The notes beneath the pieces were generated by a model that worked only from the letters and a program-made list of their open reading frames with translations, was not told the DNA's origin and did no database searches. Source: a virus. Taken from it: a stretch of 64,000 nucleotides of DNA. The stretch's first letter is position 1, and each line of letters opens with the position of its first letter. The position numbers and the translations under genes are program-made. This document shows, piece by piece, positions 1 to 64,000 of this stretch. The DNA lies in the IMG/VR virus record IMGVR_UViG_3300033273_000833, positions 124,001 through 188,000 of that record. One strand, written 5' to 3'.

Positions 1-2
1 AA

Positions 3-143
3 ATATGTAAAGTATGGCATGATTATGGTATGAAAATGATTCAAGCAGAACAATGTGGTCAAGCTGACGAAATGAAAAGTTATTATTGGGCAAATGCAAG
101 AGATCAAATAAAAGAATTAATGGAATATGAATATGCAAAATAG
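3..143 (+). CDS. Hypothetical protein, C-terminal fragment (5' end outside window)
   Basis: The frame is open from the window edge and ends at TAG 141-143, leaving about 46 C-terminal residues rich in Glu, Lys, Tyr and Trp. No start is visible, so this is the 3' end of a gene that begins upstream. It overlaps the next ATG by 17 nt, the same tight packing seen downstream. The identity is unknown. Confidence 0.5.
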   Translation: MCKVWHDYGMKMIQAEQCGQADEMKSYYWANARDQIKELMEYEYAK

Positions 144-498
144 ATCAGATAGTTGGTTAATAGAACAATACAATCGGAATCGTCCACCATCAGAACATAT
201 TTCAAGTGTGGATCAAATCTCAAACGCTTACTCGCAAAGTTGGTTGACTATCAGACAACAAGATGGTACAGACGATTGGGGCACTCCGATTATGTGGCTC
301 GATGACGGATCAGAATATGACCTCTTTGCGTCTAATGATCTTAATATAGATTGGGTAGAAGAAATGGATAAAGAGGGTTCTCCGATCATAGAGGACGATC
401 ACTTATGTAGAGATATTTGTATTGAAGTAACCTGTCCATCCAAGGGTTGGAATAAAAGAAGGGCGGTAGGATATAACATAGACTTTGATTGGAACTAA
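127..498 (+). CDS. Hypothetical acidic protein, 123 aa
   Basis: The product is acidic and Trp-rich, with no domain I recognise. ATG 127 lies inside the end of the upstream frame, and ATG 133 is an equally possible start. Its TAA overlaps the next ATG (TAATG at 496-500), so the two genes are translationally coupled. Confidence 0.7.
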   Translation: MNMQNRSDSWLIEQYNRNRPPSEHISSVDQISNAYSQSWLTIRQQDGTDDWGTPIMWLDDGSEYDLFASNDLNIDWVEEMDKEGSPIIEDDHLCRDICIEVTCPSKGWNKRRAVGYNIDFDWN

Positions 499-641
499 TG
501 AAGCAAAAATCAAATGGAAATGGTAAAGGTGATTCGCCTAGAAACAATACTTCAAAAAAATTTAAAGACAATTATTCTAAAATAAATTGGAAAAAGGTGC
601 GAGACACAAAAAAATATCTTGACAAAAACAAGAATAAATAA
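498..641 (+). CDS. Small basic protein, 47 aa
   Basis: A short Lys/Asn/Ser-rich polypeptide with a low-complexity N-terminus. It begins in a TAATG overlap with the upstream gene. The promoter of the next gene lies inside its last codons: the stop TAA 639-641 falls in the spacer between the -35 and -10 elements. The length and coupling make it plausible; the function is unknown. Confidence 0.5.
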   Translation: MKQKSNGNGKGDSPRNNTSKKFKDNYSKINWKKVRDTKKYLDKNKNK

Positions 642-647
642 TATCAT
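619..647 (+). promoter_or_regulatory. Sigma70-type leaderless promoter (gene 654)
   Basis: TTGACA 619-624, 17-nt spacer, TATCAT 642-647; 6 nt to ATG 654, so the transcript should start at or beside the start codon. Confidence 0.75.
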
Positions 648-653
648 ATATAA

Positions 654-1004
654 ATGAAAATACAAGTAACTAATTACGGAAAAACATACACTATTGAATC
701 TAACGAAGATCATGATGTTGAAAGTGTCGCAGATATGTTCAAGAGCTTGCTTGTAAGTATGGGATACCATCCATGCAATGTAGACGCATTATTTAATACA
801 GAATATAAATGGTTTACCGAAGAAGAGTTAGAAGCAAACTTACAAGGTCACATTCCCGCCTCAAATAAAATAGTAAACAAGTGGTACGATGAATGTCTAA
901 ATGAATCTAAAGAAGATAAGGATAAAAGGGTGCAAGCATGGCAAAATAATCTTTATCGCCCCGAAGATGATGACTTTGATGATTACGACATATTCAAGAC
1001 ATGA
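654..1004 (+). CDS. Hypothetical acidic protein, 116 aa
   Basis: The first 40 residues look like a small alpha/beta module; the C-terminus is very acidic, with a run of Asp residues before the end. The start is fixed by the leaderless promoter immediately upstream. The TGA overlaps the ATG of the membrane miniprotein at 1001. Confidence 0.75.
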   Translation: MKIQVTNYGKTYTIESNEDHDVESVADMFKSLLVSMGYHPCNVDALFNTEYKWFTEEELEANLQGHIPASNKIVNKWYDECLNESKEDKDKRVQAWQNNLYRPEDDDFDDYDIFKT

Positions 1005-1081
1005 AAGAATTAGAAAAAAAAATTGATGTTTTTCTTTTGCTTGTTTTGATGGTCGCAGTATTAATCTTAATATTTAATTGA
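1001..1081 (+). CDS. Single-helix membrane miniprotein, 26 aa
   Basis: A charged N-terminal segment (MKELEKKIDV) is followed by about 16 consecutive hydrophobic residues and a short tail, as expected for a one-pass membrane peptide. It is joined to the preceding gene by an ATGA-type overlap. It is one of several such peptides in this phage. Confidence 0.5.
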   Translation: MKELEKKIDVFLLLVLMVAVLILIFN

Positions 1082-1083
1082 AA

Positions 1084-1374
1084 ATGATAGAAAAAGAAAT
1101 AATATTAAAAGAAACTACCAATGGTGAATTGTTTTTTACTATACCCGATGAAATGCTCAATCGATTAGGTTGGAAAGAAGGAGATGATTTAAAGTTTGAA
1201 GATAGAAATGGTTCGGTTTTAATTCGTAAAGTTAAATACGAAAGCGTTGAACTAGAATTTGATGACGAAGAATTACTCAAGTACATGAAGTTTGCACACG
1301 AAAAAGGAATCACATTTAATGAACTTTGCGAGGAAGCAATCAAAGCTAAATTAGATGAGGTTAATTCTGAGTAA
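1084..1374 (+). CDS. AbrB/MazE-like DNA-binding protein
   Basis: The N-terminal 45 residues match the swapped-hairpin AbrB/SpoVT/MazE pattern: a strand, then IPDEMLNRLGWKEGD, then a second strand ending in IRKV. The rest is acidic and helical. Members of this fold bind DNA as dimers and act as regulators or antitoxins; no toxin gene is evident next to it. ATG 1084 is preferred over the in-frame TTG at 1078. Confidence 0.6.
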   Translation: MIEKEIILKETTNGELFFTIPDEMLNRLGWKEGDDLKFEDRNGSVLIRKVKYESVELEFDDEELLKYMKFAHEKGITFNELCEEAIKAKLDEVNSE

Positions 1375-1388
1375 AATATTATATCATA

Positions 1389-1460
1389 TTGGAGACTTTA
1401 TTAGTATGTTTTTGTATTTTAATTGCTTTAGTTGGTTATATCCACTTTACAAAAGATTAA
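1389..1460 (+). CDS. Possible membrane miniprotein, 23 aa (TTG start)
   Basis: From TTG 1389 a 23-residue hydrophobic peptide (core LLVCFCILIALVGYI) can be read, like other miniproteins here. An alternative frame, ATG 1406 to TAA 1513, encodes 35 residues. Neither has a clear promoter or ribosome site, so at most one is real. Confidence 0.25.
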   Translation: METLLVCFCILIALVGYIHFTKD

Positions 1461-1505
1461 TGATAGTAAGTTGTAAATTAGATAAAGACGCTAAAATATG
1501 GAAAC

Positions 1506-1745
1506 ATGAGTAACTATCTCCCTAACAATAAAGAACCCGAAATGCCTCCCGATACTTGTCCGTATATAAATTTCATACAAGAAGTATTAGATCAAATAAA
1601 AGATAAAACAAAATCAAAAAATATAGACTCTCAAATACAATTAATAAATGATACCCTTGAATATATTAGAGATGCAAATTCGTCCCTCAGAGATTGTGGT
1701 AAATATTGGAAAAGACAATACCAAAATAAAGGTAAGAGAAAATGA
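1506..1745 (+). CDS. Hypothetical protein, 79 aa
   Basis: A Pro-rich N-terminus containing a Cys-Pro pair is followed by a predicted amphipathic helical body and a basic C-terminal tail. Its TGA overlaps ATG 1742 of the next gene. Confidence 0.65.
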   Translation: MSNYLPNNKEPEMPPDTCPYINFIQEVLDQIKDKTKSKNIDSQIQLINDTLEYIRDANSSLRDCGKYWKRQYQNKGKRK

Positions 1746-1909
1746 AAGAAGAAAAACAAGAATACATTATTATTGATTGGGGTCGTCCTCATGGTCACGA
1801 AAGAGTTCCAACTGATAAAAAAATTCTCTTAACAAAAGACGAAGCATATGATTTAAATAAATTACTTACATTAAATGGTGAGCATAAAAGGTATGTAAAA
1901 TGTCCGTAA
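1742..1909 (+). CDS. Hypothetical protein, 55 aa
   Basis: Reads MKEEKQEYIIIDWGRPHGHE..., a compact mixed alpha/beta sequence. It overlaps both neighbours: ATG 1742 lies in the stop of the upstream gene and its TAA lies within the start of gene 1900. This nesting supports it as part of one polycistronic message. Confidence 0.55.
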   Translation: MKEEKQEYIIIDWGRPHGHERVPTDKKILLTKDEAYDLNKLLTLNGEHKRYVKCP

Positions 1910-2148
1910 ATCGTCCAACAAAAAAACAACTATTAAGAGCTTTAAAACTTAATAAACAAATCTTAAAACTTTTGCCCGAAGGTGATTCGATGCACTTAAT
2001 GTATAAAAAAATGAATAAGAGGCTACAAGAAAGATATGATACTTATGAAAAATTTTTAATTAATCCTTATTGGACAAATAAAGGTCAAGTAAAGTACAAT
2101 TCCGACAATGAATTAAACTTGGGAGAATATAATATTAACGAAAGATGA
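1900..2148 (+). CDS. Hypothetical basic protein, 82 aa
   Basis: A Lys/Leu-rich helical protein (KKQLLRALKLNKQILKLL near the N-terminus) with a Tyr-rich C-terminal half. It starts 10 nt inside the upstream gene and ends in an ATGA overlap with gene 2145. The basic charge would suit nucleic-acid binding, but nothing specific shows this. Confidence 0.6.
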   Translation: MSVNRPTKKQLLRALKLNKQILKLLPEGDSMHLMYKKMNKRLQERYDTYEKFLINPYWTNKGQVKYNSDNELNLGEYNINER

Positions 2149-2426
2149 AAACAATACATAACACACGCAATTGCAATTATAGAAGATTTTTGCATAAAAA
2201 ATTAAAACATGGAAAAATAAGTGGTCGCTTTTATAAGTTCGTTTGTAGAAGTCATCCTTATCGTATTACAACTCGCAATATACAGCTAATTGTACGAGAA
2301 ATTCTTGATGGTAAGATGACAGAAAATAAAGCAATCCGCTTATTACAACAAGATACCCAAGAATTAAAACACCAACAAGAGTTATATAAATCCAACATTG
2401 AATGCAGAAAAAAAAATAATTCTTGA
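2145..2426 (+). CDS. Hypothetical basic protein, 93 aa
   Basis: Strongly basic (many Lys, Arg, His, Asn) and predicted largely helical. The stop TGA 2424-2426 is embedded in the -35 element TTGACA of the next promoter, so this gene closes the first operon. Confidence 0.6.
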   Translation: MKTIHNTRNCNYRRFLHKKLKHGKISGRFYKFVCRSHPYRITTRNIQLIVREILDGKMTENKAIRLLQQDTQELKHQQELYKSNIECRKKNNS

Positions 2427-2451
2427 CATTTATCGTTAAATATACTATTAT
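2423..2451 (+). promoter_or_regulatory. Sigma70-type leaderless promoter (gene 2458)
   Basis: TTGACA 2423-2428, 17-nt spacer, TATTAT 2446-2451; 6 nt to ATG 2458. The -35 contains the stop codon of the upstream gene. Confidence 0.8.
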
Positions 2452-2457
2452 TTACTT

Positions 2458-2730
2458 ATGCCTTATATAGCAAAATCAGAAAAAGAAAAAATAGACAAGG
2501 GCTTATTAGCTTTGCATCTATCAGAATTTACTAACGCAGGAGCATTAAACTATGCGATTCATCAAGTAATTGCACAATATATTTCACAAAATAAGGAAAG
2601 CTACCAAACATACAATGATATTGTTGGGGTTTTAGATTGTGCAAAAATGGAATTATATCGCAGATTAATATCAGAATATGAGGATAAGAAAATGACTCAA
2701 AATAAAGATGTTGCTCCATACGAAAATTAA
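2458..2730 (+). CDS. Conserved phage protein, DUF6899-like
   Basis: The order of motifs (GALNYAIHQVI, then YQTYNDIVGVLDCAKMELYR, then a C-terminal DVAPYEN) matches a small family common in phages and bacteria that I recall as DUF6899; its role is not known. At 90 residues it is near full length. It is the first gene after a strong leaderless promoter, with the nucleotidyltransferase gene 6 nt downstream. Confidence 0.6.
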   Translation: MPYIAKSEKEKIDKGLLALHLSEFTNAGALNYAIHQVIAQYISQNKESYQTYNDIVGVLDCAKMELYRRLISEYEDKKMTQNKDVAPYEN

Positions 2731-2736
2731 ATAATT

Positions 2737-3156
2737 ATGAAAATCGGAATTACATTCTCAACATTTGACTTGCTTCATGCAGGTCATAATTTAATGCTAA
2801 AGCAAGCAAAGTCTGTTTGTGATTATCTTATTTGTGGTCTCCATGTCGATCCTCAGATTGAGCGTCCAAAAAAAAATAAGCCTGTTCAGAGTTTGGTTGA
2901 AAGATATATTCAACTATCTTCTGTTTCTTATGTTGATGAAATCATTCCATATAATCTCGAAAAAGATTTACATGATATTTTGTTAGGTTACCCAATCAAT
3001 GTCAGAATTATTGGCTCGGATTATAAAGATGTAGAATTTTCGGGAAAAGATATTTGTCAAGCAAAAGGTATAGAAATTTATTACAACGATAGATTCCATA
3101 ACTTTTCAAGCACAGAATTAAGGCAGAGGATAGCCACTAGAGAAAATGCGAAATAA
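2737..3156 (+). CDS. Nucleotidyltransferase, glycerol-3-phosphate cytidylyltransferase (TagD) type
   Basis: The N-terminus has the signature TFDLLHAGH (residues 9-17), with the HxGH nucleotide-binding motif at 14-17, and the C-terminus has FSSTELRQRI, the matching (I/S)STxLRxRI motif. The length of 139 residues is typical of the single-domain TagD/RfaE-C class, which joins CTP or ATP to a phosphorylated small molecule. The substrate cannot be told from sequence; a role in modifying a host surface sugar or an NAD-like precursor is speculation. Confidence 0.85.
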   Translation: MKIGITFSTFDLLHAGHNLMLKQAKSVCDYLICGLHVDPQIERPKKNKPVQSLVERYIQLSSVSYVDEIIPYNLEKDLHDILLGYPINVRIIGSDYKDVEFSGKDICQAKGIEIYYNDRFHNFSSTELRQRIATRENAK

Positions 3157-3250
3157 AATAATACAAATATATGAACTCTTTGCTTTTATTGGAGTCTTTG
3201 CCTTGATATTGTGCTTCCAAATAATTTATATCCTAACAGGAAGAGAATAA
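3146..3250 (+). CDS. Single-helix membrane miniprotein, 34 aa
   Basis: MRNKIIQIYELF is followed by a hydrophobic helix of about 20 residues and a short charged tail TGRE. It starts inside the end of the nucleotidyltransferase gene and ends 3 nt before the next ATG. Confidence 0.5.
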   Translation: MRNKIIQIYELFAFIGVFALILCFQIIYILTGRE

Positions 3251-3253
3251 ATA

Positions 3254-3457
3254 ATGAAAGAAATAATAATTAAAGTTTTAAAAAATTTTGCTGACTTACA
3301 AGCGAACTTAGAATCAGAGTCGGCAAGAGAAATGATTGCAACAGAAATAGAACTTAATTTAATAAAAAATAATGTTAATTTAAGTATTGATTCCTTGGAG
3401 CAAATTTGCGAGGATAAAAATTCCGATGATTGTTGTGGGGGTAATTGTCATCAATGA
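3254..3457 (+). CDS. Hypothetical protein with Cys-rich tail, 67 aa
   Basis: An acidic helical body ends in CEDKNSDDCCGGNCHQ, a cluster of four Cys plus a His that could bind a metal. Such tails occur in small metal-binding proteins, but no named family fits. It couples by overlap to the next small ORF. Confidence 0.6.
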   Translation: MKEIIIKVLKNFADLQANLESESAREMIATEIELNLIKNNVNLSIDSLEQICEDKNSDDCCGGNCHQ

Positions 3458-3549
3458 TCTGTTTAAACTATAAGGGGTTAAAGATTATAGAAGACCTTCA
3501 CAAGTTGCGAGCAGAAACGAAAGTTCCCAAGCAGAAAAAAAAGTCTTGA
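3454..3549 (+). CDS. Small basic protein, 31 aa
   Basis: A short Lys-rich polypeptide beginning in the stop codon of the upstream gene. Its TGA 3547-3549 is nested in the -35 TTGACA of the next promoter, as for other operon-closing genes here. Confidence 0.4.
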   Translation: MICLNYKGLKIIEDLHKLRAETKVPKQKKKS

Positions 3550-3574
3550 CATATTACTCTTGTTGGCTCATACT
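3546..3574 (+). promoter_or_regulatory. Sigma70-type leaderless promoter (gene 3581)
   Basis: TTGACA 3546-3551, 17-nt spacer, CATACT 3569-3574; 6 nt to ATG 3581. Confidence 0.8.
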
Positions 3575-3580
3575 TAAACC

Positions 3581-3832
3581 ATGAGCAAAAATAGAAACAA
3601 AGAGTTGGTTGAAGAAATTAAAGAAATGAACCCCGAAGCAATGTTTGCTGATGGGTTCGATGATTCTATCCTTGGTTATGATACTAAAGGTAGAGTTGTG
3701 TACTCTGTTGATTCCATTCTTGAAACTCTCACAGAAAGAGACGAAATGAGCGTAGAGGAAGCTCAAGAATATTTTTATTTTAATATTGATGGAGCTTTTG
3801 TTGGCGAATATACTCCAATTTACATCTATTAA
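3581..3832 (+). CDS. Conserved phage hypothetical protein, 83 aa
   Basis: The C-terminal pattern MSVEEAQEYFYFNI...GAFVGEYTPIYI resembles a small protein I have seen repeatedly in unrelated phage genomes; its function is unknown. It is a single-gene unit with its own promoter, and the next promoter begins 4 nt after its stop. Confidence 0.75.
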   Translation: MSKNRNKELVEEIKEMNPEAMFADGFDDSILGYDTKGRVVYSVDSILETLTERDEMSVEEAQEYFYFNIDGAFVGEYTPIYIY

Positions 3833-3835
3833 TAC

Positions 3836-3864
3836 TTGACAATAACAAAAAACTAAACTAGGAT
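3836..3864 (+). promoter_or_regulatory. Sigma70-type leaderless promoter (gene 3871)
   Basis: TTGACA 3836-3841, 17-nt spacer, TAGGAT 3859-3864; 6 nt to ATG 3871. Confidence 0.75.
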
Positions 3865-3870
3865 TATAAC

Positions 3871-4146
3871 ATGAAAACATACGAAGTAGAAATGGCAAGT
3901 ACGACATATCGTACTTTTGAAGTTGAAGCAGATTCACCCGAAGATGCTCAAAATAAAGCGTTCCTTGAGCTAGATGCTGATTGGGAGATTAGTAAAGCGT
4001 GGAGACAAAATGCAGAAGTTGTTTTTTGCGAACCTAAAGGTGGAACATCCCACATGGATGACGATGAGTTTGGTGCTTATATCAGAGGCGATAGCGTAGA
4101 CGCTGATACAATGGACTATGATGGCATGGGAAACCACAAAAGATAA
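3871..4146 (+). CDS. Hypothetical acidic protein, 91 aa
   Basis: The first 50 residues form a beta-rich module with 'EVEADSPEDAQNKA', a pattern shared with gene 4510 (YVEAESRDEAEQIV). This suggests two members of one small family of the type xVEAxSxDEAxxxA, common in phage proteins of unknown role. The C-terminus is acidic and Gly-rich. Confidence 0.7.
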   Translation: MKTYEVEMASTTYRTFEVEADSPEDAQNKAFLELDADWEISKAWRQNAEVVFCEPKGGTSHMDDDEFGAYIRGDSVDADTMDYDGMGNHKR

Positions 4147-4150
4147 TAAA

Positions 4151-4513
4151 ATGAAAGAAATAATAGGAGACGATTATCCAACTTACGAAGATTCAGTAAA
4201 GCTAACTCTTGCAGAGAGAGATATTGCTAAATCTAATTCAGATAGATTATTAAAAGAAAATCTTGAACTTAGACATCGCTTGTCTTGTATTGCTGATGAC
4301 ATATTAATTATTTCCAATCACATAGAAGATAATTGTAATAAAAAATTTAGAAAACCAAGTCACAATATTGATGGTAGTGTTAATGCAGATGAAGCATGGC
4401 ATAATGTTAGCAACATAGAAATTGCTTGCGATTTAAGTGATGATGCTCCATTGGAGTGGGGTAGTGAATTTAAACATGAAGCAGAACTTGATAACTTAAA
4501 TAGAGACTTATGA
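4151..4513 (+). CDS. Hypothetical protein with coiled-coil segment, 120 aa
   Basis: The start at 4151 is chosen because it lies 4 nt after the upstream stop; an earlier in-frame ATG at 4118 would overlap by 29 nt. Residues 20-50 are heptad-like and charged; the rest is acidic. It overlaps gene 4510 at ATGA. Confidence 0.65.
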   Translation: MKEIIGDDYPTYEDSVKLTLAERDIAKSNSDRLLKENLELRHRLSCIADDILIISNHIEDNCNKKFRKPSHNIDGSVNADEAWHNVSNIEIACDLSDDAPLEWGSEFKHEAELDNLNRDL

Positions 4514-4719
4514 AAAGAGAATATTGCGTTGGAGTTAAAATAATTAATTGCTTTTATGTCGAAGCAGAAAGTCGAGATGAAGCAGAGCAAATAGTAAGAG
4601 AGTATGATCCATACAAAACTCTTGACGATTGCGATTTTAATATTGAGTATGCCGATCCTACCAACGGAGAAATAGCATGGAAAATTAAAGCAGATGAGGT
4701 GGATTGGGATAAATTATGA
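4510..4719 (+). CDS. Hypothetical protein, 69 aa
   Basis: Contains the FYVEAESRDEAEQIV pattern also seen in gene 3871, then an acidic C-terminus. It is translationally coupled to both neighbours by ATGA overlaps. Confidence 0.7.
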   Translation: MKREYCVGVKIINCFYVEAESRDEAEQIVREYDPYKTLDDCDFNIEYADPTNGEIAWKIKADEVDWDKL

Positions 4720-4919
4720 ACAAAAAAATTATTAAATTATTAAAAGCCGAACAGGAAAATATCGAAGAAATTAAGGAGACTCGAAATATGATAGACAAAT
4801 TAGAAGACGAGCTAGAGTGGTATATGTGGAACGCTGAAGATGAGCAAGATCATATTATACATTTAGAAAATACATTAGATAAGCTATATAGACAATTAGA
4901 ATTATTGGAAAAATTATGA
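4716..4919 (+). CDS. Coiled-coil protein, 67 aa
   Basis: Almost entirely heptad-like, charged helix (Glu/Lys with regular Leu/Ile). Probably a small oligomeric coiled coil; no function evident. ATGA overlaps on both sides place it in the 3871-5321 operon. Confidence 0.65.
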   Translation: MNKKIIKLLKAEQENIEEIKETRNMIDKLEDELEWYMWNAEDEQDHIIHLENTLDKLYRQLELLEKL

Positions 4920-5116
4920 AATTAACTAAATATCAAAAAGCTAGATTACTTGAATACGAATGGGATGTGATTTCTAACGATCATGGAAATTGTGCTTGGA
5001 TTAGTATCGCCCCCGAAGATGGTGCTATTTTTGGGCAAGTTGCCAAAGAATTAGGCTTGACAGGTGATGGTGAAGATATTAAGCTATTAATAATAGGAAC
5101 ACAAGAAGGAGAATAA
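4916..5116 (+). CDS. Hypothetical protein, 66 aa
   Basis: A compact acidic protein with a helix at the N-terminus (KLTKYQKARLLEYEW) followed by strands. It ends 4 nt before the next ATG, where 'aagaaggagaataaaaat' supplies a plausible Shine-Dalgarno. Confidence 0.65.
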   Translation: MKLTKYQKARLLEYEWDVISNDHGNCAWISIAPEDGAIFGQVAKELGLTGDGEDIKLLIIGTQEGE

Positions 5117-5120
5117 AAAT

Positions 5121-5321
5121 ATGAGAACGACTAAAGAACAACTACGAGACGAAGAGCCATCAGTTGACGATATGCGTTATGACATTGCCGAACGAGAAGC
5201 AATGAATATGAATGTGAGTGAAATAATTGATCTTTTACTCGATGGGTGCATTGGATTAAATGAAATGCCAAGTGTCGAAATAAAAGATGAATGGAATCAA
5301 ATTTTTGGGGTTGACAAATAA
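5121..5321 (+). CDS. Hypothetical acidic protein, 66 aa
   Basis: Acidic helical protein. The GGAG at 5108-5111 before its start is one of the better ribosome sites in this block. Its last codons contain the -35 element of the next promoter. Confidence 0.65.
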   Translation: MRTTKEQLRDEEPSVDDMRYDIAEREAMNMNVSEIIDLLLDGCIGLNEMPSVEIKDEWNQIFGVDK

Positions 5322-5339
5322 TTCAATTGCCACTATTGT
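5311..5339 (+). promoter_or_regulatory. Sigma70-type leaderless promoter (gene 5346)
   Basis: TTGACA 5311-5316, 17-nt spacer, TATTGT 5334-5339; 6 nt to ATG 5346. Confidence 0.75.
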
Positions 5340-5345
5340 TTCATC

Positions 5346-5576
5346 ATGGACTATACAAACGAAATAGAATGTGGTTTTAAATTAATAGATCATTTGCTCG
5401 CAAATTCAGCAGATGATTTATCGGAGAAATGTCAAAATGCGATCAATGAAAGATATGAATTACTTTTAGAATATGAGGAATTTTTTAGGTATGACAATAA
5501 AAGATTCTATTTTGAGATGCGTAACTTTATTGATTGGATGTGCGATGAAATTTTAATTGAATATTATTTTAAATAA
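5346..5576 (+). CDS. Hypothetical acidic helical protein, 76 aa
   Basis: Predicted all-helical with many aromatic residues in its C-terminal half (FFRYDNKRFYFEM). First gene of a two-gene unit. Confidence 0.7.
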   Translation: MDYTNEIECGFKLIDHLLANSADDLSEKCQNAINERYELLLEYEEFFRYDNKRFYFEMRNFIDWMCDEILIEYYFK

Positions 5577-5577
5577 A

Positions 5578-5763
5578 ATGAAATTAGGACAAGCAATAGA
5601 AATAGTTTTAAATGAAGCAGAAGTCTCTGCCATTGCAGAAACATCAGATGAACATTCAGAAGTCTTAGATGCAGTCGAAGTTGTAAGAATGTTTTATAAA
5701 GGGTTTGGTCATCATTTTAAAAATTTTACTTTACCCGAAGAATTAAACCTTGACAAAGACTAA
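5578..5763 (+). CDS. Hypothetical protein, 61 aa
   Basis: ATG 5578, one base after the upstream stop, is preferred to the in-frame TTG at 5557. The sequence is an amphipathic helical protein. The last codons carry the -35 of the next promoter. Confidence 0.65.
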   Translation: MKLGQAIEIVLNEAEVSAIAETSDEHSEVLDAVEVVRMFYKGFGHHFKNFTLPEELNLDKD

Positions 5764-5778
5764 AAAACCTGTCAGTAT
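5750..5778 (+). promoter_or_regulatory. Sigma70-type promoter with leader and SD (gene 5809)
   Basis: TTGACA 5750-5755, 17-nt spacer, CAGTAT 5773-5778. Unlike most, it has a leader of about 24 nt with AAAGGA at 5798-5803, 5 nt before ATG 5809. Confidence 0.7.
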
Positions 5779-5808
5779 TAAATAATTAACAATTAACAAA
5801 GGAATAAA

Positions 5809-6408
5809 ATGAATTATTTTACAAATACAAATGTCCGTTGGAAAACATGGTCGCCCGAAAATATCATCTTCAAAAGCAATCAATTAGTAAAGAAGGTTTT
5901 ACCCTCTGAACATATTTTGTCATGGAAGAGCAAAGGTGATCGTGACCAAAAAATGTGCGAGAAAACAGGTTGCAAACAATTTAATGGAGTTTATACATAT
6001 TACACAAGAGAAAACTACAAAGGTGTTATGGTTCAATTAAAAGATGTAAAAGATGATTTTCCATCTGCCAATATCGACTTTATTGATTGCACAGATAGAA
6101 AAGATAGTGTTGGTAATCGAAAAGGTTCTTTGGATATATTAGTTTACCTTAATTCTTTTCATAGTAATTTCAAATGGGATAGATGCCCAAAAACTCATAA
6201 TTGGGTTAAGACAAGCACAGGCAAAACTACACCATTACGAGAAGGTTATCGTATGTGTTATGGTGGACAAGGTGATGCAAATCCTATGGATTTCGATGAA
6301 TTTCATGAGATGATTCAAATAACAGAGATGATTAGAGATTTCCTTGTTGATGTTGTCGTTCCCACAAGGAATGGTGAATTAGTTGAAGAAGATTTATTAG
6401 TAGCATAA
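5809..6408 (+). CDS. Hypothetical protein, 199 aa
   Basis: A mixed alpha/beta protein with several Cys (two in CEKTGC) and a C-terminal helix. It is one of the larger genes of the early block and one of few with a conventional ribosome site, which may mean high expression. No family recognised. Its TAA overlaps ATG 6408. Confidence 0.75.
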   Translation: MNYFTNTNVRWKTWSPENIIFKSNQLVKKVLPSEHILSWKSKGDRDQKMCEKTGCKQFNGVYTYYTRENYKGVMVQLKDVKDDFPSANIDFIDCTDRKDSVGNRKGSLDILVYLNSFHSNFKWDRCPKTHNWVKTSTGKTTPLREGYRMCYGGQGDANPMDFDEFHEMIQITEMIRDFLVDVVVPTRNGELVEEDLLVA

Positions 6409-6716
6409 TGCCAATTTATTGCAACGATAATACACTATTGTCTATAAGTAATAATAACATTGAATCATACAAAGATTATTTTAAAAAATCAAAATTAAAA
6501 CTAATGGAAGAAAAAACAGAAAAACAAGAATTAACTGCTGAAGAACAATATTTATATAATATAATTAATTCGTGCGAACTTATACTCGATGATTTAGAAA
6601 AAGGTTCGATTATAGCTCAATCAGATTTTAATATGCTCGGTTATGCAGATGGTATCATGGACAAAATGCGTAAAAATGTTCATAAAGATTTAGTATTTAG
6701 AAATAAAAGTGGATAA
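6408..6716 (+). CDS. Hypothetical protein, 102 aa
   Basis: Helical, Lys/Glu-rich protein starting in a TAATG overlap with gene 5809. It extends over the GTG start of the following membrane miniprotein. Confidence 0.65.
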   Translation: MPIYCNDNTLLSISNNNIESYKDYFKKSKLKLMEEKTEKQELTAEEQYLYNIINSCELILDDLEKGSIIAQSDFNMLGYADGIMDKMRKNVHKDLVFRNKSG

Positions 6717-6804
6717 TTTACCCGAAATTTTTTATGTTTTAAATATGATAATAGGATGCGTTTTAATCTTACTTTTTCTCTTTATCGTAACAAGTGGAGA
6801 ATAA
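6709..6804 (+). CDS. Single-helix membrane miniprotein, 31 aa (GTG start)
   Basis: MDNLPEIFYVL precedes a hydrophobic stretch of about 18 residues (IIGCVLILLFLFIV). The GTG at 6709 overlaps the upstream stop. Very similar in plan to the peptides at 1001, 3146 and 8280. Confidence 0.45.
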   Translation: MDNLPEIFYVLNMIIGCVLILLFLFIVTSGE

Positions 6805-6820
6805 TTGTATAAAATTATAT

Positions 6821-6827
6821 GTGTAAT
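6821..6827 (+). promoter_or_regulatory. Late-type promoter motif (gene 6835)
   Basis: GTGTAAT ends exactly 7 nt before ATG 6835, the spacing found before virion genes. It is one of only two copies at a gene start in the early block. Confidence 0.55.
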
Positions 6828-6834
6828 TATATAC

Positions 6835-7149
6835 ATGGATAATGATAATATAGAAAGGGATAATGACTTAGAATTTCGCAAACTTGAGCAAGAAATAAAT
6901 GAGCATAGATTTCACAGAAGAAATACTCCCATTCATATTACTCAAAATAAAATTGATTGCTTTAGAAAACAATTAGATTCTTTTCAAGAAAAACTTCACT
7001 ATTGCCATATCAGTAAAGAAAATGTTTTAGAATTTAATAAAATTTTATTCAGTTTACATAATCTCTACAAGGAAATATCTTATCAGAGAGACGATGGAAT
7101 GTATAAAAAATATGTAGAGAATCTTAATAAAAAAGATTCTAGTGATTAA
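6835..7149 (+). CDS. Hypothetical protein, 104 aa, probably late-expressed
   Basis: ATG 6835 is chosen because the GTGTAAT motif sits 7 nt upstream; the longer frame from TTG 6805 would run through the promoter. The product is charged and helical. The promoter type suggests expression with virion genes, so a minor virion or assembly role is possible but unproven. Confidence 0.6.
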   Translation: MDNDNIERDNDLEFRKLEQEINEHRFHRRNTPIHITQNKIDCFRKQLDSFQEKLHYCHISKENVLEFNKILFSLHNLYKEISYQRDDGMYKKYVENLNKKDSSD

Positions 7150-7423
7150 TATAATTTATATATTAGTATGTTTTTATGGGTTAATATTAACGCTAACTTA
7201 TATATGTGTTCAAATAACAATCAAACAAAAAGATACTATGGACAAAAAAATAATAATGGATGACTATGACGCAGGTTTTGCTGATGCTACAAAACTAATG
7301 GAAAAAAAATTAGATGAAATTCTCTCAAAATATCGAGACATCCTAAAAAAGTATGATTACATCGAAGAAGCAAGAGATGTTGAGTTGCTTGAAGAGGTCA
7401 AACAAAAACTTTTTGAAAAATAG
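7142..7423 (+). CDS. Membrane-anchored coiled-coil protein, 93 aa (GTG start)
   Basis: The GTG at 7142 gives an N-terminal hydrophobic helix (residues 3-25) followed by a charged, heptad-rich cytoplasmic region, an architecture like Rz-type spanins or small anchored coiled coils. An internal ATG at 7238 would remove the membrane segment. Coupling to the late-type gene upstream supports the longer form. Confidence 0.5.
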   Translation: MINIIYILVCFYGLILTLTYICVQITIKQKDTMDKKIIMDDYDAGFADATKLMEKKLDEILSKYRDILKKYDYIEEARDVELLEEVKQKLFEK

Positions 7424-7425
7424 TG

Positions 7426-7454
7426 TTGACAATTCGGTAGAGCTTCATCATAAT
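7426..7454 (+). promoter_or_regulatory. Sigma70-type leaderless promoter (gene 7462)
   Basis: TTGACA 7426-7431, 17-nt spacer, CATAAT 7449-7454; 7 nt to ATG 7462. Confidence 0.8.
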
Positions 7455-7461
7455 TATAGTT

Positions 7462-7683
7462 ATGAAGTATCAAGCCGAAGCAAATGCAGTTTATGAAATG
7501 TTATTTGATCTTGAGGATTTGGTTGATTTACATCAAAGTAGATTTTTACCAAATCAGTTGAGAGAGATAATTTCATTTAAAAATAAAATCAATCATCTAC
7601 TCTCTCGTAGGTTTCCGTTAAAAGCTAAAAGGGAAGTCAAGAATTTAGATAAGTACATCAATGAATGTTTATATGGACGCTGA
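7462..7683 (+). CDS. Hypothetical basic helical protein, 73 aa
   Basis: Helical, ending in a Lys/Arg-rich segment. First gene of the 7462-8396 operon; the next start lies inside its 3' end. Confidence 0.65.
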   Translation: MKYQAEANAVYEMLFDLEDLVDLHQSRFLPNQLREIISFKNKINHLLSRRFPLKAKREVKNLDKYINECLYGR

Positions 7684-7852
7684 AATTATAGTTAAAGAAA
7701 CAAAAATTAAAGGTACTATGGGTACTTTATGGAAGGTAGTCTCAAACCATGCAGAGTGTTTAAATCTACTGACTCGCAGAAAAACTCTTGACAGGGTTGA
7801 TCTTTTATGTTTGACTGATCTTGGTTTTAAAATTAAATACGAAAATAAATAA
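7673..7852 (+). CDS. Hypothetical protein, 59 aa
   Basis: Two in-frame starts are possible, ATG 7661 and ATG 7673; the shorter is given because it leaves a smaller overlap. The product is basic, with no recognisable motif. Its TAA overlaps the ATG of gene 7852. Confidence 0.55.
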   Translation: MDAEIIVKETKIKGTMGTLWKVVSNHAECLNLLTRRKTLDRVDLLCLTDLGFKIKYENK

Positions 7853-8112
7853 TGAAAATACAACTAGGGATAAGAGGTAGTTCAGATGCCATAAATCATA
7901 TTTTAATTAAAATAGATGATCTTATTTTAATGAATAAAGATAATTTATTTCTAGCAGGGAATGAAGGCAGAGATAAAACAGGAAAAAATTTAGTTCAATT
8001 ATTAAATACTTTATCTAAGGATCACGAAATATCTGTAAGTGAGAATGTTGCAGGACAGATAGAAAGCGAATTGGACATAGAAAACAATGAAATTAAAAAA
8101 TATGTAAATTAA
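7852..8112 (+). CDS. Hypothetical protein, 86 aa
   Basis: A helical protein with an N-terminal amphipathic region and acidic C-terminus. It starts in a TAATG overlap. Confidence 0.6.
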   Translation: MKIQLGIRGSSDAINHILIKIDDLILMNKDNLFLAGNEGRDKTGKNLVQLLNTLSKDHEISVSENVAGQIESELDIENNEIKKYVN

Positions 8113-8118
8113 ATAAAT

Positions 8119-8292
8119 ATGAAAAGATTAGAAGCAGTTAATAAAGAAAAAGTTTTATTGCAAATAATAGATCATTGCAAGGAACTTTTAAAAGATGAAA
8201 AATTTCTCGCAAACAACGATTGGAATACAGATACTCTGTTGCTTCATTCGGAGAAATTTCTTAAACTAGAATTACAACAATGGATCAAATAG
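8119..8292 (+). CDS. Hypothetical protein, 57 aa
   Basis: Charged helical protein with two Leu-rich stretches. It overlaps the membrane miniprotein gene at 8280 by 13 nt. Confidence 0.5.
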   Translation: MKRLEAVNKEKVLLQIIDHCKELLKDEKFLANNDWNTDTLLLHSEKFLKLELQQWIK

Positions 8293-8396
8293 CAGAACTA
8301 TGGTCATTACCTTGGGGTGATGGTTTGCTGTTAACTTTTATGTTAATGGCACTTTATACTTACAAGGTTTGGATAGACAACAAATTTAAAAAGTAA
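8280..8396 (+). CDS. Single-helix membrane miniprotein, 38 aa
   Basis: MDQIAELWSLPWGDG is followed by a hydrophobic segment and a basic tail DNKFKK, consistent with a one-pass peptide with its C-terminus inside. Confidence 0.5.
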   Translation: MDQIAELWSLPWGDGLLLTFMLMALYTYKVWIDNKFKK

Positions 8397-8404
8397 TTTT
8401 GGTA

Positions 8405-8433
8405 TTGACAACCAAGAAAGATCAATCTAGTAT
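8405..8433 (+). promoter_or_regulatory. Sigma70-type leaderless promoter (gene 8440)
   Basis: TTGACA 8405-8410, 17-nt spacer, TAGTAT 8428-8433; 6 nt to ATG 8440. Confidence 0.8.
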
Positions 8434-8439
8434 TATACC

Positions 8440-8673
8440 ATGAACACAACAGAAGCATTCCTAGCAAGTATTGAACAATCAATCTCTCATGCAGAGAAGA
8501 TAGCAAACTCGATCCCCAAGAAGGGTCTTAATGTTTATCTCGACAAATCTACTATGGTCATGCAGACATTCAGCGATCCTAGTGCGTTTGAGTATGCCAA
8601 GAAGGTTACTGCAAGAGCAGGGCAATCAAGTTGTCTTAGAAATGTATTAGATGCAGGGGGTAGATTACAATAA
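8440..8673 (+). CDS. Hypothetical protein, 77 aa
   Basis: A single-gene unit encoding a protein with a Ser/Ala-rich helix and a C-terminal region AGQSSCLRNVLDAGGRL. The GC content is a little higher than that of its neighbours. Confidence 0.7.
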   Translation: MNTTEAFLASIEQSISHAEKIANSIPKKGLNVYLDKSTMVMQTFSDPSAFEYAKKVTARAGQSSCLRNVLDAGGRLQ

Positions 8674-8747
8674 TGCTTGATAAAAGATGCGAAATAATTG
8701 TTTAGTTATATAAATACAAAGTTTTTATTAGTAAATCATAATTATGC

Positions 8748-8776
8748 TTGACATATCATGCAAATCAATCTAGTTT
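8748..8776 (+). promoter_or_regulatory. Sigma70-type leaderless promoter (gene 8783)
   Basis: TTGACA 8748-8753, 17-nt spacer, TAGTTT 8771-8776; 6 nt to ATG 8783. Confidence 0.75.
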
Positions 8777-8782
8777 TAATAC

Positions 8783-9043
8783 ATGAAACGAATCAATATA
8801 CAATCACACATGAAACAATTATTTAGAGAGGAAGGACTCATGGATCATTTACCAACATACGAAGAATACATAAAAGATATGTCATTAGTAGATCAAATAA
8901 AATTCTATTATGATGTTGACATCGACAACTATTTAGGTGATCCTTGGGAAATACTCGCAGAATGTGCAGTCGATCCACATTGGTTAGAAGAGTTTAAAGT
9001 TAATTTTAAAGAATATTTACAAGAAAGGGAATACATACAATGA
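8783..9043 (+). CDS. Hypothetical acidic protein, 86 aa
   Basis: Acidic, aromatic-rich helical protein (DIDNYLGDPWEILAECAVDP). First of a four-gene unit held together by overlaps at 9040, 9267 and 9418. Confidence 0.7.
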   Translation: MKRINIQSHMKQLFREEGLMDHLPTYEEYIKDMSLVDQIKFYYDVDIDNYLGDPWEILAECAVDPHWLEEFKVNFKEYLQEREYIQ

Positions 9044-9267
9044 AGGTAAAAAAAGTTTGGAATATTGAACCACAAAAAATGTTAGATTATATTCTTGAAG
9101 CAGACAGATCAAATGGTTTGCATAAAGAAGAAGATTATAGTCCTACATTTTATATCGGCAAAGATTTAGATTACATTCGTGAAGTCTATGAAGATTATAA
9201 TGGTCTTGAATCTCTAACTGAAGAAGAGCAAATAGAACATGGATATTATAGATTGGAGATAGCATAA
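9040..9267 (+). CDS. Hypothetical acidic protein, 75 aa
   Basis: Acidic with many Tyr residues; ATGA overlap with the upstream gene and TAATG overlap with the next. Confidence 0.65.
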   Translation: MKVKKVWNIEPQKMLDYILEADRSNGLHKEEDYSPTFYIGKDLDYIREVYEDYNGLESLTEEEQIEHGYYRLEIA

Positions 9268-9443
9268 TGGAATATACAGATGATAATGTAATGATAGTTG
9301 CACAAAAAATTGTTGACGATATGGATTTAGACGATCTTATGTCTTATGTCTACGATGACCTTTGTGCAATCATGGATAAAGATGAGGAATTATTTAATGT
9401 AAATGTAGAACATTTTTATGAGAATGAAAGTAATAAGCGTTAG
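9267..9443 (+). CDS. Hypothetical acidic protein, 58 aa
   Basis: Very acidic (about a third Asp/Glu) with few basic residues, a composition like DNA-mimic proteins, although size and motif do not identify one. It starts in the stop of gene 9040 and overlaps gene 9418 by 26 nt. Confidence 0.5.
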   Translation: MEYTDDNVMIVAQKIVDDMDLDDLMSYVYDDLCAIMDKDEELFNVNVEHFYENESNKR

Positions 9444-9630
9444 ATATTTTGAAACAAATAAGGGAATTGGTTATCAATGCAAAACCAACATCCAAGGCAT
9501 CCAAATATGCAATGATGGAAATGGTGGAGCAACTTATTTAGATGGAGCATTTAAATACACAAAAAATTTCGATCATTTATCTGAATGGGATTTAGAAGAT
9601 TTAATTGACCAATACGAAAATAACTCTTGA
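9418..9630 (+). CDS. Hypothetical protein, 70 aa
   Basis: A small beta-rich N-terminal part (VISVRYFETNKGIGYQCKTN) with a helical acidic tail. ATG 9424 is an alternative start. The TGA 9628-9630 is inside the next -35 element. Confidence 0.6.
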   Translation: MRMKVISVRYFETNKGIGYQCKTNIQGIQICNDGNGGATYLDGAFKYTKNFDHLSEWDLEDLIDQYENNS

Positions 9631-9655
9631 CATCACAACAAAAACACTTTAGATT
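9627..9655 (+). promoter_or_regulatory. Sigma70-type leaderless promoter (gene 9662)
   Basis: TTGACA 9627-9632, 17-nt spacer, TAGATT 9650-9655; 6 nt to ATG 9662. Confidence 0.75.
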
Positions 9656-9661
9656 TATAGC

Positions 9662-9826
9662 ATGAACATTAATTATATATATGAAGATAATACTATTGAA
9701 GAAAAATTTTGGTACGACTCCTACACAGGCACTTATTGGTTGCACGATGAGGAGTGGGAAGAACCAATGGAGTTTACGGAAGATGAATTAATTTCAGAAG
9801 GAATTTACTTAAATGAATATTGCTAA
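9662..9826 (+). CDS. Hypothetical acidic protein, 54 aa
   Basis: Rich in Glu, Tyr and Trp, with the segment EKFWYDSYTGTYWL. Start supported by the leaderless promoter; it overlaps gene 9813 by 14 nt. Confidence 0.65.
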   Translation: MNINYIYEDNTIEEKFWYDSYTGTYWLHDEEWEEPMEFTEDELISEGIYLNEYC

Positions 9827-10031
9827 AGAATATAATGTAGAAATAGGTTTGACTCCAAGCGATATTGAAGCTATTATTAATGGAGAAATGTCAACGCTTC
9901 ACTTTTTACCAACTGATGATACTGATTACGAAGATAAGATTAGTGTTCACCTCAAACCAATTAGCGAAGATGCAACTTTATCAGAACAAATGAATTTAGT
10001 TGTTGACACATGGAGCAAGAAAGAGTTATAG
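9813..10031 (+). CDS. Hypothetical protein, 72 aa
   Basis: An acidic alpha/beta protein of unknown role, coupled to gene 9662. Confidence 0.65.
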   Translation: MNIAKEYNVEIGLTPSDIEAIINGEMSTLHFLPTDDTDYEDKISVHLKPISEDATLSEQMNLVVDTWSKKEL

Positions 10032-10084
10032 TATCGACATATTAATTATGATATGCTTGCAAAAAGTAAAAATATCGACATAAA

Positions 10085-10091
10085 GTGTAAT
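10085..10091 (+). promoter_or_regulatory. Late-type promoter motif (gene 10099)
   Basis: GTGTAAT ends 7 nt before the GTG start at 10099. It sits in the early block but precedes a virion-type protein. Two copies of TATCGACATA (10032-10041 and 10072-10081) lie just upstream. Confidence 0.65.
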
Positions 10092-10098
10092 TTAATAT

Positions 10099-10908
10099 GT
10101 GAGTAATGATCCAAACTTTCCATCCTCTTTACCTATTGCTCCTGCGAGAAATAGTTCTCTTGGGTTTAATTATGTATGGGACACTTTAAATTTACATTGG
10201 ACTCCTAAACCCGAAAGCCAATATGACCTAGCTATTGGTCAAGCAAAAGAAAGCGTAAATAAATTTGGTGCTTTACCTCAAATTACAGATAAATTGTCAG
10301 TCCAAACTATATGGGATGGAGTAACAGAATATGTATTTCCTAGTGATAGTGGCGAATCATTAATCATCACCTCTTCTAGCGGAACGGATAATCAATCTGT
10401 AATAATTATGGGGTTAGATGAAAATTTTGAACAACAATCTCAAGAAATTACTCTTTCGGGCACAAGCAATGTAAATGTACCAAGTACATGGACTAGAGTT
10501 TTTCGAGCTTACAATAATGACTCTACTGATTTTGCGGGAGATGTTTCAATTAAAAGTAGTAATGAAGTTAATACTTATGCAAAAATTTTGTCAAATAATA
10601 ATCAAACTTTGATGTGTGTTTATACTATACCTGCTAATTATACAGGAAAATTAGTTAAGTTTAATTTATCCGCACACAACACTTCTTCAGCGAATTCTTT
10701 GAGTGTAGTTGTTCACCTTAAAACTAGAGAGTACGGAAAAGTTTTTCGGACTAGGAATGTAAAAGGTTTTAGCGATACATCTCCTGCCTCTGAACAATTA
10801 GTTTTTCCGTTAGTTTTAGCACCTAAAACAGACATTATTTTCAATAAAGTAAGCACAAGTGCAACTTCGGGAAAAATAAATTGCGATTTTGACATTGCAT
10901 TGAGTTAA
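10099..10908 (+). CDS. Virion-associated structural protein (capsid-associated type)
   Basis: A 269-residue beta-rich, Ser/Thr/Asn-rich protein. The central region (VQTIWDG...YVFPSDSGESLIITSS...AYAKILSNNNQTLMCVYTIP-like order) resembles structural proteins common in marine phage genomes. GTG 10099 is the start because the late motif is 7 nt upstream. It stands alone among early genes, yet its promoter matches the virion genes 20 kb away, which supports a virion role. Exact location in the particle is unknown. Confidence 0.65.
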   Translation: MSNDPNFPSSLPIAPARNSSLGFNYVWDTLNLHWTPKPESQYDLAIGQAKESVNKFGALPQITDKLSVQTIWDGVTEYVFPSDSGESLIITSSSGTDNQSVIIMGLDENFEQQSQEITLSGTSNVNVPSTWTRVFRAYNNDSTDFAGDVSIKSSNEVNTYAKILSNNNQTLMCVYTIPANYTGKLVKFNLSAHNTSSANSLSVVVHLKTREYGKVFRTRNVKGFSDTSPASEQLVFPLVLAPKTDIIFNKVSTSATSGKINCDFDIALS

Positions 10909-10914
10909 TTTTTC

Positions 10915-10943
10915 TTGACATAGAGAGCAATATGCTCTATGTT
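10915..10943 (+). promoter_or_regulatory. Sigma70-type leaderless promoter (gene 10951)
   Basis: TTGACA 10915-10920, 17-nt spacer, TATGTT 10938-10943; 7 nt to ATG 10951. The spacer contains an inverted repeat AGAGAGCAATATGCTCT (10922-10938), a possible operator. Confidence 0.75.
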
Positions 10944-10950
10944 TATTAGT

Positions 10951-11181
10951 ATGAATTACATCACAGAAAAAATTAGTTTCAATGTTCCTCAAAATGGTGG
11001 AGATCAATATCGTTTGTATGAGTGCGTAGATCAAGTCGCAGATTTAATTGATATGTATTTCGGTACTGCAATAGAAGATACAACCAATATACATAATTTA
11101 ATTGAACAAGAAATTAAAGCAAGTAAACTTAGGGAAGTAGAACACAACAGATTAGAAAACATAAATGGGGGTTCAAGATAA
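10951..11181 (+). CDS. Hypothetical protein, 76 aa
   Basis: The in-frame ATG at 10939 overlaps the -10 element, so ATG 10951 is used. The product is an acidic helical protein. Confidence 0.7.
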   Translation: MNYITEKISFNVPQNGGDQYRLYECVDQVADLIDMYFGTAIEDTTNIHNLIEQEIKASKLREVEHNRLENINGGSR

Positions 11182-11210
11182 TTTAACAAAAAAAATAATC
11201 AAATAATATT

Positions 11211-11366
11211 ATGAGTAAAAAAGCAATAGATAAAGCAAAAAATTCACCAATGGGTAAAAAAATGTCTCACACAGGAAATCAACCTCTTGTAGAGTCTTTA
11301 ACAAACAAGGGTTGCATGGTTCGACCAAAAGTTAGAAAAGCTCAAGAAAGGAGATTAGCCAAGTGA
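11211..11366 (+). CDS. Small basic protein, 51 aa
   Basis: A Lys/Arg-rich protein with the C-terminal segment RPKVRKAQERRLAK. Its 3' end carries AAAGGAGAT (11346-11354), a strong ribosome site for the next gene. Confidence 0.6.
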   Translation: MSKKAIDKAKNSPMGKKMSHTGNQPLVESLTNKGCMVRPKVRKAQERRLAK

Positions 11367-11506
11367 ACGAGGTTATAGAGTTTATTGAACAAAAAATTTT
11401 AGACATTAAGAATTATCCTATCAGCACACAAGAGGAAGAGCAAATGCACATACTAGAAATTGGTTGTCTAAATCAGTTACTTAGAGTGGCAAATGAACTT
11501 TCTTAA
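11363..11506 (+). CDS. Small acidic protein, 47 aa (GTG start)
   Basis: GTG 11363 overlaps the upstream TGA and has AAGGAGA 9-15 nt before it. The product is a helical acidic protein. The start is unusually well supported for a GTG. Confidence 0.6.
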   Translation: MNEVIEFIEQKILDIKNYPISTQEEEQMHILEIGCLNQLLRVANELS

Positions 11507-11514
11507 AAAAAGTG

Positions 11515-11543
11515 TTGACATCTCAATCAACATACTCTAGTAT
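11515..11543 (+). promoter_or_regulatory. Sigma70-type promoter with leader (rIIA)
   Basis: TTGACA 11515-11520, 17-nt spacer, TAGTAT 11538-11543; leader of about 27 nt with AAGGA 11567-11571 before ATG 11577. Confidence 0.8.
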
Positions 11544-11576
11544 TTTATCATAGTTTAATTTAACACAAGGAAAAAA

Positions 11577-13868
11577 ATGATTATCACACAAAACAAATCT
11601 AAAGAAGTAGTTAGTTCTCACGATTTCGAGCAAGTAAATTGCACGATTGATGCCGAAGATATGCGTTATGTTGCATCTCTTCTTCGCAACAATTATTCCA
11701 ATACTCGCCTTGCAGTCGTTCGTGAGATTAGTGCGAACGCACTCGATGCCAATACTGAAGCAGGAGTAAATCGTCCAATCGAAATCAAGTTACCAACTGC
11801 AATGAATCCAACATTTGCAGTTCGTGATTTCGGGGGTGGACTTAGCCAAGAAGATGTTTTCGGTCTTTACTCCAAGTATGGCAAGTCAACCAAGCGTACA
11901 TCCAACAATTATATCGGTGCTTTCGGTATCGGTAAATTTGCTCCACTTTCTTATGGTGACAACTTTACTTGCGTTTCTTTCCATAATGGAACAAAAACTT
12001 CTTACAATGTATTTGTCGATGAGAATGACGATACCAAGATCACAAAGTTGTTTGAAGAACCAAGCAATGAGCCAACAGGTTTGAGTATTGAAGTTGCAGT
12101 CGCAGAAGATGATCGCAAAGAGTTTAGAAATGTTGTGCAAAATTTCTTTCGTTTCTTCTCTGACTCTGATATGCCAAAATTTCTCGGAGTTGAAGAAGAC
12201 TTTATACAAACTCCAAAAAAAGTTTTATCAAGTAAGACTGACGAATGGTTCTTTGTAGAAGAGAATAGACATGGATACAATCATTACTATTCTTATGTTC
12301 TTATGGGTAGAGTTGCTTACCCTATTGATCCAAACGCAATAAATGTAGAAAATTTTGTGTCCGATGAAAGTTCTCGCAGAATAGTTCAACAACTTTTATC
12401 ACAAAGTAATTTCTACTTTCGTGTGCCTCTTGGTTCAGTAAGATTGCATCATAGTCGTGAGTCGCTAGAATACAACAAAGCAACTCAAAAAGAAATTTGT
12501 GCGATTCTTTACAAAGTAAGTAAAGATATTCAGACTATTGCAAAAGAAAAACTTGCCGATAGTGAAGACTTATATGAAGCAAAAAGAAATTATGCTCAAG
12601 TCATCAATGCTCTACCTTATCAAGTAAGATCAGTATTTGAGAATAGTTTCGAGTGGAATGGTATCAAAATTGATAGTTCCTGCTTTCAAAGAGATTACCA
12701 ACTGCAAGAAGACTTAATTATTACTCAATACGAAAAAATTGAAGATAAAGATTCTCGCAATGGTTTTAAGGTGCAAGCACAAAAGTCAAATCGTGTTTTC
12801 TGCCAAGATCATCATGTTATTATGATGCAAGATATTGAATCTTCTCATGGTAATAATCTTAGAGTTCGCACTTTGATGAATGAATTGCCCATTAATGCAG
12901 TCACTATCGTTTACGCTAATTCTGAATGTGCTAAAGCAGAAGTTTACGATAATTGGCAATTTGACCTTATTGATCCAAAGCATATTAGATACTCTTCTCA
13001 AGTCGAGAAAGAGAAGATTGTACGCAATAAAGTATCGGGTACGAGTCGTGCTTCTATTCCCTTGTTCAAAATGAAATTTGACAAATCTAGCTACGCTTAT
13101 CGCAATGCAGACTATTGGCAAAATGTAAGTGATCCAATCAATTCTCTTGAGCTAGACAATATTGAAGGTTCTGTCAACAATAAAATTCTATATGTTCCAA
13201 TCAAGAACTATAAGATTGACAATGAGACTTATGATCTTGACAGGGTTTACAAAATCTGCCAAAGCATCAGAAAGAAAGCAGAAGATAATTCTCAAGAAAA
13301 AAGTTTTGTTTTATTTGGTGTTCGTGCAGGTGATGTCAAAAAATTAGACAAGAGTACATGGATGTCTTTCTTTGACTTTTATGTTGAGCATTGCAAAAAC
13401 ATAATTCGTGAAAACAAGAAAGAGTCTCAATCTGCATACAAAGTAATTCAATTCAGAAAATCATCGAATCATAATTTTGGCGATTATCGTTGGAGTTACG
13501 GAAACCTTTTCTCCAATCGCACATTCAATATTGATACTCTAGGCAAAGAGCATTTGGTTAGTCGTTGTGCAGAAAATTGGAATCTTCTTATGGAAGAAAG
13601 TGCAAGTGTGCGTAAGTTTGAAGTTGCGATCAATGTTGTCAACCTAAGTGATCCCACATGGTTAGATGATGTATTGGGTGTAAAAGTTAATGCTGAATCA
13701 ATCATGGAAGACTTCTCTTTATTGAAGAAAAAATATCCTTTACTTAAAATGGTCGCTAAATCTACCAATCAATGGATGGACTTAGCTAGAAATAGTGATT
13801 ATGATAATAGCGATACAAATGCACAAATTTTACAATACATTTCCTTGTGTGATGGGGTTGGGGCTTAA
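11577..13868 (+). CDS. rIIA: rIIA-like protein with GHKL ATPase fold
   Basis: The 763-residue product has the GHKL ATP-binding motifs in order: VREISANALDAN (about residues 47-58, the N-box), a DFGGGLS motif near residue 84, and NYIGAFGIGKFAPLSYGD around 111-128. These match the T4 rIIA family of membrane-integrity proteins that, with rIIB, help avoid exclusion by resident prophages. It is directly followed by the rIIB homologue, confirming the pair. A hairpin overlaps its stop codon and probably terminates the message. It has a conventional ribosome site. Confidence 0.85.
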   Translation: MIITQNKSKEVVSSHDFEQVNCTIDAEDMRYVASLLRNNYSNTRLAVVREISANALDANTEAGVNRPIEIKLPTAMNPTFAVRDFGGGLSQEDVFGLYSKYGKSTKRTSNNYIGAFGIGKFAPLSYGDNFTCVSFHNGTKTSYNVFVDENDDTKITKLFEEPSNEPTGLSIEVAVAEDDRKEFRNVVQNFFRFFSDSDMPKFLGVEEDFIQTPKKVLSSKTDEWFFVEENRHGYNHYYSYVLMGRVAYPIDPNAINVENFVSDESSRRIVQQLLSQSNFYFRVPLGSVRLHHSRESLEYNKATQKEICAILYKVSKDIQTIAKEKLADSEDLYEAKRNYAQVINALPYQVRSVFENSFEWNGIKIDSSCFQRDYQLQEDLIITQYEKIEDKDSRNGFKVQAQKSNRVFCQDHHVIMMQDIESSHGNNLRVRTLMNELPINAVTIVYANSECAKAEVYDNWQFDLIDPKHIRYSSQVEKEKIVRNKVSGTSRASIPLFKMKFDKSSYAYRNADYWQNVSDPINSLELDNIEGSVNNKILYVPIKNYKIDNETYDLDRVYKICQSIRKKAEDNSQEKSFVLFGVRAGDVKKLDKSTWMSFFDFYVEHCKNIIRENKKESQSAYKVIQFRKSSNHNFGDYRWSYGNLFSNRTFNIDTLGKEHLVSRCAENWNLLMEESASVRKFEVAINVVNLSDPTWLDDVLGVKVNAESIMEDFSLLKKKYPLLKMVAKSTNQWMDLARNSDYDNSDTNAQILQYISLCDGVGA

Positions 13869-13890
13869 ATGCCTCTTCCCCATTTATTTT
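13854..13890 (+). terminator. Probable rho-independent terminator after rIIA
   Basis: GGGGTTGGGGC (13854-13864) can pair with GCCTCTTCCCC (13871-13881) with two mismatches, followed by an AT-rich tract rich in T. It includes the rIIA stop codon. Confidence 0.5.
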
Positions 13891-13900
13891 AAGAAAAAAC

Positions 13901-13929
13901 TTGACAATATCTGTAAATTTAATTAGTAT
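13901..13929 (+). promoter_or_regulatory. Sigma70-type promoter with leader (rIIB)
   Basis: TTGACA 13901-13906, 17-nt spacer, TAGTAT 13924-13929; leader with AAGG 13951-13954 before ATG 13963. Confidence 0.8.
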
Positions 13930-13962
13930 TATATATATTAACAATTCAAAAAGGAAAAAAAT

Positions 13963-15099
13963 ATGAATCAAGTACCATATCAACTCACAGAAAATTCACT
14001 CACTATCTTTTGGGAAGGTAAACCATATACCTTGCGTAAAGATCATGTAAACTTTAAACTTGCCAAGCAAGCAATCTTGGAAGCAAGATATGATGATCTT
14101 GGAGATTTGCTTGATATTACCAAGGCAGTCGAGAACTTTGTCGAGGGCGATATTGAGGTCAAGGATGAAGTTGTTTTCTACAAAGGTCATCGCTTGCATG
14201 GTGTTGTTGTTGAAAAACTACTCGAAATGCTTCGTGCAGGAATGAAAGATTCTGCTCCACTCACCAACTTTATTTCTCGTTTGCAAGCTAATCCAAGTGC
14301 AAATTCAGTAAATGAACTTTATTCTTTCATGAGTTACAAGTCTCTTGCGAATACTCCCGAAGGTAAGGTTTTGGGCTACAAAGGTGTTCAGAAAGACTTT
14401 TGGAGTACAACAGGCAATGCTGATACAATCGTATTGCAAGGCAAAACCAATGATCGTCACCAAATTCTCAATGAAGTTGGTGCAACTATCGAGGTTGCTC
14501 GCAGATGCGTAGATGACAATAAGGACAACCATTGTTCTTTCGGTCTTCATGTCGGCTCATACGATTATGCCAATAATTGGGCAGGAGTAGATGGTAGATT
14601 GCTCGTTGTTGAATTTGATCCTGCTGATGCAGTATCAGTTCCAACTGATTGTGATTTTCAAAAACTTAGGGTTTCCAAGTACAAGGTGATCTCTGATATT
14701 ACTGATACTCGTAAAGAGTTAAATAAACCTGTCTACGAGGCTAATAAGCCTATTTATGGATCAGATGATGATTTCGTTGATGAAGGCGAGTGGGATGACG
14801 AAGATTATGATAATGATTTTGTTGACATGGAAGATGAAGATGAAGATTACGGCATGGATCAAACTGAGCGTGAGGATGATGTTGTTTCTAAAATTCGTGC
14901 ATATATGAATAATAAATTATTGAACGGAGAAAAAGTTTTAATTAAAAACATTGCTGATTTAAGATTTTGCAAGAGTGAAAGACTGACTTGTGCAGGTGTT
15001 GCCGAAATAATAGATCAGATGAATGATTTTTCAATCCATGAGGAAGATGCAAGGGCAAATGTTCCTGTTAGTCTCAAAAGGGTTGTGAGGGATTCTTAA
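13963..15099 (+). CDS. rIIB: rIIB-like protein with acidic linker and extra C-terminal domain
   Basis: Residues about 90-250 match the rIIB family: FISRLQANPSANSVNELYSFM, then GKVLGYKGV, then CSFGLHVGSYDYA, then a VVEFDPADAVSVP segment. At 378 residues it is longer than T4 rIIB; the excess is an Asp/Glu-rich linker (about 265-315) followed by a 60-residue helical domain. It acts with rIIA at the membrane in T4. The lipoprotein start codon follows its stop directly. Confidence 0.85.
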   Translation: MNQVPYQLTENSLTIFWEGKPYTLRKDHVNFKLAKQAILEARYDDLGDLLDITKAVENFVEGDIEVKDEVVFYKGHRLHGVVVEKLLEMLRAGMKDSAPLTNFISRLQANPSANSVNELYSFMSYKSLANTPEGKVLGYKGVQKDFWSTTGNADTIVLQGKTNDRHQILNEVGATIEVARRCVDDNKDNHCSFGLHVGSYDYANNWAGVDGRLLVVEFDPADAVSVPTDCDFQKLRVSKYKVISDITDTRKELNKPVYEANKPIYGSDDDFVDEGEWDDEDYDNDFVDMEDEDEDYGMDQTEREDDVVSKIRAYMNNKLLNGEKVLIKNIADLRFCKSERLTCAGVAEIIDQMNDFSIHEEDARANVPVSLKRVVRDS

Positions 15100-15468
15100 T
15101 TGAATAAAAAAATTAAGATAGTCTTTTTCCTATCGTTATTGTTAATGCTATCGGGTTGCTTGACTCCCTCTATGGTATCCATAGGGGGAGTCTTCGATGG
15201 GGATGATATACTTTACTCTCATATATCTGAACTAACAACAGATCAATCAAGAGCAATTTTAATCAGCAATCCAACAGGTGTATTAAGGTATAAGCAAGCA
15301 TTTATAATAGATATGTCCCAAGATAGAGAAGATTTTTTATTGCGTAGAAAAGGTGATGGAGCAGAATTTTGGGTTGAGTATAATATGTTTAGTGAAAGAG
15401 ATAAAAATTTTATTACAAAATTACTAAAACAGATAGATAAGGAAAATGTTCATGTTGGAAGAAAATAA
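15100..15468 (+). CDS. Phage lipoprotein, 122 aa (TTG start)
   Basis: The N-terminus is a lipoprotein signal: basic n-region, hydrophobic core, and lipobox LSGC with the lipidated Cys at residue 20, followed by Leu rather than Asp. The TTG at 15100 abuts the rIIB stop codon and gives exactly the signal peptide, so it is preferred. Phage lipoproteins made early (T5 Llp type) can block the phage receptor and prevent superinfection; linkage to rIIAB fits a host-takeover or exclusion role, but this is inference. Confidence 0.75.
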   Translation: MNKKIKIVFFLSLLLMLSGCLTPSMVSIGGVFDGDDILYSHISELTTDQSRAILISNPTGVLRYKQAFIIDMSQDREDFLLRRKGDGAEFWVEYNMFSERDKNFITKLLKQIDKENVHVGRK

Positions 15469-15631
15469 TAGTGGAAACGAGATTGAAGTTTCGGGGCATA
15501 CTGAAGGTTACTCCATTATTGAGGGTTGTATTCTCCAATCAATAGGTGAACAGAAAAAGGAAGCCGAAGAGATTACAATGGAAGAGTTCTTAAATATCAT
15601 AAAGCAATATACTTCCGATAATTCCAAATAA
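15446..15631 (+). CDS. Hypothetical acidic protein, 61 aa
   Basis: Acidic, Glu-rich protein starting inside the lipoprotein gene; ATG 15452 is an alternative start. It is the last gene before the gene-poor region. Confidence 0.55.
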   Translation: MFMLEENNSGNEIEVSGHTEGYSIIEGCILQSIGEQKKEAEEITMEEFLNIIKQYTSDNSK

Positions 15632-15787
15632 TTTCAAATACAATTAACAATATAATCCCTTTACCCATCCATATTAATAAACTATATACTTATATACTAG
15701 ATCATAATAGCGAATATATACAATAAAAAGATAAACGAATTTTATTTAAATAATTGATTAATAAAGGTTTAGATTAAAAATACAGAG

Positions 15788-15814
15788 AAGTGGGTTGAAG
15801 TGGGGGAAAGTGGG
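15788..15814 (+). repeat. Three G-rich iterons, 10-bp period
   Basis: AAGTGGG begins at 15788, 15798 and 15808, so the units lie on the same face of the helix. A related AGTGTGG follows at 15817. The G runs could also form a quadruplex on the plus strand. Confidence 0.7.
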
Positions 15815-16080
15815 TGAGTGTGGTACGCGACTTAAATATATAAAAATATAAGTTAAATTAAAATATTGTAAATTGCGTCAAAAATAAAAGAAATAAATAA
15901 ACTAAATTTTTTTTGATATAGCCAAATAACTTAATAAGAAAATTAATAAAGTATAATGAACAAACTACAAATAAATTTTAATCAAATAATTGCAAATAAC
16001 AATATGAAAGATAGCCGACTTAATTTAATAAATTTTTTTATACATTTTTGCGTTTTAGTTAAATAAAAATTTGAATGAAA

Positions 16081-16163
16081 TCGGGCGAAATAAGATGAAA
16101 AAAAATAGAATAAAATATAATAATTAATTATACTAAATTTTTTGTTGAATTCGGGCGAAATAA
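16081..16163 (+). repeat. Pair of 13-bp direct repeats
   Basis: TCGGGCGAAATAA occurs at 16081-16093 and again at 16151-16163. Each is preceded by a short AT-rich stretch containing TTGAAT. The second copy lies just before the promoter at 16172. Confidence 0.65.
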
Positions 16164-16171
16164 AAATGCAC

Positions 16172-16200
16172 TTGACACAAATAAGAATTTAAATTATAAT
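16172..16200 (+). promoter_or_regulatory. Sigma70-type leaderless promoter (gene 16211)
   Basis: TTGACA 16172-16177, 17-nt spacer, TATAAT 16195-16200 (consensus hexamers). The predicted start point near 16207 lies between ATG 16202 and ATG 16211, which selects ATG 16211. Confidence 0.85.
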
Positions 16201-16210
16201 TATGGTATTG

Positions 16211-16435
16211 ATGAGCGAGAAAGATAATAGCGTTAGTTACCTTCAGCACCATATAGACTTCACATTCCCCGAAATAATGATGCAGGAGCAAATAAATGAT
16301 GTAGGATGGATAGATCAGTCGCAAATAATGGGCGAGCCACAAATAAGAGCGTTTGCGAGCTTTGAGGGGTCGAATCTAATTGCCCTGTTCCCCTTCTTTG
16401 ATCCAACAGGGAACTACCCTGTGCAGGAAGATTGA
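16211..16435 (+). CDS. Hypothetical acidic protein, 74 aa
   Basis: Start corrected from ATG 16202 to ATG 16211 on the promoter position. The product is acidic with Phe/Pro-rich C-terminal part (ALFPFFDPTGNYPV). A perfect consensus promoter suggests strong early expression. Confidence 0.7.
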   Translation: MSEKDNSVSYLQHHIDFTFPEIMMQEQINDVGWIDQSQIMGEPQIRAFASFEGSNLIALFPFFDPTGNYPVQED

Positions 16436-16475
16436 ATAAAATTTTTTATAAAATAAAGAAAAATAAAATTAATAC

Positions 16476-16504
16476 TTGACTTGTTTTATATTCTATACTA
16501 TACT
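16476..16504 (+). promoter_or_regulatory. Sigma70-type promoter, short or no leader (gene 16515)
   Basis: TTGACT 16476-16481, 17-nt spacer, TATACT 16499-16504; 10 nt to ATG 16515. Confidence 0.75.
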
Positions 16505-16514
16505 TATATACATC

Positions 16515-16853
16515 ATGACAATAGCAAAAGAGATAAATAATAAACTTGATACAATATTAAATATTAGATCAGAAATAAAAAAGATGCGGGCGGAACTAAG
16601 TGCCGACTCCGAGTTAGTGAATCCCGACACAGGCGACAAACTGCTTCGGGACGAAGCAATAGGTATCGCCGAGGAAGTAATAAATAAAGTACAAAATGAT
16701 ATAAATCAAATAACAAATAATGGGAAGAATGTACGAAATATTTTTAATAATCAATACTATATAAATGATATGCTACAAGATAAGCAAATTGCAAACGAAA
16801 ATTTATCAAATATAAAAGCATTTATACAGGAAAGTGAGGATAAGATTAAATAA
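16515..16853 (+). CDS. Coiled-coil protein, 112 aa
   Basis: ATG 16515 is used; an upstream in-frame ATG at 16476 would lie in the -35 element. The protein is helical throughout with heptad-like spacing of Ile/Leu. It is followed by a branched RNA structure that probably ends the transcript. Confidence 0.7.
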   Translation: MTIAKEINNKLDTILNIRSEIKKMRAELSADSELVNPDTGDKLLRDEAIGIAEEVINKVQNDINQITNNGKNVRNIFNNQYYINDMLQDKQIANENLSNIKAFIQESEDKIK

Positions 16854-16869
16854 AAAATTTTATTAATTT

Positions 16870-16946
16870 ATTTGGAGGCATAGAGTCCGTCGATGAGGCG
16901 GGACGAGGTAAGTCATCACCTGCATTGAACACTCCAAATCTTTTTT
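16870..16946 (+). terminator. Branched hairpin followed by T run (three-way junction)
   Basis: ATTTGGAG (16870-16877) pairs with CTCCAAAT (16932-16939), followed by C and six T. Inside are two further hairpins: GTCC/GGAC (16885-16904) and AGGT/ACCT (16906-16921). It probably terminates the 16515 transcript, but an outer stem closing a multibranch loop is unlike a simple terminator. Confidence 0.5.
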
Positions 16947-16947
16947 C

Positions 16948-16976
16948 TTGACAAAACGAAGACAATCGACTAGACT
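16948..16976 (+). promoter_or_regulatory. Sigma70-type promoter with leader and strong SD (gene 17011)
   Basis: TTGACA 16948-16953, 17-nt spacer, TAGACT 16971-16976; leader carrying AGGAGG 16997-17002 before ATG 17011. Confidence 0.8.
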
Positions 16977-17010
16977 TATAGCATAACAATCAAACAAGGA
17001 GGAAAAAATT

Positions 17011-17208
17011 ATGGGTAACATAGCTAAATGTGCAAGAGCAACTTCAATTATGAACAATGTACAAAGAGGGGCATATGTGGGCATGAGTAAGTTCGCCAAC
17101 TATGGTTCTATTGTCGAGGATAGTATCTTCGCACAACAAAGAGAGGCAGATCGCAGGTTGAAGGAGATTCAAGCCAAGCGTCTCAAAAAAGCAAAGGGGG
17201 TAGCGTAA
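17011..17208 (+). CDS. Small basic protein, 65 aa
   Basis: A Lys/Arg-rich protein with a helical C-terminal segment (READRRLKEIQAKRLKKA). Its AGGAGG ribosome site is the best in the window, implying high expression. Basic charge suggests nucleic-acid contact. Its stop overlaps ATG 17208. Confidence 0.7.
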   Translation: MGNIAKCARATSIMNNVQRGAYVGMSKFANYGSIVEDSIFAQQREADRRLKEIQAKRLKKAKGVA

Positions 17209-17462
17209 TGGATGCAACAATTAAACCAATTAATAATAAGGTTAGTATGTTCGCAACTGATGAAGAATTATATGAACAATTAACTGCAAAAGAATTAATG
17301 TTAATTAAGTTGGTTAAAGTAGAAGAATATGTAGATGATTTATATAGAGCACATGATTCTGATACAAATAAAAAATTATTTCCACCTGAGAAGAGTTGGT
17401 TTAAAATAAAAGAATTATTAAGAGAGTGCAGAAAAATTAATAAAAGTAAAATAAATACTTGA
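17208..17462 (+). CDS. Hypothetical helical protein, 84 aa
   Basis: Charged helical protein starting in a TAATG overlap with gene 17011. The TGA 17460-17462 is embedded in the -35 TTGACA of the RNA gene promoter. Confidence 0.65.
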   Translation: MDATIKPINNKVSMFATDEELYEQLTAKELMLIKLVKVEEYVDDLYRAHDSDTNKKLFPPEKSWFKIKELLRECRKINKSKINT

Positions 17463-17487
17463 CAAATAAGACTAAATATACTATAAT
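17459..17487 (+). promoter_or_regulatory. Sigma70-type promoter of a non-coding RNA
   Basis: TTGACA 17459-17464, 17-nt spacer, TATAAT 17482-17487, both consensus. No start codon follows within the usual 6-7 nt, and no gene lies between it and the terminator at 17801. Confidence 0.85.
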
Positions 17488-17493
17488 TATATA

Positions 17494-17834
17494 CATAAAT
17501 TGAGAAACAAACTCAAATAAATAAAATAAATTGATCTTTAACATTTTTAACACTTTGGAAGGGCTTATAATCCTTCCTGTGGGTGACTGAACAAACCTGT
17601 CGTAAGCGGGTTAAAGTATGCAGATCCCTGTGGTGGGGATGACAGAGTCCAATCGGATGAGTCAAATGGCAAATACCACGCCTAGTCTGTAGTTCAAAGT
17701 AGGAAACTCGAAACTGAAAGTTTACGCCGAAAAGATGGAGGTATCTCAGAATCCTCCCCCACACTATATTTCCCCATCCGTGTAACCCCCACACATCCCG
17801 CCCCTCTCAGGAATATTCTTGAGAGGGGTTTTTT
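17494..17834 (+). ncRNA. Stand-alone structured RNA, about 340 nt, unknown family
   Basis: A consensus promoter and a strong intrinsic terminator bracket about 340 nt without a plausible gene and with much higher GC than its surroundings. Local hairpins: 17500-17516, 17557-17577, 17594-17612, 17624-17640, 17711-17723 and 17737-17757, plus a long-range pairing ACAGA 17642-17646 with TCTGT 17686-17690. TGTGGG 17578-17583 can close the whole fold with CCCACA 17788-17793. The 3' part is C-rich. I find no tRNA, tmRNA, RNase P or group I intron signature. Confidence 0.7.
17801..17834 (+). terminator. Intrinsic terminator of the RNA gene
   Basis: CCCCTCTCA (17801-17809) pairs perfectly with TGAGAGGGG (17820-17828), followed by six T. 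The next promoter starts 4 nt later. Confidence 0.9.
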
Positions 17835-17837
17835 GTT

Positions 17838-17865
17838 TTGACATTTCCAGGAAACCTGCCATACT
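17838..17865 (+). promoter_or_regulatory. Sigma70-type leaderless promoter (gene 17873)
   Basis: TTGACA 17838-17843, 16-nt spacer, CATACT 17860-17865; 7 nt to ATG 17873. Confidence 0.75.
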
Positions 17866-17872
17866 TATTATT

Positions 17873-18127
17873 ATGAAAACATTAAAAGACATATTATCAA
17901 ACTACGGATACATCACGAAACCTCAGCTTGCCGAGATCGTTGATTATTTCCCGCACATGAAGGTCGTCATTAAATGGGGAGGAATGCCCCGTGAACGGGT
18001 TCATGCTTGGGAGGCAATCCAACGCATCGAAAAGGTAGAGAACGAGGATATTGACTACTGTCGAGAAGTTTTTCTTAGTGGTAAAGATTGCGAGAATCTT
18101 AGAGTAGCACTACATATAGCAAACTAA
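17873..18127 (+). CDS. Hypothetical protein, 84 aa
   Basis: ATG 17873 is set by the promoter; the longer frame from 17819 would begin in the terminator. The protein is alpha/beta with a helix near the N-terminus (KTLKDILSNYGYITKPQLAEI) that could be a helix-turn-helix-like element, not certain. Confidence 0.7.
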   Translation: MKTLKDILSNYGYITKPQLAEIVDYFPHMKVVIKWGGMPRERVHAWEAIQRIEKVENEDIDYCREVFLSGKDCENLRVALHIAN

Positions 18128-18187
18128 ATGGAAATTATTTTAGGTGCAATAGTAATTACAATTTGTCTCGTCTGTAAAGAAGATTAA
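18128..18187 (+). CDS. Membrane miniprotein, 19 aa
   Basis: ATG follows the upstream stop directly and encodes MEIILGAIVITICLVCKED, a hydrophobic helix with a charged end. It is the shortest member of the miniprotein set and could be chance. Confidence 0.35.
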   Translation: MEIILGAIVITICLVCKED

Positions 18188-18218
18188 TCTTTTTATTCAA
18201 TCATATCATATAATGACA

Positions 18219-18276
18219 TAGCAAATATACATATAACAAATATATAAGTAGCAAATATACAACAAATATATAAAGC
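18219..18276 (+). repeat. Imperfect tandem duplication, 30-nt unit
   Basis: TAGCAAATATAC occurs at 18219-18230 and 18249-18260, each followed by ACAAATATATAA with a small length difference. Confidence 0.6.
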
Positions 18277-18363
18277 TATAATTTAAACAAAAATTTATAA
18301 AATTAAAATTCAATTCGTAAAGGGTTGAGCGTCAGTGTTTTGCGGAATCGCCCTGCCAAATTT

Positions 18364-18393
18364 CGCAATTATATGGTATTCAACAACTTACGA
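18364..18393 (+). repeat. Dispersed intergenic repeat, copy A
   Basis: CGCAATTATATGG, then TATTCAACAACTTACGA. First of eight copies between 18.3 and 27.6 kb. Confidence 0.8.
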
Positions 18394-18419
18394 ATCACAA
18401 AGTAGTTTTTTGCAATTTT

Positions 18420-18449
18420 CGCAATTATATGGTATTCAACGACTTACGA
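18420..18449 (+). repeat. Dispersed intergenic repeat, copy B
   Basis: CGCAATTATATGG, then TATTCAACGACTTACGA; 56 nt after copy A and 18 nt before the -35 element at 18467. Confidence 0.8.
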
Positions 18450-18466
18450 CTATTTTAAAAAAAGGC

Positions 18467-18494
18467 TTGACTTGCGGAAGTTTTCTGTCATAAT
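18467..18494 (+). promoter_or_regulatory. Sigma70-type leaderless promoter (gene 18502)
   Basis: TTGACT 18467-18472, 16-nt spacer, CATAAT 18489-18494; 7 nt to ATG 18502. Confidence 0.75.
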
Positions 18495-18501
18495 TGTATA
18501 C

Positions 18502-18879
18502 ATGATCAGAACAAAAAGCGACAAGAGATACGACATCGACTTTAGTAAGAAGGTGTTTGTATATAAGAATCTTCATAAAGACTGTTGGTCAGTCAAACAA
18601 GGCGGGCTTGTCAAGGCACACGCAGACAGCTTGGAGATGTGGGATTGCAGCTTCCAAGTAAACCAAAAGGGGCGGGCAAAAGTCATTCAAGAAAAGCGTA
18701 AGAATGTTCATGCGGGCATTTCAGGCAGGATAGACGATCTTGGTGGAACAATTGCAATTGGCACAGAAGTTACATACAACCCGTACAAGTATAGCTCTTT
18801 TGTAGAAAAAGGCACAGAAAATCCCGTATATTATGCAGGATTTGCATCATTAACCCATAACAGAGTACTAGTAGCATGA
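18502..18879 (+). CDS. Conserved phage protein of unknown function, 125 aa
   Basis: The motifs YKNLHKDCWSVKQGGLVKAHAD, then DCSFQVNQKGRAKV, then EKRKNVHAGISG and YNPYKYSSFV recur in the same order in a protein family widespread in phages and bacteria; no function is known to me. ATG 18502 replaces an upstream in-frame start at 18472 that lies in the promoter. Confidence 0.75.
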   Translation: MIRTKSDKRYDIDFSKKVFVYKNLHKDCWSVKQGGLVKAHADSLEMWDCSFQVNQKGRAKVIQEKRKNVHAGISGRIDDLGGTIAIGTEVTYNPYKYSSFVEKGTENPVYYAGFASLTHNRVLVA

Positions 18880-19076
18880 AAGAAGAATTAAAAAGAATAG
18901 AATGTGCAATCGACGGAGTCGCCGACGAATTATTAGAACATCGTCGTCATGGAAACATGGCGGATCTACTCAGAGTTATGCGGGACATTAATGAAAATCT
19001 ATGCACCATCAGCTATGAGCTCAAAGAGTTAGTTAATCAGAAAAAAAACCTTGACATTGAACAAAAAATTTCATAG
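18876..19076 (+). CDS. Hypothetical helical protein, 66 aa
   Basis: A charged helical protein in ATGA overlap with the upstream gene. Its TAG 19074-19076 forms the first bases of the -10 TAGTAT of the next promoter. Confidence 0.65.
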   Translation: MKEELKRIECAIDGVADELLEHRRHGNMADLLRVMRDINENLCTISYELKELVNQKKNLDIEQKIS

Positions 19077-19079
19077 TAT
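19051..19079 (+). promoter_or_regulatory. Sigma70-type leaderless promoter (gene 19086)
   Basis: TTGACA 19051-19056, 17-nt spacer, TAGTAT 19074-19079; 6 nt to ATG 19086. Confidence 0.8.
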
Positions 19080-19085
19080 TATATC

Positions 19086-19253
19086 ATGCAAGAAACAATA
19101 GATATCACACCAAAATGGTCAGCACTCATTCCTATTATGGTTGAGGTGTTGAAGAGTCCAAAAGCAAACAGCTCAGCAAAAGCAGAAGTCACCGAAGAAC
19201 TACTTCGTCTCGCAAAGATTGTAGACGATCAAAACCAAAAAGCAAAACAATGA
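19086..19253 (+). CDS. Conserved small protein, 55 aa
   Basis: The pattern TPKWSALIPIMVEVLKSPK followed by EELLRLAKIVDDQNQKAK resembles a small helical protein frequent in phages and bacteria, of unknown role. Start supported by the promoter; its TGA overlaps ATG 19250. Confidence 0.7.
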   Translation: MQETIDITPKWSALIPIMVEVLKSPKANSSAKAEVTEELLRLAKIVDDQNQKAKQ

Positions 19254-19474
19254 CATTATCAGAATCAATTATGGATATCGTTAGAGGTAACCTCGCATGG
19301 TCAGATCCCATGTCAACAGTTTGCCTCGATCAACATGAGCGTCATCCCGAAAAGTTTCCACTAGGGAGTGCATTCCAAAGTGAAGATGAATCTTTAGCAG
19401 ATATCATTAGAGACTTGACAGTATTACAAGATGAGCGTAGAATAGAATCATCTTTTCAATCAGCAGAACTATAA
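19250..19474 (+). CDS. Hypothetical acidic protein, 74 aa
   Basis: Acidic protein with no recognised motif, coupled upstream by ATGA. Confidence 0.65.
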   Translation: MTLSESIMDIVRGNLAWSDPMSTVCLDQHERHPEKFPLGSAFQSEDESLADIIRDLTVLQDERRIESSFQSAEL

Positions 19475-19478
19475 AATT

Positions 19479-19682
19479 ATGACAGTATTAGACACACCCG
19501 AACAAATCGATATGTTTCGATTCCTTAGCCTCAAATCCGCACTCAAGCTAGAGTGTCTTGGAATGACTAGAAGAGGTCAATCAGCATATTCAATTATTAA
19601 AGCCGAGTACGGATTCAAAGGCAACAAGAACTCCGTCTTAGAACAAATGGAACAAATTATCAAGGAGTTTAAAAATGACTAA
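19479..19682 (+). CDS. Conserved phage protein, 67 aa
   Basis: IDMFRFLSLKSALKLECLG followed by RRGQSAYSIIKAEYGFKG is a pattern seen in small proteins of many phages; function unknown. It overlaps gene 19675 by 8 nt. Confidence 0.7.
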   Translation: MTVLDTPEQIDMFRFLSLKSALKLECLGMTRRGQSAYSIIKAEYGFKGNKNSVLEQMEQIIKEFKND

Positions 19683-19878
19683 AGCACAGGTTGAATCACA
19701 AGTAGAGAGTTGGAATTGGAATCTCAATATCTTTGAGATTTATGATGAGCTCCGCGATGGGTATACCGCAGACGAGCAAGAACAACTTTTAACTTACGCA
19801 TATAATTTTTTCAATAAAGATAAAATGATGGTAGAACTTGCGTCCCACTTTGGAATTAACATAGGAGAAGATGAATAG
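19675..19878 (+). CDS. Hypothetical acidic protein, 67 aa
   Basis: Acidic and helical, with several Trp and Tyr. Overlaps both neighbours by 8 nt. Confidence 0.65.
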   Translation: MTKAQVESQVESWNWNLNIFEIYDELRDGYTADEQEQLLTYAYNFFNKDKMMVELASHFGINIGEDE

Positions 19879-20032
19879 TTCAGCATTAGAATATATCCGT
19901 AAGATCCAAAATCTTTTAGAAGACAACGAAGAACTCGTAATCCATAAAAATTCTTTTGAACTTAAAGATGAAGAAAATGAAGAGAATTATGATTTTGATG
20001 TTGACATGATCAAGCAAATGTACGATAATTAA
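19871..20032 (+). CDS. Hypothetical acidic protein, 53 aa
   Basis: Very acidic, helical small protein. Its 3' end contains the whole next promoter. Confidence 0.55.
   Translation: MNSSALEYIRKIQNLLEDNEELVIHKNSFELKDEENEENYDFDVDMIKQMYDN
20001..20029 (+). promoter_or_regulatory. Sigma70-type leaderless promoter (gene 20036)
   Basis: TTGACA 20001-20006, 17-nt spacer, GATAAT 20024-20029; 6 nt to ATG 20036. It lies entirely inside the upstream coding sequence. Confidence 0.75.
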
Positions 20033-20035
20033 ACC

Positions 20036-20293
20036 ATGACAAACACAATGCAAAACAATTACTTAGAAGCCCTATGCGAGGGAAAACCACTCGGATTACC
20101 CGAATACAACGAAGGTACAGAACAATGGGAGCTTTTCTTTGAAGAGAACCACGACGATTGGCATCCGTACTTTCAGAGAGATATAATTTCATATAGTTGT
20201 GACTCAGCTGAGGAAGCTACAGACTTATACAACTATTACAACAGAAACCCAATAGTGGCAGAACCACTAGTAGAAGAAGGAGAACAATCCTAA
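20036..20293 (+). CDS. Hypothetical acidic protein, 85 aa
   Basis: Acidic, Tyr/Trp-rich protein with an ordered centre (QWELFFEENHDDWHPYF) and acidic tail. Start set by the promoter; TAATG overlap with gene 20293. Confidence 0.7.
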   Translation: MTNTMQNNYLEALCEGKPLGLPEYNEGTEQWELFFEENHDDWHPYFQRDIISYSCDSAEEATDLYNYYNRNPIVAEPLVEEGEQS

Positions 20294-20529
20294 TGTTAAG
20301 GAAACTCAAAAACAAGTTAGCTGCTTTGTTCAGCTCAACCTATAATGTCGTGTATACTACCGAAGATGGTAGGACGCAAATGTACACCATCTCCAAGCCC
20401 ATGCACAAGCGTGAGTTTGGCAACGCTAGCGAGGGCAAGAGAGTCGTAGGCTTTCGTGCTCATTGCTTTAACCGCAACGGAATTCGTTCTTTCCGTTATG
20501 ATCGTATCATCTCTTTGGTTAGGGGGTAA
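20293..20529 (+). CDS. Basic protein with WYL-like C-terminus, 78 aa
   Basis: After a basic N-terminal helix, the segment GFRAHCFNRNGIRSFRYDRI resembles the core of WYL-type small beta-barrel domains (ending in the RSFRxDRI signature). WYL domains often sense nucleic-acid ligands in regulators; here it stands alone. Codon use is more GC-rich than in the preceding genes. Confidence 0.6.
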   Translation: MLRKLKNKLAALFSSTYNVVYTTEDGRTQMYTISKPMHKREFGNASEGKRVVGFRAHCFNRNGIRSFRYDRIISLVRG

Positions 20530-20532
20530 GAT

Positions 20533-20697
20533 ATGCAGAAGCGAATCGAACACTTAAGGCGCCAAGTTCGCGAGTTAGCTCATATGCTAGCTAGCGAAGA
20601 GGCGGAAGGCATTTATTTATCAGAGCATAACGAGCGCAGGTCTCGCCATAATGCGCTACTAGAAGAGCTCTATCATCTAGAGAAACGAGTCTTTTAA
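20533..20697 (+). CDS. Small helical protein, 54 aa
   Basis: A Glu/Arg-rich amphipathic helix protein of notably higher GC content than its surroundings, ending just before a strong terminator. Confidence 0.6.
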   Translation: MQKRIEHLRRQVRELAHMLASEEAEGIYLSEHNERRSRHNALLEELYHLEKRVF

Positions 20698-20732
20698 TTT
20701 CATGGTCATATCGTAATCGGTGGTTAGTGTAT

Positions 20733-20760
20733 GCCCCCTCCAATTGGAGGGGGCTTTTTT
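20733..20760 (+). terminator. Intrinsic terminator
   Basis: GCCCCCTCC / GGAGGGGGC (20733-20741 with 20746-20754), loop AATT, followed by six T. TGGTCATATCGT (20703-20714) precedes it, as before the terminator at 21934. Confidence 0.9.
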
Positions 20761-20800
20761 GTTGGTAATCAACGTTTTATGAAATTTTCCTAAGCGATCT

Positions 20801-20830
20801 TGCAATTATATGATATTCAACAACTTAAGA
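20801..20830 (+). repeat. Dispersed intergenic repeat, copy C
   Basis: TGCAATTATATGA, then TATTCAACAACTTAAGA; 27 nt before the -35 element at 20858. Confidence 0.8.
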
Positions 20831-20857
20831 TAACTGCAAAAAAAAATTATTTTTTGC

Positions 20858-20885
20858 TTGCAATTAACTCACAATCTGTCATAAT
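20858..20885 (+). promoter_or_regulatory. Sigma70-type leaderless promoter (gene 20893)
   Basis: TTGCAA 20858-20863, 16-nt spacer, CATAAT 20880-20885; 7 nt to ATG 20893. Confidence 0.65.
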
Positions 20886-20892
20886 TATATAT

Positions 20893-21012
20893 ATGAAAAC
20901 GACAGAGATAAAGATAAGAAAACCGATCCTTTTCACTAAGGCTCGCCCGCACAAACTTAAAAACAAAATCATACATAGAAAGCTGAAGCACAAAAAATCT
21001 TTAATTTCCTAA
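20893..21012 (+). CDS. Small very basic protein, 39 aa
   Basis: About 40 percent Lys/Arg/His. ATG 20893 is set by the promoter; the longer frame from 20800 would run through copy C of the repeat. A nucleic-acid-binding peptide is likely from charge alone. Confidence 0.55.
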   Translation: MKTTEIKIRKPILFTKARPHKLKNKIIHRKLKHKKSLIS

Positions 21013-21021
21013 AATTAATTC

Positions 21022-21050
21022 TTGACAAAACACTAAAACTCAACTATTAT
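21022..21050 (+). promoter_or_regulatory. Sigma70-type leaderless promoter (gene 21058)
   Basis: TTGACA 21022-21027, 17-nt spacer, TATTAT 21045-21050; 7 nt to ATG 21058. Confidence 0.8.
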
Positions 21051-21057
21051 TATACTT

Positions 21058-21906
21058 ATGAATAACGAACAAAAAACCAACAATCTCCGCATCTGTGGCG
21101 GTGAGCACAAAGTAGTAGAAATCGACCAAGTTAGAGCAGTTCAGACTCCGCCTATCGAGTTTCGTAAGGAACTCAACAAGAATGGCGAGCGTTCAATCTC
21201 TTACCAACCGATCTCTCATTCTCTTCTTATTGATAAAACTCGCAATCATCTTGAGCAAGCGGGCTTTACTATCGAGGCAGAGTGCCATAACCTAGCGAGA
21301 AACGATCAAAGATACTTTGGTCTGTACCAAGTTTCTCATCCTAAAAGAGAAGCTTCAGACCGAGGCACTATCGTAGGGCTTCGCAATGCCCATGACAAGT
21401 GCTTCCCTGCAGGACTTTGTGCAGGTGATGCTCCTTTTGTCTGTGACAATCTTATCTTTACCAACGAGGTCAAACTTGCTCGTAGGCATACCAAGAACAT
21501 TCTCAATGAGCTTGACCATGTTATTGCTCGTACTCTTGGCAGACTCTTCAACTTTTGGGTTGCCCAAGATAGTAGGATTGATGCCTACAAAGAACATGAG
21601 CTTAAAAATGCTCAAGTCAACGATCTTGTGATCCGTGCTTGCAAGGCAGGTGCTTTGCCTAAGTCAAAGATCATTGATGTTGTTGACCAATGGGAGAAAT
21701 CCGATCATCCCGAATTTTGGGATAGGAATGTAAACTCATTGTACAACGCTTTCACAGAGGTTTACAAGGGTAACCTTACCGCATTACCTCAACGCTCCGA
21801 AGCATTGCACTCCGTGCTTGACTCCGAAGTGGGCTTTGATTCATCAAGCTTTAAGCAGGATGAGATAATCGAAGCCGAGGTAGTCGGTGCAGGTGACCCC
21901 TTCTAA
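21058..21906 (+). CDS. DUF932 family protein, 282 aa
   Basis: The order of motifs GTIVGLRNAHDKCFPAGLCAG (split here: GTIVGLRNAHDKC at about 102-114), VCDNLIFTNEV near 128 and RRHTKNI near 143 is that of DUF932 proteins, found in phages and mobile elements next to DNA-processing genes. Function is not established. The N-terminal 80 residues match the usual DUF932 lead region. It forms a single-gene transcript between a leaderless promoter and a strong terminator. Confidence 0.8.
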   Translation: MNNEQKTNNLRICGGEHKVVEIDQVRAVQTPPIEFRKELNKNGERSISYQPISHSLLIDKTRNHLEQAGFTIEAECHNLARNDQRYFGLYQVSHPKREASDRGTIVGLRNAHDKCFPAGLCAGDAPFVCDNLIFTNEVKLARRHTKNILNELDHVIARTLGRLFNFWVAQDSRIDAYKEHELKNAQVNDLVIRACKAGALPKSKIIDVVDQWEKSDHPEFWDRNVNSLYNAFTEVYKGNLTALPQRSEALHSVLDSEVGFDSSSFKQDEIIEAEVVGAGDPF

Positions 21907-21933
21907 GGTTGCTGGTCATATCGTGTCGTTCAG

Positions 21934-21962
21934 CCCCCTTCCAATCGGAAGGGGGTTTTTCT
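21934..21962 (+). terminator. Intrinsic terminator after DUF932 gene
   Basis: CCCCCTTCC (21934-21942) pairs with GGAAGGGGG (21947-21955), loop AATC, then T run. TGGTCATATCGT (21913-21924) lies 10 nt upstream. Confidence 0.9.
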
Positions 21963-22013
21963 TTTGCAAGTGACTGAGTATCAGTTAATTGCGAAAATCG
22001 CCTAAGAAAAATT

Positions 22014-22043
22014 TTAATTATATGATATTCAACGACTTATGAC
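22014..22043 (+). repeat. Dispersed intergenic repeat, copy D
   Basis: TTAATTATATGA, then TATTCAACGACTTATGAC; 27 nt before the -35 element at 22070. The trailing ACAAAGTGAAAAAA is shared with copy H. Confidence 0.8.
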
Positions 22044-22069
22044 AAAGTGAAAAAAAATGAAAAAAGGGG

Positions 22070-22098
22070 TTGACAGATGTCCCCAACTTGTCTAGTAT
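22070..22098 (+). promoter_or_regulatory. Sigma70-type leaderless promoter (gene 22106)
   Basis: TTGACA 22070-22075, 17-nt spacer, TAGTAT 22093-22098; 7 nt to ATG 22106. Confidence 0.8.
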
Positions 22099-22105
22099 TG
22101 TATAC

Positions 22106-22846
22106 ATGATTAAAACGACACTACTCACTTCAGGTAACCAAAAAATTGTCAAGGGCGAAAAACTTGGTTACATCACAAAAGGAATTCACTTAGCTCCAGC
22201 CAACCTTGCGGGCTACGAAGTTTGCCAATGGCGTTCTAAAGGTTGCACAATGGCTTGTTTAAACACAGCAGGTCGTGGTCAAATGAATTCCGTTCAAGCT
22301 TCACGCATTGCCAAGACAAAGTTATTCTTTGAACAGAAAAAAGATTTCATGATTAAGCTTTGCAAAGAAATCGCTTCAACAATCAAATCTGCAAACAAGA
22401 AAGAAATGAAAGCGGTTTTCCGTCTCAATCTCACAAGTGACATCGCATGGGAAGATGTTTACATGAAAGATCCAAACTATAACATTTTTGAATACTTTTG
22501 TGCAGAACAATTCTACGACTACACAAAGTCATTCAAGAGAATGTGTGCTTATCTTGGCAAGCCATTCACTAAAGATGAACAAAAATTTCCATCTAATTAT
22601 CACTTAACCTTTTCTCGCTCAGAGCATAACGATAAGAAGTGCGAAATGGTGCTTGCTATGGGTGGGAATGTTGCCGTTGTGTTTCGCAATCAACTTCCTA
22701 AGACTTGGAAGGGTTATGAAGTTGTCAATGGTGATGATACCGACTTGCGTTTCTTAGACAAGAAAGGAGTGGTCGTTGGGCTTATCGAAAAAGGTATGGC
22801 AAAGAAAGATGAGACAGGCTTCGTACAGGAAGGAGTGGACTCATGA
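22106..22846 (+). CDS. GP88-type phage protein, 246 aa
   Basis: The N-terminus reads like the gene product 88 family of actinophages: GEKLGYITKGIHLAPAN, then a Cys cluster in VCQWRSKGCTMACLNTAGRG, then FRLNLTSDIAWED and a YDYTKS motif near residue 140. The three Cys could hold a metal. The molecular function is unknown to me. ATG 22106 replaces an upstream ATG (22070) in the promoter. Confidence 0.75.
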   Translation: MIKTTLLTSGNQKIVKGEKLGYITKGIHLAPANLAGYEVCQWRSKGCTMACLNTAGRGQMNSVQASRIAKTKLFFEQKKDFMIKLCKEIASTIKSANKKEMKAVFRLNLTSDIAWEDVYMKDPNYNIFEYFCAEQFYDYTKSFKRMCAYLGKPFTKDEQKFPSNYHLTFSRSEHNDKKCEMVLAMGGNVAVVFRNQLPKTWKGYEVVNGDDTDLRFLDKKGVVVGLIEKGMAKKDETGFVQEGVDS

Positions 22847-23010
22847 GCGATACTTATTACGACTCAGCCGAATCCGTTATGATATCACAAGAGCGGGCAT
22901 TTCAAGAGCTTACAAACCACGGTTGCCAAGAATTCGAAGAGTTCCTGGCGGACATGGGCGACAAGGAAGAATACTCAGCTCAGGCAGTGCTTGAATGGCT
23001 AGGATATTAA
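22843..23010 (+). CDS. Small acidic protein, 55 aa
   Basis: ATG overlaps the upstream TGA and is preceded by GGAAGGAG (22828-22835), a strong ribosome site. The product is acidic and helical with higher GC than flanking DNA. A frame at 22776-22994 in another register is a shadow. Confidence 0.65.
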   Translation: MSDTYYDSAESVMISQERAFQELTNHGCQEFEEFLADMGDKEEYSAQAVLEWLGY

Positions 23011-23047
23011 ACACTTTAAAACAATTAAAAATTTTATACAATCATAT

Positions 23048-23212
23048 GTGGACTACGAAGAATATATTTTTTGCCTTTACCTTTTTAATGAATGCGCGCA
23101 GGACCTGGACGGATTCCTGGAAGCCTTTGACGTTATCGACATGGCCTTTCCGCGAACTTGCAGAGTTTTAGCGGACCAGGGATTCTTTCATAAAGACTTG
23201 TGCTTCAATTAA
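23048..23212 (+). CDS. Small acidic protein, 54 aa (GTG start)
   Basis: The open frame from GTG 23048 encodes an acidic protein with four Cys and many aromatic residues; its GC content stands well above the AT-rich flanks, which supports coding. The GTG is 7 nt after a weak TACAAT. Acidic length and composition resemble its neighbour 22843. Confidence 0.5.
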   Translation: MDYEEYIFCLYLFNECAQDLDGFLEAFDVIDMAFPRTCRVLADQGFFHKDLCFN

Positions 23213-23317
23213 TTGCAAGAAAACCCTATCCATTTTTGCAAGACGTTGAACCATAGGCATTTATAAAATCAAAACTATACAGACAAAAATTAAAATCGAA
23301 TTTACTGAAAAAAAAGG

Positions 23318-23345
23318 TTGACTTTACTTAAAAAAATGTCATACT
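23318..23345 (+). promoter_or_regulatory. Sigma70-type promoter with leader and SD (gene 23382)
   Basis: TTGACT 23318-23323, 16-nt spacer, CATACT 23340-23345; leader with AAAGGA 23368-23373. Confidence 0.7.
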
Positions 23346-23381
23346 TATAGGTATAGATTAACTTAACAAAGGAATATTATT

Positions 23382-23789
23382 ATGGGATTAGATCAGTCAG
23401 CATACGCAACTAAAGACAATCAACACGAAGATATAGCTACATGGAGAAAGCATAACAGGCTTCAAGGTTGGATGGAAGACTTATGGGAGCACAAAGGTAG
23501 ACCAAACTTTAACAAAGCAGACGCTACTCCGATGGGCGACTTCAACTGCATACCCGTAGAACTAACTCTCGAAGACATTGATTCACTAGAATATGCAATC
23601 AACAACTTTGAGCTACCCGAAACAGGTGGATTCTTTTTCGGCAATGATTCTTATTTTTGGACAGATGAAGAAGGTAATCCTTATCCCGATAATCATTACT
23701 ACTACAAAGACAATGATCTTTATTTCATCAAGAAGGCTCGTGATCTAATCAACAAAGGTTGGAAAGTATTCTACGACTCTTGGTGGTAA
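23382..23789 (+). CDS. Conserved phage hypothetical protein, 135 aa
   Basis: It opens with MGLDQSAYAT and contains WRKHNRLQGWMEDLW and a GGFFFG motif, a combination typical of the 'MGLDxxAY' proteins found in many phages and bacteria. No activity is known to me. It has a conventional leader and ribosome site. Confidence 0.7.
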   Translation: MGLDQSAYATKDNQHEDIATWRKHNRLQGWMEDLWEHKGRPNFNKADATPMGDFNCIPVELTLEDIDSLEYAINNFELPETGGFFFGNDSYFWTDEEGNPYPDNHYYYKDNDLYFIKKARDLINKGWKVFYDSWW

Positions 23790-23797
23790 AAAAACTC

Positions 23798-23826
23798 TTG
23801 ACATAACAACTTTAATTTTATAGAAT
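23798..23826 (+). promoter_or_regulatory. Sigma70-type leaderless promoter (gene 23834)
   Basis: TTGACA 23798-23803, 17-nt spacer, TAGAAT 23821-23826; 7 nt to ATG 23834. Confidence 0.8.
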
Positions 23827-23833
23827 TTATATT

Positions 23834-24208
23834 ATGATTAAAGCACTAAAATCATTCGATGACTTAAAATTCGGTCCTCATCCTCACGCAAAAGACATGG
23901 GAGTTGTAGCAAGTCTAACTCTTGACAATGGCTACGCTTTTAGCGTTGTCGCCAATACTGAAGGCGGTAATCTGTTTTACGGCAATCATCCCGATAACTA
24001 TGAGGTTGCAGTATTTAATCCAGCAGGTCAATTCGTTCCTCTCTCTGTTTCGGACGATGTAATTGGTTGGCAACCTCCACATCAAATCACTTCATTAATG
24101 CATCAATTTGAGATTGACGGATTTCTTCATGAAAAATTACTCGTTGATCTTCGATCAGAATTCAATGAAAAAGTACTAGCGGAGCAAGAAGCAAGATTTA
24201 ACGCTTGA
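23834..24208 (+). CDS. Hypothetical protein, 124 aa
   Basis: Mixed alpha/beta protein with the segment YAFSVVANTEGGNLFYGN and a helical C-terminus. Single-gene transcript; its TGA 24206-24208 is inside the next -35 element. Confidence 0.7.
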   Translation: MIKALKSFDDLKFGPHPHAKDMGVVASLTLDNGYAFSVVANTEGGNLFYGNHPDNYEVAVFNPAGQFVPLSVSDDVIGWQPPHQITSLMHQFEIDGFLHEKLLVDLRSEFNEKVLAEQEARFNA

Positions 24209-24233
24209 CTTTTAATCAATCTTATACTATACT
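24205..24233 (+). promoter_or_regulatory. Sigma70-type promoter with 5' leader (gene 24263)
   Basis: TTGACT 24205-24210, 17-nt spacer, TATACT 24228-24233. The start codon is 29 nt further on and no Shine-Dalgarno is visible in the A-rich leader. Confidence 0.7.
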
Positions 24234-24262
24234 TATATCATAACAATCAGATAAACTAAACT

Positions 24263-24499
24263 ATGACAAAAAAACAAAAACAAGCACTAAGTAAGGTTAA
24301 AACCTATACTCCTCATAATGTCAACAATCGTGACGAAAAGATTTGGTTCACATATGTTAACAAGAACAGAGTTCCCGTCTCTGCTTACTACGATACAACT
24401 AACGGATCATTCGTATCAGTTGTCAAGGGTTCTCAGTACAATGGCATCGCATTCCGTAAGGGCGTCGCCAAGAGAGTAATCTCAAAGATTCTTGGGTAA
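24263..24499 (+). CDS. Hypothetical basic protein, 78 aa
   Basis: Lys-rich N-terminus and a beta-rich centre (IWFTYVNKNRVPVSAYYDT). Its TAA overlaps the ATG of the miniprotein at 24499. Confidence 0.65.
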   Translation: MTKKQKQALSKVKTYTPHNVNNRDEKIWFTYVNKNRVPVSAYYDTTNGSFVSVVKGSQYNGIAFRKGVAKRVISKILG

Positions 24500-24576
24500 T
24501 GGAACTACTATTTTTCACTCCGTGGATATTCGTATTTTATATGATGTTCTCGGATTTGTTAAGTGAGGATTCATAG
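24499..24576 (+). CDS. Membrane miniprotein, 25 aa
   Basis: MELLFFTPWIFVFYMMF is a hydrophobic helix followed by an acidic tail. It starts in a TAATG overlap and precedes a strong terminator. Confidence 0.4.
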   Translation: MELLFFTPWIFVFYMMFSDLLSEDS

Positions 24577-24603
24577 TCGTTTATATCTTAGGTCAACTAC
24601 AAG

Positions 24604-24634
24604 CCCGCTAGCCTAAAAACTAGCGGGTTTTTTT
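24604..24634 (+). terminator. Intrinsic terminator ending the plus-strand block
   Basis: CCCGCTAG (24604-24611) pairs with CTAGCGGG (24620-24627), followed by seven T. Confidence 0.9.
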
Positions 24635-24745
24635 GTAAATAGGCAAATAGGCCAAATATAGATAAATAGGAGAGAATTTCGAGCGGTTTTCGAACTAACC
24701 AATTCAACTAAAAAGTTGTAAAATTCTTTTTTGCCTCCCCAGTTT

Positions 24746-24774
24746 CGCAATTATATGATAATCAACGACTTACT
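24746..24774 (+). repeat. Dispersed intergenic repeat, copy E
   Basis: CGCAATTATATGA, then TAATCAACGACTTACT. It contains the stop codon (24770-24772) of the minus-strand gene 24770-24925. Confidence 0.75.
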
Positions 24775-24925
24775 GACTAGATAAGATCGGGGCTTTTGTT
24801 TTTTTGCTGAGCTTGCGGGCTATACGCATGGCGTTCGCGTGGCTCGTGGCGTTGTCTACTAGCTTGCCAAAAAGTCTGATATCAAACCAATTGGTAAAGT
24901 TTGGGTTTTTGTCTACATTTATCAT
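24770..24925 (-). CDS. Small basic protein, 51 aa
   Basis: On the minus strand ATG 24925 follows the stop of the upstream gene by 4 nt, with TAA at 24772-24770. The product reads MINVDKNPNFTNWFDIRLFG and continues as a basic helix. It is the last gene of a three-gene minus operon. Confidence 0.6.
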   Translation of the reverse strand: MINVDKNPNFTNWFDIRLFGKLVDNATSHANAMRIARKLSKKTKAPILSSQ

Positions 24926-24929
24926 AGTA

Positions 24930-25115
24930 TTATGCAAAGAATGGATGAAGCCTTACATCCGAAAAGCGGATGCCAACCTTGCGGTTGGTGCGATACGGGC
25001 GAACCATTGCGATTCTTCCGAGATCTTCATGATCTGTTGGTTTGATAAACTCGAAGAGTTTGCCGTCGCGTGAAATGAGCAAATCGCCCTTTTTGAATTG
25101 ATCTCCGTAAGCCAT
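24930..25115 (-). CDS. Hypothetical protein, small SH3-like fold possible, 61 aa
   Basis: The pattern FKKGDLLISRDGKLFEFI followed by further short strands suggests a small beta-barrel like those of KOW/SH3 proteins. Starts 6 nt after the stop of gene 25122-25304. Confidence 0.6.
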   Translation of the reverse strand: MAYGDQFKKGDLLISRDGKLFEFIKPTDHEDLGRIAMVRPYRTNRKVGIRFSDVRLHPFFA

Positions 25116-25121
25116 AATTTT

Positions 25122-25304
25122 TTAGTGTTGAGTTACTACATTGAAACGAGGAGAGTTGAGATTCTCTTCTCTTTTGATTGTTCTAAGGTGTGAAAGACTT
25201 GAGGCAGTCCGAACCCGTGGGTAATCGGTTCCTGTGTCGAAGATCTTAACAGACCAATGCGTTGACCATTTTTTGATTCTAACTTGTATTTTATCGTTTA
25301 ACAT
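25122..25304 (-). CDS. Hypothetical basic protein, 60 aa
   Basis: ATG 25304 is chosen from the leaderless promoter; the longer frame from 25493 is antisense-like sequence through gene 25357-25542. The product is basic with a Trp-rich N-terminus (VRIKKWSTHWSVKIF). Confidence 0.6.
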   Translation of the reverse strand: MLNDKIQVRIKKWSTHWSVKIFDTGTDYPRVRTASSLSHLRTIKREENLNSPRFNVVTQH

Positions 25305-25310
25305 ATTATT

Positions 25311-25339
25311 ACTATAAGAAATTTTTTTTGAAATTGCAA
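25311..25339 (-). promoter_or_regulatory. Sigma70-type leaderless promoter, minus strand (gene 25304)
   Basis: TTGCAA 25339-25334, 17-nt spacer, TATAGT 25316-25311; 6 nt to ATG 25304. Confidence 0.7.
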
Positions 25340-25356
25340 GAAAAAAGTGATTTTTT

Positions 25357-25542
25357 TCACTCCCATTCGGAGTGAAAGCCCCAATCAATGTCGGGCTGTT
25401 CCTCAAAGTCGAGGAGGGCAACCTTATCTTGAAGGTCGCCGATTTCGTTGCGGATCGCAACGCGATCAGCGGAAGTGAGAACGGAGTCCGCAAGGACTTC
25501 GTGGAGGAGAGAGATTTTGTCGAGCATTTCAGTTTTAGTCAT
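25357..25542 (-). CDS. Helical acidic protein, 61 aa
   Basis: An amphipathic helix (MLDKISLLHEVLADSV) followed by a second helix and an acidic tail. It has an upstream promoter with a leader of about 35-40 nt. Confidence 0.65.
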   Translation of the reverse strand: MTKTEMLDKISLLHEVLADSVLTSADRVAIRNEIGDLQDKVALLDFEEQPDIDWGFHSEWE

Positions 25543-25582
25543 ATCTTTTTTTTGGTTAAATTGTTTATCTTAGTATATGTAT

Positions 25583-25611
25583 AACATAGCACAGAAAAGG
25601 GCAAAAGTCAA
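25583..25611 (-). promoter_or_regulatory. Sigma70-type promoter, minus strand, with leader (gene 25542)
   Basis: TTGACT 25611-25606, 17-nt spacer, TATGTT 25588-25583; 40 nt to ATG 25542, no clear Shine-Dalgarno. Confidence 0.65.
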
Positions 25612-25642
25612 GTTTTTTTTGAAAAAAGATTCGATTATTTTT

Positions 25643-25702
25643 TTGCACAATTATATTTTTGCCTAGCCAGATTTGCAATTATCTGACTTTCAACGACTTA
25701 GA
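25643..25702 (+). repeat. Dispersed intergenic repeat, copy F with left arm
   Basis: Core 25674-25702 (TTGCAATTATCTGA, then CTTTCAACGACTTAGA) plus left arm TTGCACAATT at 25643-25652. The core contains the stop codon (25698-25700) of the minus-strand gene. Confidence 0.75.
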
Positions 25703-26006
25703 AGACAAGAGGATCGGGCAATGAATTAGGAGCCGCGAACCAATCGTTTGCGTCAATTACTTCGCCGTTTAGTACAGGCTCGAATTTGAATTGAGAAACA
25801 TTTGCATTGGCTATGCCGTTGACGCGTTCGCGTGTGGTCGGAGTATTCCAGCCCGCAAGTGACCAACGCACAAGCCCGTCGGCGTCACGCTTTACAATTG
25901 CGTTGCCATGTAGCCAAACGGTTTGCCCGTCTGTCTCGGTGTTTCCGACTTTTAAGGATGTGCCAGCATTGAAGGCGTTTCTTATTTGTTCTGTAACTTT
26001 TCTCAT
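25698..26006 (-). CDS. Conserved phage protein, 102 aa
   Basis: Reads like a family seen in several phages: an N-terminal helix (TEQIRNAFNAG), a strand pair around LKVGNTETDGQTVWLHG, then AGWNTPTTRERVNGI. Function unknown. Leaderless promoter on the minus strand fixes the start. Confidence 0.65.
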   Translation of the reverse strand: MRKVTEQIRNAFNAGTSLKVGNTETDGQTVWLHGNAIVKRDADGLVRWSLAGWNTPTTRERVNGIANANVSQFKFEPVLNGEVIDANDWFAAPNSLPDPLVF

Positions 26007-26013
26007 ATCTTTA

Positions 26014-26041
26014 TTATTAATGATTTTGTGTGATTATGCAA
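26014..26041 (-). promoter_or_regulatory. Sigma70-type leaderless promoter, minus strand (gene 26006)
   Basis: TTGCAT 26041-26036, 16-nt spacer, TAATAA 26019-26014; 7 nt to ATG 26006. Confidence 0.55.
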
Positions 26042-26243
26042 GCGGAAAAAAGGAAAAAAAGAGTTTTTGTGCAAGTAAATTTTGTGCCCGCTCTTCGGCT
26101 TCTTCTTCTTGCTGTTCTAGTTTCTCAAGATCAATTTCTGCCTGAATTACTTTTATTTGAGATTGGATGTGTCCAGCGTTTGCATCGAAGACATGATCTT
26201 TGATAAGTTGCTCTAGTTTACTGATTTCTTTTTTTATGTTCAT
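26034..26243 (-). CDS. Coiled-coil protein, 69 aa
   Basis: Glu/Lys/Gln-rich helical protein (LEQQEEEAEERAQNL) ending in a short hydrophobic tail. Its 3' end overlaps the promoter of gene 26006. Confidence 0.65.
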   Translation of the reverse strand: MNIKKEISKLEQLIKDHVFDANAGHIQSQIKVIQAEIDLEKLEQQEEEAEERAQNLLAQKLFFSFFPLA

Positions 26244-26249
26244 GATATA

Positions 26250-26278
26250 ACTATAAGAAAATTTTTATTTAATTGCAA
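26250..26278 (-). promoter_or_regulatory. Sigma70-type leaderless promoter, minus strand (gene 26243)
   Basis: TTGCAA 26278-26273, 17-nt spacer, TATAGT 26255-26250; 6 nt to ATG 26243. Confidence 0.7.
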
Positions 26279-26295
26279 GCTAAAAAGAAAGTTTT

Positions 26296-26487
26296 TTACG
26301 CAACCCACTCGACAAGCTCGAACTTGCGAGGCAAGCCAAACTTTGCGAGATCTTTGTTTAAGTCTTCAATGGATGCGTGGTGCTCGCATTTCATCATTAC
26401 ATTACGCTCGACGACTTCGCCGCTTTTGCGATCAATTATATTTACTTTGGCGATGAAGCCGTTTACTTGTTTATCATTTTTAATCAT
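26296..26487 (-). CDS. Hypothetical protein, 63 aa
   Basis: A small alpha/beta protein: two strands (FIAKVNIIDRKSGEVVERN), then a helix, then a final strand. Single-gene transcript. Confidence 0.65.
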   Translation of the reverse strand: MIKNDKQVNGFIAKVNIIDRKSGEVVERNVMMKCEHHASIEDLNKDLAKFGLPRKFELVEWVA

Positions 26488-26492
26488 ACCTT

Positions 26493-26521
26493 ACTATCGC
26501 ATAAAAAACGCAAAAAGTCAA
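26493..26521 (-). promoter_or_regulatory. Sigma70-type leaderless promoter, minus strand (gene 26487)
   Basis: TTGACT 26521-26516, 17-nt spacer, GATAGT 26498-26493; 5 nt to ATG 26487. Confidence 0.7.
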
Positions 26522-26542
26522 GAAAAACTTTCGACTATTTTT

Positions 26543-26602
26543 TTGCACAATTCTACTTTTGGTAGGCTAGTCTCGCAATTAGCTGACTAGCAGTAACTTA
26601 GG
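26543..26602 (+). repeat. Dispersed intergenic repeat, copy G with left arm
   Basis: Left arm TTGCACAATT 26543-26552 and degenerate core 26574-26602 (CGCAATTAGCTGACTAG, then CAGTAACTTAGG). It overlaps the stop codon (26587-26589) of the minus gene, which explains the divergence. Confidence 0.6.
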
Positions 26603-26862
26603 TAATCGTCTATATCGTCGAAGTTTGCATATGCAAAAGGTGTGCTTCGCTGTCTTGTACCACTATTATAGGCAGATTGTGCATCTTCTAGTATTCCAAG
26701 CTTCTTGAGATAGGATATTGCACCTTTATCGTAGAATGGCACACCATGGTAGCCTAGCGTCCAGGCGAAGTCAATTGCTTTGTCGGGGTCATCATCTAAG
26801 TAGGCATCCTTGGCGATCTTGCCTGATTCTCTCATTTTAGATTCTAATTTTGTATAGCTCAT
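26587..26862 (-). CDS. Hypothetical protein, 91 aa
   Basis: Acidic protein with the segment DFAWTLGYHGVPFYDKG and an Asp-rich C-terminus. Its ATG overlaps the upstream TAA. Confidence 0.65.
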   Translation of the reverse strand: MSYTKLESKMRESGKIAKDAYLDDDPDKAIDFAWTLGYHGVPFYDKGAISYLKKLGILEDAQSAYNSGTRQRSTPFAYANFDDIDDYLSYC

Positions 26863-27098
26863 TACTTAGCCTTTCTTTCTTTGTAGATTACTGCTTGGTA
26901 TGCCTTGCGAGCTTCTTGCACTGCATGGAGAGCGTCGAGGATTGCCATGCCTTGGGTGATGGTCAAGGTTTGGTCGCCTTCGGTGTTGGTTGACTCGGCA
27001 AGGAAGTTGAGGTTACCCTCGGCTTTAGATAGGGCAAGCCCTAGGTCGAGCTTGCTACGAAACTTGTCGATTGTTGTAGTTGTAGTTGTAGTTGTCAT
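26862..27098 (-). CDS. Hypothetical protein with N-terminal poly-Thr run, 78 aa
   Basis: The protein begins with Met followed by eight Thr, encoded by alternating ACA and ACT codons directly after the start, then a helical body (LDALHAVQEARKAYQAVI). The repeat lies where A/C-rich sequences are known to help translation of leaderless mRNA. First gene of a two-gene unit. Confidence 0.65.
   Translation of the reverse strand: MTTTTTTTTIDKFRSKLDLGLALSKAEGNLNFLAESTNTEGDQTLTITQGMAILDALHAVQEARKAYQAVIYKERKAK
27074..27098 (-). repeat. Hexanucleotide microsatellite at the start codon
   Basis: ACAACT units repeat directly after the ATG at 27098 on the minus strand, giving a poly-Thr N-terminus. Slippage in units of six would keep the frame. 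Confidence 0.75.
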
Positions 27099-27107
27099 AT
27101 GTGTTAT

Positions 27108-27136
27108 ATACTAAGGTAGTTGATGTTAAAAGTCAA
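27108..27136 (-). promoter_or_regulatory. Sigma70-type promoter, minus strand, near-leaderless (gene 27098)
   Basis: TTGACT 27136-27131, 17-nt spacer, TAGTAT 27113-27108; 9 nt to ATG 27098. Confidence 0.75.
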
Positions 27137-27327
27137 GCATTTCTTTCTACTGATTTCCATCCAAAAGCTTTTACTTTATCTTGATGGCGGGCTTGTGGCA
27201 ACATTGCCTTGAGTTCAGCAATGCGGGCGAGCTTCCAATCTATCTCGCTTTGATCCATTTTACCTTTCCACATTTGCATTTGTAGTTTGTCTAATCTTAT
27301 TTCTCTTTGTATTTGTTCTTCTGTCAT
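27133..27327 (-). CDS. Helical basic protein, 64 aa
   Basis: A helical protein rich in Gln, Lys and Met at the N-terminus (LQMQMWKGKMDQSEIDWKL). Its 3' end overlaps the -35 element of gene 27098. Confidence 0.65.
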   Translation of the reverse strand: MTEEQIQREIRLDKLQMQMWKGKMDQSEIDWKLARIAELKAMLPQARHQDKVKAFGWKSVERNA

Positions 27328-27333
27328 ATCTAT

Positions 27334-27362
27334 AAACTAGCAATCTTTTCTTGTTTTGTCAA
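27334..27362 (-). promoter_or_regulatory. Sigma70-type leaderless promoter, minus strand (gene 27327)
   Basis: TTGACA 27362-27357, 17-nt spacer, TAGTTT 27339-27334; 6 nt to ATG 27327. Confidence 0.75.
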
Positions 27363-27370
27363 ACTTTATT

Positions 27371-27448
27371 TTACTTTTTTTTAGCTATTACAAACTTAAG
27401 TAAAATCTTTTCTCTTTCAGTTAGTTGTGTTGTATCAATCTTTATCAT
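27371..27448 (-). CDS. Small protein, 25 aa
   Basis: A 25-residue frame (MIKIDTTQLTEREKILLKF and a basic end) starting 6 nt after a good minus-strand promoter. Without that promoter position it would not be noticed. The sequence suggests one amphipathic helix. Confidence 0.5.
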   Translation of the reverse strand: MIKIDTTQLTEREKILLKFVIAKKK

Positions 27449-27454
27449 ATATAC

Positions 27455-27483
27455 AACATAGCAAAGAAATGCTAAAAAGTCAA
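27455..27483 (-). promoter_or_regulatory. Sigma70-type leaderless promoter, minus strand (gene 27448)
   Basis: TTGACT 27483-27478, 17-nt spacer, TATGTT 27460-27455; 6 nt to ATG 27448. Confidence 0.7.
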
Positions 27484-27504
27484 GAAAAACTTTAAACTAT
27501 TTTA

Positions 27505-27566
27505 TTGCACAATTCTACTTTTGCTAGAGCAATCGCACAATTATATGACTATAAGCAACTTACAAC
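27505..27566 (+). repeat. Dispersed intergenic repeat, copy H with left arm
   Basis: Left arm TTGCACAATT 27505-27514 and core 27534-27566 (CACAATTATATGACTA, then TAAGCAACTTACAAC). It lies between divergent promoters at 27483 (minus) and 27603 (plus). Confidence 0.7.
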
Positions 27567-27602
27567 AAAGTGAAAAAAACTTTAATTTTTTTTAAAAAAC
27601 AC

Positions 27603-27631
27603 TTGACTTTTGCAGAAAAATTTCTTATATT
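27603..27631 (+). promoter_or_regulatory. Sigma70-type leaderless promoter (gene 27638)
   Basis: TTGACT 27603-27608, 17-nt spacer, TATATT 27626-27631; 6 nt to ATG 27638. Confidence 0.75.
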
Positions 27632-27637
27632 TAGAGC

Positions 27638-27814
27638 ATGATTAAGATTGAGAAAAACGAAAACATTTCACGCTTTTGGAACATCTTCGCCTTCGGCAAG
27701 TTCGTCAAGGAGATCGAAGGGCGAGCCAAAGCATTCAGCTATGCCAAGGCTCTTGCACAAGAGAATGACCAAAAGTTTTTGGTCGATCACAAAAAAAGAA
27801 TCATTGAGGCTTGA
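27638..27814 (+). CDS. Small basic protein, 58 aa
   Basis: The frame from ATG 27638 reads MIKIEKNENISRFWNIFAFG and continues as a helical basic protein, ending at TGA 27812-27814 inside the next -35 element. The promoter position favours this frame over the overlapping one at 27648. The first residues resemble the peptide at 27371 (MIKIDTTQ). Confidence 0.65.
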   Translation: MIKIEKNENISRFWNIFAFGKFVKEIEGRAKAFSYAKALAQENDQKFLVDHKKRIIEA

Positions 27815-27839
27815 CATTACAACCCAACTATACTAGATT
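27811..27839 (+). promoter_or_regulatory. Sigma70-type leaderless promoter (gene 27847)
   Basis: TTGACA 27811-27816, 17-nt spacer, TAGATT 27834-27839; 7 nt to ATG 27847. Confidence 0.8.
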
Positions 27840-27846
27840 ATATACT

Positions 27847-28134
27847 ATGGATAACATCGAAAGAATTCGCCAAGCAGTAGAAAACGCCGAGCAAGGTTTC
27901 CGCCTCGCTCCTAGATTTGCATCATTGCAAGAAGAACTCCAAGAAGAGATTCAAGCTGAAGAGCTTGTAGTCAATCATGGTTTACTTCAAGCAAGTGATG
28001 ATGACATCAGAGAAGAACACGCTTCTCTTGATTCAGTCGAGTATGATATGGATGATGTCGATTATGACATGGACGAGAACGAGGTTGACATGACTTCTCT
28101 CAGTCCTGCAATGCGTGAGATCTTCGGAGAATGA
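27847..28134 (+). CDS. Hypothetical very acidic protein, 95 aa
   Basis: Start moved from 27811 to ATG 27847 because the former lies in the -35 element. The protein is strongly acidic (runs such as DVDYDMDENEVD) and could be a DNA mimic or assembly factor on charge alone. Overlaps gene 28131 at ATGA. Confidence 0.7.
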   Translation: MDNIERIRQAVENAEQGFRLAPRFASLQEELQEEIQAEELVVNHGLLQASDDDIREEHASLDSVEYDMDDVDYDMDENEVDMTSLSPAMREIFGE

Positions 28135-28364
28135 AACAGCTACCTAAACGAAACAAGCGTGAGTCATCTTTCCGTTGGGTTATGTTCGGGCAAGCAGGTC
28201 AAGTCCTGTTTGCCCTGATCGACCCAAACAATTGGGTACTCAAGCCGAACTCTTATTTTGTCAGCGATTCATTCATTCAAGCGAATCTTGCGAGAGTCAA
28301 GAACATATCGAGACAAGTCGAAGGCAAGACAAAGGTTCTCATGCTACAGGATGGGGTGGCATAG
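28131..28364 (+). CDS. Hypothetical basic protein, 77 aa
   Basis: Basic, Gln/Val-rich alpha/beta protein, with CGGAGA just before its start. Its stop codon lies in the 5' arm region of a G/C-rich hairpin that probably ends the accessory block. Confidence 0.65.
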   Translation: MKQLPKRNKRESSFRWVMFGQAGQVLFALIDPNNWVLKPNSYFVSDSFIQANLARVKNISRQVEGKTKVLMLQDGVA

Positions 28365-28415
28365 CACCCCCTACCCCCCTCCCGCGTTGCTCGCACGATG
28401 ACCCACCCCATTTTT
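28351..28415 (+). terminator. Probable terminator with long G/C-tract pairing
   Basis: ATGGGGTGG (28351-28359) pairs with CCACCCCAT (28403-28411), followed by T residues; an alternative short hairpin GGGGTG/CACCCC (28353-28370) competes. Further downstream GGGGGGTA (28452-28459) can pair with TACCCCCC (28372-28379). Confidence 0.55.
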
Positions 28416-28535
28416 CAAAAAAAATCGATGAGTGCTTTTTGAGAAAGTGGTGGGGGGTACTATTTTTCAATATTTGCATTGTTTAAAATATTTTAAATTA
28501 TTTGCTTGAATAAAAAAATAACCGACCACTATTTG

Positions 28536-28542
28536 GTGTAAA
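28536..28542 (+). promoter_or_regulatory. Late-type promoter motif (gene 28550)
   Basis: GTGTAAA ends 7 nt before ATG 28550. First late-type motif of the virion region. Confidence 0.6.
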
Positions 28543-28549
28543 GTAAAGT

Positions 28550-28744
28550 ATGAAAGAAATCGAGTTTTATAATGTAAAAAAGAAAGCTAAAGTTCAGATA
28601 GCCGCCGAACTAGTTGAAAAAAAACAGTATCAAACTACAACGAAGGCTGGCAAGCAAACTACTCGTTACGCCTTTAAAGCTGTAGACGAAGACGGAACTA
28701 AGCTTACGAAATTTTGCAGTAAGGCAGATTACGACAAACTTTAA
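28550..28744 (+). CDS. Conserved small basic protein, 64 aa
   Basis: A Lys-rich beta-type protein (EFYNVKKKAKVQI ... TRYAFKAVDEDGTKL) resembling small phage proteins adjacent to structural genes. Its TAA overlaps ATG 28744. Confidence 0.6.
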   Translation: MKEIEFYNVKKKAKVQIAAELVEKKQYQTTTKAGKQTTRYAFKAVDEDGTKLTKFCSKADYDKL

Positions 28745-29328
28745 TGTTTTTTTACGAACTTAGTGATTTTCCTCAATTAACTGAGTTGGTCGAAAATTGG
28801 AAAACTATTAAAGAGGAAGCTTCGCACCTGAGCGGCTATAACTTAAACATTAATAGGGTTGATAAAGACCATGAAGTTGTTGCTGAAGAAATATTAAAAA
28901 AAATAAAATTAAATAAAAAAAATGGATGGGTTGATGGGTGGAATAACAAAGGCGAAATAAATAAAAGTTGGATTCAATATGGCTTAATAATTAATGATCA
29001 AGAAATACCGTGCAGTAATATGCCTAAAACTATAAAACTATTAAAAAAAATAAAAGGAATAAAAGTTGCGGCGCTAAATATACTAAAAAGTGAATCAATA
29101 TTAGGAACCCATACTCATCCAGAAATGATTACAGAGAAATTGGCGCAAATGCACATCTCTCTTGACGCACCAGAGCCGAAGCAATCATATCTTTGTATTA
29201 ATGGAGATTTTTTTGAACATAAAACTGGCAATTATGTAATATTTAACGGGGCCTATCCTCATTTTGCTATAAACGCAGGAAAAAAGGACAGAATGATTTT
29301 ATATTTAGAATTTAAAAAAAATAATTAG
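28744..29328 (+). CDS. Aspartyl/asparaginyl beta-hydroxylase-like 2-oxoglutarate oxygenase
   Basis: The C-terminal half has the aspartyl/asparaginyl hydroxylase pattern: GTHTHPE (121-127), iron ligand His137 in MHISL, second ligand His173 in PHFAIN, and the 2-oxoglutarate-binding Arg183 in DRMILYLE. These two-His enzymes hydroxylate Asp/Asn side chains or lipid A fatty acids. In a late operon a virion or host surface target is plausible. Its TAG overlaps the stop of the convergent tail gene by 4 nt. Confidence 0.8.
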   Translation: MFFYELSDFPQLTELVENWKTIKEEASHLSGYNLNINRVDKDHEVVAEEILKKIKLNKKNGWVDGWNNKGEINKSWIQYGLIINDQEIPCSNMPKTIKLLKKIKGIKVAALNILKSESILGTHTHPEMITEKLAQMHISLDAPEPKQSYLCINGDFFEHKTGNYVIFNGAYPHFAINAGKKDRMILYLEFKKNN

Positions 29329-30611
29329 TATCTTTTTATTAATGCGTAAAAATCATTGCCGTTGGTAACTTGCCCGTAAAAATTGTAATCACCATTACTA
29401 TCTAACTTGGCCTGAAATTTATTGTTGACGCCGATGTAAACAACATCCTTGTGCGCAACGGCATCAAGCGTTCCCGTGGTAAATCTGCTGGATGAATGAT
29501 CGAAACCTGTAAATGTATCATCAGCTGGATTTATTGCTAAAATTGATTCTTTTTCCAATTGTCTGACATGCATCTCAAAAAAACTAGTATCCTTCTTTTC
29601 GAGCGTTCCGCCTCCCCCCATAGTCTCTAGAGTATAATTCACGCCACTGCTAGGTTGGGCGGCTTGCCCTCCGCCTCCACCTTTTGTTACTGCAAAATAA
29701 AAAGTGCGCACATTCCCGTCCGCTAGTGTCAGAGCGGGGTTTGGTTTAATATGGAGCTTGTCGTTTTCAAACTTAGCTACCCAATATTCTTCTTCTCTAT
29801 AACCAACTGGTACATAATTCGAGTCTAATTTATTCCAATTACCCATCATCACCCAAGGCTGGTGGAAACTTGCAGCCCCAGAAGCTCCAAGCACGTTGCA
29901 GTCTGAGAAATCTGTGTCGCTATTCCAACTTGCGACACTACCAGAGGCATCGGTTGGGCGGTGCATGTCTATTATATCTCCTTGAGGTAAATCAACTAAA
30001 TGAAAGTTTGCCAAGTCATTATTATAAGTGTTTCTACCTGATTGAGTTTGATTTGCAAAATCAATTTCTAGAACTTCTTCATGAGTGCTTCCTCCAGGCA
30101 GAGTACAGTAAACATATCCAATAATACCGCCTTCTCCGCCACTAGTTCGAGTGTCTTGGGTTGCGGATGCTTTTGTAAAGCGCATAAGGTTAATTTTGCC
30201 CGAGGTCGACTTGCTATGACTGGCTGTAACGACCCCAGCGTCAGTAAGGCTTAATGTTACCGTGAAAGACGAAGAGCTGTTCTGCGTTATAGTAGCCGTC
30301 ACAGAAGAACCAGGTATAAGCTCGACAGTCTCCATGCTGTATTGTGGATAACCGTTCGCAGCAAATGAAACAGGTTGAGCAACTATTATTTGAGTGTCTT
30401 TGTTGAAATCAGAAAATGTAGCGGTATTTGAGCCTTTAGTTAAAACAGTAGCGCTATCGATGTAGCCACCAGTCGAGCCGCCGCCACCTAAACCTCCTTC
30501 ATTTAAAGTTTTAATGCTGATTTTGTAATTTTGCGATTCATGCTCAATAGGTATATAGCCTCCTGTGGGAGCAACACCCGTTTCTGTAAGTTCTGAGATT
30601 TTCGAGCCCAT
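29325..30611 (-). CDS. Tail fibre/receptor-binding type protein, 428 aa
   Basis: The N-terminus (MGSKISELTETGVAPTGGYI then YKISIKTL) matches an adaptor found at the start of three other tail proteins here (KIxxL...tDxxxV...). The rest is beta-rich, Ser/Gly/Thr-rich with two poly-Gly stretches. This is the usual plan of a distal tail protein bound to the virion by its N-terminus. The late motif lies 15 nt upstream of ATG 30611. Confidence 0.65.
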   Translation of the reverse strand: MGSKISELTETGVAPTGGYIPIEHESQNYKISIKTLNEGGLGGGGSTGGYIDSATVLTKGSNTATFSDFNKDTQIIVAQPVSFAANGYPQYSMETVELIPGSSVTATITQNSSSSFTVTLSLTDAGVVTASHSKSTSGKINLMRFTKASATQDTRTSGGEGGIIGYVYCTLPGGSTHEEVLEIDFANQTQSGRNTYNNDLANFHLVDLPQGDIIDMHRPTDASGSVASWNSDTDFSDCNVLGASGAASFHQPWVMMGNWNKLDSNYVPVGYREEEYWVAKFENDKLHIKPNPALTLADGNVRTFYFAVTKGGGGGQAAQPSSGVNYTLETMGGGGTLEKKDTSFFEMHVRQLEKESILAINPADDTFTGFDHSSSRFTTGTLDAVAHKDVVYIGVNNKFQAKLDSNGDYNFYGQVTNGNDFYALIKRY

Positions 30612-30626
30612 AATTATTATATTATA

Positions 30627-30633
30627 ATTACAC
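30627..30633 (-). promoter_or_regulatory. Late-type promoter motif, minus strand (gene 30611)
   Basis: GTGTAAT on the minus strand (30633-30627); 15 nt to ATG 30611, longer than the standard 7. Confidence 0.45.
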
Positions 30634-30635
30634 TA

Positions 30636-31709
30636 TTATTCCAAATCTATTGTGTCTCCATTAGCTAGCAATAAACAACTATCATCAACTAGCTTTATGC
30701 ATGCGGAGTTCACTATAACTGTTCGAGTAACTTCATCGGCGGCAGCGCCTTCTAAATCAGTAACGTTATATGTAACTTCATAAGTCGCAGCTACAGAAGT
30801 GTCAACTGGATTATTTGTAACAATTCTACTTGTAATATCTCCATCTGCCGTATCAAATGCTGTGGCACCTGCATCAGTATAAATGGAATCATAATCTACA
30901 TTAACTTCAGCATCACCCAATAAAGTAATAACAGGAGGATTATTAATAATATTTACAATTCTATTTCCAGATACAGTTAACCCTCCAGAGTCAGTAACTT
31001 CATAATCTACAGTATATAATCCATTAGATCCAGTATTTACATTATTTGTTGTAATTATTGCGCTAGTCAAATCCCCGTCTTCAGGATCACTCGCTGTAGC
31101 TCCCGCATCACTGTAGACTACTCCATGAAAATGGTCTACGAAAGCGCTTCCAAGAATTGTTATGGTTGGCGGCTGATTCCATTCCACATTAACCGTCACC
31201 TCTAAACTATCTCTTCCAGCATAATTATCAGCAAAAACATTAAACACTATTTCAATAGTATCTCCAGCACTATAACCTAAATCACCTAAATTAATAGTAC
31301 CTTGCAATAATCCTGTATTAGAATTAAATGTAAGACCAGAAGGATAACTATTAGCAATATATAAAAATGGATGATTAATATCACCAGTCATATTATCAGC
31401 TACAATTTGATAAGAAAAATTAAATTCTCTACTATTAGTTTCAATATTAATAATTGAATCAGATGTTATAACAGGAAGTTCTGATTTAACTATTCCCCTA
31501 AATTCAGAAAACCGATAGGTTTTAGTGGTGCTCCCTTCAGGTGCTAGTAGCCCTACAGGAATAGCCTGACCATAATCATCAATCAAAACCTCATTCGGCA
31601 TCTTATATGGCGCGCTCCATCCAGCAATACTGGATGTACTAACTTTTTTAGAATTATTGTCTAAAAAACCACTAATTTCAGAAAACTTTATTTCCCCTTC
31701 TTCGAACAT
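30636..31709 (-). CDS. Tail protein with DUF5011-type Ig-like domains, 357 aa
   Basis: N-terminal module with two FSE motifs (KFSEI, RFSEF) flanking DDYGQAIP, as in gene 51048. Then a cadherin/He_PIG-like segment (SYPSGLTFNSNTGLLQG) and two DUF5011-like Ig domains (PPxITxLG...YxDAGATAxD...GD). Such domains act as spacers or adhesins. C-terminal end contains LLLANGDTIDLE, similar to the end of the giant FN3 protein. Likely surface-exposed virion protein. Confidence 0.65.
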   Translation of the reverse strand: MFEEGEIKFSEISGFLDNNSKKVSTSSIAGWSAPYKMPNEVLIDDYGQAIPVGLLAPEGSTTKTYRFSEFRGIVKSELPVITSDSIINIETNSREFNFSYQIVADNMTGDINHPFLYIANSYPSGLTFNSNTGLLQGTINLGDLGYSAGDTIEIVFNVFADNYAGRDSLEVTVNVEWNQPPTITILGSAFVDHFHGVVYSDAGATASDPEDGDLTSAIITTNNVNTGSNGLYTVDYEVTDSGGLTVSGNRIVNIINNPPVITLLGDAEVNVDYDSIYTDAGATAFDTADGDITSRIVTNNPVDTSVAATYEVTYNVTDLEGAAADEVTRTVIVNSACIKLVDDSCLLLANGDTIDLE

Positions 31710-31876
31710 GGGAATTTTTTGTTTATTATTTTTATTAATGGTTCGGTATTGCCAGATTTTATGTAGTCTGCGGGATATCCTCCTTTTAAATCTTTATTAG
31801 GCTCTCCAAGCCATATTGCTGCATCGCGAGGACCAAGGTGATCACATAATCGTTGGAAAATTTGAAATTTATTCAT
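31688..31876 (-). CDS. Stand-alone MbcA/ParS/Xre antitoxin C-terminal-like domain, 62 aa
   Basis: Residues about 18-45 (DAAIWLGEPNKDLKGGYPAD, then YIKSGNTEPLI) match the AxxWLxxPNxxLxGxxPxxxxxSG pattern of the DUF2384 domain, which in antitoxins binds the RES toxin or partner subunits. No toxin is adjacent and no helix-turn-helix is attached. It is read from a late-type promoter and overlaps the next tail gene by 22 nt. Confidence 0.5.
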   Translation of the reverse strand: MNKFQIFQRLCDHLGPRDAAIWLGEPNKDLKGGYPADYIKSGNTEPLIKIINKKFPCSKKGK

Positions 31877-31884
31877 TATAATTG

Positions 31885-31900
31885 ATTACACTAGTGTAAA
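31885..31900. promoter_or_regulatory. Palindromic bidirectional late promoter
   Basis: TTACACTAGTGTAA (31886-31899) is a perfect palindrome carrying GTGTAA on both strands. Minus-strand copy is 8 nt from ATG 31876; plus-strand copy GTGTAAA is 15 nt from ATG 31916. Confidence 0.6.
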
Positions 31901-31915
31901 TTTTATTTTAATAAT

Positions 31916-32644
31916 ATGCCACGTAAAAAAACTACGAAAAAAGAAGAGGCGTTCAAAATCCCTCAATTAGCTAGCCCAGGTTTTAAAGTTGAAAATAAAA
32001 AATTAACTGAAAGACAAAAAGAGTTCCTATCCCTTTCTTTAGATCAAGATACGCGCATAATGTTTGTATGCGGGCCAGCAGGAAGTTCAAAAACTTATAT
32101 GGCTGTTTATTCCGCATTAAGGCATTTAAGCAATAATGATGATTATGATTTAATGTATATTAGAACTGTAATTGAAAGTGCTGATAAGGGGCTTGGCGCT
32201 TTACCAGGCGATATTGCGGATAAATTTAATCCATATATAGCTCCTTTAAAAGATAAATTAGATGAAATGCTACCAGCTAAAAATACTGCACCCTCAGTCA
32301 TGAAAGAATTAATGGATCAAAGAGTAGATGCGCTACCCATTAACTTCCTTAGGGGCGCTAACTGGATTAATAAAATAGTTGTAGCAGACGAGGCTCAAAA
32401 CTTTACTTTCAAGGAATTAACAACTCTCGTAACGCGATTAGGTGAAAATAGCAAACTATTCATTTGTGGAGATTTTATGCAGAGTGATATTAATGGAAAA
32501 AGCGGCTTCGGGCCAATGTACGATATCTTTGATGACGAAGATAGTAAATTGAAAGGCATTCATTGCTTTCGATTTACAAAAGATGACATCATGCGAGATG
32601 AATTACTTAAATTTATTATTGGAAAACTTGAAAATAGAAAATAA
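31916..32644 (+). CDS. phoH: PhoH-like ATPase
   Basis: Walker A GPAGSSKT at residues 53-60 and Walker B VVADE at 155-159, with the intervening PhoH pattern (YIRTVIESADKGLGALPGD, 81-99). Length 242 fits phage PhoH proteins, P-loop NTPases frequent in marine phages and of uncertain role (RNA metabolism or phosphate response have been proposed). It starts the plus-strand late operon. Confidence 0.9.
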   Translation: MPRKKTTKKEEAFKIPQLASPGFKVENKKLTERQKEFLSLSLDQDTRIMFVCGPAGSSKTYMAVYSALRHLSNNDDYDLMYIRTVIESADKGLGALPGDIADKFNPYIAPLKDKLDEMLPAKNTAPSVMKELMDQRVDALPINFLRGANWINKIVVADEAQNFTFKELTTLVTRLGENSKLFICGDFMQSDINGKSGFGPMYDIFDDEDSKLKGIHCFRFTKDDIMRDELLKFIIGKLENRK

Positions 32645-32646
32645 AG

Positions 32647-32653
32647 GTGTATA
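32647..32653 (+). promoter_or_regulatory. Late-type promoter motif variant (gene 32663)
   Basis: GTGTATA, 9 nt before ATG 32663. Confidence 0.4.
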
Positions 32654-32662
32654 TCTTTATAT

Positions 32663-33229
32663 ATGGAGCTAGTCGCAGCAATAATAGGAGCAATATCTAC
32701 GCTATTTGGGGTATATTTAACCCATAAGCTAAGGGTATCTAAGGATCCTTTACCTAAAGATATAGATAGAAATGATAACATTTATACTGCTTTATCGTAT
32801 CTTATTGAAGAAACTGAAGCTGATAGATGCTATGTATATGAATTTCATAATGGGGATTATTATTACAGTGGAAATTCTCAACAAAAATTCAGCAATACAT
32901 ATGAAATAGTCGAAGAAGGTATTAGTTCTGAGTCAGAAAGAGAGCAAAATTTAAGAGTATCAAGTTATAACTTTTTTATTAAACAATTAATTAATGAAGG
33001 TGGAGTTTGTTACGCAAATACAGAAAAAATACCCGACCCTTTGTTTAAGGAAAGAATGCATAATAAAGGTATAGTTAGCATTTCTTGCGTACCAATTAAG
33101 TTGTTGAATGGGAAAATAATAGGTATTTTGGGGGTAGATTACGTAAAGCATAAAAATAAATGCGATGAAACTATGTTTCAATTACTGAGAAATCAAGCTA
33201 GAATTATTAGCGGTTACTTAGGCGAATAG
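32663..33229 (+). CDS. Membrane-anchored GAF-domain-like protein, 188 aa
   Basis: An N-terminal hydrophobic helix (VAAIIGAISTLFGVYLTH) is followed by a GAF-like fold: TEADRCYVYEFHNGDYYY, a central variable part, and a C-terminal SISCVPIKLLNGKIIGILG motif. Related small anchored GAF proteins occur in other phages; the ligand is unknown. It probably sits at the host inner membrane facing the cytoplasm. Confidence 0.65.
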   Translation: MELVAAIIGAISTLFGVYLTHKLRVSKDPLPKDIDRNDNIYTALSYLIEETEADRCYVYEFHNGDYYYSGNSQQKFSNTYEIVEEGISSESEREQNLRVSSYNFFIKQLINEGGVCYANTEKIPDPLFKERMHNKGIVSISCVPIKLLNGKIIGILGVDYVKHKNKCDETMFQLLRNQARIISGYLGE

Positions 33230-33262
33230 TTGAATTTTAATTAAATAATTATATAATTAACT

Positions 33263-33613
33263 ATGAATATAGTTTATTGTACTAGTTGTGGCCACAAAAT
33301 CGAATATACATCTCCTTCGCCAAAATTTTGTCCTTCATGTGGTAGTAGTATGGGTAACTCAAGCGCGTCTGTAGCTAGCAGCGCCTCAGTCGAAAATACT
33401 ATTGTTGAAGAAAAGATACCATCTATATCTAAATTAGAATATGAGATAGATGCAAGCAATGGAAATCGAGTAATCTCAGGAAGCGATATACAAAATATAT
33501 CAGAATCTCCTAAAAGAAAAATTTCCAATAGCCAAGGAGGCAATGAAGATCTTATCAAAGAAGGTATGCAGTTATGTAGGCAAAGTAAAAAGCAGACCGA
33601 TATTGATGGGTAG
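33263..33613 (+). CDS. Zinc-ribbon protein, 116 aa
   Basis: Two CxxC pairs (CTSCGH at 6-11 and CPSCGS at about 23-28) form a zinc ribbon, followed by a Ser-rich linker and a charged tail. Zinc ribbons next to sigma factors suggest a possible transcription role, but only position supports that. Confidence 0.65.
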   Translation: MNIVYCTSCGHKIEYTSPSPKFCPSCGSSMGNSSASVASSASVENTIVEEKIPSISKLEYEIDASNGNRVISGSDIQNISESPKRKISNSQGGNEDLIKEGMQLCRQSKKQTDIDG

Positions 33614-34322
33614 AAAAAAGAAACTTAAATACGAAGATTGCGTAGATGTAATTGATAACGAACTACGTAAAAGGAAGCACAAGTGGAGACTGCATGCGCT
33701 TGCATGGATGGATTATGACGATGTTCAGCAAATTATAAGAGCTCATATTTATAAAAAATGGGATCAATGGGACCAAAAGAGGGGACTGGCTCCTTGGATA
33801 AATAAAATTATATCCAATCAAATTAAAAATATATTCAGGAATTACTATACTAATTTTGCAAGACCATGCCTGAACTGTCCTTTTGCGCAGTCATCTGCCA
33901 GTGAACATGAAGAGGGTCATACAGGATTATGCGGATTTACCCCAAGCGGCGTACAATGTTCAGAGTGCCCGCTATACTCAAAGTGGGAAAAAACTAAAAA
34001 AAGCGCTCATGACATAAAAATGCCCTTAGCTCTAGAGCATCATCCCCAAGAAGTTTATAATATATCAGAGCAGTTAACAGATATTTCCGACGCTGAAAAA
34101 AAGTTGCATACTCTTATGCGCACTAAATTGTCTGAAAAGCATTATATTATTTATGATATGATTTACATTCAACATATGCCAGAGGATAAAGTTGCCGAAA
34201 AAATGGGATATAAGAGTAACGAAAAAGGAAGAAAAGCTGGGTACAAACAATTAAAAAATTTAAAAAAGATTTTTGTGGAAAAAGCGAAAGAAATTATTGA
34301 CAAGAAAGATATTATAATATGA
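33606..34322 (+). CDS. Phage sigma-70-like RNA polymerase sigma factor with zinc-binding insert
   Basis: ATG 33606 overlaps the upstream stop (ATGGGTAG); an earlier in-frame ATG exists at 33543. Residues about 35-80 (MDYDDVQQIIRAHIYKKW...PWINKIISNQIKNIF) resemble sigma region 2. A Cys cluster follows (CLNCPF ... LCGF ... CSECPL). The C-terminal EKHYIIYDMIYIQHMPEDKVAEKM part matches a region 4 helix-turn-helix. It is the natural candidate to read the GTGTAAT promoters of the virion genes. Confidence 0.75.
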   Translation: MGRKKKLKYEDCVDVIDNELRKRKHKWRLHALAWMDYDDVQQIIRAHIYKKWDQWDQKRGLAPWINKIISNQIKNIFRNYYTNFARPCLNCPFAQSSASEHEEGHTGLCGFTPSGVQCSECPLYSKWEKTKKSAHDIKMPLALEHHPQEVYNISEQLTDISDAEKKLHTLMRTKLSEKHYIIYDMIYIQHMPEDKVAEKMGYKSNEKGRKAGYKQLKNLKKIFVEKAKEIIDKKDIII

Positions 34323-35380
34323 GTAAAATAACATTAACAGATGCGCAAAAAGAATATTTAAGGGAAAATCATAAAAAAATTCCTGATCTAATTAAATTGA
34401 CTCAAAATACATTTTTAGATGAAAGCTTAGATGGGCGATCTAAAGAAGGTCGAGCTGTCAAAGATTTTCTCGTTGAGGAAAATCTAGACTACAATACGAC
34501 AAAAAAAGAAAAAAAGGGACCAGTTGAACTTACTGATGAACAAAAAGACGAAATCTTAGACTTGGCTGAAGATGGCTTAAACTCTTTTCAAATTGCTCAA
34601 ATAATATTCCCTGAGGATGAAGTAAAAAAATTATCAACAGAACAACGCACCGTTATGGCTTATATTAAAGATGTAGCGCCAGATCTTTTGCAAAAAGATG
34701 AAAAACCAAGAGTCAGGGAAAAATATCAACCACCATCCGAATTGAATCACGTATTAGCATTAATATCCGCTCACACTGGAGACGACATTAATCCTGAGGA
34801 ATTAGGATTGGTTGAGAAAAAGTCGGCAGAAAAAATGCTATTATTCTTATCTGCTCCTAGGTTTCTAAATACAATAAATAATTATAGAGATAAAGATGAT
34901 AGAGATTTGTTTGAAGCTGAGTTTGTTAGGGCTACTTGGGGCAAACCAGATTTAACTACCGATGAAATTAATTTATACATTAATGTTTGTATTGATTATA
35001 TTAACCTTAGGAACATAAGTAGAAATATCGAAAAGCTAAATAGAATGTTTAATGAGGCTGACTCTCAACAAGAAATGACCGTAAGGCTCGCAGAACTCCT
35101 CAAGACAAAAAGTGAGGAGTATGATAAATGCGAAAAAAGAATGGAGTCTTTGATTAAAAAATTGAATGGTGATCGAGCAAGAAGATTAGAAAACCGTCAA
35201 TCTCAAAACGCATCTATACTTTCATTAGTTGAAACATTCCAGAATGAAAAAGAAAGAGCTGTTATGGTTCGAATGGCAGAAATGCAAAAGAAATTAGTTA
35301 AAGAAGAGGCTGATCGCATGGAGTCCATGGATTCGTGGAAAGCTAGAATACTAGGACTATCTAAAGACGATGCAATATAA
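34319..35380 (+). CDS. Putative DNA-binding packaging protein (small terminase candidate), 353 aa
   Basis: Two similar N-terminal segments (LTDAQKEYLRENH and LTDEQKDEILDLAEDGLNS) look like repeated helix-turn-helix modules, followed by a helical body and a long coiled coil (about 250-340). It lies between the sigma factor and TerL genes, where a small terminase is often found, but it is unusually long and no family match is certain. Confidence 0.5.
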   Translation: MSKITLTDAQKEYLRENHKKIPDLIKLTQNTFLDESLDGRSKEGRAVKDFLVEENLDYNTTKKEKKGPVELTDEQKDEILDLAEDGLNSFQIAQIIFPEDEVKKLSTEQRTVMAYIKDVAPDLLQKDEKPRVREKYQPPSELNHVLALISAHTGDDINPEELGLVEKKSAEKMLLFLSAPRFLNTINNYRDKDDRDLFEAEFVRATWGKPDLTTDEINLYINVCIDYINLRNISRNIEKLNRMFNEADSQQEMTVRLAELLKTKSEEYDKCEKRMESLIKKLNGDRARRLENRQSQNASILSLVETFQNEKERAVMVRMAEMQKKLVKEEADRMESMDSWKARILGLSKDDAI

Positions 35381-35945
35381 ATACGTACAGCCTCAAAGAA
35401 TTACTACTGTATACGATCAGTTGTTTACAGCCAATTCAGTCCTTTCTAAGGAGGGTTGTAGTTACTTAATTGACTCTTATTCAAATAAATGCAAGCAAGC
35501 GACTGTAGTAGGTTCTAATGAAGGTAGCCGTAATAATTTACATACTATCGCAGAAGCATCTCACCCTGTCATCAAAGAGATTAAAAAATATTGCAGTCAG
35601 ATAACTAAAACTAATATTAATTTTCAAGAAGAAGTTCAATTTGTAAAATATGACCCCTCTATGTATTATGGCGAACACTATGATTTCTTTGAGAATACCA
35701 GATCTGTCATAGGTAACAGTTTTGGGAAACAAAGATTGTTTAGCATTTTATTCTATTTAAACGATGGCAAAGAAGGTGGGGAGACACGGTTTCCAAACTT
35801 TAAAATATCTTTCACCCCTAAAGCTGGTAGAATGTTAATGTGGAAAAATTTAAAAAATAATCAATTAAATTATGATATGCTTCATGAGTCTAAGCCAACA
35901 AAAGACTGGACGAAATACGCTCTAATATTATGGATCAGGACTTAG
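35370..35945 (+). CDS. Prolyl 4-hydroxylase-like 2-oxoglutarate/Fe(II) oxygenase
   Basis: The double-stranded beta-helix motifs are complete: His103-x-Asp105 in GEHYDFF, distal His172 in MLHESKP, and Lys182 in WTKYAL to bind 2-oxoglutarate; GGETRFP and PKAGRMLMW segments are typical of P4H enzymes. Length 191 matches phage P4H-like proteins. The substrate may be a virion or host protein. It overlaps the next gene by 16 nt. Confidence 0.9.
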   Translation: MQYKYVQPQRITTVYDQLFTANSVLSKEGCSYLIDSYSNKCKQATVVGSNEGSRNNLHTIAEASHPVIKEIKKYCSQITKTNINFQEEVQFVKYDPSMYYGEHYDFFENTRSVIGNSFGKQRLFSILFYLNDGKEGGETRFPNFKISFTPKAGRMLMWKNLKNNQLNYDMLHESKPTKDWTKYALILWIRT

Positions 35946-36859
35946 ATTATACATGCAAAGTTTGTAATAAATCTTTTAAATCTGAAAGAGCATTGCATAT
36001 ACATATAAAATCTCATAATATTTTATTGAGTGAATATTATACCACTTACTATCCTATGAAAAATTGGTACAATGGCGAGCCATTACCTTTCAAGAATAAA
36101 AAAGATTATTTTCGTAAAAAATTTTCGAATCGATGGCAAATGATACAATGGTTAATTCAGAATAAACATAATTTTATCGCCAAAGATTATGCTATTAACG
36201 AATTAAAATATAGAATACAAGAAAAAAAGCTCGAGAGAGGCCCTAATCATATCGAATTAGAAATATATGACTTGCCACCCATCGACAGCTATAAAATGCT
36301 TTTTGGGTCATATACGGATGCCTGTAGACTATCTGATGTAGAGCCGATATTTAATAAAAGAATATGTAAAGAATTTTACTCTAACAAATATAGCGATATA
36401 CCAATTTTTATAGACACAAGAGAACAACAGCCCCTTGAGTTTTCAAATTCAAAGACAATGAAACTGGATTTCGGCGATTATACATCTTCGGGCGATTATT
36501 ATTCGTATACTTATGTTGACAGAAAAGGAGAGCAAGATTTTAAGTCTACAATGTCTACAGGATTTAGCAGATTCAAGAAAGAATTAGATCGATGTAAAAA
36601 TATGGGATGCTATTTATATGTCGTTACTGAGAGTGATATAGAAAAAATTAAAAAAAGAAATAACTTTGCGAAACATAGATCAAATTTAGATTATATATGG
36701 CACAACATGAGACTTTTATCTCATGAATATGCAGGATGCTGTCAATTCATCTTTACTGGTGATCGTGAGAAATCCATAGAAGTTATCCCAAAGCTTTTAG
36801 TTTTAGGCGATAAATTATGGAACACTGACATACAATACTACTTAGATAAACAAAAATGA
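35930..36859 (+). CDS. C2H2 zinc finger fused to ERCC4-type nuclease
   Basis: Residues 9-29 form a classical C2H2 finger (C9, C12, H25, H29). The C-terminal half carries the XPF/ERCC4 nuclease motifs: IDTREQQPLEF (161-171), GDYTSSGDY (182-190) and VDRKGEQDF (196-204) giving the active-site D, RK and D. It lies directly before TerL in one operon with a 4-nt overlap, so a role in DNA processing for packaging or in resolving branched DNA is likely. Confidence 0.8.
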   Translation: MDQDLDYTCKVCNKSFKSERALHIHIKSHNILLSEYYTTYYPMKNWYNGEPLPFKNKKDYFRKKFSNRWQMIQWLIQNKHNFIAKDYAINELKYRIQEKKLERGPNHIELEIYDLPPIDSYKMLFGSYTDACRLSDVEPIFNKRICKEFYSNKYSDIPIFIDTREQQPLEFSNSKTMKLDFGDYTSSGDYYSYTYVDRKGEQDFKSTMSTGFSRFKKELDRCKNMGCYLYVVTESDIEKIKKRNNFAKHRSNLDYIWHNMRLLSHEYAGCCQFIFTGDREKSIEVIPKLLVLGDKLWNTDIQYYLDKQK

Positions 36860-38724
36860 GCTGGGAAACAGGAAATCAACCACATAATCCATCCAAAGAG
36901 GATATTAATAAACTACTTTTAGATAAAGGTTTTATTGAAGAAAAAGAAGCGAAGATATTATTATATCAATTTTTACGCGAAAACATTACATTCACAACTA
37001 ATTTATTATCGGGGGTTGATTTATTCCCATTTCAACATATGGCAATCAAAGGTATGTTCGAAACTGATTATTTCCTGGGTATTTGGAGTCGAGGTATGTC
37101 CAAATCTTTTACCACGGGAATTTATGCTTTTCTGGACGCCATACTTAATCAGGGCGTAGAAATAGGAATTCTTGCAGCTTCATTTAGACAGTCCAAACAA
37201 ATATTTAAAAAAATTGAAGATATCGCTAACAAGCCTCAGGCAAAAATGCTCGCAGGATGTATAACCAAAAAAAGTAAAAGTAACGATGAATGGTTGATGG
37301 AGATAGGGAGAAGTAGGATTAGGGCTCTACCTTTAGGTGATGGTTCTAAGCTTCGTGGTTTCAGGTTTCATAGAATTATTATTGACGAAATGTTATTGAT
37401 GCCCGAAAGAGTATATAATGAGGTTATTGTACCGTTCCTCTCTGTCGTAGAAAATCCCACTCAGAGGGAAGAGCTCTATAATCTCGAAACAAACCTGATA
37501 GAAAAAGGGCAAATGACTGAAGAAGAGCGGTATAGATGGCCTAATAATAAATTAATAATGCTGTCATCTGCTAGTTATAAATTCGAATATTTATATAAAT
37601 TATATTCTAATTTCGAAGATTTGATATTAAATCATGTTGATCATAAAGATGGTTCTAACGCTAGAAGATCTATTATGCATTTTAGTTATGATTGTGCTCC
37701 TAAGCAATTGTATGATGTGAATTTGATTAATCAATCTAAGGCTACAATGAGTCAATCTCAGTTCGATAGAGAGTTTAATGCTATATTTACAGATGATAGC
37801 AGTGGATATTTCAAGACTTCTAGAATGGCGGAATGTACAATAAAGGATGGAGAAGGGCAGTGCGTGGAAATAGCGGGCGAGCCTGACGCTAAATATATTT
37901 TAGCTATAGACCCCAGCTGGGCAGAGAGCGAAAGTTCTGATGACTTTGCAATGCATGTACTTAAATTAAATGATGAAAAGCGAAATGCTACTGTAGTTCA
38001 TAGCTATGCAATGTCTGGGACTCGACTGCAGGATCATATGTTTTATTTTAAATACCTTATAGAAAAATTTAATATTGTTAGTATTGTAGCTGACTATATG
38101 GGAGGTGTGCAATTTATTAACGCCGTTAATGAAAGCTCTATGTTTAAAAAGGATAATATTAATTTTAAACAGATAGATGTTAACTTTGATGACTTGAATG
38201 ACTATCAAAATGTACTAAAGGGCGTTAAACAACAATACAATCAGCAAGATAGAAGAATTTGCTTTCTGAGAAAACCTAGTTCTGATTGGATTCGTAGAGC
38301 TAATGAATCATTGCAGGCTAACTTCGATCATAAAAGAATATGGTTTGCCTCTAGAGCAATTGATGAAGATTATGCCATGCAGAGAAGAAAAAAGATTCCT
38401 ATAACTAAGTTAAAGTTCTTAAAAAATGAAGAAAAAAATCAATCCCCTCAATCGAAAATGATTGATTTGATTGAGCATCAATATGATTTAATGAATTTAA
38501 CTAAATCTGAGTGTGCTCTTATCCAGATTAAAACATCCCCTCAGGGAACTCAAACATTTGATTTGCCCGATAACTTAAAAAGACAGACTGGTCCAGAGAA
38601 GACTAGAAAAGACTCCTATTCTGCACTTGTGCTGGGAAATTGGATGGTTTCTCTGTACTACGAATTCATGCATGTCGATTTAGCTCCAAAATATTTAGAC
38701 TTTACGCCAATGTTTATAAAATAA
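36856..38724 (+). CDS. terL: Terminase large subunit
   Basis: Walker A-like WSRGMSKS (77-84), Walker B IIIDE (174-178), and the RNase H-like nuclease aspartates Asp352 (LAIDPSW) and Asp413 (VADYMGG) with a further acidic region near the C-terminus. At 622 residues it is full length. It pumps DNA into the procapsid using ATP and cuts the concatemer. Starts in an ATGA overlap with the nuclease gene. Confidence 0.9.
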   Translation: MSWETGNQPHNPSKEDINKLLLDKGFIEEKEAKILLYQFLRENITFTTNLLSGVDLFPFQHMAIKGMFETDYFLGIWSRGMSKSFTTGIYAFLDAILNQGVEIGILAASFRQSKQIFKKIEDIANKPQAKMLAGCITKKSKSNDEWLMEIGRSRIRALPLGDGSKLRGFRFHRIIIDEMLLMPERVYNEVIVPFLSVVENPTQREELYNLETNLIEKGQMTEEERYRWPNNKLIMLSSASYKFEYLYKLYSNFEDLILNHVDHKDGSNARRSIMHFSYDCAPKQLYDVNLINQSKATMSQSQFDREFNAIFTDDSSGYFKTSRMAECTIKDGEGQCVEIAGEPDAKYILAIDPSWAESESSDDFAMHVLKLNDEKRNATVVHSYAMSGTRLQDHMFYFKYLIEKFNIVSIVADYMGGVQFINAVNESSMFKKDNINFKQIDVNFDDLNDYQNVLKGVKQQYNQQDRRICFLRKPSSDWIRRANESLQANFDHKRIWFASRAIDEDYAMQRRKKIPITKLKFLKNEEKNQSPQSKMIDLIEHQYDLMNLTKSECALIQIKTSPQGTQTFDLPDNLKRQTGPEKTRKDSYSALVLGNWMVSLYYEFMHVDLAPKYLDFTPMFIK

Positions 38725-38775
38725 AAGTTAAAAGTAACTTTAAAAGTAACTTTTTTTACTTATTATAATATATAG

Positions 38776-38782
38776 GTGTAAT
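38776..38782 (+). promoter_or_regulatory. Late-type promoter motif (portal gene)
   Basis: GTGTAAT, 9 nt before ATG 38792. Confidence 0.55.
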
Positions 38783-38791
38783 TCTCGACAA

Positions 38792-40756
38792 ATGGCTAAA
38801 AGAAAATATAATAAGAAATCTGAATACTGGAAAAAGTTTGATAAAAGTCAACCTTTAGACAATGTTATGATCTCAAACTCTGCGCAGTGGTCGCCAGAGT
38901 TATCTGGAGAAGGTTTTTATGAATCGATAGCAAGTCAATATACTCGATCAGGGAAAGTTGACACTCAGACAAGAAAGAATCGAGCAGCATTAGGCACTAA
39001 AGCTTCGAAATACGAAAACATTCATAAGGGTTTATTGCCTTATCACTTTGGTGCAGATGGCATACATATCAGAGAGGCTATTGAGTTATGTCAAAAGGCG
39101 TATTGCAATATATCGATATTCAGAAATGCTATCGACATTATGGCTGAATTTGCAAACGCTGAAATTTTACTAGAAGGTGGTAGCGAGGTGGCAAGAAACT
39201 TTATACAGAAATGGTTTGATAGAGTCAATTTATGGTTTTTAAAAGATCAATTTTTTAGAGAATATTATAGATCTGGTAATGTTTTTTTATATACGTTAGA
39301 GGGAAAAATAAATTTAAATGATTTAAGGAAATCTTATCGTTCAGAAATTTTAGGATTAAAGGGTAAGATTCCATTGAGATACATTATATTAAATCCATAT
39401 GATATTGTTAGGCGTCACAGCTCTTCTTTTTCCGATTCTCTTTATGAGAAAATATTGAGTGAATATGAAATTGAAAGACTAAAGACTCCAAAAAATGATC
39501 TAGATAAACAAATATTTGAATCGTTATCTCCAGATGCAAAAAAGAAGGTTACTGATAATGCTTATTTGAGGGATGGGGTAAAAGTCCCGCTTGATCCTAA
39601 ATATCTTAGATATTGCTTTTATAAAAAGCAAGACTACGAGCCGTTTGCAATTCCTTTTGGTTTCCCTGTTTTAGATGACATTAATTTTAAGCTTGAGTTA
39701 AAAAAAATTGACCAAGCAATTACGAGAACCATCGAAAATGTAATTTTACTTATCACCATGGGCGCTGAACCAGACAAGGGAGGGGTGAATCCAGCAAACA
39801 TGGTCGCAATGCAAAAACTATTCCAGAACGAGAGCGTTGGTAGAGTTTTAGTAAGCGATTATACTACTAAAGCTCAGTTTGTTATTCCTGAAATTAATAA
39901 AGTTTTAGGCGCCGAAAAGTACGCAATAGTCAATCAAGATATTAAAGAAGGATTACAAAACATAATCGTTGGTCAAGAAAAATTTTCAAATACAGCTGTT
40001 AAGGCAGAGATATTTTTAGAGAGATTAAAAGAATCTCGTAATGCATTTTTAAAGCAGTTCTTGCAGCCAGAAATTAATCAAATTTGCAAAAACCTGGGAA
40101 TGAAGTCAATCCCAAAAGCGAAATTTGAAGAAGTAAATGTTAAAGACGAAACTCAACTACAAAGAGTGACTACTAGGCTTATGGAAATCGGTATACTTAC
40201 TCCGCAACAAGGTGTTGATGTCATAAAAACTGGAGTGTTTCCAGAATCGAAAGAAATTGCTCCTGCTCAAGAAAAATTTGTAGAAGAAAGAGAGATGGGG
40301 TACTACAACCCATTAGTTGGAGGAGTGCCAATGATTGAAGGAGAAGGTGCGTCTGAAACCCCTAAATCTGCTGGTAGACCAACAGGCACAAGTGGGATAC
40401 CAAAGGAGTCTACGTCTAAAGAAACATATGGCAGAACAGATATACAGAATGTAGTTTACGCAACAGAACAATTTTCTGAAGAAGCGAAAAAGATATTAAA
40501 AACGCACAAAAAAATTAAAAGATTTAACAAGTCTCATCAAAAACTTTTAAGCGAATTATGTTCTAAAATTATAGTATCTTCAGAAACTGATAATTGGCAT
40601 AAAGATTTTGAGGCTATCGTAAAAGATTCGGAAAAAATCATGGATCTAGACACCCTGCCTGGAATTAATGAAATATGTGCCGAGCACCAAATCGAAGAAT
40701 ATCCAGCTGCACTTCTATATCATAGCAAAAAAATTAAAAACGAAAAATCTGTGTAA
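38792..40756 (+). CDS. Portal protein
   Basis: A 654-residue protein directly after TerL with the portal-like order: an N-terminal clip of charged residues, FRNAIDIMAEFANAEI-type helices near 110, a long central helical stem (QAITRTIENVILL) and a disordered C-terminal part rich in Gly/Ser. It forms the dodecameric channel at the head vertex. Its stop codon is inside the late motif of the next gene. Confidence 0.8.
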   Translation: MAKRKYNKKSEYWKKFDKSQPLDNVMISNSAQWSPELSGEGFYESIASQYTRSGKVDTQTRKNRAALGTKASKYENIHKGLLPYHFGADGIHIREAIELCQKAYCNISIFRNAIDIMAEFANAEILLEGGSEVARNFIQKWFDRVNLWFLKDQFFREYYRSGNVFLYTLEGKINLNDLRKSYRSEILGLKGKIPLRYIILNPYDIVRRHSSSFSDSLYEKILSEYEIERLKTPKNDLDKQIFESLSPDAKKKVTDNAYLRDGVKVPLDPKYLRYCFYKKQDYEPFAIPFGFPVLDDINFKLELKKIDQAITRTIENVILLITMGAEPDKGGVNPANMVAMQKLFQNESVGRVLVSDYTTKAQFVIPEINKVLGAEKYAIVNQDIKEGLQNIIVGQEKFSNTAVKAEIFLERLKESRNAFLKQFLQPEINQICKNLGMKSIPKAKFEEVNVKDETQLQRVTTRLMEIGILTPQQGVDVIKTGVFPESKEIAPAQEKFVEEREMGYYNPLVGGVPMIEGEGASETPKSAGRPTGTSGIPKESTSKETYGRTDIQNVVYATEQFSEEAKKILKTHKKIKRFNKSHQKLLSELCSKIIVSSETDNWHKDFEAIVKDSEKIMDLDTLPGINEICAEHQIEEYPAALLYHSKKIKNEKSV

Positions 40757-40757
40757 T
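40751..40757 (+). promoter_or_regulatory. Late-type promoter motif (protease/scaffold gene)
   Basis: GTGTAAT overlaps the portal stop TAA (40754-40756) and ends 7 nt before ATG 40765, which selects that start over ATG 40756. Confidence 0.65.
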
Positions 40758-40764
40758 GCTTTGT

Positions 40765-42366
40765 ATGAAGGCTCCCTTTAAATATAAAACAACTTTCTCC
40801 CAGAGTTCTTTGGCTTCTCTGGAGATTGAGTCTGAAGAAGGTATTTCAACTGCATCACTTAAGCCACTTTTACCTCTTATACCACAAGAAGTTAATTTAG
40901 AAAAAAATTTGGACCTATTAGGTGTTGCATTTAACGCTGCGGTAGCAAATAAATTTAATAACAATGGTGATGGGATTGAAACTGCTACTGCAATAGCGAT
41001 TAAAGATTATTTTATACATAAACCAGCTAATTTAGAGCATAACAGAGAAAATATTGTAGGTCATATAGTTAATGCTGGTTTATCTGAATACCAATCTGAG
41101 TCTGGCAATTTATTGAATGAAAAAGAAATTGCTGGAACACATGATGCATTTAATATAGCTTTAGCTGCTGTGGTATATAGAATTGCAAATCCTTCATTTG
41201 CAAAACTGATTGAAGATAGTGGAGATGAAGATTCAGATAATTATCAAGTTGTATCGGCTAGTTGGGAGCTAGGCTTTAATAAATACTATATTGCGTTAGG
41301 AAGTGATGACCTAAAAGAAGCGGAATTGGTTACTGATGAAAAACAAATAAAAGAACTGTCTCAATATTTAATTACCCAAGGAGGCTCAGGCAAAACTGAA
41401 GATGGTGTCAGAGTAAGTCGCTTAGTTATTGGTGATGTATATCCTCTTGGGATAGGCTTTACTGCTAAGCCAGCAGCTGATGTAAAAGGGGTAATATCTT
41501 ACGAAGATGAAGAACCTGAAAGTTCTGCAACTTCTTACTCAAATATAGAAAAAATTAAAATTAATAAGACCTTTTTAAACCCTTTTTTAGAAAAAGAATA
41601 TAAAAAAATTTCCCACAATAACAAAAAAGGGGTAATCTTACAAGATAACACAAAATCTAATATTATGGAATCACAAGAATTAATTCAAGAATTCAAATCT
41701 GCATTAGCCGAACATAAGTTCGATAAAGAAGCAGTAGCTTCCATGACAGAAACATTCACTCAAGCTATCAAGCAAAAAGATGAAGAGTATTTGTCAAGCA
41801 TCGAAGCAGCAAAAAATGCAGAGGCAGAATTATTGAAGCAGCAAGAAGAGCTCAAAGCTTCTGTAGAAAAACTTCAAACCGAGCTTAAGCAAGCTCAGTC
41901 TGCAGTTGAATCTTTAGAAGCTGAGAAGACTCAAGAGCTTATCAAAGCTACCTTCAATGAAAGAATGGGTGCCCTTGATTCTGAGTACAATCTCGAAGAC
42001 GAAGATAAAAAGATTGTTGCTTCGGAATTAAATGAACTTGACTTATCTGCTGAATCATTTGCTGAGTATAAAGCTAAGTTCGAGCAAGTGTGGCAACACA
42101 AGAACAAATCTTTCATCGAAGCTCAAGAGAAAGCTTTCGAGGAAAAATTAAACGAAGCCGTTGAAGCAAAATTAAAAGAAATTCAAACTAGCGAAGCATC
42201 TGAAGTTGAAGCAACTGAAGAAGTTACAACAGAAGAAGTTCTTGATAATGCTGAAGCTTCTAACGTAGAAATTTCAAATTCAAGCGAAACATTATCTGAA
42301 GAGCCTGAATCTCTTACTGAGAGATTTCAAAAAGCTTTCAAAGATAACGTAATCGTAAAATACTAA
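40765..42366 (+). CDS. Prohead protease fused to scaffold-type coiled coil
   Basis: Residues 1-250 have a protease-like core with a conserved His in NLEHNREN (His92) and Ser in VVSASWEL (Ser164 or Ser166). Residues about 300-450 are an Ala/Glu/Lys-rich coiled coil of scaffold type, ending in an acidic tail. ATG 41665 (residue 301) begins the coiled-coil part and could allow a separate scaffold product, as in lambda C/Nu3. Start moved to 40765 from the promoter spacing. Confidence 0.75.
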   Translation: MKAPFKYKTTFSQSSLASLEIESEEGISTASLKPLLPLIPQEVNLEKNLDLLGVAFNAAVANKFNNNGDGIETATAIAIKDYFIHKPANLEHNRENIVGHIVNAGLSEYQSESGNLLNEKEIAGTHDAFNIALAAVVYRIANPSFAKLIEDSGDEDSDNYQVVSASWELGFNKYYIALGSDDLKEAELVTDEKQIKELSQYLITQGGSGKTEDGVRVSRLVIGDVYPLGIGFTAKPAADVKGVISYEDEEPESSATSYSNIEKIKINKTFLNPFLEKEYKKISHNNKKGVILQDNTKSNIMESQELIQEFKSALAEHKFDKEAVASMTETFTQAIKQKDEEYLSSIEAAKNAEAELLKQQEELKASVEKLQTELKQAQSAVESLEAEKTQELIKATFNERMGALDSEYNLEDEDKKIVASELNELDLSAESFAEYKAKFEQVWQHKNKSFIEAQEKAFEEKLNEAVEAKLKEIQTSEASEVEATEEVTTEEVLDNAEASNVEISNSSETLSEEPESLTERFQKAFKDNVIVKY

Positions 42367-42386
42367 TTTAATAAAGGAAATCAAAA

Positions 42387-43013
42387 ATGGGACTAAGAAT
42401 ATTACCATTCAGACAGTACGACGAAAATGATGTTGTTAATCTTTTTGCCGCTAAAAGCGGTCAAGAGGTGAATCAACTCGATGATGCCCTTACTGGAGCA
42501 GCAGTACATGGCGGAGCTTTCGTTCAAGTTGAAGTCGGAGACCTTAATAATGATCCAATTGAATATGGAGCTGATTCCTACTTGGGCAAGACAGATTATC
42601 CCCATATTGGCGTCAATCAATATCCAACTGTTCCTCATAAGGTCAAACTAGCAGATGGCAGCGCAAAGGCGCTCGGCATAACGCTAAATCAAGTAGCTAA
42701 GTTTGATGAGAATGGAGAAAAGCTTCTCTATTATCCTCAAAAAGCTTTAGAAAATCACGCAGTGCTTCCTGGTCAAGCAGTACCTGTAGCTCGTAAGGGT
42801 ATATTCACTCTTCACGATTCTGCATTTGATATTGCTGACTGGGCTACAGACGCAGCTATCGGTCACACCCTTAAGGTAACTGCTGATGGAAAAGTTTCTG
42901 GACAAGCAGGAGCAGATGTAAGCGGAGTAGGAACTATTCTTGCTACTGGATCTCGCTCAGAGCCTGTCGGATCTCTAAGCGGAAATTATGCTATTTGCGC
43001 AATTGAATGCTAA
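42387..43013 (+). CDS. Head decoration/stabilisation protein, 208 aa
   Basis: Beta-rich Gly/Ala-rich protein between scaffold and capsid genes, the usual place of decoration proteins; the last 50 residues (VSGQAGADVSGVGTI) look like a small barrel. It has AAAGGA at 42375-42380 before the start, implying high expression. Confidence 0.6.
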   Translation: MGLRILPFRQYDENDVVNLFAAKSGQEVNQLDDALTGAAVHGGAFVQVEVGDLNNDPIEYGADSYLGKTDYPHIGVNQYPTVPHKVKLADGSAKALGITLNQVAKFDENGEKLLYYPQKALENHAVLPGQAVPVARKGIFTLHDSAFDIADWATDAAIGHTLKVTADGKVSGQAGADVSGVGTILATGSRSEPVGSLSGNYAICAIEC

Positions 43014-43034
43014 ACAAAAGGAGAAATTAAGAAA

Positions 43035-44147
43035 ATGAATATTACATTAAAAAGAACAGAAGAGCAAGTTGAACTCGTAAAAGCAATGGCTTCGAAAAAT
43101 CGCGAAACCGCATATGAGGCTCAAGCGGCTCTAGCAGCTTTCTTGGCTCCAGTTTTGGCAGAAGTGATTAACAATGCTCCTACATTGAGCAACTTGTTCC
43201 AAACCTTGTCTTTCGATGCAGACGATAATCCAAGTATTCCATTGGATCTTTACTATGACGTAGAGGACGAAGATTACATTCAGGTTTACAGTCAGTCTGT
43301 ACCAGGTGGTCTTCCTACCAGCCAAGTACAACCTAGCTTCAGCGAAATGAAGGTTACTACCTACACTCTTGACAGCGCAGTATCTTTCGATAAGAAATAT
43401 GCAGCAAAATCTCGCCTTGATGTAGTTGGTAAAACCTTTACTCGTGTCGCTCAAGAGCTTTTGCTTAAACAAGAGCGTACTTCGGCTAATTTGATTATGG
43501 GAGCTTTGAAAAAAGCTAGTACCAATGGTCAATCTCATGTTATTGATTGTTCTGTAACCAGCAGAGTTATGCTTGATGATTTTAATCGTCTTATGACTCT
43601 TGCTAAAAGAATCAATACTTCTTATAGTGGCGGAACTCCAACTGATCGCAGAAGTGGGGTCACAGACCTTATTTGTTCTCCAGAAGTAGTACAAGAGCTT
43701 CGCTCCTTGGCCTACAATCCAGTGAACACAAAAAGCGCTTCTGGAGCTTCTGCGCAAGCAGGTAATCCTCCGATTGCTGCTACTGACAACATGCGTGAAA
43801 GCATTTATAACAATGCTGGAATTCCTGAGTTCTACGGCGTTTCCATTATGGAAATCAATGAGCTTGGCGTTGGTCAAAAATACAACAAGATTTATAGCAC
43901 AATTTCTGGATCTGCTTTGGGTGGTACAGAAGAGCTTATTCTTGGTCTTGATCGTAGTCGCGATTCTCTCATGAGAGTTCTTTCTCGCGATTCCGAGAGC
44001 GGTTCTGAAATGAGCCTTGTAGCAGACGATCAATACAGCGTTCGTCAGCAAAAAATCGGATACTATGGATCTCTTGAAGAAGGACGCGTTATCCTTGATG
44101 ATCGCGCTCTTTATGGATTGATAGCTGATAACCTCAGCGGAATTTAA
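43035..44147 (+). CDS. Major capsid protein
   Basis: A 370-residue protein, strong ribosome site (AAAGGAG 43017-43023), codon use biased toward efficient codons, and a strong terminator behind it: the profile of the most abundant virion protein. The N-terminal helix and later DRRSGVTDLICSPEVVQEL and VSIMEINELG segments suit an HK97-type fold, though the fold is not proven by sequence alone. Confidence 0.75.
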   Translation: MNITLKRTEEQVELVKAMASKNRETAYEAQAALAAFLAPVLAEVINNAPTLSNLFQTLSFDADDNPSIPLDLYYDVEDEDYIQVYSQSVPGGLPTSQVQPSFSEMKVTTYTLDSAVSFDKKYAAKSRLDVVGKTFTRVAQELLLKQERTSANLIMGALKKASTNGQSHVIDCSVTSRVMLDDFNRLMTLAKRINTSYSGGTPTDRRSGVTDLICSPEVVQELRSLAYNPVNTKSASGASAQAGNPPIAATDNMRESIYNNAGIPEFYGVSIMEINELGVGQKYNKIYSTISGSALGGTEELILGLDRSRDSLMRVLSRDSESGSEMSLVADDQYSVRQQKIGYYGSLEEGRVILDDRALYGLIADNLSGI

Positions 44148-44171
44148 TTCCCCAAAACTTAACCCTTAACC

Positions 44172-44199
44172 AAAAAAGCTCGCTACGGCGAGCTTTTTT
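44172..44199. terminator. Intrinsic terminator after capsid gene (bidirectional)
   Basis: AAAAAAGCTCGC (44172-44183) pairs with GCGAGCTTTTTT (44188-44199), loop TACG. Symmetry allows it to work in both directions. Confidence 0.9.
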
Positions 44200-44212
44200 G
44201 TTTTCTATTGAG

Positions 44213-44241
44213 CTTGAAAAAAGTGTATATTCCTATTATAA
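44213..44241 (+). promoter_or_regulatory. Composite promoter (sigma70-like plus late motif) for gene 44263
   Basis: TTGAAA, 17-nt spacer, TATAAT just before 44242, with the late variant GTGTATA (44223-44229) inside the spacer. The leader has a purine-rich GGAAAGGT stretch before ATG 44263. Confidence 0.5.
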
Positions 44242-44262
44242 TACAAAGGAAAGGTAAAAGGT

Positions 44263-44700
44263 ATGAAAAAAACAAACACAAAGAAGAGTTCGTCAAAAAC
44301 TCAATCAAAAGCTTCGGGCCAACAGAAACCAAAGAAAAACCTAATTGAAGAATTGGCGTCAATGGAGCAAACTACTGGAAAAGAGTACATTCAGAAAACA
44401 AAAGAGTTAGAGGATATTCTCGGAGTAAAAGAAGTAAATCCGTTTAAGACTGCCAACGCTAATGTATTTCAAGAAAATTTATCAGAAATGACTTTGGTGG
44501 ATATGCAGTCACTAGCCGTAAGGGTTGGTGTTATGCCGTCTTCAAACCGAACAAATCTCAAAAAAAGATTAATGAAGGAATTTGAGCATAGAAACAAATC
44601 CAGAACTATTATCGGAGCTGCTGACTCTAGGCAAGTTGGATTAAACACTAATAGTCCAGATTTCGAGGAAGTTTCAAAAATTTTAAAAGAGGGTATGTAA
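44263..44700 (+). CDS. Hypothetical virion-region protein with SAP-like helix pair, 145 aa
   Basis: A Lys/Ser-rich disordered N-terminus (about 1-30) precedes a helical C-terminus where MTLVDMQSLAVRVGVMPSSN plus a following basic helix looks like a SAP/Rho-N DNA-binding helix pair. Position after the capsid suggests a head-tail connector or DNA-associated head protein. Confidence 0.5.
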   Translation: MKKTNTKKSSSKTQSKASGQQKPKKNLIEELASMEQTTGKEYIQKTKELEDILGVKEVNPFKTANANVFQENLSEMTLVDMQSLAVRVGVMPSSNRTNLKKRLMKEFEHRNKSRTIIGAADSRQVGLNTNSPDFEEVSKILKEGM

Positions 44701-45165
44701 TTGAGTAATATTAGTGGTTTAGCGCAAGAAATATTTGACTATGAGTTTGATGGAGACTCTGAGGTAATTACTTTGTCTTCAATTTCTGGCTGGCTAGATT
44801 CACATATAGGAAATTTAAACACAATGATCCACACATCGTTTGATGTGGTCAGTGGTCAAGTAGAACCTCAGGCTAATTTTAAAAATGAAGAACAGGCTAT
44901 ATACCGAGCCATGTACTTAAAAAACTTTAATTCAGCAATGTCTCGTAAAACTCTCCAGGGAGCCACCAAATCGAGCGATTTTATACAGATACGAGATTCT
45001 GATGGTTCAATGATTGTAAGGCCTAATAAGAACACAGCAGCAGGCGCATATCGATCTTTAGCTAATGGCTACGACCAGGAATTAAAAGAATTAGTATCTT
45101 CATATTTGTCGTTTGAAAGCAAACCTATACAGGTAGCAGGAAATGACGCTCCATCTAGTCAATAA
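44701..45165 (+). CDS. Putative neck/head completion protein, 154 aa (TTG start)
   Basis: TTG 44701 immediately follows the upstream stop. Acidic N-terminus, alpha-helical, with a Ser-rich C-terminus. Size and place (after the capsid, before tail genes) fit a head-tail joining protein. No family identified. Confidence 0.5.
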   Translation: MSNISGLAQEIFDYEFDGDSEVITLSSISGWLDSHIGNLNTMIHTSFDVVSGQVEPQANFKNEEQAIYRAMYLKNFNSAMSRKTLQGATKSSDFIQIRDSDGSMIVRPNKNTAAGAYRSLANGYDQELKELVSSYLSFESKPIQVAGNDAPSSQ

Positions 45166-45172
45166 GTGTAAT
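45166..45172 (+). promoter_or_regulatory. Late-type promoter motif (gene 45180)
   Basis: GTGTAAT begins immediately after the upstream stop codon and ends 7 nt before GTG 45180. Confidence 0.65.
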
Positions 45173-45179
45173 TTAGAAT

Positions 45180-46643
45180 GTGGATAGAACATTCAATACT
45201 AGCCTAGGAGGAATCACAAAGAATTGGCCACAAAGAAATGGTCAATACTTAGCACCTGATTATGGTTACTCTGCGAAATACGAAGGAGCTATAAGAATGT
45301 TTAGTTATGGTGATGGCTATTACGCTATATCACCAAAAGGCATTAATAATATTACTTTCAGTCTATCTTTAAACTATAGTAATTTACATGATAACGAAGC
45401 AAAGCAATTAATTGATTTTTTAGAAACATCTAAAGGTCTTAATTTTCCTTTCACACCTCCTGATCCATTTTGTAAAAGAAATATATTTAGATGTCAGGGA
45501 TTTTCTCATTCTTTTAATCAGGATAATTTAAATAATATATCAGTTAACCTAATCACAAACAGGCAGAGTTCGTTGAATATAGAGTCTGCTATACCTGGCT
45601 CCTCAGAAACGTTATTAAACGCTCCTCGAGCTACAGACGCGCATACTATGTATTTATCAATTAATTCTGATAATGAGTCGAACTTTTCGGCATCAAATAG
45701 CGCACAACATTATAAGAATTACTCTGACTATTGTAAAATAGGCTATAAGGAATACTTGAGAAGTATATTCACTTTTGAAGAAATGATGAAGATTCCAAAT
45801 TATGATTTCAATGATGGTATGTTTAGCTTTCCCTGGCATAAAATGGGCTTTATAGAGAGAAGCGTTAAAGATAGTTATGGATGGCCTGATAGTACTCATG
45901 ATGTTAGGTCGATACATGCTGGTTATTATGATCCTCCTAGCTCAACTAACAACTCTAAGCCTTTTGAAATTAGAGTTGTTCCATGGACGCAACCTTTTGG
46001 GTATAACACAACTGATGACACTCTTTATGCCACCACAACAAGTACCGTCAATGCATTGAAGTATCTTTCGCAGTGGGCTTACCCTAAAGATATAGTGGTG
46101 TTTAAGCCTGATTATAGCGAACAGAGCTTCGACAAATATTATTATTGCAAGAAAAGCCATTTCGCAAGACCAACAAGCAGTGCTTTTACTTCTTGGTTAG
46201 AGGGAAACAATTTAGATACTGGCAGTGGTACATGGGTGGATGATCACAGAATTCCAGGCAGTACCGATGAAAGACATTGGACTAAAAACTTTTTCTGGGA
46301 ACCAAGTTATGCTTCATCTATTAGTCAACAGTCAAGAATATTAAGTAAGGTTTATGATAATGATAAAGTTGAAGTACTATCTGACGGAAGAAATACTAAT
46401 CCTTTAGTGTTTGATGTAAAATTTAATAATCGAGATGATAGGGAGACTTATGCAATATTGCATTTTCTTGAAAATAGAAAAGGGTATGTAAGATTTAAAT
46501 GGGATTCTGTTCCTGAAATGTATAACACTACAGATAGATATTTTATATGCAATAATTGGAGCTTTTCAAAACGATATATAGATAACAACTCTATTACAGC
46601 TGTTTTTATTGAAGATAGTTTAGGTTCGGACTTAGGATATTAA
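45180..46643 (+). CDS. Tail-tip type protein with duplicated gpM-like domains, 487 aa (GTG start)
   Basis: The N-terminal 140 residues and the C-terminal 100 share one pattern: xNxxxxxAxxxIxFLExxKGxxxFxFxxP...xxFxCxxx. This resembles gpM-like minor tail proteins (tail tip). Between them lies a Tyr/Asp/Ser-rich insert. Start fixed by the late motif. Convergent with gene 46640; their stop codons overlap in TTAA. Confidence 0.6.
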   Translation: MDRTFNTSLGGITKNWPQRNGQYLAPDYGYSAKYEGAIRMFSYGDGYYAISPKGINNITFSLSLNYSNLHDNEAKQLIDFLETSKGLNFPFTPPDPFCKRNIFRCQGFSHSFNQDNLNNISVNLITNRQSSLNIESAIPGSSETLLNAPRATDAHTMYLSINSDNESNFSASNSAQHYKNYSDYCKIGYKEYLRSIFTFEEMMKIPNYDFNDGMFSFPWHKMGFIERSVKDSYGWPDSTHDVRSIHAGYYDPPSSTNNSKPFEIRVVPWTQPFGYNTTDDTLYATTTSTVNALKYLSQWAYPKDIVVFKPDYSEQSFDKYYYCKKSHFARPTSSAFTSWLEGNNLDTGSGTWVDDHRIPGSTDERHWTKNFFWEPSYASSISQQSRILSKVYDNDKVEVLSDGRNTNPLVFDVKFNNRDDRETYAILHFLENRKGYVRFKWDSVPEMYNTTDRYFICNNWSFSKRYIDNNSITAVFIEDSLGSDLGY

Positions 46644-47611
46644 CGAACAGATTCCTTGATCGTAACAGTGCCCTCCATGAACCCATTTTGGCTGATTGAA
46701 ATTTCTTGAGTATCTATTTGGCCTGCAATTGTTAAAGTTCTAGCGATTGCCTGCCCAGGTTGATTCTCCGCACCAATTGCTTTTAATAAAATGCTGATTG
46801 TTGCATTTCTTTTGTCGTGACCTTTAAAATTTATGACTTTACCAATATCTTCCCCTTGCACTGTGACTTCGCGGTTAATTGCTCCAAGATTTACTTCCAC
46901 AGGATGTCTTTTTCCAACTACATAAATAGGAAGTCTTTCATATGATTCCGTCCAACTAATGGATACTGGATGCTCTACTCCGATAGTGGCTCTATTATAA
47001 CCGACTAATTCAGTTGTTACATGATTTTGGGTGTTTAAAGGAGTTATGGATATATTTGGTTCAGGCGGAGGAACTACAGGGGTAAATGTATCTCCCTCTA
47101 GTTCGTCTGGGTTGGATGTTCCTATATTTCTAAAATCATCATTTACGCTAGCAGTTGAACTGCCATCGCGATCTGAAGTCATTTTGTAAATAGAAAAGTC
47201 CGCGCTAATATTGGCGGGTTTGTATGGCTCCAGCGTTAAATTAAAAGAATTTAAATATGTTTGGCCAAAGTTGAATCCTGCAAGTCTTCCATATAATTCA
47301 TCAGCTTCACCAGTTTTACTAATAATTTGATCGCTGTTTCCATTTAAAAAAAAGTCTGTATTTAAGCTTGCGGTTAAAGGTGCGTCTGGGAAGTATCTAT
47401 GAAGTTGTTGTTTGCCCAGAGTTCGCATTGGGGGGACTGAGGCAGAAATTTGCAATCCAGCACTTGTTGAATAAATGTAGTCATTTGAGCTTGCGTTGAC
47501 TGGGTAGTCTGGGTAATCAGCAGCATTAGCTCTTGAGTGATAACTTGTTCCAACCGCTCCTATATAAAGCGGTGTTTCTGTATATCTGTAGAAACTTCTT
47601 TGGTTGCTCAT
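46640..47611 (-). CDS. Tail tube-like/virion protein, 323 aa
   Basis: The C-terminal half contains LPIYVVGKRHPVEV, closely matching EPVYVVGRDRPVEV in the N-terminal part of the giant FN3 protein (gene 52452), so the two share a domain. The fold is beta-rich with a Pro-rich linker. A tail tube or tail-terminator-like role is the best guess. Confidence 0.55.
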   Translation of the reverse strand: MSNQRSFYRYTETPLYIGAVGTSYHSRANAADYPDYPVNASSNDYIYSTSAGLQISASVPPMRTLGKQQLHRYFPDAPLTASLNTDFFLNGNSDQIISKTGEADELYGRLAGFNFGQTYLNSFNLTLEPYKPANISADFSIYKMTSDRDGSSTASVNDDFRNIGTSNPDELEGDTFTPVVPPPEPNISITPLNTQNHVTTELVGYNRATIGVEHPVSISWTESYERLPIYVVGKRHPVEVNLGAINREVTVQGEDIGKVINFKGHDKRNATISILLKAIGAENQPGQAIARTLTIAGQIDTQEISISQNGFMEGTVTIKESVR

Positions 47612-47618
47612 ATTCTAT

Positions 47619-47625
47619 ATTACAC
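47619..47625 (-). promoter_or_regulatory. Late-type promoter motif, minus strand (gene 47611)
   Basis: GTGTAAT (47625-47619), 7 nt before ATG 47611. Confidence 0.65.
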
Positions 47626-47636
47626 TAAATTAAAAG

Positions 47637-48161
47637 TTAAATTCCAATAAAGGAAAAATAAAACTTATTGTTGTTTACTCCAGCCAAATTATTATTAATA
47701 TATAAATTACTGCCACTAATAAAAGCGTGTGCTGCATAATTTAAACCAGACCCCCCGCCAGCATTAGCGATCCTCGGGGCGTCACTTAAATATTTTGACC
47801 CAGCAAGCACTGGAATCTCTACTCCATTATATTGAAAAAATTGAGCAGTTGACCCTCCATTTGACTCAGCATGCATGCCTAAATAGTAATAAGTTTTTGT
47901 CGAATCAATGGAAATACCTGACAGACCAGGCGTATTCAGATAAGTCGATATAAGTGTTCCCTGGTATTGTGCCGTAATCCCTTTTTCCCACTTTACGACA
48001 CTAGCAGAACCTTGAGATGAATTTGATGATATATACAAAAGTAAGTCTGAAGCTTTAATATTTTCCGTAGTACCAGCATTTCTAGCTACAAGCAATAAAT
48101 CATCATCATGTAATGTAGATACTGTATTTAAATCTCTTACTTTTATGCTTTCGATTGACAT
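47637..48161 (-). CDS. Tail fibre-like protein, 174 aa
   Basis: N-terminal adaptor (SIKVRDLNTVSTLHDDDLLLV) of the same kind as in genes 49798, 52435 and 30611, then a compact beta-rich receptor-type domain (IANAGGGSGLNYAAHAFISG). Starts 19 nt inside the upstream gene. Confidence 0.6.
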   Translation of the reverse strand: MSIESIKVRDLNTVSTLHDDDLLLVARNAGTTENIKASDLLLYISSNSSQGSASVVKWEKGITAQYQGTLISTYLNTPGLSGISIDSTKTYYYLGMHAESNGGSTAQFFQYNGVEIPVLAGSKYLSDAPRIANAGGGSGLNYAAHAFISGSNLYINNNLAGVNNNKFYFSFIGI

Positions 48162-49798
48162 ATTTTTTCCAACTCTTTAATTCTTTTTTCTTGATCTTTT
48201 ATACACTCTATTAGTAATGGTATTATACTATTATATTTTACACTTTTAAAGCCATTTTCTTTATCTTTGACGGCTTCTGGCAAAACAAGCTCTACTTCTT
48301 GAGCAAGCACACCGTAATCTTTACCAGAATATTTTGGCTGCATTTCTTCTTTCCAGTCAAAAGATATTCCATTTATTTGTTCTATTTTATTTATCGGACT
48401 ATCTATTGTTTGGATGTTTTCCTTAAGTCTTTGGTCAGAGGCGCTATAGTATGCAACAACATCATTATAACAGAGCAGGTCTCCACTGGCGTCAATTTCC
48501 ACGCTCTTGCTTCCTGATGTATAGAAACATATACTATCCAAATCTGGGCTTTCTTCTGTTGTTATATAAGTATCATTGTCTGCATCAGATATACCTGTTA
48601 ATAAGTCTATGGTTGCGAAATCTCCCGTTTGACCCGTAGTGACGAAAACGCCAGTTTCTCCAGTTGTCACAAAATCCCCTGTTAAGCCAGTAGTGACAAA
48701 GTCTCCTGTTTGAGCTGTAGTAACGAAAATGCCAGTTTCTCCAGTGGTCACAAAATCCCCTGTTAAGCCAGTAGTGATAAAGTCTCCTGTTTGAGCTGTA
48801 GTAACGAAAATGCCAGTTTCTCCAGTGGTCACAAAATCCCCTGTCAAGCCAGTAGTAACGAAGTCTCCCGTTTGACCCGTAGTGACAAACACGCCAGTTT
48901 CTCCAGTAGTTACAAAATCTCCTGTCAGGTCAGTAGTAACGAAGTCTCCCGTTTGACTCGTAGTGACAAATACACCAGTTTCACTATCAGTTACAAAATG
49001 ACCTGTCTCAACTCCAGTTAATACAGTCAAACCACTAATTGTCAGCTCTTGACTGAAGTTTCCTATTTGCCCTGTGATAGTATCGAAAACTCCACTAGTT
49101 CCTTTGAATTTATACCCACTAATGTCACCCGTAACAGAAACATCAGTTACAGACTCTACAAATGTTTCTCCCGTAACATATAGATTTCCTCCAATAGCTA
49201 AATCTCCAGTAACTCTAAAATCATGAAAAAATCCACTGACGCCACTCAATTGCTCTTCTGAATATATTAAATTAGAGCTTCCGTTGAATGATGAACCGCT
49301 TTTGTATTGAATTGAGTAATTAGGTCCACTAACGGTTGCTGTTGAGTTAGAAAATGGAGCCCATGCATTATTCGTGTAGCCTTCAAATTGGCTTAGTTCT
49401 GTATTGTATCTTATTAAACCGTCTGCAGCGAACGGTCTTTGGGCAGATGATCCCGCAGGCAACTTAATGCCGTCAGATGTAAAAACTCCTAGTCCGCAGT
49501 TTGTTGAGACGGGAGCATTTAATGGGTTTATATTGATGCCTGATTTATTGAAATTTACAGAAGTTATTCCGCTACAACTTATGGACGCAGTGTCGTCTCC
49601 AGTATGAACACTAAATTTTGTGTCGCCGTCTTGATCTTCTATTTCTATATACTGCTTTAATTTGCTTATAGATATTTTAGAAGTTCTTGGAACATTGGCG
49701 GTTTCAGCTCCTGATTCAGTTATGACTAAAAAATCAGTTGATTCATTTGTGAAATCATCTGAAAACGTAGGTAAACCTCTTATTTTAACATTAGCCAT
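48143..49798 (-). CDS. Tail fibre with 9-residue repeats and S74 intramolecular chaperone, 551 aa
   Basis: Adaptor-type N-terminus (KIRGLPTFSDDFTNESTDFLV), a middle with about 15 repeats of the form xTGxFVTTx, and a C-terminal Peptidase_S74/endosialidase chaperone (SDQRLKENIQTID ... YGVLAQEVELVLPE ... YNSIIPLLIECIKDQEK). The chaperone normally trims itself off after trimerisation. The repeats probably form a beta-helical shaft. Confidence 0.85.
   Translation of the reverse strand: MANVKIRGLPTFSDDFTNESTDFLVITESGAETANVPRTSKISISKLKQYIEIEDQDGDTKFSVHTGDDTASISCSGITSVNFNKSGININPLNAPVSTNCGLGVFTSDGIKLPAGSSAQRPFAADGLIRYNTELSQFEGYTNNAWAPFSNSTATVSGPNYSIQYKSGSSFNGSSNLIYSEEQLSGVSGFFHDFRVTGDLAIGGNLYVTGETFVESVTDVSVTGDISGYKFKGTSGVFDTITGQIGNFSQELTISGLTVLTGVETGHFVTDSETGVFVTTSQTGDFVTTDLTGDFVTTGETGVFVTTGQTGDFVTTGLTGDFVTTGETGIFVTTAQTGDFITTGLTGDFVTTGETGIFVTTAQTGDFVTTGLTGDFVTTGETGVFVTTGQTGDFATIDLLTGISDADNDTYITTEESPDLDSICFYTSGSKSVEIDASGDLLCYNDVVAYYSASDQRLKENIQTIDSPINKIEQINGISFDWKEEMQPKYSGKDYGVLAQEVELVLPEAVKDKENGFKSVKYNSIIPLLIECIKDQEKRIKELEKICQSKA
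48611..49012 (-). repeat. Coding tandem repeats, 27-nt unit in an 81-nt higher-order unit
   Basis: The encoded repeats follow the order ETGxFVTTx, QTGDFVTTx, LTGDFVTTx, so three 9-residue units make an 81-nt super-repeat present about four to five times, with near-identical DNA in the middle. Confidence 0.8.
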
Positions 49799-49809
49799 AT
49801 ATAGTATAT

Positions 49810-49816
49810 ATTACAC
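49810..49816 (-). promoter_or_regulatory. Late-type promoter motif, minus strand (gene 49798)
   Basis: GTGTAAT (49816-49810), 11 nt before ATG 49798. Confidence 0.5.
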
Positions 49817-50044
49817 TTTTACAATTGATCCATTTTTATAATAAAGTTTTTCTTTATCGTCACTTTTATTTCGTATAATATTTTCTACATTAATATATTC
49901 AGAGTCATCTACTACTACAACTTTTATTTCGTCTTTATTGTGTGATTTATCTATATATTGTATAGCATCTAATCTTGGCTTTTTTGATTCAGCTGGAAAT
50001 GCAAAAATAATTTGATCGTTTTTGTTTATAAATAAATGTATCAC
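49811..50044 (-). CDS. Small tail-region protein, 77 aa
   Basis: Lys/Asp-rich, alpha/beta protein coupled by ATGA overlap to the glycine-rich fibre gene; its C-terminal codons contain the late motif of the next gene. A small fibre adaptor or chaperone is possible. Confidence 0.55.
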   Translation of the reverse strand: MIHLFINKNDQIIFAFPAESKKPRLDAIQYIDKSHNKDEIKVVVVDDSEYINVENIIRNKSDDKEKLYYKNGSIVKV

Positions 50045-51051
50045 CCTATTACTCCTTTTAGTGTTGCAGATCCAAAAGTCCCGTTGTATAAACTGCTTGA
50101 ATTGATTGTGAAACCGTTTTTTCTTAACAAATATCCAGCAGCTCCTCCACTTGCGGCGTTACCAAATCCTGCCTTCGCCAGATTTCCTCCAGGCATTGGA
50201 GCATACATATCTTGCGAAAAAGTGGATCCTGGAGAGCCTCCAGTCGTGCTTGTTCCAGCGCTTCCATTTGCGTTGCCTAAGCCTCCTTGCCCAGGAAGGA
50301 TACCAGCTCCCCCGCCTCCACCGCTGTAAAGAGATCCTGAACCTCCTCCACCTCCTCCAAAGATGCTTCCACCATTATTTTCTATATAAATTCCATATTG
50401 CAAGCTAATTGCATCCCCACCATCTTTTCCATTTACGTCTGTGTTATAATTTAGCGCATTTCCACCATCCCCGCCTGCAGCTGAAATTATACCTTCGTTG
50501 ATAACTTTTACATAAGAGTTATTCTCCCAGCCAGTTCCCGTTTGCAGTGCTGGTACGCTACTATCTTTAGAATAAATTATTCCTTTATTTATAAAAATTA
50601 AAGCCTCTGCCTCTGTAGTATAACCTCTTGTCTGATATAAAAGCGATCTTAAATTAACATTTGCTAGCGAGGTTTCATTGACAATATGTATGGCTACAAT
50701 TGATGTAGATCCAGTTTCATCGTCGCTCACTAAATTATCTCCGTCGTCTGTTGTTAGCCAGCCGTCATAAGATTGCTCTAAAAGAGTGGGATAATCTCCT
50801 TCTCCATCTGCAATAATATAGTACCCAGGATTTGCGTCCATAAATTCAAATTCAGAAAATTTAAAATCTGAACCTAATGTAAATGGGCTTAAGGTTTCGC
50901 CAGCATCTCCTATTCTTGGAAAAGATGAATTAAAGGCGAAATTAGAAACATCTCTTGTTGATATAGAGCTTGTTAAGGGAATTCCTCCCGCCTCTCCTCT
51001 TATCCTGCTTAGTGATATCGGGCCTGTAGTCTTTGAGTTTATGCGGGTCAT
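50041..51051 (-). CDS. Glycine-rich tail adhesin, 336 aa
   Basis: N-terminal module with GPISLSRIRGEAGG and FKFSEFEF motifs (virion anchor shared with gene 51048), a middle beta-rich domain, and a C-terminal Gly-rich region with several GGGGG stretches. Gly-rich tips of this kind (as in T2-like adhesins) bind host receptors. A likely host-range determinant. Confidence 0.65.
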   Translation of the reverse strand: MTRINSKTTGPISLSRIRGEAGGIPLTSSISTRDVSNFAFNSSFPRIGDAGETLSPFTLGSDFKFSEFEFMDANPGYYIIADGEGDYPTLLEQSYDGWLTTDDGDNLVSDDETGSTSIVAIHIVNETSLANVNLRSLLYQTRGYTTEAEALIFINKGIIYSKDSSVPALQTGTGWENNSYVKVINEGIISAAGGDGGNALNYNTDVNGKDGGDAISLQYGIYIENNGGSIFGGGGGGSGSLYSGGGGGAGILPGQGGLGNANGSAGTSTTGGSPGSTFSQDMYAPMPGGNLAKAGFGNAASGGAAGYLLRKNGFTINSSSLYNGTFGSATLKGVIG

Positions 51052-51656
51052 AATAGCTGGGTATAAGAGCCATAGTTTTGTGGACTAACAATGCTTCCAT
51101 TGTTGATTAAAATGATTTCAGAACTTGCGGGCCAGCTAGATTGCTGCAAATGTATATTATTAATATTTCCGTTATTTGTGAACTCAAAGAAAATTCTTGA
51201 ATATGGATAACCAAAATTTCTGCAAAATTCTGCAAAAAGATAAATGTCTCCAGTGTCGCTGTTGTTTTCGGCTTTATGTTTTATTATAGTTTCATCCCCA
51301 ACTTTATCATCGGTCCTTAATGCTCTTCCATTGTCGTCTGTGATTAAAAAAGCGCCAGTATCTTTTATTCTGCTAGAATGAGCTTGCGCTCCGTCTTTAA
51401 ATTCAGAAATCAAAAAATTATTATCATCATAACCATCAAATTGATAAAATTCAGAAAATTTAATGTTTGAAGATCTGCCTGGTATAATTTGGCCATATTC
51501 GTCTACAAAATTTGGGGCAGATACGTCTCCTGTTCTGTATGGATCCGAAGATTTGTCTCTTACAAATTGATCTTGTTTTGATATGTTGCCGTATCCGTAT
51601 GAACTCTCGCCTATAATTTCACTCAATGAAATTGGGCCTGATCCTGGCAGTGTCAT
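51048..51656 (-). CDS. Tail fibre-like protein, 202 aa
   Basis: N-terminal GPISLSEIIGE followed by DEYGQIIPGRSSNIKFSEFY, the same anchor as in genes 50041 and 30636. The remaining 120 residues are a beta domain. Overlaps neighbours by 4 nt on both sides. Confidence 0.6.
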   Translation of the reverse strand: MTLPGSGPISLSEIIGESSYGYGNISKQDQFVRDKSSDPYRTGDVSAPNFVDEYGQIIPGRSSNIKFSEFYQFDGYDDNNFLISEFKDGAQAHSSRIKDTGAFLITDDNGRALRTDDKVGDETIIKHKAENNSDTGDIYLFAEFCRNFGYPYSRIFFEFTNNGNINNIHLQQSSWPASSEIILINNGSIVSPQNYGSYTQLL

Positions 51657-52435
51657 TTTATTTTACTCTTTAATTCGTCAATTTGTTTTTGTTGATCTTT
51701 AATAGCTTCAATCAGTAGTCCAATTATGTTTTGGTAGGCAACAGCTTTTTTGCCTTCAGGTAAATCTTTAACTACTTCTGGGATAACTTGTTCAACTTCT
51801 TGCGCAACTAGACCCATGTGAATTTTTTCTTTGTCTTCAGAATCTTTTCTCGTATACAAACGCCCATTGAGTCTTTTAACTTTTTGGATAGCATGAGGGA
51901 TTGGTCTTATGTTATCTTTTACAGAAACGTCAGAGAAAGCAACAATATCATTTGACGCATAAATAGATGTAGTCCCTACTACATTATGTACTTCAAGGGC
52001 TCCCAGAATGTTATTTCCGATTGAGGAAGATTCAATATCTGCTGATCCGTTTTGACCTATAGAGACATGATTGTTAAAACCAACATTTTCATCAAATACT
52101 TTTGCTGCCGTAATATCTTGGGCTGTATTTACCGTAACAAAATTATTACCTAGATTTGTAAGCGCAGATGTGTTTGCGTCTATGTCTGAAATCAGATTCG
52201 TAAATATATTACCAGTTCCTCCTACTGTGATATCATTAGTTGATTCCAGGTCGGTTGTAGTTACTGACAGAGGAGAAATATTAACATCTCCATTTTGAAT
52301 CATGGCTCCTTCTAAATTTGAAAAGGTAGTTTGTTTTGTTTCATCCGCGCTTGAGTCTACAACCACAAACAAGTCTGCGGTAGCTATTTCGTCGTAAGCT
52401 AAAGAATTTAGATCTGAAATTTTACTTTCTGCCAT
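51653..52435 (-). CDS. Tail fibre with S74 intramolecular chaperone, 260 aa
   Basis: N-terminal adaptor (SKISDLNSLAYDEIATADLFVV), a short shaft, and a complete C-terminal S74 chaperone (SVKDNIRPIPHAIQKVKRLNG ... MGLVAQEVEQVIPE ... YQNIIGLLIEAIKDQQK). Two S74 fibres in one operon suggest distinct receptor-binding trimers. (Motif at the start of the chaperone: DVSVKDNIRPI.). Confidence 0.8.
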   Translation of the reverse strand: MAESKISDLNSLAYDEIATADLFVVVDSSADETKQTTFSNLEGAMIQNGDVNISPLSVTTTDLESTNDITVGGTGNIFTNLISDIDANTSALTNLGNNFVTVNTAQDITAAKVFDENVGFNNHVSIGQNGSADIESSSIGNNILGALEVHNVVGTTSIYASNDIVAFSDVSVKDNIRPIPHAIQKVKRLNGRLYTRKDSEDKEKIHMGLVAQEVEQVIPEVVKDLPEGKKAVAYQNIIGLLIEAIKDQQKQIDELKSKIK

Positions 52436-52442
52436 ATATTAT

Positions 52443-52449
52443 ATTACAC
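52443..52449 (-). promoter_or_regulatory. Late-type promoter motif, minus strand (gene 52435)
   Basis: GTGTAAT (52449-52443), 7 nt before ATG 52435. Confidence 0.65.
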
Positions 52450-52451
52450 TT

Positions 52452-55400
52452 TTAATTATTGTCTTCTAATAAAATAATACCTGAGTTTTGTTGTAAAATT
52501 GGAGATTCGTCTTGTTGTAAAAGAGCTTTGGAACTAGAAAAATCAAATACTGCAGACTCGCATGATTCTCCAGATTCATTTTCAGCAACGCCTATTGCGT
52601 AGTATTGAGCTCCAGGAGATAAGGATGAAAGATTAACTGAGTTCGACTCAAAATCATCTTCGAAATATAAATTATTTAAATTTTCATCTGTATAAACTCT
52701 TATAGTGTATTTCGATACTGTTGTAGATGAGTTTGATGTATTTTCTGAAAATGTGGATATAAAGTTTAATGTTATACCTGCTCCAGAAGCTCCATTGCTA
52801 ACCGTAAAACCTGGTCTAAATGGTTTTGTTAGTACAGTAATTATATTAGAGCTTAAGGAGTCTCCTTCTGCGTTATAAGATCTGACTCTATAATAATATA
52901 ATGTTCCCGTCGAAAGATTTTTAATATCTAAAGAGTTTGACGATCCACCTGAAACTTCATAGTTTTCTAGATATATCTCAGATCCTCCAGAGTCTTGAAC
53001 GCTTGAGAAAGTTGAAAAGTCGGAATTTTCTGATAAGTCAATATAATATCCAGATGCTCCTGCTTGCGCATTCCAATTGATAGTAAATGATGCTGCGGTT
53101 GCTGAAAAGGTATGACCTGTTTCGCTGCAGTCAACGTTGTTGTTTGTTGCGGCTGTAGCCGTTGGAGAAGAAACTATTAGAGTTGTTGTTTGTACCGATG
53201 ACGCTCCGCAGGTTAGATCTAGGGAATTATAAGCTTCTACTTTTGAGTAATAAACATTTTGAGTTAAGCCATCAACCGAAATATTGTTCGTAAAAACATC
53301 TATTCCGTCATAAGAGGCTAATACCGTAGAAAAATCAGAAACTTCGGATAAGTAAAATTTAAAATAACTAACTCCATCTGGGTATGACCAGCTGGCTGTA
53401 AAAGAGGTGGCTGCAATTTGAGAAGAAATTCTGGTTGTTGGTACTTCTGGTGGTGTTATAATAATTATTTCGGAGGCAGACCCTTCTCCGCAATCGTTAT
53501 ACGGTACAATTTTTACATAATAAGTTGTACCCTTCGAGAGGTTGCATATTTCATGAGTGGTATCAGATTGCGAAATTTCTTTGTGGCCATAATCTGCGAT
53601 AGTATCTGTAAAGCTTGAATCCGTAGCAACGTATAATTTGTAACCATTGACTCCTGTTGAGGAGTCCCAAGCGATATCGGCGCAATTATCACAACCAATA
53701 TCGGTATACCTAAAATTCGAAACCTCGTTGGGTATTGTTATTATATATTCTGAATTAGAATAAGATGTTTCAGAATCTTTATTTTTGGCCTTAATCCGAA
53801 AATAATAAGTAGTACCGCCTAATAAACCAGTAAATACAATTGACGTTGAGGCTGTAGAGTGTGATGTATCAAAACCATTTACGAAAGAAGAAAACGATGA
53901 TGATGTTGAAAGATTAACTTCGTAAGAAGTTGCGTTTTGACTAGCTATCCAATCAAGAGTAAACCCAAAAGATGTATCAGTATAATTACAGTTAGAAGTT
54001 TCTATACCAGTAACTGCAGAGGGAGCTGACGAATTTGTTGTAAGAGAAATTGATGAAGATTTTGCACCTTCTCCACATGAAGAATTAGAAGCTGATACTC
54101 TGATGTAATAATTTGAATCTTGCTGTATTCCCGTTGTAAAAGTAGTGCTAGTTAAGGCTGTTGTTACGCTTTCGAGCACTGAGCTAAAATTTGGGTTTGT
54201 GGAAATGTCAACTATATACTGATTCGCGGATGCAGAACTATCCCATGTTGCAGTAATTGACGTGTCAGAAAAAGATGATATCGATAGATTCGATGGAGCT
54301 GCTGGCTTTGTGGTGACATAGAGAGGACTAGATTCTGAAGAAAGGCCATATTCATTTCCAGCTTGAACTGTAACCCTGTATTGGGTGCCGTCTAATAAAT
54401 TATTAAACTTAACAGAGTTCTGATAGGAATTGACAAACGTAATTAAGTTTGCGTTAATATATAAATTTACTCGATAGTAATCTGCGCTAGATGTAGCAGT
54501 CCAATCAACTTCAAACCCTCCTAGAAAACAATCTACTTTCGATAAGCCTACAACCGAAGACGCTAAAGATTTTGTAGTAAAATCCTGTACACTTGAGGCT
54601 TGGCTTTCTCCGCACCCATCGTTTTCTGATTTAATATAAATAAAATATTTTTGATCAGAATCTAGTCCATTTATTGTATATGCAGTATCAGTTGTAGATA
54701 TTTCTGAATAAGTAGATACTCCATCTTTTCTATAAAAAATTATGTAATTACTTGCTGATTGTACTGAATTCCAAGATAAGGAAACTGAATCAATTGAAGT
54801 TGAATTAATATTCAAACTTGGAGTTTGTGGGAAAGTTAGAAAGTTTTTAGAAGGAGAATACTCTGAATACCCAAAACTATTTTTAGATCTTACCTTATAA
54901 TGATATTTTTTTCCAGGATCTAGATTGGTTATAACCTCAGAGGTAGATGAGGTTAAGAATCCTTGCGTATAACCACCTTCGAAAAATGAGAAATTAGGAT
55001 CTTCTGATAATACTAAATTATACTCACTGGCATTAGCTGCAGCATTCCAGGAAGCGGTTATTCCATAATAAGAACAATTTGCCGAACTAAGCCCTGCGGG
55101 CGTTGACGGCATGGATGCTGTAAGGACATTAACGCTTGATGAATTTAAGCTTAATCCGCATCCTAAATTTTTAGCCCTAGCTCTTATGTAGTATCTTGTG
55201 TTTGAGGATAGACCGTTGACTGAGATTGTCGTATCTGTTGTTTCTTTGGATTGAAAATCATCAATAAAGCTAGAAAAAGTTGAGCTTGTTGAAATATCTA
55301 CCTCATAGGAAATTACTGAATTCGGTTCCGATAAAGAAATTTGAAAACTATCAGCCGTAATATTATCGGTAGTTATTGTTGGGGCTGAGGGAGCCATTTG

Positions 55401-58400
55401 TACAGACTCTGGATCAGAATATTCAGATGAGCCATATTGATTATAAGCTTTAATTCTGTAATAATATTTTGTGCCCGCAGTTAAGTTTGTTATATCCAAA
55501 GATGATGAGCTTGTTCTGAATGAAGTATTGTAAGATCCTATAAAAGACGAAAAATTAATATCCGTAGATAAATTGAATTCATATTCGGTAGAATTTGGGT
55601 CTTCTCCCCAAGAAGCTGTAAATCCATAATAAGTACAGTTAGAAGGGGGGTTTAAGCCTTTTAATGAAGACTTGGATGGAGTTATTAAAGATGCTATACT
55701 GCTATAAGGACTCTTTCCGCAATCTCCATTAGAAGACCTGACTCTAAAATAATACTCTGTTTTTTCTTGCAAATTAGACAAAGAAATAGAAGTGTTAGAC
55801 AATTCTATTCCAGCATAGTTATCGATCAATGGACTCATTGTTTCTGATTTTGATAAATCAAAAATATATTTTATACCCGATCCCGCAGAGTTCCACAAGA
55901 CATTGAAAGAATTAGGAGTAGCAGAAGAGGTCCGTACATTTGTAGGAGTGGGAGGGGCAGTACAATCGCTTCCTGTTATAGAATTTTCTGATATACCACA
56001 ATCATTTACAGCCCTTATTCTATATATATAATTTTGTCCAGCGGTCAAGCCTACGACTTTTAAACTGTTATTATTTACAGACTTAGAATTATAATTTATT
56101 AAATTTGGATTAAAATTATTAGATTCGAGTGAAACATCAACTTCATAACTTTCTGCTCCGTCAACGTCGTTCCATTTTATAAGTATAGATGTCTGCTCTG
56201 TTGTTGGAGATTCGATGAGTAGAGGGGGCGGAGGTATTGTTACTTTATATTTATCGTCAGAATAATCACCTGAGCCTGTTGCGTTAATAGCTCTTACTCT
56301 GTACCAGTATCTGGTTCCTGCTAGTAAATTAGAAATAACATAACTATTTGTAGAAGATGTTTTTGTTGTATTGTAAATCGGAAAGCCATTTGAGTCAATA
56401 GAATTAGTATATTGTATTTCATACTGCGAAGTTCCGTCTAGGTCTGGCCAGGAAAGCTTGAATCCATAAAGGGTGCATGTGTCTGCCGTAATGTTTTTAA
56501 CTTTATCTGGTATTAGCGTGATTGTTTCAGGTGATGTTCCAGATGTTTCTCCGCAATCGTTTTCTACATGCAATACAACAGAATATGTACCTCCTTTGTT
56601 TAGTCCAGTTACCTCCATTGAGGTATGATCAGTTCTCTTTCGGTTATATTGAGAAAGAGGGGTTGATGATCCTGAAGGGTAAACTGAAACCATGTAACCA
56701 TCATTTAATTTAGAAGGATCCCAGCTTAGCATAAACTCTGTCTCTAGGATATTTGAAAAAGTAATGTTTGTTGGCTTTGGTGGGCGGCTTTGTGTTTTTG
56801 AAATAGCGGAATTAGAACTAGAGCCAGAATTATTGACCGCTCTTACTCGTGAGTAAAAATTAGTTCCAGCTTCTAGCTCTTGTATTAAGTAGCTATTTTG
56901 TGTTACAAGATAGGAGTCTAACACTAAATTGTCAAAATTAGGATCGTCAGATAAATCTATGAGGTAATGATTTGACCCTTTAGAGTTAGTCCAATTTAAT
57001 CTAAAACCAAAGCTTGGAGTGTCTTGACAGTCTGAGAATCCAGTAATTATAGGGTCGGCTGGGATTGTTATTGTTTCCACTACATTAGACCAGTCAGAAA
57101 TCTCTCCATTTTCATTTTTTGATCTTATGCGATAATAATAAACTGTTCCTGCTTCTAGACCGCATAATTCATATGAATGCAGAATTTGTTCATTACTATC
57201 CCCTTGAAAAGGCATTCGGTCAAGAACTTTATTATTTATGTTAAAATAAGGATCCTCTTTTGATACATCAATTTCATATTCATGATCAATTATATGCCCT
57301 TTCCAGTTTAATGTTAAGCACTCTTGTTGGTGATTTGTTGGTAGCTTTGCCTGAGGTATATAAACAGGCATAGTCGGTTCTTTACATTCTTTAATTTCTG
57401 TAACTGGTGGAACTTCAAAATCTCCTGTTAATTTGCCAGATATAATCGACTCATCAAGAAAATTGTAATAACCTTTGTAACTTAGGGAAATTTCTAATTG
57501 TTCGTTAGCTGAAGCTGTAATATTTTCTGCAAGAAGTCTAGCATTAGGTATATTGTATGACCCTATAACAGATGTATTGTCTGAATTTTTAACTAAAATT
57601 GTTAAGTCTTTTTTGTGTGGACTTGTTTGCTGAATGAGGTAGTCAAAGACATTTTTAGCTTCATAATCATCTATATGTAAAACAATTTCAGCATTAACTT
57701 CATATGGAGGTATGGCTTGAACTTCTACTGGTCTATCTCTACCAACAACATATACAGGCTCTCTTGGTGTAGAAAGGGAGTATGTGAAGCTCTGAACTCT
57801 ATTAGTTTCGGTTCCAAATCCTGATACATGTATTGATCCTTGATCGGGTATTTGAATTATGTCCCCCTCTTCTTCGGGAAATAAAACAGGATCTGCAGGT
57901 ATTGGGTGGTCGCCGTCTTGACTAATCCAATTAAAGTCTATCCAGTCTTTAGCGTCTAGTTTTATTACTCCAGGATCTGTTGTGATTCCTGTAGTCAATA
58001 TTCCTGTTTCTAATAGATTTTTAAATAAGCCTACCTCTGTGTGATCTAGAGTTGAGTTGTAATTTTTGACTGCATTCTTTTCAACCGTTCTGGACTTGCC
58101 CCCAATGTTTCCAAATACAACAATTTGAGATGATACATTTGGAATTGCACCTACAGAACAAGAAACAGAATACTCTTCAAGATATCCGCTGACAAAATCA
58201 AAACTTGTACCATTATAATAAATTCCACCGTTAAAACCACATTCTCCTGTATAATTTAGAAGAGGGTCTCTTGTAATTAAACTTCTTTCAATAGAAAAAT
58301 TACCCTGTAGGGGAGCATTGACCAAGCTATCAAAGTACCCATGACCTAAAACGTTGAGGGGCTCTTCATTAATCTGGTAGCCACCATCAATCGAAGTTAC

Positions 58401-58463
58401 TCCAGAAACTTCGTAATGTTCTAGGAAAAACTTTTGTTCGTAATTGAAATTGGCTCCATTCAT
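52452..58463 (-). CDS. Giant tail protein: tube-like N-terminus plus about 17 FN3 domains, 2003 aa
   Basis: Residues 1-360 contain two tail-tube-like parts (one with EPVYVVGRDRPVEV shared with gene 46640). From about 370 to 1960 follow about 17 fibronectin type III domains, each with a core W and a YYxRxxAxN-type strand. Two domain types alternate: one with Cys near its first strand (xCxxxGFxxxW), the next with CGxS near its end. Lies directly downstream of the tape measure; a decorated tail or tip spike component. Confidence 0.75.
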   Translation of the reverse strand: MNGANFNYEQKFFLEHYEVSGVTSIDGGYQINEEPLNVLGHGYFDSLVNAPLQGNFSIERSLITRDPLLNYTGECGFNGGIYYNGTSFDFVSGYLEEYSVSCSVGAIPNVSSQIVVFGNIGGKSRTVEKNAVKNYNSTLDHTEVGLFKNLLETGILTTGITTDPGVIKLDAKDWIDFNWISQDGDHPIPADPVLFPEEEGDIIQIPDQGSIHVSGFGTETNRVQSFTYSLSTPREPVYVVGRDRPVEVQAIPPYEVNAEIVLHIDDYEAKNVFDYLIQQTSPHKKDLTILVKNSDNTSVIGSYNIPNARLLAENITASANEQLEISLSYKGYYNFLDESIISGKLTGDFEVPPVTEIKECKEPTMPVYIPQAKLPTNHQQECLTLNWKGHIIDHEYEIDVSKEDPYFNINNKVLDRMPFQGDSNEQILHSYELCGLEAGTVYYYRIRSKNENGEISDWSNVVETITIPADPIITGFSDCQDTPSFGFRLNWTNSKGSNHYLIDLSDDPNFDNLVLDSYLVTQNSYLIQELEAGTNFYSRVRAVNNSGSSSNSAISKTQSRPPKPTNITFSNILETEFMLSWDPSKLNDGYMVSVYPSGSSTPLSQYNRKRTDHTSMEVTGLNKGGTYSVVLHVENDCGETSGTSPETITLIPDKVKNITADTCTLYGFKLSWPDLDGTSQYEIQYTNSIDSNGFPIYNTTKTSSTNSYVISNLLAGTRYWYRVRAINATGSGDYSDDKYKVTIPPPPLLIESPTTEQTSILIKWNDVDGAESYEVDVSLESNNFNPNLINYNSKSVNNNSLKVVGLTAGQNYIYRIRAVNDCGISENSITGSDCTAPPTPTNVRTSSATPNSFNVLWNSAGSGIKYIFDLSKSETMSPLIDNYAGIELSNTSISLSNLQEKTEYYFRVRSSNGDCGKSPYSSIASLITPSKSSLKGLNPPSNCTYYGFTASWGEDPNSTEYEFNLSTDINFSSFIGSYNTSFRTSSSSLDITNLTAGTKYYYRIKAYNQYGSSEYSDPESVQMAPSAPTITTDNITADSFQISLSEPNSVISYEVDISTSSTFSSFIDDFQSKETTDTTISVNGLSSNTRYYIRARAKNLGCGLSLNSSSVNVLTASMPSTPAGLSSANCSYYGITASWNAAANASEYNLVLSEDPNFSFFEGGYTQGFLTSSTSEVITNLDPGKKYHYKVRSKNSFGYSEYSPSKNFLTFPQTPSLNINSTSIDSVSLSWNSVQSASNYIIFYRKDGVSTYSEISTTDTAYTINGLDSDQKYFIYIKSENDGCGESQASSVQDFTTKSLASSVVGLSKVDCFLGGFEVDWTATSSADYYRVNLYINANLITFVNSYQNSVKFNNLLDGTQYRVTVQAGNEYGLSSESSPLYVTTKPAAPSNLSISSFSDTSITATWDSSASANQYIVDISTNPNFSSVLESVTTALTSTTFTTGIQQDSNYYIRVSASNSSCGEGAKSSSISLTTNSSAPSAVTGIETSNCNYTDTSFGFTLDWIASQNATSYEVNLSTSSSFSSFVNGFDTSHSTASTSIVFTGLLGGTTYYFRIKAKNKDSETSYSNSEYIITIPNEVSNFRYTDIGCDNCADIAWDSSTGVNGYKLYVATDSSFTDTIADYGHKEISQSDTTHEICNLSKGTTYYVKIVPYNDCGEGSASEIIIITPPEVPTTRISSQIAATSFTASWSYPDGVSYFKFYLSEVSDFSTVLASYDGIDVFTNNISVDGLTQNVYYSKVEAYNSLDLTCGASSVQTTTLIVSSPTATAATNNNVDCSETGHTFSATAASFTINWNAQAGASGYYIDLSENSDFSTFSSVQDSGGSEIYLENYEVSGGSSNSLDIKNLSTGTLYYYRVRSYNAEGDSLSSNIITVLTKPFRPGFTVSNGASGAGITLNFISTFSENTSNSSTTVSKYTIRVYTDENLNNLYFEDDFESNSVNLSSLSPGAQYYAIGVAENESGESCESAVFDFSSSKALLQQDESPILQQNSGIILLEDNN

Positions 58464-58478
58464 TACTTATTATATGTA

Positions 58479-61400
58479 TTATTTATTATTTTTCTGCAAG
58501 ACTCCACCTAATCTTTGTTGATCTGTTAAAATTTTAATAACAGCTTCTTCAATTTGTTTGGCTATACTATCTGCCTTGCCGTCAACGCTTCTGTTTACGC
58601 CGTTAGCTGTTTGCATATCATCGCTACCGCCTTCATATGTTGAGTTAGAGTTGCCTTTATTGTCAACTGTAACATTGATGTTAATATTACCTACGCCACC
58701 CCCAGAACCTCCACTGGACGTTTTAAATCCTCCGCCTCCTCCTGATGGTTTAGATTGTACAGCTAATAATATTTGTGATAATAAATCATTTTGTATTGTA
58801 GCTTGATCTACAAAATTAGAATTGTTTGAAATATTTGATACATTAGAAGAATTTTTTATGGATGATGAACTTGAGCTGGATGAATTATTTATTTCAGTAG
58901 ATTCAGATGTTTGGCGTTTATCAATTATATTTTGTACGCTATTAGATATCTCTTGAGAGATAGTAGTATTTTGATTTTTAATTTCTTCTAAAATTGATTG
59001 TAATATAGCAGATTGGTTTGTGTTGGGGTCAGAAGCTTCTCCTGTAGTTACGTTATTGGTAGTTTTTGATTCTATCGTCTCTTTTAATGTTTGAGTTTCG
59101 CTGCGAGTTGACTCCGCAGTCTCTCCCTGCATTATTAAAGTGTCTAGTATTTGCTGCAATAATTCTGATTGAGAGTCTATGTTGCTGCCTGCAGGCATTG
59201 ATATGTTTTTGCCTACAACCCCACCTCTGTTTAACCTTTGAGCATTGATACTGTTGAAGAAAGATAGTCCATGTTTTTTGACTGCATCTTTATTGATGAC
59301 AAATTCTCCTCCAGTCAAGAGTGTTGGGACATTTTTATCTGCTTCTCCACTTGGTCTAGTAACTTTGCCCCCAACGGCAAAACCAGTTAATCTTCGTTGG
59401 ACGTTATTAATTACTCCTGTAGCTCCAGATTTTGTTTTAGTTTCTGCTAAACCAGCTGCATTATTAGATAGTGGTGCCATATTTTGACCTAGCATAGCTG
59501 TTCCAGCTGAAGTGTTCCAGGAGGTGTTTTGCGAAGAAATTATACCTCCCACTGTCCCACCGCCGCCAATATCTTGAGCAAAGTTTGGAGTCTGAAATCC
59601 ACCAAAGAAACCAGAGCTTTGAGAGGCTATACCTAGTGAATTTACTTGGAAGCCAGAACCTGCAAATCTAGAATTGGCTGCATTACCCCCTCTTGAGAAT
59701 AAATTTTTAGTAAAACTGGTTGAGCCTCTTGTAGAACCTCCTGGGTTTTGACCTCCTCCAGTAAACGCTACATAAGCCTGAGGGTTACTAATTCCGTTCA
59801 TTGCAAAACGAGAACTAGCCTTGGCCATGTTTGGCATTCCTCCTGACATATAAACGTCTCCAGCATTAATGCCCATCTCACTCATTACGGCTCCAGAGTG
59901 TTTTTGAAAAGTTTCTGGTCTTAAGGGGCCTGTTGGTACGTTTGCCTCAGCTCTTACTCCTTGTTCTAAGCCCATTGTGTTTGATGCTTTTGCTATTTGG
60001 GTACTTTGAACTGCGCTCTGTATTTGAGACATCCCAAAACTAATTGCTGCGCCTATTAAGGCTTGTTTTATGGCATTTTTAATAGCCTTTCTTCGCTGCT
60101 CTCTATATTTTCTTAAAGCTTCAACATTTCTATCGTAAGCGCCAACTGCATCAAGAGCTTGCTGTTTAGCTTGCATAACCTCATCAGCAACGGGACCGCT
60201 AATTAAACCAAGTCCAGATAATTTAGCGCTTTCATCTTCGAGCTGCATATTTATTCCACGACCAGGTATAGCTTGGCCATAATCATCGACAGCTCCTGTA
60301 GAAGAAATCACATCTCTAGCTCCTGAGGTTCCTGTTTGTCTGGCAAATGACATTAAGTTATCTCTACCTTCAATGTTACCCGCTTCAAAAGTTCCTGCTT
60401 GACCAAAAGATGATACTAAAAATCCGCCTTCACCAGTTTGAGCCTCTAATTCTCTTGTAGGATCTGCAGGCCCAACTGTACCCCCTTGGTTTCTTTGCTT
60501 AACTGTGCCTGAGTTGATGGCTGTTAAAAAATCTTTTCCATATTTATTGACTGCAGATTTACGAATAACATATTCTCCACTATTCAACATTGCTGGAACG
60601 TCATCTTTTGTACCGCTACCTCCGTAAACTTCACCCCCGTCACTTCTTCTCACTACTCCTCCTTTAGAAAATAATTTAAAACTATTACCCATTGTAGCTC
60701 CTATTCCAGTGTTAATGGCTCCTAGAATTTGATCGGCTAATCTTCTTTGTATGGCTTGGTTTAAAGTATTTAAAAAAGATAGAGCGACATCTTGGAATGC
60801 ATCCCCCCAGGATTTTATTCCTGCTCCAGCTTCAGTTAGAGCTTTTGCCATATTGTCGGCGAATGTTCTTGGCAAATCTCTGCCTAGGGTTTCGTAAAAT
60901 GTCGTTTCGCTAGTTTTTACGGCACTATCATTTAAGGCAACCCCTGAAAGGAAAGCCTCTCTTTTTCCCATTGGAGTGAAGCCTCCTGCCTGCATAGATG
61001 CTCTAGCTGTAGGACTAGATATGTCATACTGTTTTTGTAGGTCTAGCATTCCTCGTGCATAACCAGTTGAGTCTCCTTTTAGCTGCATTTTCCTCAAACT
61101 CTCTACAGTATTTTCTGTTTCATTCTTAAGTTTTGAAAAAACGTTGGTACTTTTTCTGATGTTTTCTCTTTCTTTTTCTCTGTCTAAAACTCCTTCTTTA
61201 ATTATTTCCGCTTCCTTCATTTTATCTTGAGCTAATTGACTCATGTTAGTGGTCAATTGCACTGCTTGATTAGATAGATCAGGGAAATCATTAGCTAAAG
61301 AGTCAAACTTATCTTGTATTTCACCTAAAGGTAAATCGCTTAAATCTCCTGCAGCCTCAGAAAAGCCAGGGCTTGTTCCTGCAAGTTTAATAAGTTGCTG

Positions 61401-64000
61401 TTTTAAAAGACCTCCAACCTCTTCGTGTATTCCTTTTTGTGATTGAGATAACTCTCCTGAAGGCGGAAGCTTACCAAAAATTTGAGAAAGTCTATTGTTT
61501 AAATTAGCTCCTTGATTAACTTCTGTTGAATCGTTTGAAATATCTGAAAGAGGCTTATTAAAATCTATAATTCTTTGTTGCTTGCGCAGGTTTGAAATTT
61601 CACTGTTTAGTGCAGAAATTTCACTGTCAAAATCTTCTAATGTTTTTGTGTTTTCTTTTGTAGCCTTATCTTCAGAAATTGACTTTTGTTGTTGGTTCCA
61701 ATCTGCAAAAGCTAAACTTAAATCTCCTGGTTGAGAAAAGTTTCTTTGATTTTGTGATATAGCTTTCATTATTGGGTTTTGTCCTGAAAATTTATTTCCA
61801 TAACCAAGGGCGCTAATAAAATCTACTTGAGGCAATTGTTTTTGCGCTACTTTATTTACTGTTTTACTATTTGAGGCTAATTTTTCTTCAGCCTGTTTTG
61901 CCATTTCTAATGCAACTTTATCATTTTGCAGCTTTTTTATTTGAGACTCTTTATTTTTAATTTCATCAGATATTTCGGAGGAAGATTTACTTGGGTAAGG
62001 CCCATCTTCTGTTTTGTATGGCCCGCCTGATAGAACGTTTACTAGGTCGCGGTTTGTTTTTTCAAGATCGTAGATAGATTTCTCTAAGGTTTTATTTGCA
62101 GATATCAATCTATCCTGGATAGCTTGGTCTTTAAGCATGTTTGTAAAGATTTTTTCTGATTCTAGAGCTATGTTGACTTTTAGATTTTTTAAATCTTCTT
62201 TAGCTAGTAAATCTTGTTTTTGCAGATTAAGTAATTCTTGAGCTCCTTCACCTACTGCAGGGAATGGAGTGTTAAACCTTCTTTCAATTGCTCCTTTGGT
62301 TCTAATATTAGATATATCTTGCTCGAATTGTTGTTTAGAAATTTCATTTAATCTCTTCTGTATTTGAGAATTTAATTGCTGCATCAGGCCAGACCTTTTT
62401 GCGTTTATAAGCTTTATTTGTTCATCTACTTCGGCTTGGTCTTTCTGTATTTGAAGATCAGCATCTAGAAGAGCGTTTTTATCTTTGTAGCCATCAATCA
62501 AGCCTCTGATTTGACTTAATAGCTCTCGACCTTCTGAAAGTGATCCTTCTAACCCAAGCAGAGTCTCTAATTTTTCGGGAGAATCTACAAGAGTCTCAAC
62601 TATTTCACTGTTTGCGTTTTCAATTAAATTAGCAAATTTTTCTATGTTATCTTGAGTTGCGCCCTGTGCTCTAATTTTTTTCAAGACATCTGTTAGTAAT
62701 TTTTGTCGAACAGATTCTAGGTTTTCTGATTTAGCAAGACTGTTAGCTGCTTGAGCTTGGGTTTTTTCAAATTCTGTTTCAAGCTTTATTCTGTTGCTGA
62801 CGGATTGATTTAAAGATTTATATTGTAGGGCGTATTTATTTATTTCTTGTTTAATTTTTAAATTACTTCTTAGGAATTTAAAGGCTGTAGCACTTTTATT
62901 TGCTGCATCTTTAATGTTTCTTTCAAGCTGCAAAAAAGCATTAAGCGTATTTACTTCAACAACACCCGTCTCTTCCGTAATCTTTGTGGTTTTTTTGGCT
63001 TGTTCGGCTTGTTTGAGTATTTCTTCTTTAAATTTAGAAAAATTTTCATCTTTAGCTATTTTTTCAACTATAGTTTTTAGATCATTAAACTCTTGACTTG
63101 TTTCGTCTAAACCTGTATTTAGGATACTTGTGAGTTTCGTAACGTATTTGTCTGTGATTTCATTGCCTTTATCACCTGGACCAAATACAAATTCAGGCTC
63201 CCTTGACGGGGATTCCAGGGCTTTCAGTTTTGAAATCTTATCTTGATCTGAGAAAATATCACTGAGTTGAGATATGGCTTTGTTCTGTCCTGATTTCCCT
63301 AAGACTTTAGATACTGCTTCAAGAGACTCTCTCGTGGAAAGGCCTGACGTTTTCGAAGCTTGAGCTTTTTCGAAATCTTTTATGATTTCTTTCATTCTGT
63401 TAATACTAACTGGCCCAGCCATACTTTCCATTTCGAGCTGCTCTCCAACGGTTCTATTATTGACTAATACTCCTTGCTTAGATGTGCTTTTGATAATATC
63501 TTGCAGTTTTTTGGCTATTTCCGTGGAGCTTAACCCTTGGGTATTTTGTATTTTTTCTAGCTGACCTATGGTATTATTTAATTCAGTTTGAATGGCTACG
63601 GATTGCTGTACGGCTTCGCTAAGTTCTTCTTGCGTTAATTCTGATTTGCCTAGTGCAGAAATTAAACCTCCTGCTCCTCCAATTGCAGCTCCAACGGCGG
63701 AGCCTACAGCTGTACCTATTACAGGAACAATACTGCCTATAGCTCCTCCCAATAAAGCACCACTTGACATTCCTGTTGTGATGCTTCCTGCCGCGCTACT
63801 TAAAACTCTTTGGGAACCAGTCATTGATGTCCTATCTCCACCAAAAGCTTGACTTAATCCTTGATCAATTAGTCCTCCAGCCATTGGCAAACCTATTGTT
63901 GCGCCGAACCCTTGAGTAAAGTTTCCAAAACCTCTTACTCCTCTAGCAAAAGTTCCTTGAGATTGCTGGAAGCGATTAAGTCTGCTGCCTATCAGCCCTT
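58479..64000 (-). CDS. Tape measure protein (5' end outside window)
   Basis: The frame stays open from 58479 to the window edge at 64000, beyond a TTG at 63890, so the protein has at least 1839 residues. It has Gly-zipper hydrophobic segments, long coiled coils, and two copies of the tape-measure pattern GGxVxxPSGxxDxxVPxLLxxGEFVI with a conserved Lys/His helix. A DDYGQAIPGRGI segment matches the anchor of the fibre genes. It sets tail length and helps DNA passage. Confidence 0.85.
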   Translation of the reverse strand, partial: GLIGSRLNRFQQSQGTFARGVRGFGNFTQGFGATIGLPMAGGLIDQGLSQAFGGDRTSMTGSQRVLSSAAGSITTGMSSGALLGGAIGSIVPVIGTAVGSAVGAAIGGAGGLISALGKSELTQEELSEAVQQSVAIQTELNNTIGQLEKIQNTQGLSSTEIAKKLQDIIKSTSKQGVLVNNRTVGEQLEMESMAGPVSINRMKEIIKDFEKAQASKTSGLSTRESLEAVSKVLGKSGQNKAISQLSDIFSDQDKISKLKALESPSREPEFVFGPGDKGNEITDKYVTKLTSILNTGLDETSQEFNDLKTIVEKIAKDENFSKFKEEILKQAEQAKKTTKITEETGVVEVNTLNAFLQLERNIKDAANKSATAFKFLRSNLKIKQEINKYALQYKSLNQSVSNRIKLETEFEKTQAQAANSLAKSENLESVRQKLLTDVLKKIRAQGATQDNIEKFANLIENANSEIVETLVDSPEKLETLLGLEGSLSEGRELLSQIRGLIDGYKDKNALLDADLQIQKDQAEVDEQIKLINAKRSGLMQQLNSQIQKRLNEISKQQFEQDISNIRTKGAIERRFNTPFPAVGEGAQELLNLQKQDLLAKEDLKNLKVNIALESEKIFTNMLKDQAIQDRLISANKTLEKSIYDLEKTNRDLVNVLSGGPYKTEDGPYPSKSSSEISDEIKNKESQIKKLQNDKVALEMAKQAEEKLASNSKTVNKVAQKQLPQVDFISALGYGNKFSGQNPIMKAISQNQRNFSQPGDLSLAFADWNQQQKSISEDKATKENTKTLEDFDSEISALNSEISNLRKQQRIIDFNKPLSDISNDSTEVNQGANLNNRLSQIFGKLPPSGELSQSQKGIHEEVGGLLKQQLIKLAGTSPGFSEAAGDLSDLPLGEIQDKFDSLANDFPDLSNQAVQLTTNMSQLAQDKMKEAEIIKEGVLDREKERENIRKSTNVFSKLKNETENTVESLRKMQLKGDSTGYARGMLDLQKQYDISSPTARASMQAGGFTPMGKREAFLSGVALNDSAVKTSETTFYETLGRDLPRTFADNMAKALTEAGAGIKSWGDAFQDVALSFLNTLNQAIQRRLADQILGAINTGIGATMGNSFKLFSKGGVVRRSDGGEVYGGSGTKDDVPAMLNSGEYVIRKSAVNKYGKDFLTAINSGTVKQRNQGGTVGPADPTRELEAQTGEGGFLVSSFGQAGTFEAGNIEGRDNLMSFARQTGTSGARDVISSTGAVDDYGQAIPGRGINMQLEDESAKLSGLGLISGPVADEVMQAKQQALDAVGAYDRNVEALRKYREQRRKAIKNAIKQALIGAAISFGMSQIQSAVQSTQIAKASNTMGLEQGVRAEANVPTGPLRPETFQKHSGAVMSEMGINAGDVYMSGGMPNMAKASSRFAMNGISNPQAYVAFTGGGQNPGGSTRGSTSFTKNLFSRGGNAANSRFAGSGFQVNSLGIASQSSGFFGGFQTPNFAQDIGGGGTVGGIISSQNTSWNTSAGTAMLGQNMAPLSNNAAGLAETKTKSGATGVINNVQRRLTGFAVGGKVTRPSGEADKNVPTLLTGGEFVINKDAVKKHGLSFFNSINAQRLNRGGVVGKNISMPAGSNIDSQSELLQQILDTLIMQGETAESTRSETQTLKETIESKTTNNVTTGEASDPNTNQSAILQSILEEIKNQNTTISQEISNSVQNIIDKRQTSESTEINNSSSSSSSSIKNSSNVSNISNNSNFVDQATIQNDLLSQILLAVQSKPSGGGGGFKTSSGGSGGGVGNININVTVDNKGNSNSTYEGGSDDMQTANGVNRSVDGKADSIAKQIEEAVIKILTDQQRLGGVLQKNNK

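What the first reader, a model, noticed from the sequence alone, without database searches (positions are those of the whole stretch)
6821..52449. Second promoter class: GTGTAAT placed exactly 7 nt before virion gene starts, probably read by the phage sigma factor
GTGTAA(T/A) ends 7 nt before the start of genes 6835, 10099, 28550, 40765, 45180, 47611 and 52435, and 8-15 nt before 30611, 31876, 31916, 38792, 49798 (variants at 32663 and 44263). The motif occurs almost only before late-type genes and on the correct strand. A sigma-like protein with a zinc-binding insert is encoded at 33606-34322 among them. The spacing mirrors the leaderless early class, so late mRNAs should also be leaderless. 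This is a distinctive phage late-promoter system.
Basis: partly seen in the sequence, partly recalled or inferred. Interest (0 to 1): 0.85.

Follow-up and report, generated by a model that had tools for sequence, protein, structure and literature searches.

The report
Leaderless late promoters of marine phages
This uncultured marine phage and its large family mark late genes with a short DNA signal (GTGTA) a fixed distance before the start codon, most likely read by a phage sigma factor that redirects the host's RNA polymerase and starts messages right at, or close to, the gene's first codon.

Summary
GTGTAAT/A is not over-abundant in the window, but 10 of 11 GTGTAAT copies lie just before a gene start on the right strand. 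Over the 203-kb record, 34 of 72 GTGTAA copies lie 6-17 nt before a start (background 1.9%), the best of all hexamers; three related records agree. The core is GTGTA, nine nt (modal) before the start, with no -35 element. It is held at particular genes across a large marine phage family: 47 of 47 distinct portal-gene promoters have it, and none of 185 upstream regions of five neighbouring genes. Genes with it differ from those with host-type TTGACA-N17-TATAAT promoters, and a gene's class persists in distant orthologues. It also precedes all four tmRNA genes found, so it is a transcription signal. The 33606-34322 protein is a sigma factor whose operon has a conserved host-type promoter, giving a host-to-phage cascade. 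A portal-specific AAAGT/ACTTT array was also found. New variant of a known kind.

The parts
6821..6827 (+). class II promoter GTGTAAT, 7 nt before ATG 6835 (105 aa)
10085..10091 (+). class II promoter GTGTAAT, 7 nt before GTG 10099 (269 aa, phrog_8198); conserved in G001
28536..28542 (+). class II promoter GTGTAAA, 7 nt before ATG 28550; class II in G001 and G005 too
30627..30633 (-). class II promoter GTGTAAT, 15 nt before ATG at 30611
31885..31891 (-). class II promoter GTGTAAT, 8 nt before ATG at 31876 (62 aa); abuts the divergent site at 31894
31894..31900 (+). class II promoter GTGTAAA, 15 nt before ATG 31916 (PhoH); GTGTA in 19 of 32 distinct relatives
32647..32653 (+). class II promoter GTGTATA, 9 nt before ATG 32663; GTGTA in 26 of 36 distinct relatives
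33230..33257 (+). host-type promoter TTGAAT-N16-TATAAT, 5 nt before ATG 33263, driving the Zn-ribbon/sigma operon; conserved in the family (z = 10.8)
33263..33613 (+). zinc-ribbon protein, 116 aa, first gene of the sigma operon; role unknown
33606..34322 (+). phage sigma factor, 238 aa: sigma region 2, Cys-rich (putative Zn) insert, region-4-like HTH; proposed reader of GTGTA
38723..38760 (.). AAAGT/ACTTT array just upstream of the portal promoter; one per genome where found, conserved through the family
38776..38782 (+). class II promoter GTGTAAT, 9 nt before ATG 38792 (probable portal); GTGTA in 47 of 47 distinct relatives
38792..40756 (+). probable portal protein, 654 aa
   Evidence: phrog_16240 portal in one of 11 members, E 8e-4; beside terL
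40751..40757 (+). class II promoter GTGTAAT containing the portal gene's stop codon, 7 nt before ATG 40765; GTGTA in 26 of 33 distinct relatives
44223..44229 (+). weak class II candidate GTGTATA, 33 nt before 44263 with SD-like sequence between
45166..45172 (+). class II promoter GTGTAAT, 7 nt before GTG 45180 (minor tail protein)
47619..47625 (-). class II promoter GTGTAAT, 7 nt before ATG at 47611
49810..49816 (-). class II promoter GTGTAAT, 11 nt before ATG at 49798 (tail/baseplate protein)
52443..52449 (-). class II promoter GTGTAAT, 7 nt before ATG at 52435 (tail fibre)

Best explanation
GTGTA(A/T/C) is the -10-like element of a second, phage-specific promoter class. Host RNA polymerase with host sigma-70 first reads the class I promoters (TTGACA-N17-TATAAT), whose start point falls on the start codon. 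These serve replication genes and, in a weaker form, the Zn-ribbon/sigma operon at 33263-34322. The phage sigma (33606-34322) then binds host core polymerase and recognises GTGTA without a fixed -35 element, starting about 9 nt downstream, i.e. on the start codon when spacing is modal, giving leaderless or near-leaderless late mRNAs (tail, portal, PhoH, RNR, protease) and the phage tmRNA. Shown by sequence: the motif, its position, its gene-specific conservation, the absence of a -35 signal, the two nearly exclusive classes, the sigma homology, and a conserved host-type promoter on the sigma operon.
For: GTGTAA is the best start-proximal hexamer in four records. De novo positional search finds two strong signals, TTGAC in the -35 place and GTGTA in the -10 place, in G000-G003. 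No -35 information around 69 sites. Orthologous promoters: portal 47/47, 32663 26/36, 40765 26/33, PhoH 19/32, against sigma 0/44, 34319 0/40, 35930 0/48, terL 0/26, 42387 0/27. Class II persists in distant orthologues (Fisher p 1e-8, 2e-7, 4e-4). Class I genes are replication-type, class II structural or late-type. GTGTA precedes all four tmRNA genes found, 8-9 nt before the mature 5' end in two. All 39 sigma-family members match Sigma70_r2 and six match region 4; Foldseek's best PDB matches are nearly all sigma factors, mostly ECF. The sigma operon has a host-type promoter, z = 10.8. The sigma's region 2 is 40/54 identical between G000 and G002, as expected if the motif is invariant, against 14/46 for the second sigma-like protein. 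No match to PF00623 (multisubunit RNAP).
Against: A second sigma-like protein exists and no third promoter class was found for it. The proposed sigma has a well-conserved region-4-like domain although class II shows no general -35 element. Pfam scores are near the cut-off and the AF2 model is modest (pLDDT 73, pTM 0.38), so homology is sound but recognition is not modelled. One locus (L265) has PhoH and portal with GTGTA but no sigma in the stretch held; the stretch may simply not include it. No RNA data.
Confidence: 0.73

Rival explanations
1. GTGTA is the late promoter element, but it is read by the second phage sigma-like protein (G000:25896-26510, 204 aa, next to SSB); the 33606 protein does something else.
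For: The protein has a region-2 match (phrog_351) and lies in an operon whose first gene has a class I promoter, a sensible place for a late sigma. No other non-host promoter class is left for it.
Against: It diverges fast (31% overall, 14/46 in region 2 between G000 and G002) while GTGTA does not change. Relatives were found only in G001, G002 and one further contig, whereas the 33606 family was found in 95 places, most of the fetched loci with start-proximal GTGTA.
Confidence: 0.13
2. GTGTA is read by host sigma-70 reshaped by a phage activator (as with T4 MotA/AsiA at middle promoters), TGTAAT serving as a poor -10.
For: TGTAAT differs from TATAAT at one base, and some relatives have GTGTATAAT.
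Against: G replaces the key A of the -10, C is tolerated at position 6 (GTGTACTA), no activator box is shared by class II sites, and a sigma factor is present.
Confidence: 0.08
3. GTGTA is a translation-initiation signal in mRNA, not a promoter.
For: It lies where a Shine-Dalgarno sequence would.
Against: It precedes tmRNA genes, is absent from operon-internal genes including the capsid-like gene, is almost exclusive with class I promoters, occurs in divergent pairs and just after terminator-like sequences.
Confidence: 0.03
4. Chance or stop-codon-driven enrichment.
For: The raw number of sites is no more than expected.
Against: Position, strand, orthologue conservation and NNNTAA controls.
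Confidence: 0.01

Closest known systems
phiEco32 gp36 sigma and its middle/late promoters (PMC8948821)
   Same: Phage sigma on host polymerase; single-element promoter tAATGTAtA with start point 6-8 bp downstream and no -35. Both motifs contain TGTA.
   Different: gp36 is reported to lack region 4; ours has a region-4-like domain and a Cys-rich insert. The motif differs, our sites sit on start codons, and no sequence homologue was found in INPHARED phages.
Phage T4 late system: gp55, gp33 and the gp45 clamp (PMC2988020)
   Same: Late promoters with only a -10 element; small divergent sigma-70 protein; large phage encoding a clamp loader and rIIA/rIIB.
   Different: The motif is not the T4 late box as I recall it (TATAAATA); region-2-like and region-4-like domains are in one protein; no gp33 or clamp dependence shown.
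Phage 7-11 gp47 late promoters (PMC8948821)
   Same: Phage sigma-directed late class following a host sigma-70 early class.
   Different: Bipartite GTAAtg-16-aCTA with an upstream element.
AR9 / phiKZ jumbo-phage promoters (PMC5312081)
   Same: Two promoter classes with short motifs near genes.
   Different: Read by phage multisubunit RNAPs; AR9 leaders are 26-491 nt. Our phage gave no match to PF00623.

Membership tests
sigma-70 family (ECF-like, two-domain) | region 2 homology | tested here: met
   39 of 39 members match PF04542, best E 1.1e-6; over the cut-off by translated search in five of five records
sigma-70 family (ECF-like, two-domain) | region 4 HTH | tested here: inconclusive
   six of 39 members match PF08281, best E 1e-4; helices predicted at pLDDT 78-90
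sigma-70 family (ECF-like, two-domain) | fold similar to solved sigma factors | tested here: inconclusive
   best PDB matches are ECF sigmas with probability up to 1.0, but E 8e-3 and low TM
sigma-70 family (ECF-like, two-domain) | binds core RNAP and directs initiation | not testable with these tools
   needs biochemistry
phiEco32 gp36-type late system | single promoter element, no -35 | tested here: met
   flat upstream information in 69 sites
phiEco32 gp36-type late system | sequence homologue of gp36 or gp47 | tested here: not met
   no tblastn match in INPHARED at E 1e-5, only unrelated matches at E 6
phiEco32 gp36-type late system | start point 6-9 bp after the element | not testable with these tools
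   consistent: tmRNA 5' end 8-9 nt after GTGTA in two genomes
T4 gp55 late system | gp55 homology | tested here: inconclusive
   PHROG matches were phrog_1740 and phrog_3512, named only sigma factor; no direct comparison with gp55 was made
T4 gp55 late system | TATAAATA motif | tested here: not met
   class II motif is GTGTA; the T4 motif is from memory
T4 gp55 late system | clamp dependence with gp33 | not tested
   a clamp loader is present; gp33 was not sought

The most novel reading that the evidence does not exclude
A large, uncultured marine phage family makes most of its primary transcripts, early and late, leaderless by fixing both promoter classes a set distance from the start codon. 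It runs the late programme with a sigma fused to a Cys-rich (putative zinc) insert, and the portal gene alone carries an extra AAAGT/ACTTT operator array that tunes portal dose through a dedicated DNA-binding protein.
Probability: 0.35. Interest if true: 0.75.

Novelty: new variant of a known kind. Interest (0 to 1): 0.6.

Why it matters
It supplies a readable code for early and late genes in a widespread phage family without a close relative among deposited phages: 95 places encode the sigma by one query and more than 580 encode the portal. It provides a new sigma/promoter pair with a five-base core for recombinant tests, and a case where promoter position makes leaderless translation the rule. 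It also gives a way to find class II genes of unknown function in marine viral contigs.

Tried and rejected
Literature search for GTGTAAT: no relevant paper. Profile search of the sigma in the PDB: only a weak ECF match, E 0.32. AF2 of the capsid-like protein 43035: pLDDT 44, not used. PF00940 search was uninformative because no control genome rang. Third promoter class for the second sigma: none found. Using G003 to decide between the two sigmas: its contig lacks the whole SSB segment. Idea that the AAAGT/ACTTT array is a terL-linked packaging site: weakened because it moved with the portal, about 28-34 kb from terL, in G002 and G005. Absence of SD in both classes is partly trivial, since the promoter element occupies that place.
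Full report
What was checked. The window is bases 124001-188000 of a 203,067-base IMG/VR virus record. The number of GTGTAAT copies is not unusual (11 against 8.0 +/- 2.9 expected), so the signal must be positional, and it is. In the whole record 34 of 72 GTGTAA lie 6-17 nt before a same-strand gene start, where 1.9% of positions lie; no other hexamer does as well. Other hexamers ending in TAA, a control for upstream stop codons, give 2.1% pooled, and the reverse complement gives 3/72.

Two promoter classes. A de novo positional hexamer search in the record and three relatives (G001, G002, G003) returns the same two signals: TTGACA/CTTGAC ending 29 nt before the start, and GTGTAA ending 8 nt before. 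TTGACA-N17-TATAAT-N6-start adds up to 29, so class I is an ordinary sigma-70 promoter placed so that transcription would begin on the start codon. Around 69 class II sites there is no conserved -35 element; only GTGTA and a weak A/T preference remain. In the most diverged sigma clade the motif is often GTGTACTA or GTGTATAA, so the invariant core is GTGTA. Genes are almost always in one class or the other, and class membership survives in orthologues at 30-70% protein identity. Class II genes have larger upstream gaps than unclassed genes, several sites follow terminator-like hairpins, and several are divergent pairs.

Gene-by-gene conservation. Across related loci with near-identical upstream regions removed, GTGTA is found before the probable portal gene in 47 of 47, 32663 in 26 of 36, 40765 in 26 of 33 and PhoH in 19 of 32. 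It is found before the sigma gene in 0 of 44, 34319 in 0 of 40, 35930 in 0 of 48, terL in 0 of 26, 42387 in 0 of 27 and the capsid-like 43035 in 0 of 15. terL and the capsid gene are therefore presumably read through from upstream promoters.

Transcription, not translation. ARAGORN finds a tmRNA in G000, G001, G002 and G003. All four are preceded by GTGTA: 8-9 nt before the mature 5' end in G002 and G003, 27 nt in G000 and G001. A non-coding RNA needs no translation signal, and the 8-9 nt distance equals the modal distance to start codons. This is an independent hint that the start point falls at the start codon, although tmRNA ends are normally processed, so it is not proof.

What class II drives. 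In the window: tail fibre, baseplate and minor tail proteins, portal, PhoH and unknowns. Elsewhere: ribonucleotide reductase large subunit, ATP-dependent protease, a kinase-like protein, nucleotide-sugar epimerase, UDP-glucose dehydrogenase, a minor tail protein and a virion structural protein. Class I includes a DnaB-like helicase, a DNA polymerase match, clamp loader and endonuclease. 'Late' is thus inferred from gene type; 'virion' alone is too narrow.

The sigma factor. The gene is 33606-34322; the longer frame from 33543 overlaps the previous gene, and relatives begin at MGRPRKLRYED. The family has 95 relatives in IMG/VR by one query and none in INPHARED. All 39 aligned members match Sigma-70 region 2 and six match region 4; Foldseek ranks ECF sigmas first with modest scores. 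Between the two domains is an insert with invariant cysteines (C88, C91, C109, C121), probably zinc-binding. The gene has no GTGTA of its own. The operon's first gene (Zn-ribbon protein, 33263) has TTGAAT-N16-TATAAT-N5-ATG, and this host-type arrangement is conserved across 43 distinct relatives (z = 10.8 against shuffles). This gives a simple cascade: host sigma makes the phage sigma, which turns on class II.

Main doubt. A second sigma-like protein lies at record 25896-26510 (-), beside SSB and dUTPase. It too could read GTGTA. Against this, its recognition domain has diverged (14 of 46 identical between G000 and G002) while GTGTA has not, whereas the 33606 protein is 40 of 54 identical there. 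The held sequence does not decide it.

Portal array. The 50 or so bases before the portal's GTGTA hold a conserved array of AAAGT and ACTTT, often centred on AAAGTTAACTTT: 155 ACTTT where shuffles give 10.6, and 89 AAAGT where shuffles give 6.7, in 46 sequences. It occurs once in each of G000, G001, G002 and G005, always before the portal (no portal orthologue and no array were found on G003's contig), and it moved with the portal where the portal lies far from terL. Other class II promoters mostly lack it. A regulator binding site is the most likely reading; a packaging role is not excluded.

Comparison. What it works like: phiEco32 gp36 (single element tAATGTAtA, start 6-8 bp downstream; PMC8948821) and T4 gp55 (-10 only; PMC2988020). 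Membership in either is not shown: no sequence homologue of gp36/gp47 was found, and gp55 was not compared directly. I found no earlier report of this motif, within an open-access library only.

Noticed in passing
window 38723-38760 and the same place in 46 distinct relatives: Conserved AAAGT/ACTTT array (palindromic core AAAGTTAACTTT) directly upstream of the portal promoter, once per genome where found, moving with the portal gene. Binding protein unknown.
   Followed up: partly
G000:25896-26510 (-), L009:5896-6510; orthologues in G001 and G002: Second sigma-70-like protein of the same phage, fast-evolving, in an operon with dUTPase and SSB; no promoter class of its own found.
   Followed up: partly
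L011:6699-7062, L097:9003-9400, L114:9776-10138, L118:600-957: Phage-encoded tmRNA in all four large records, with GTGTA upstream; predicted tags of three end in LALAA, the G001 prediction differs.
   Followed up: partly
L127 (PBIO01000004.1): A 57% identical sigma relative lies on a contig binned in a Halobacteriovorax MAG; possible but weak host hint.
   Followed up: no
window 33263-33613: Zn-ribbon protein conserved as first gene of the sigma operon; possible partner of the sigma.
   Followed up: no
window 31688-31876 (-): 62-aa class II protein with a weak match to the Xre/MbcA/ParS antitoxin C-terminal domain (E 0.0013, below cut-off).
   Followed up: no
window 40751-40757: The promoter heptamer contains the stop codon (TAA) of the upstream portal gene.
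   Followed up: no
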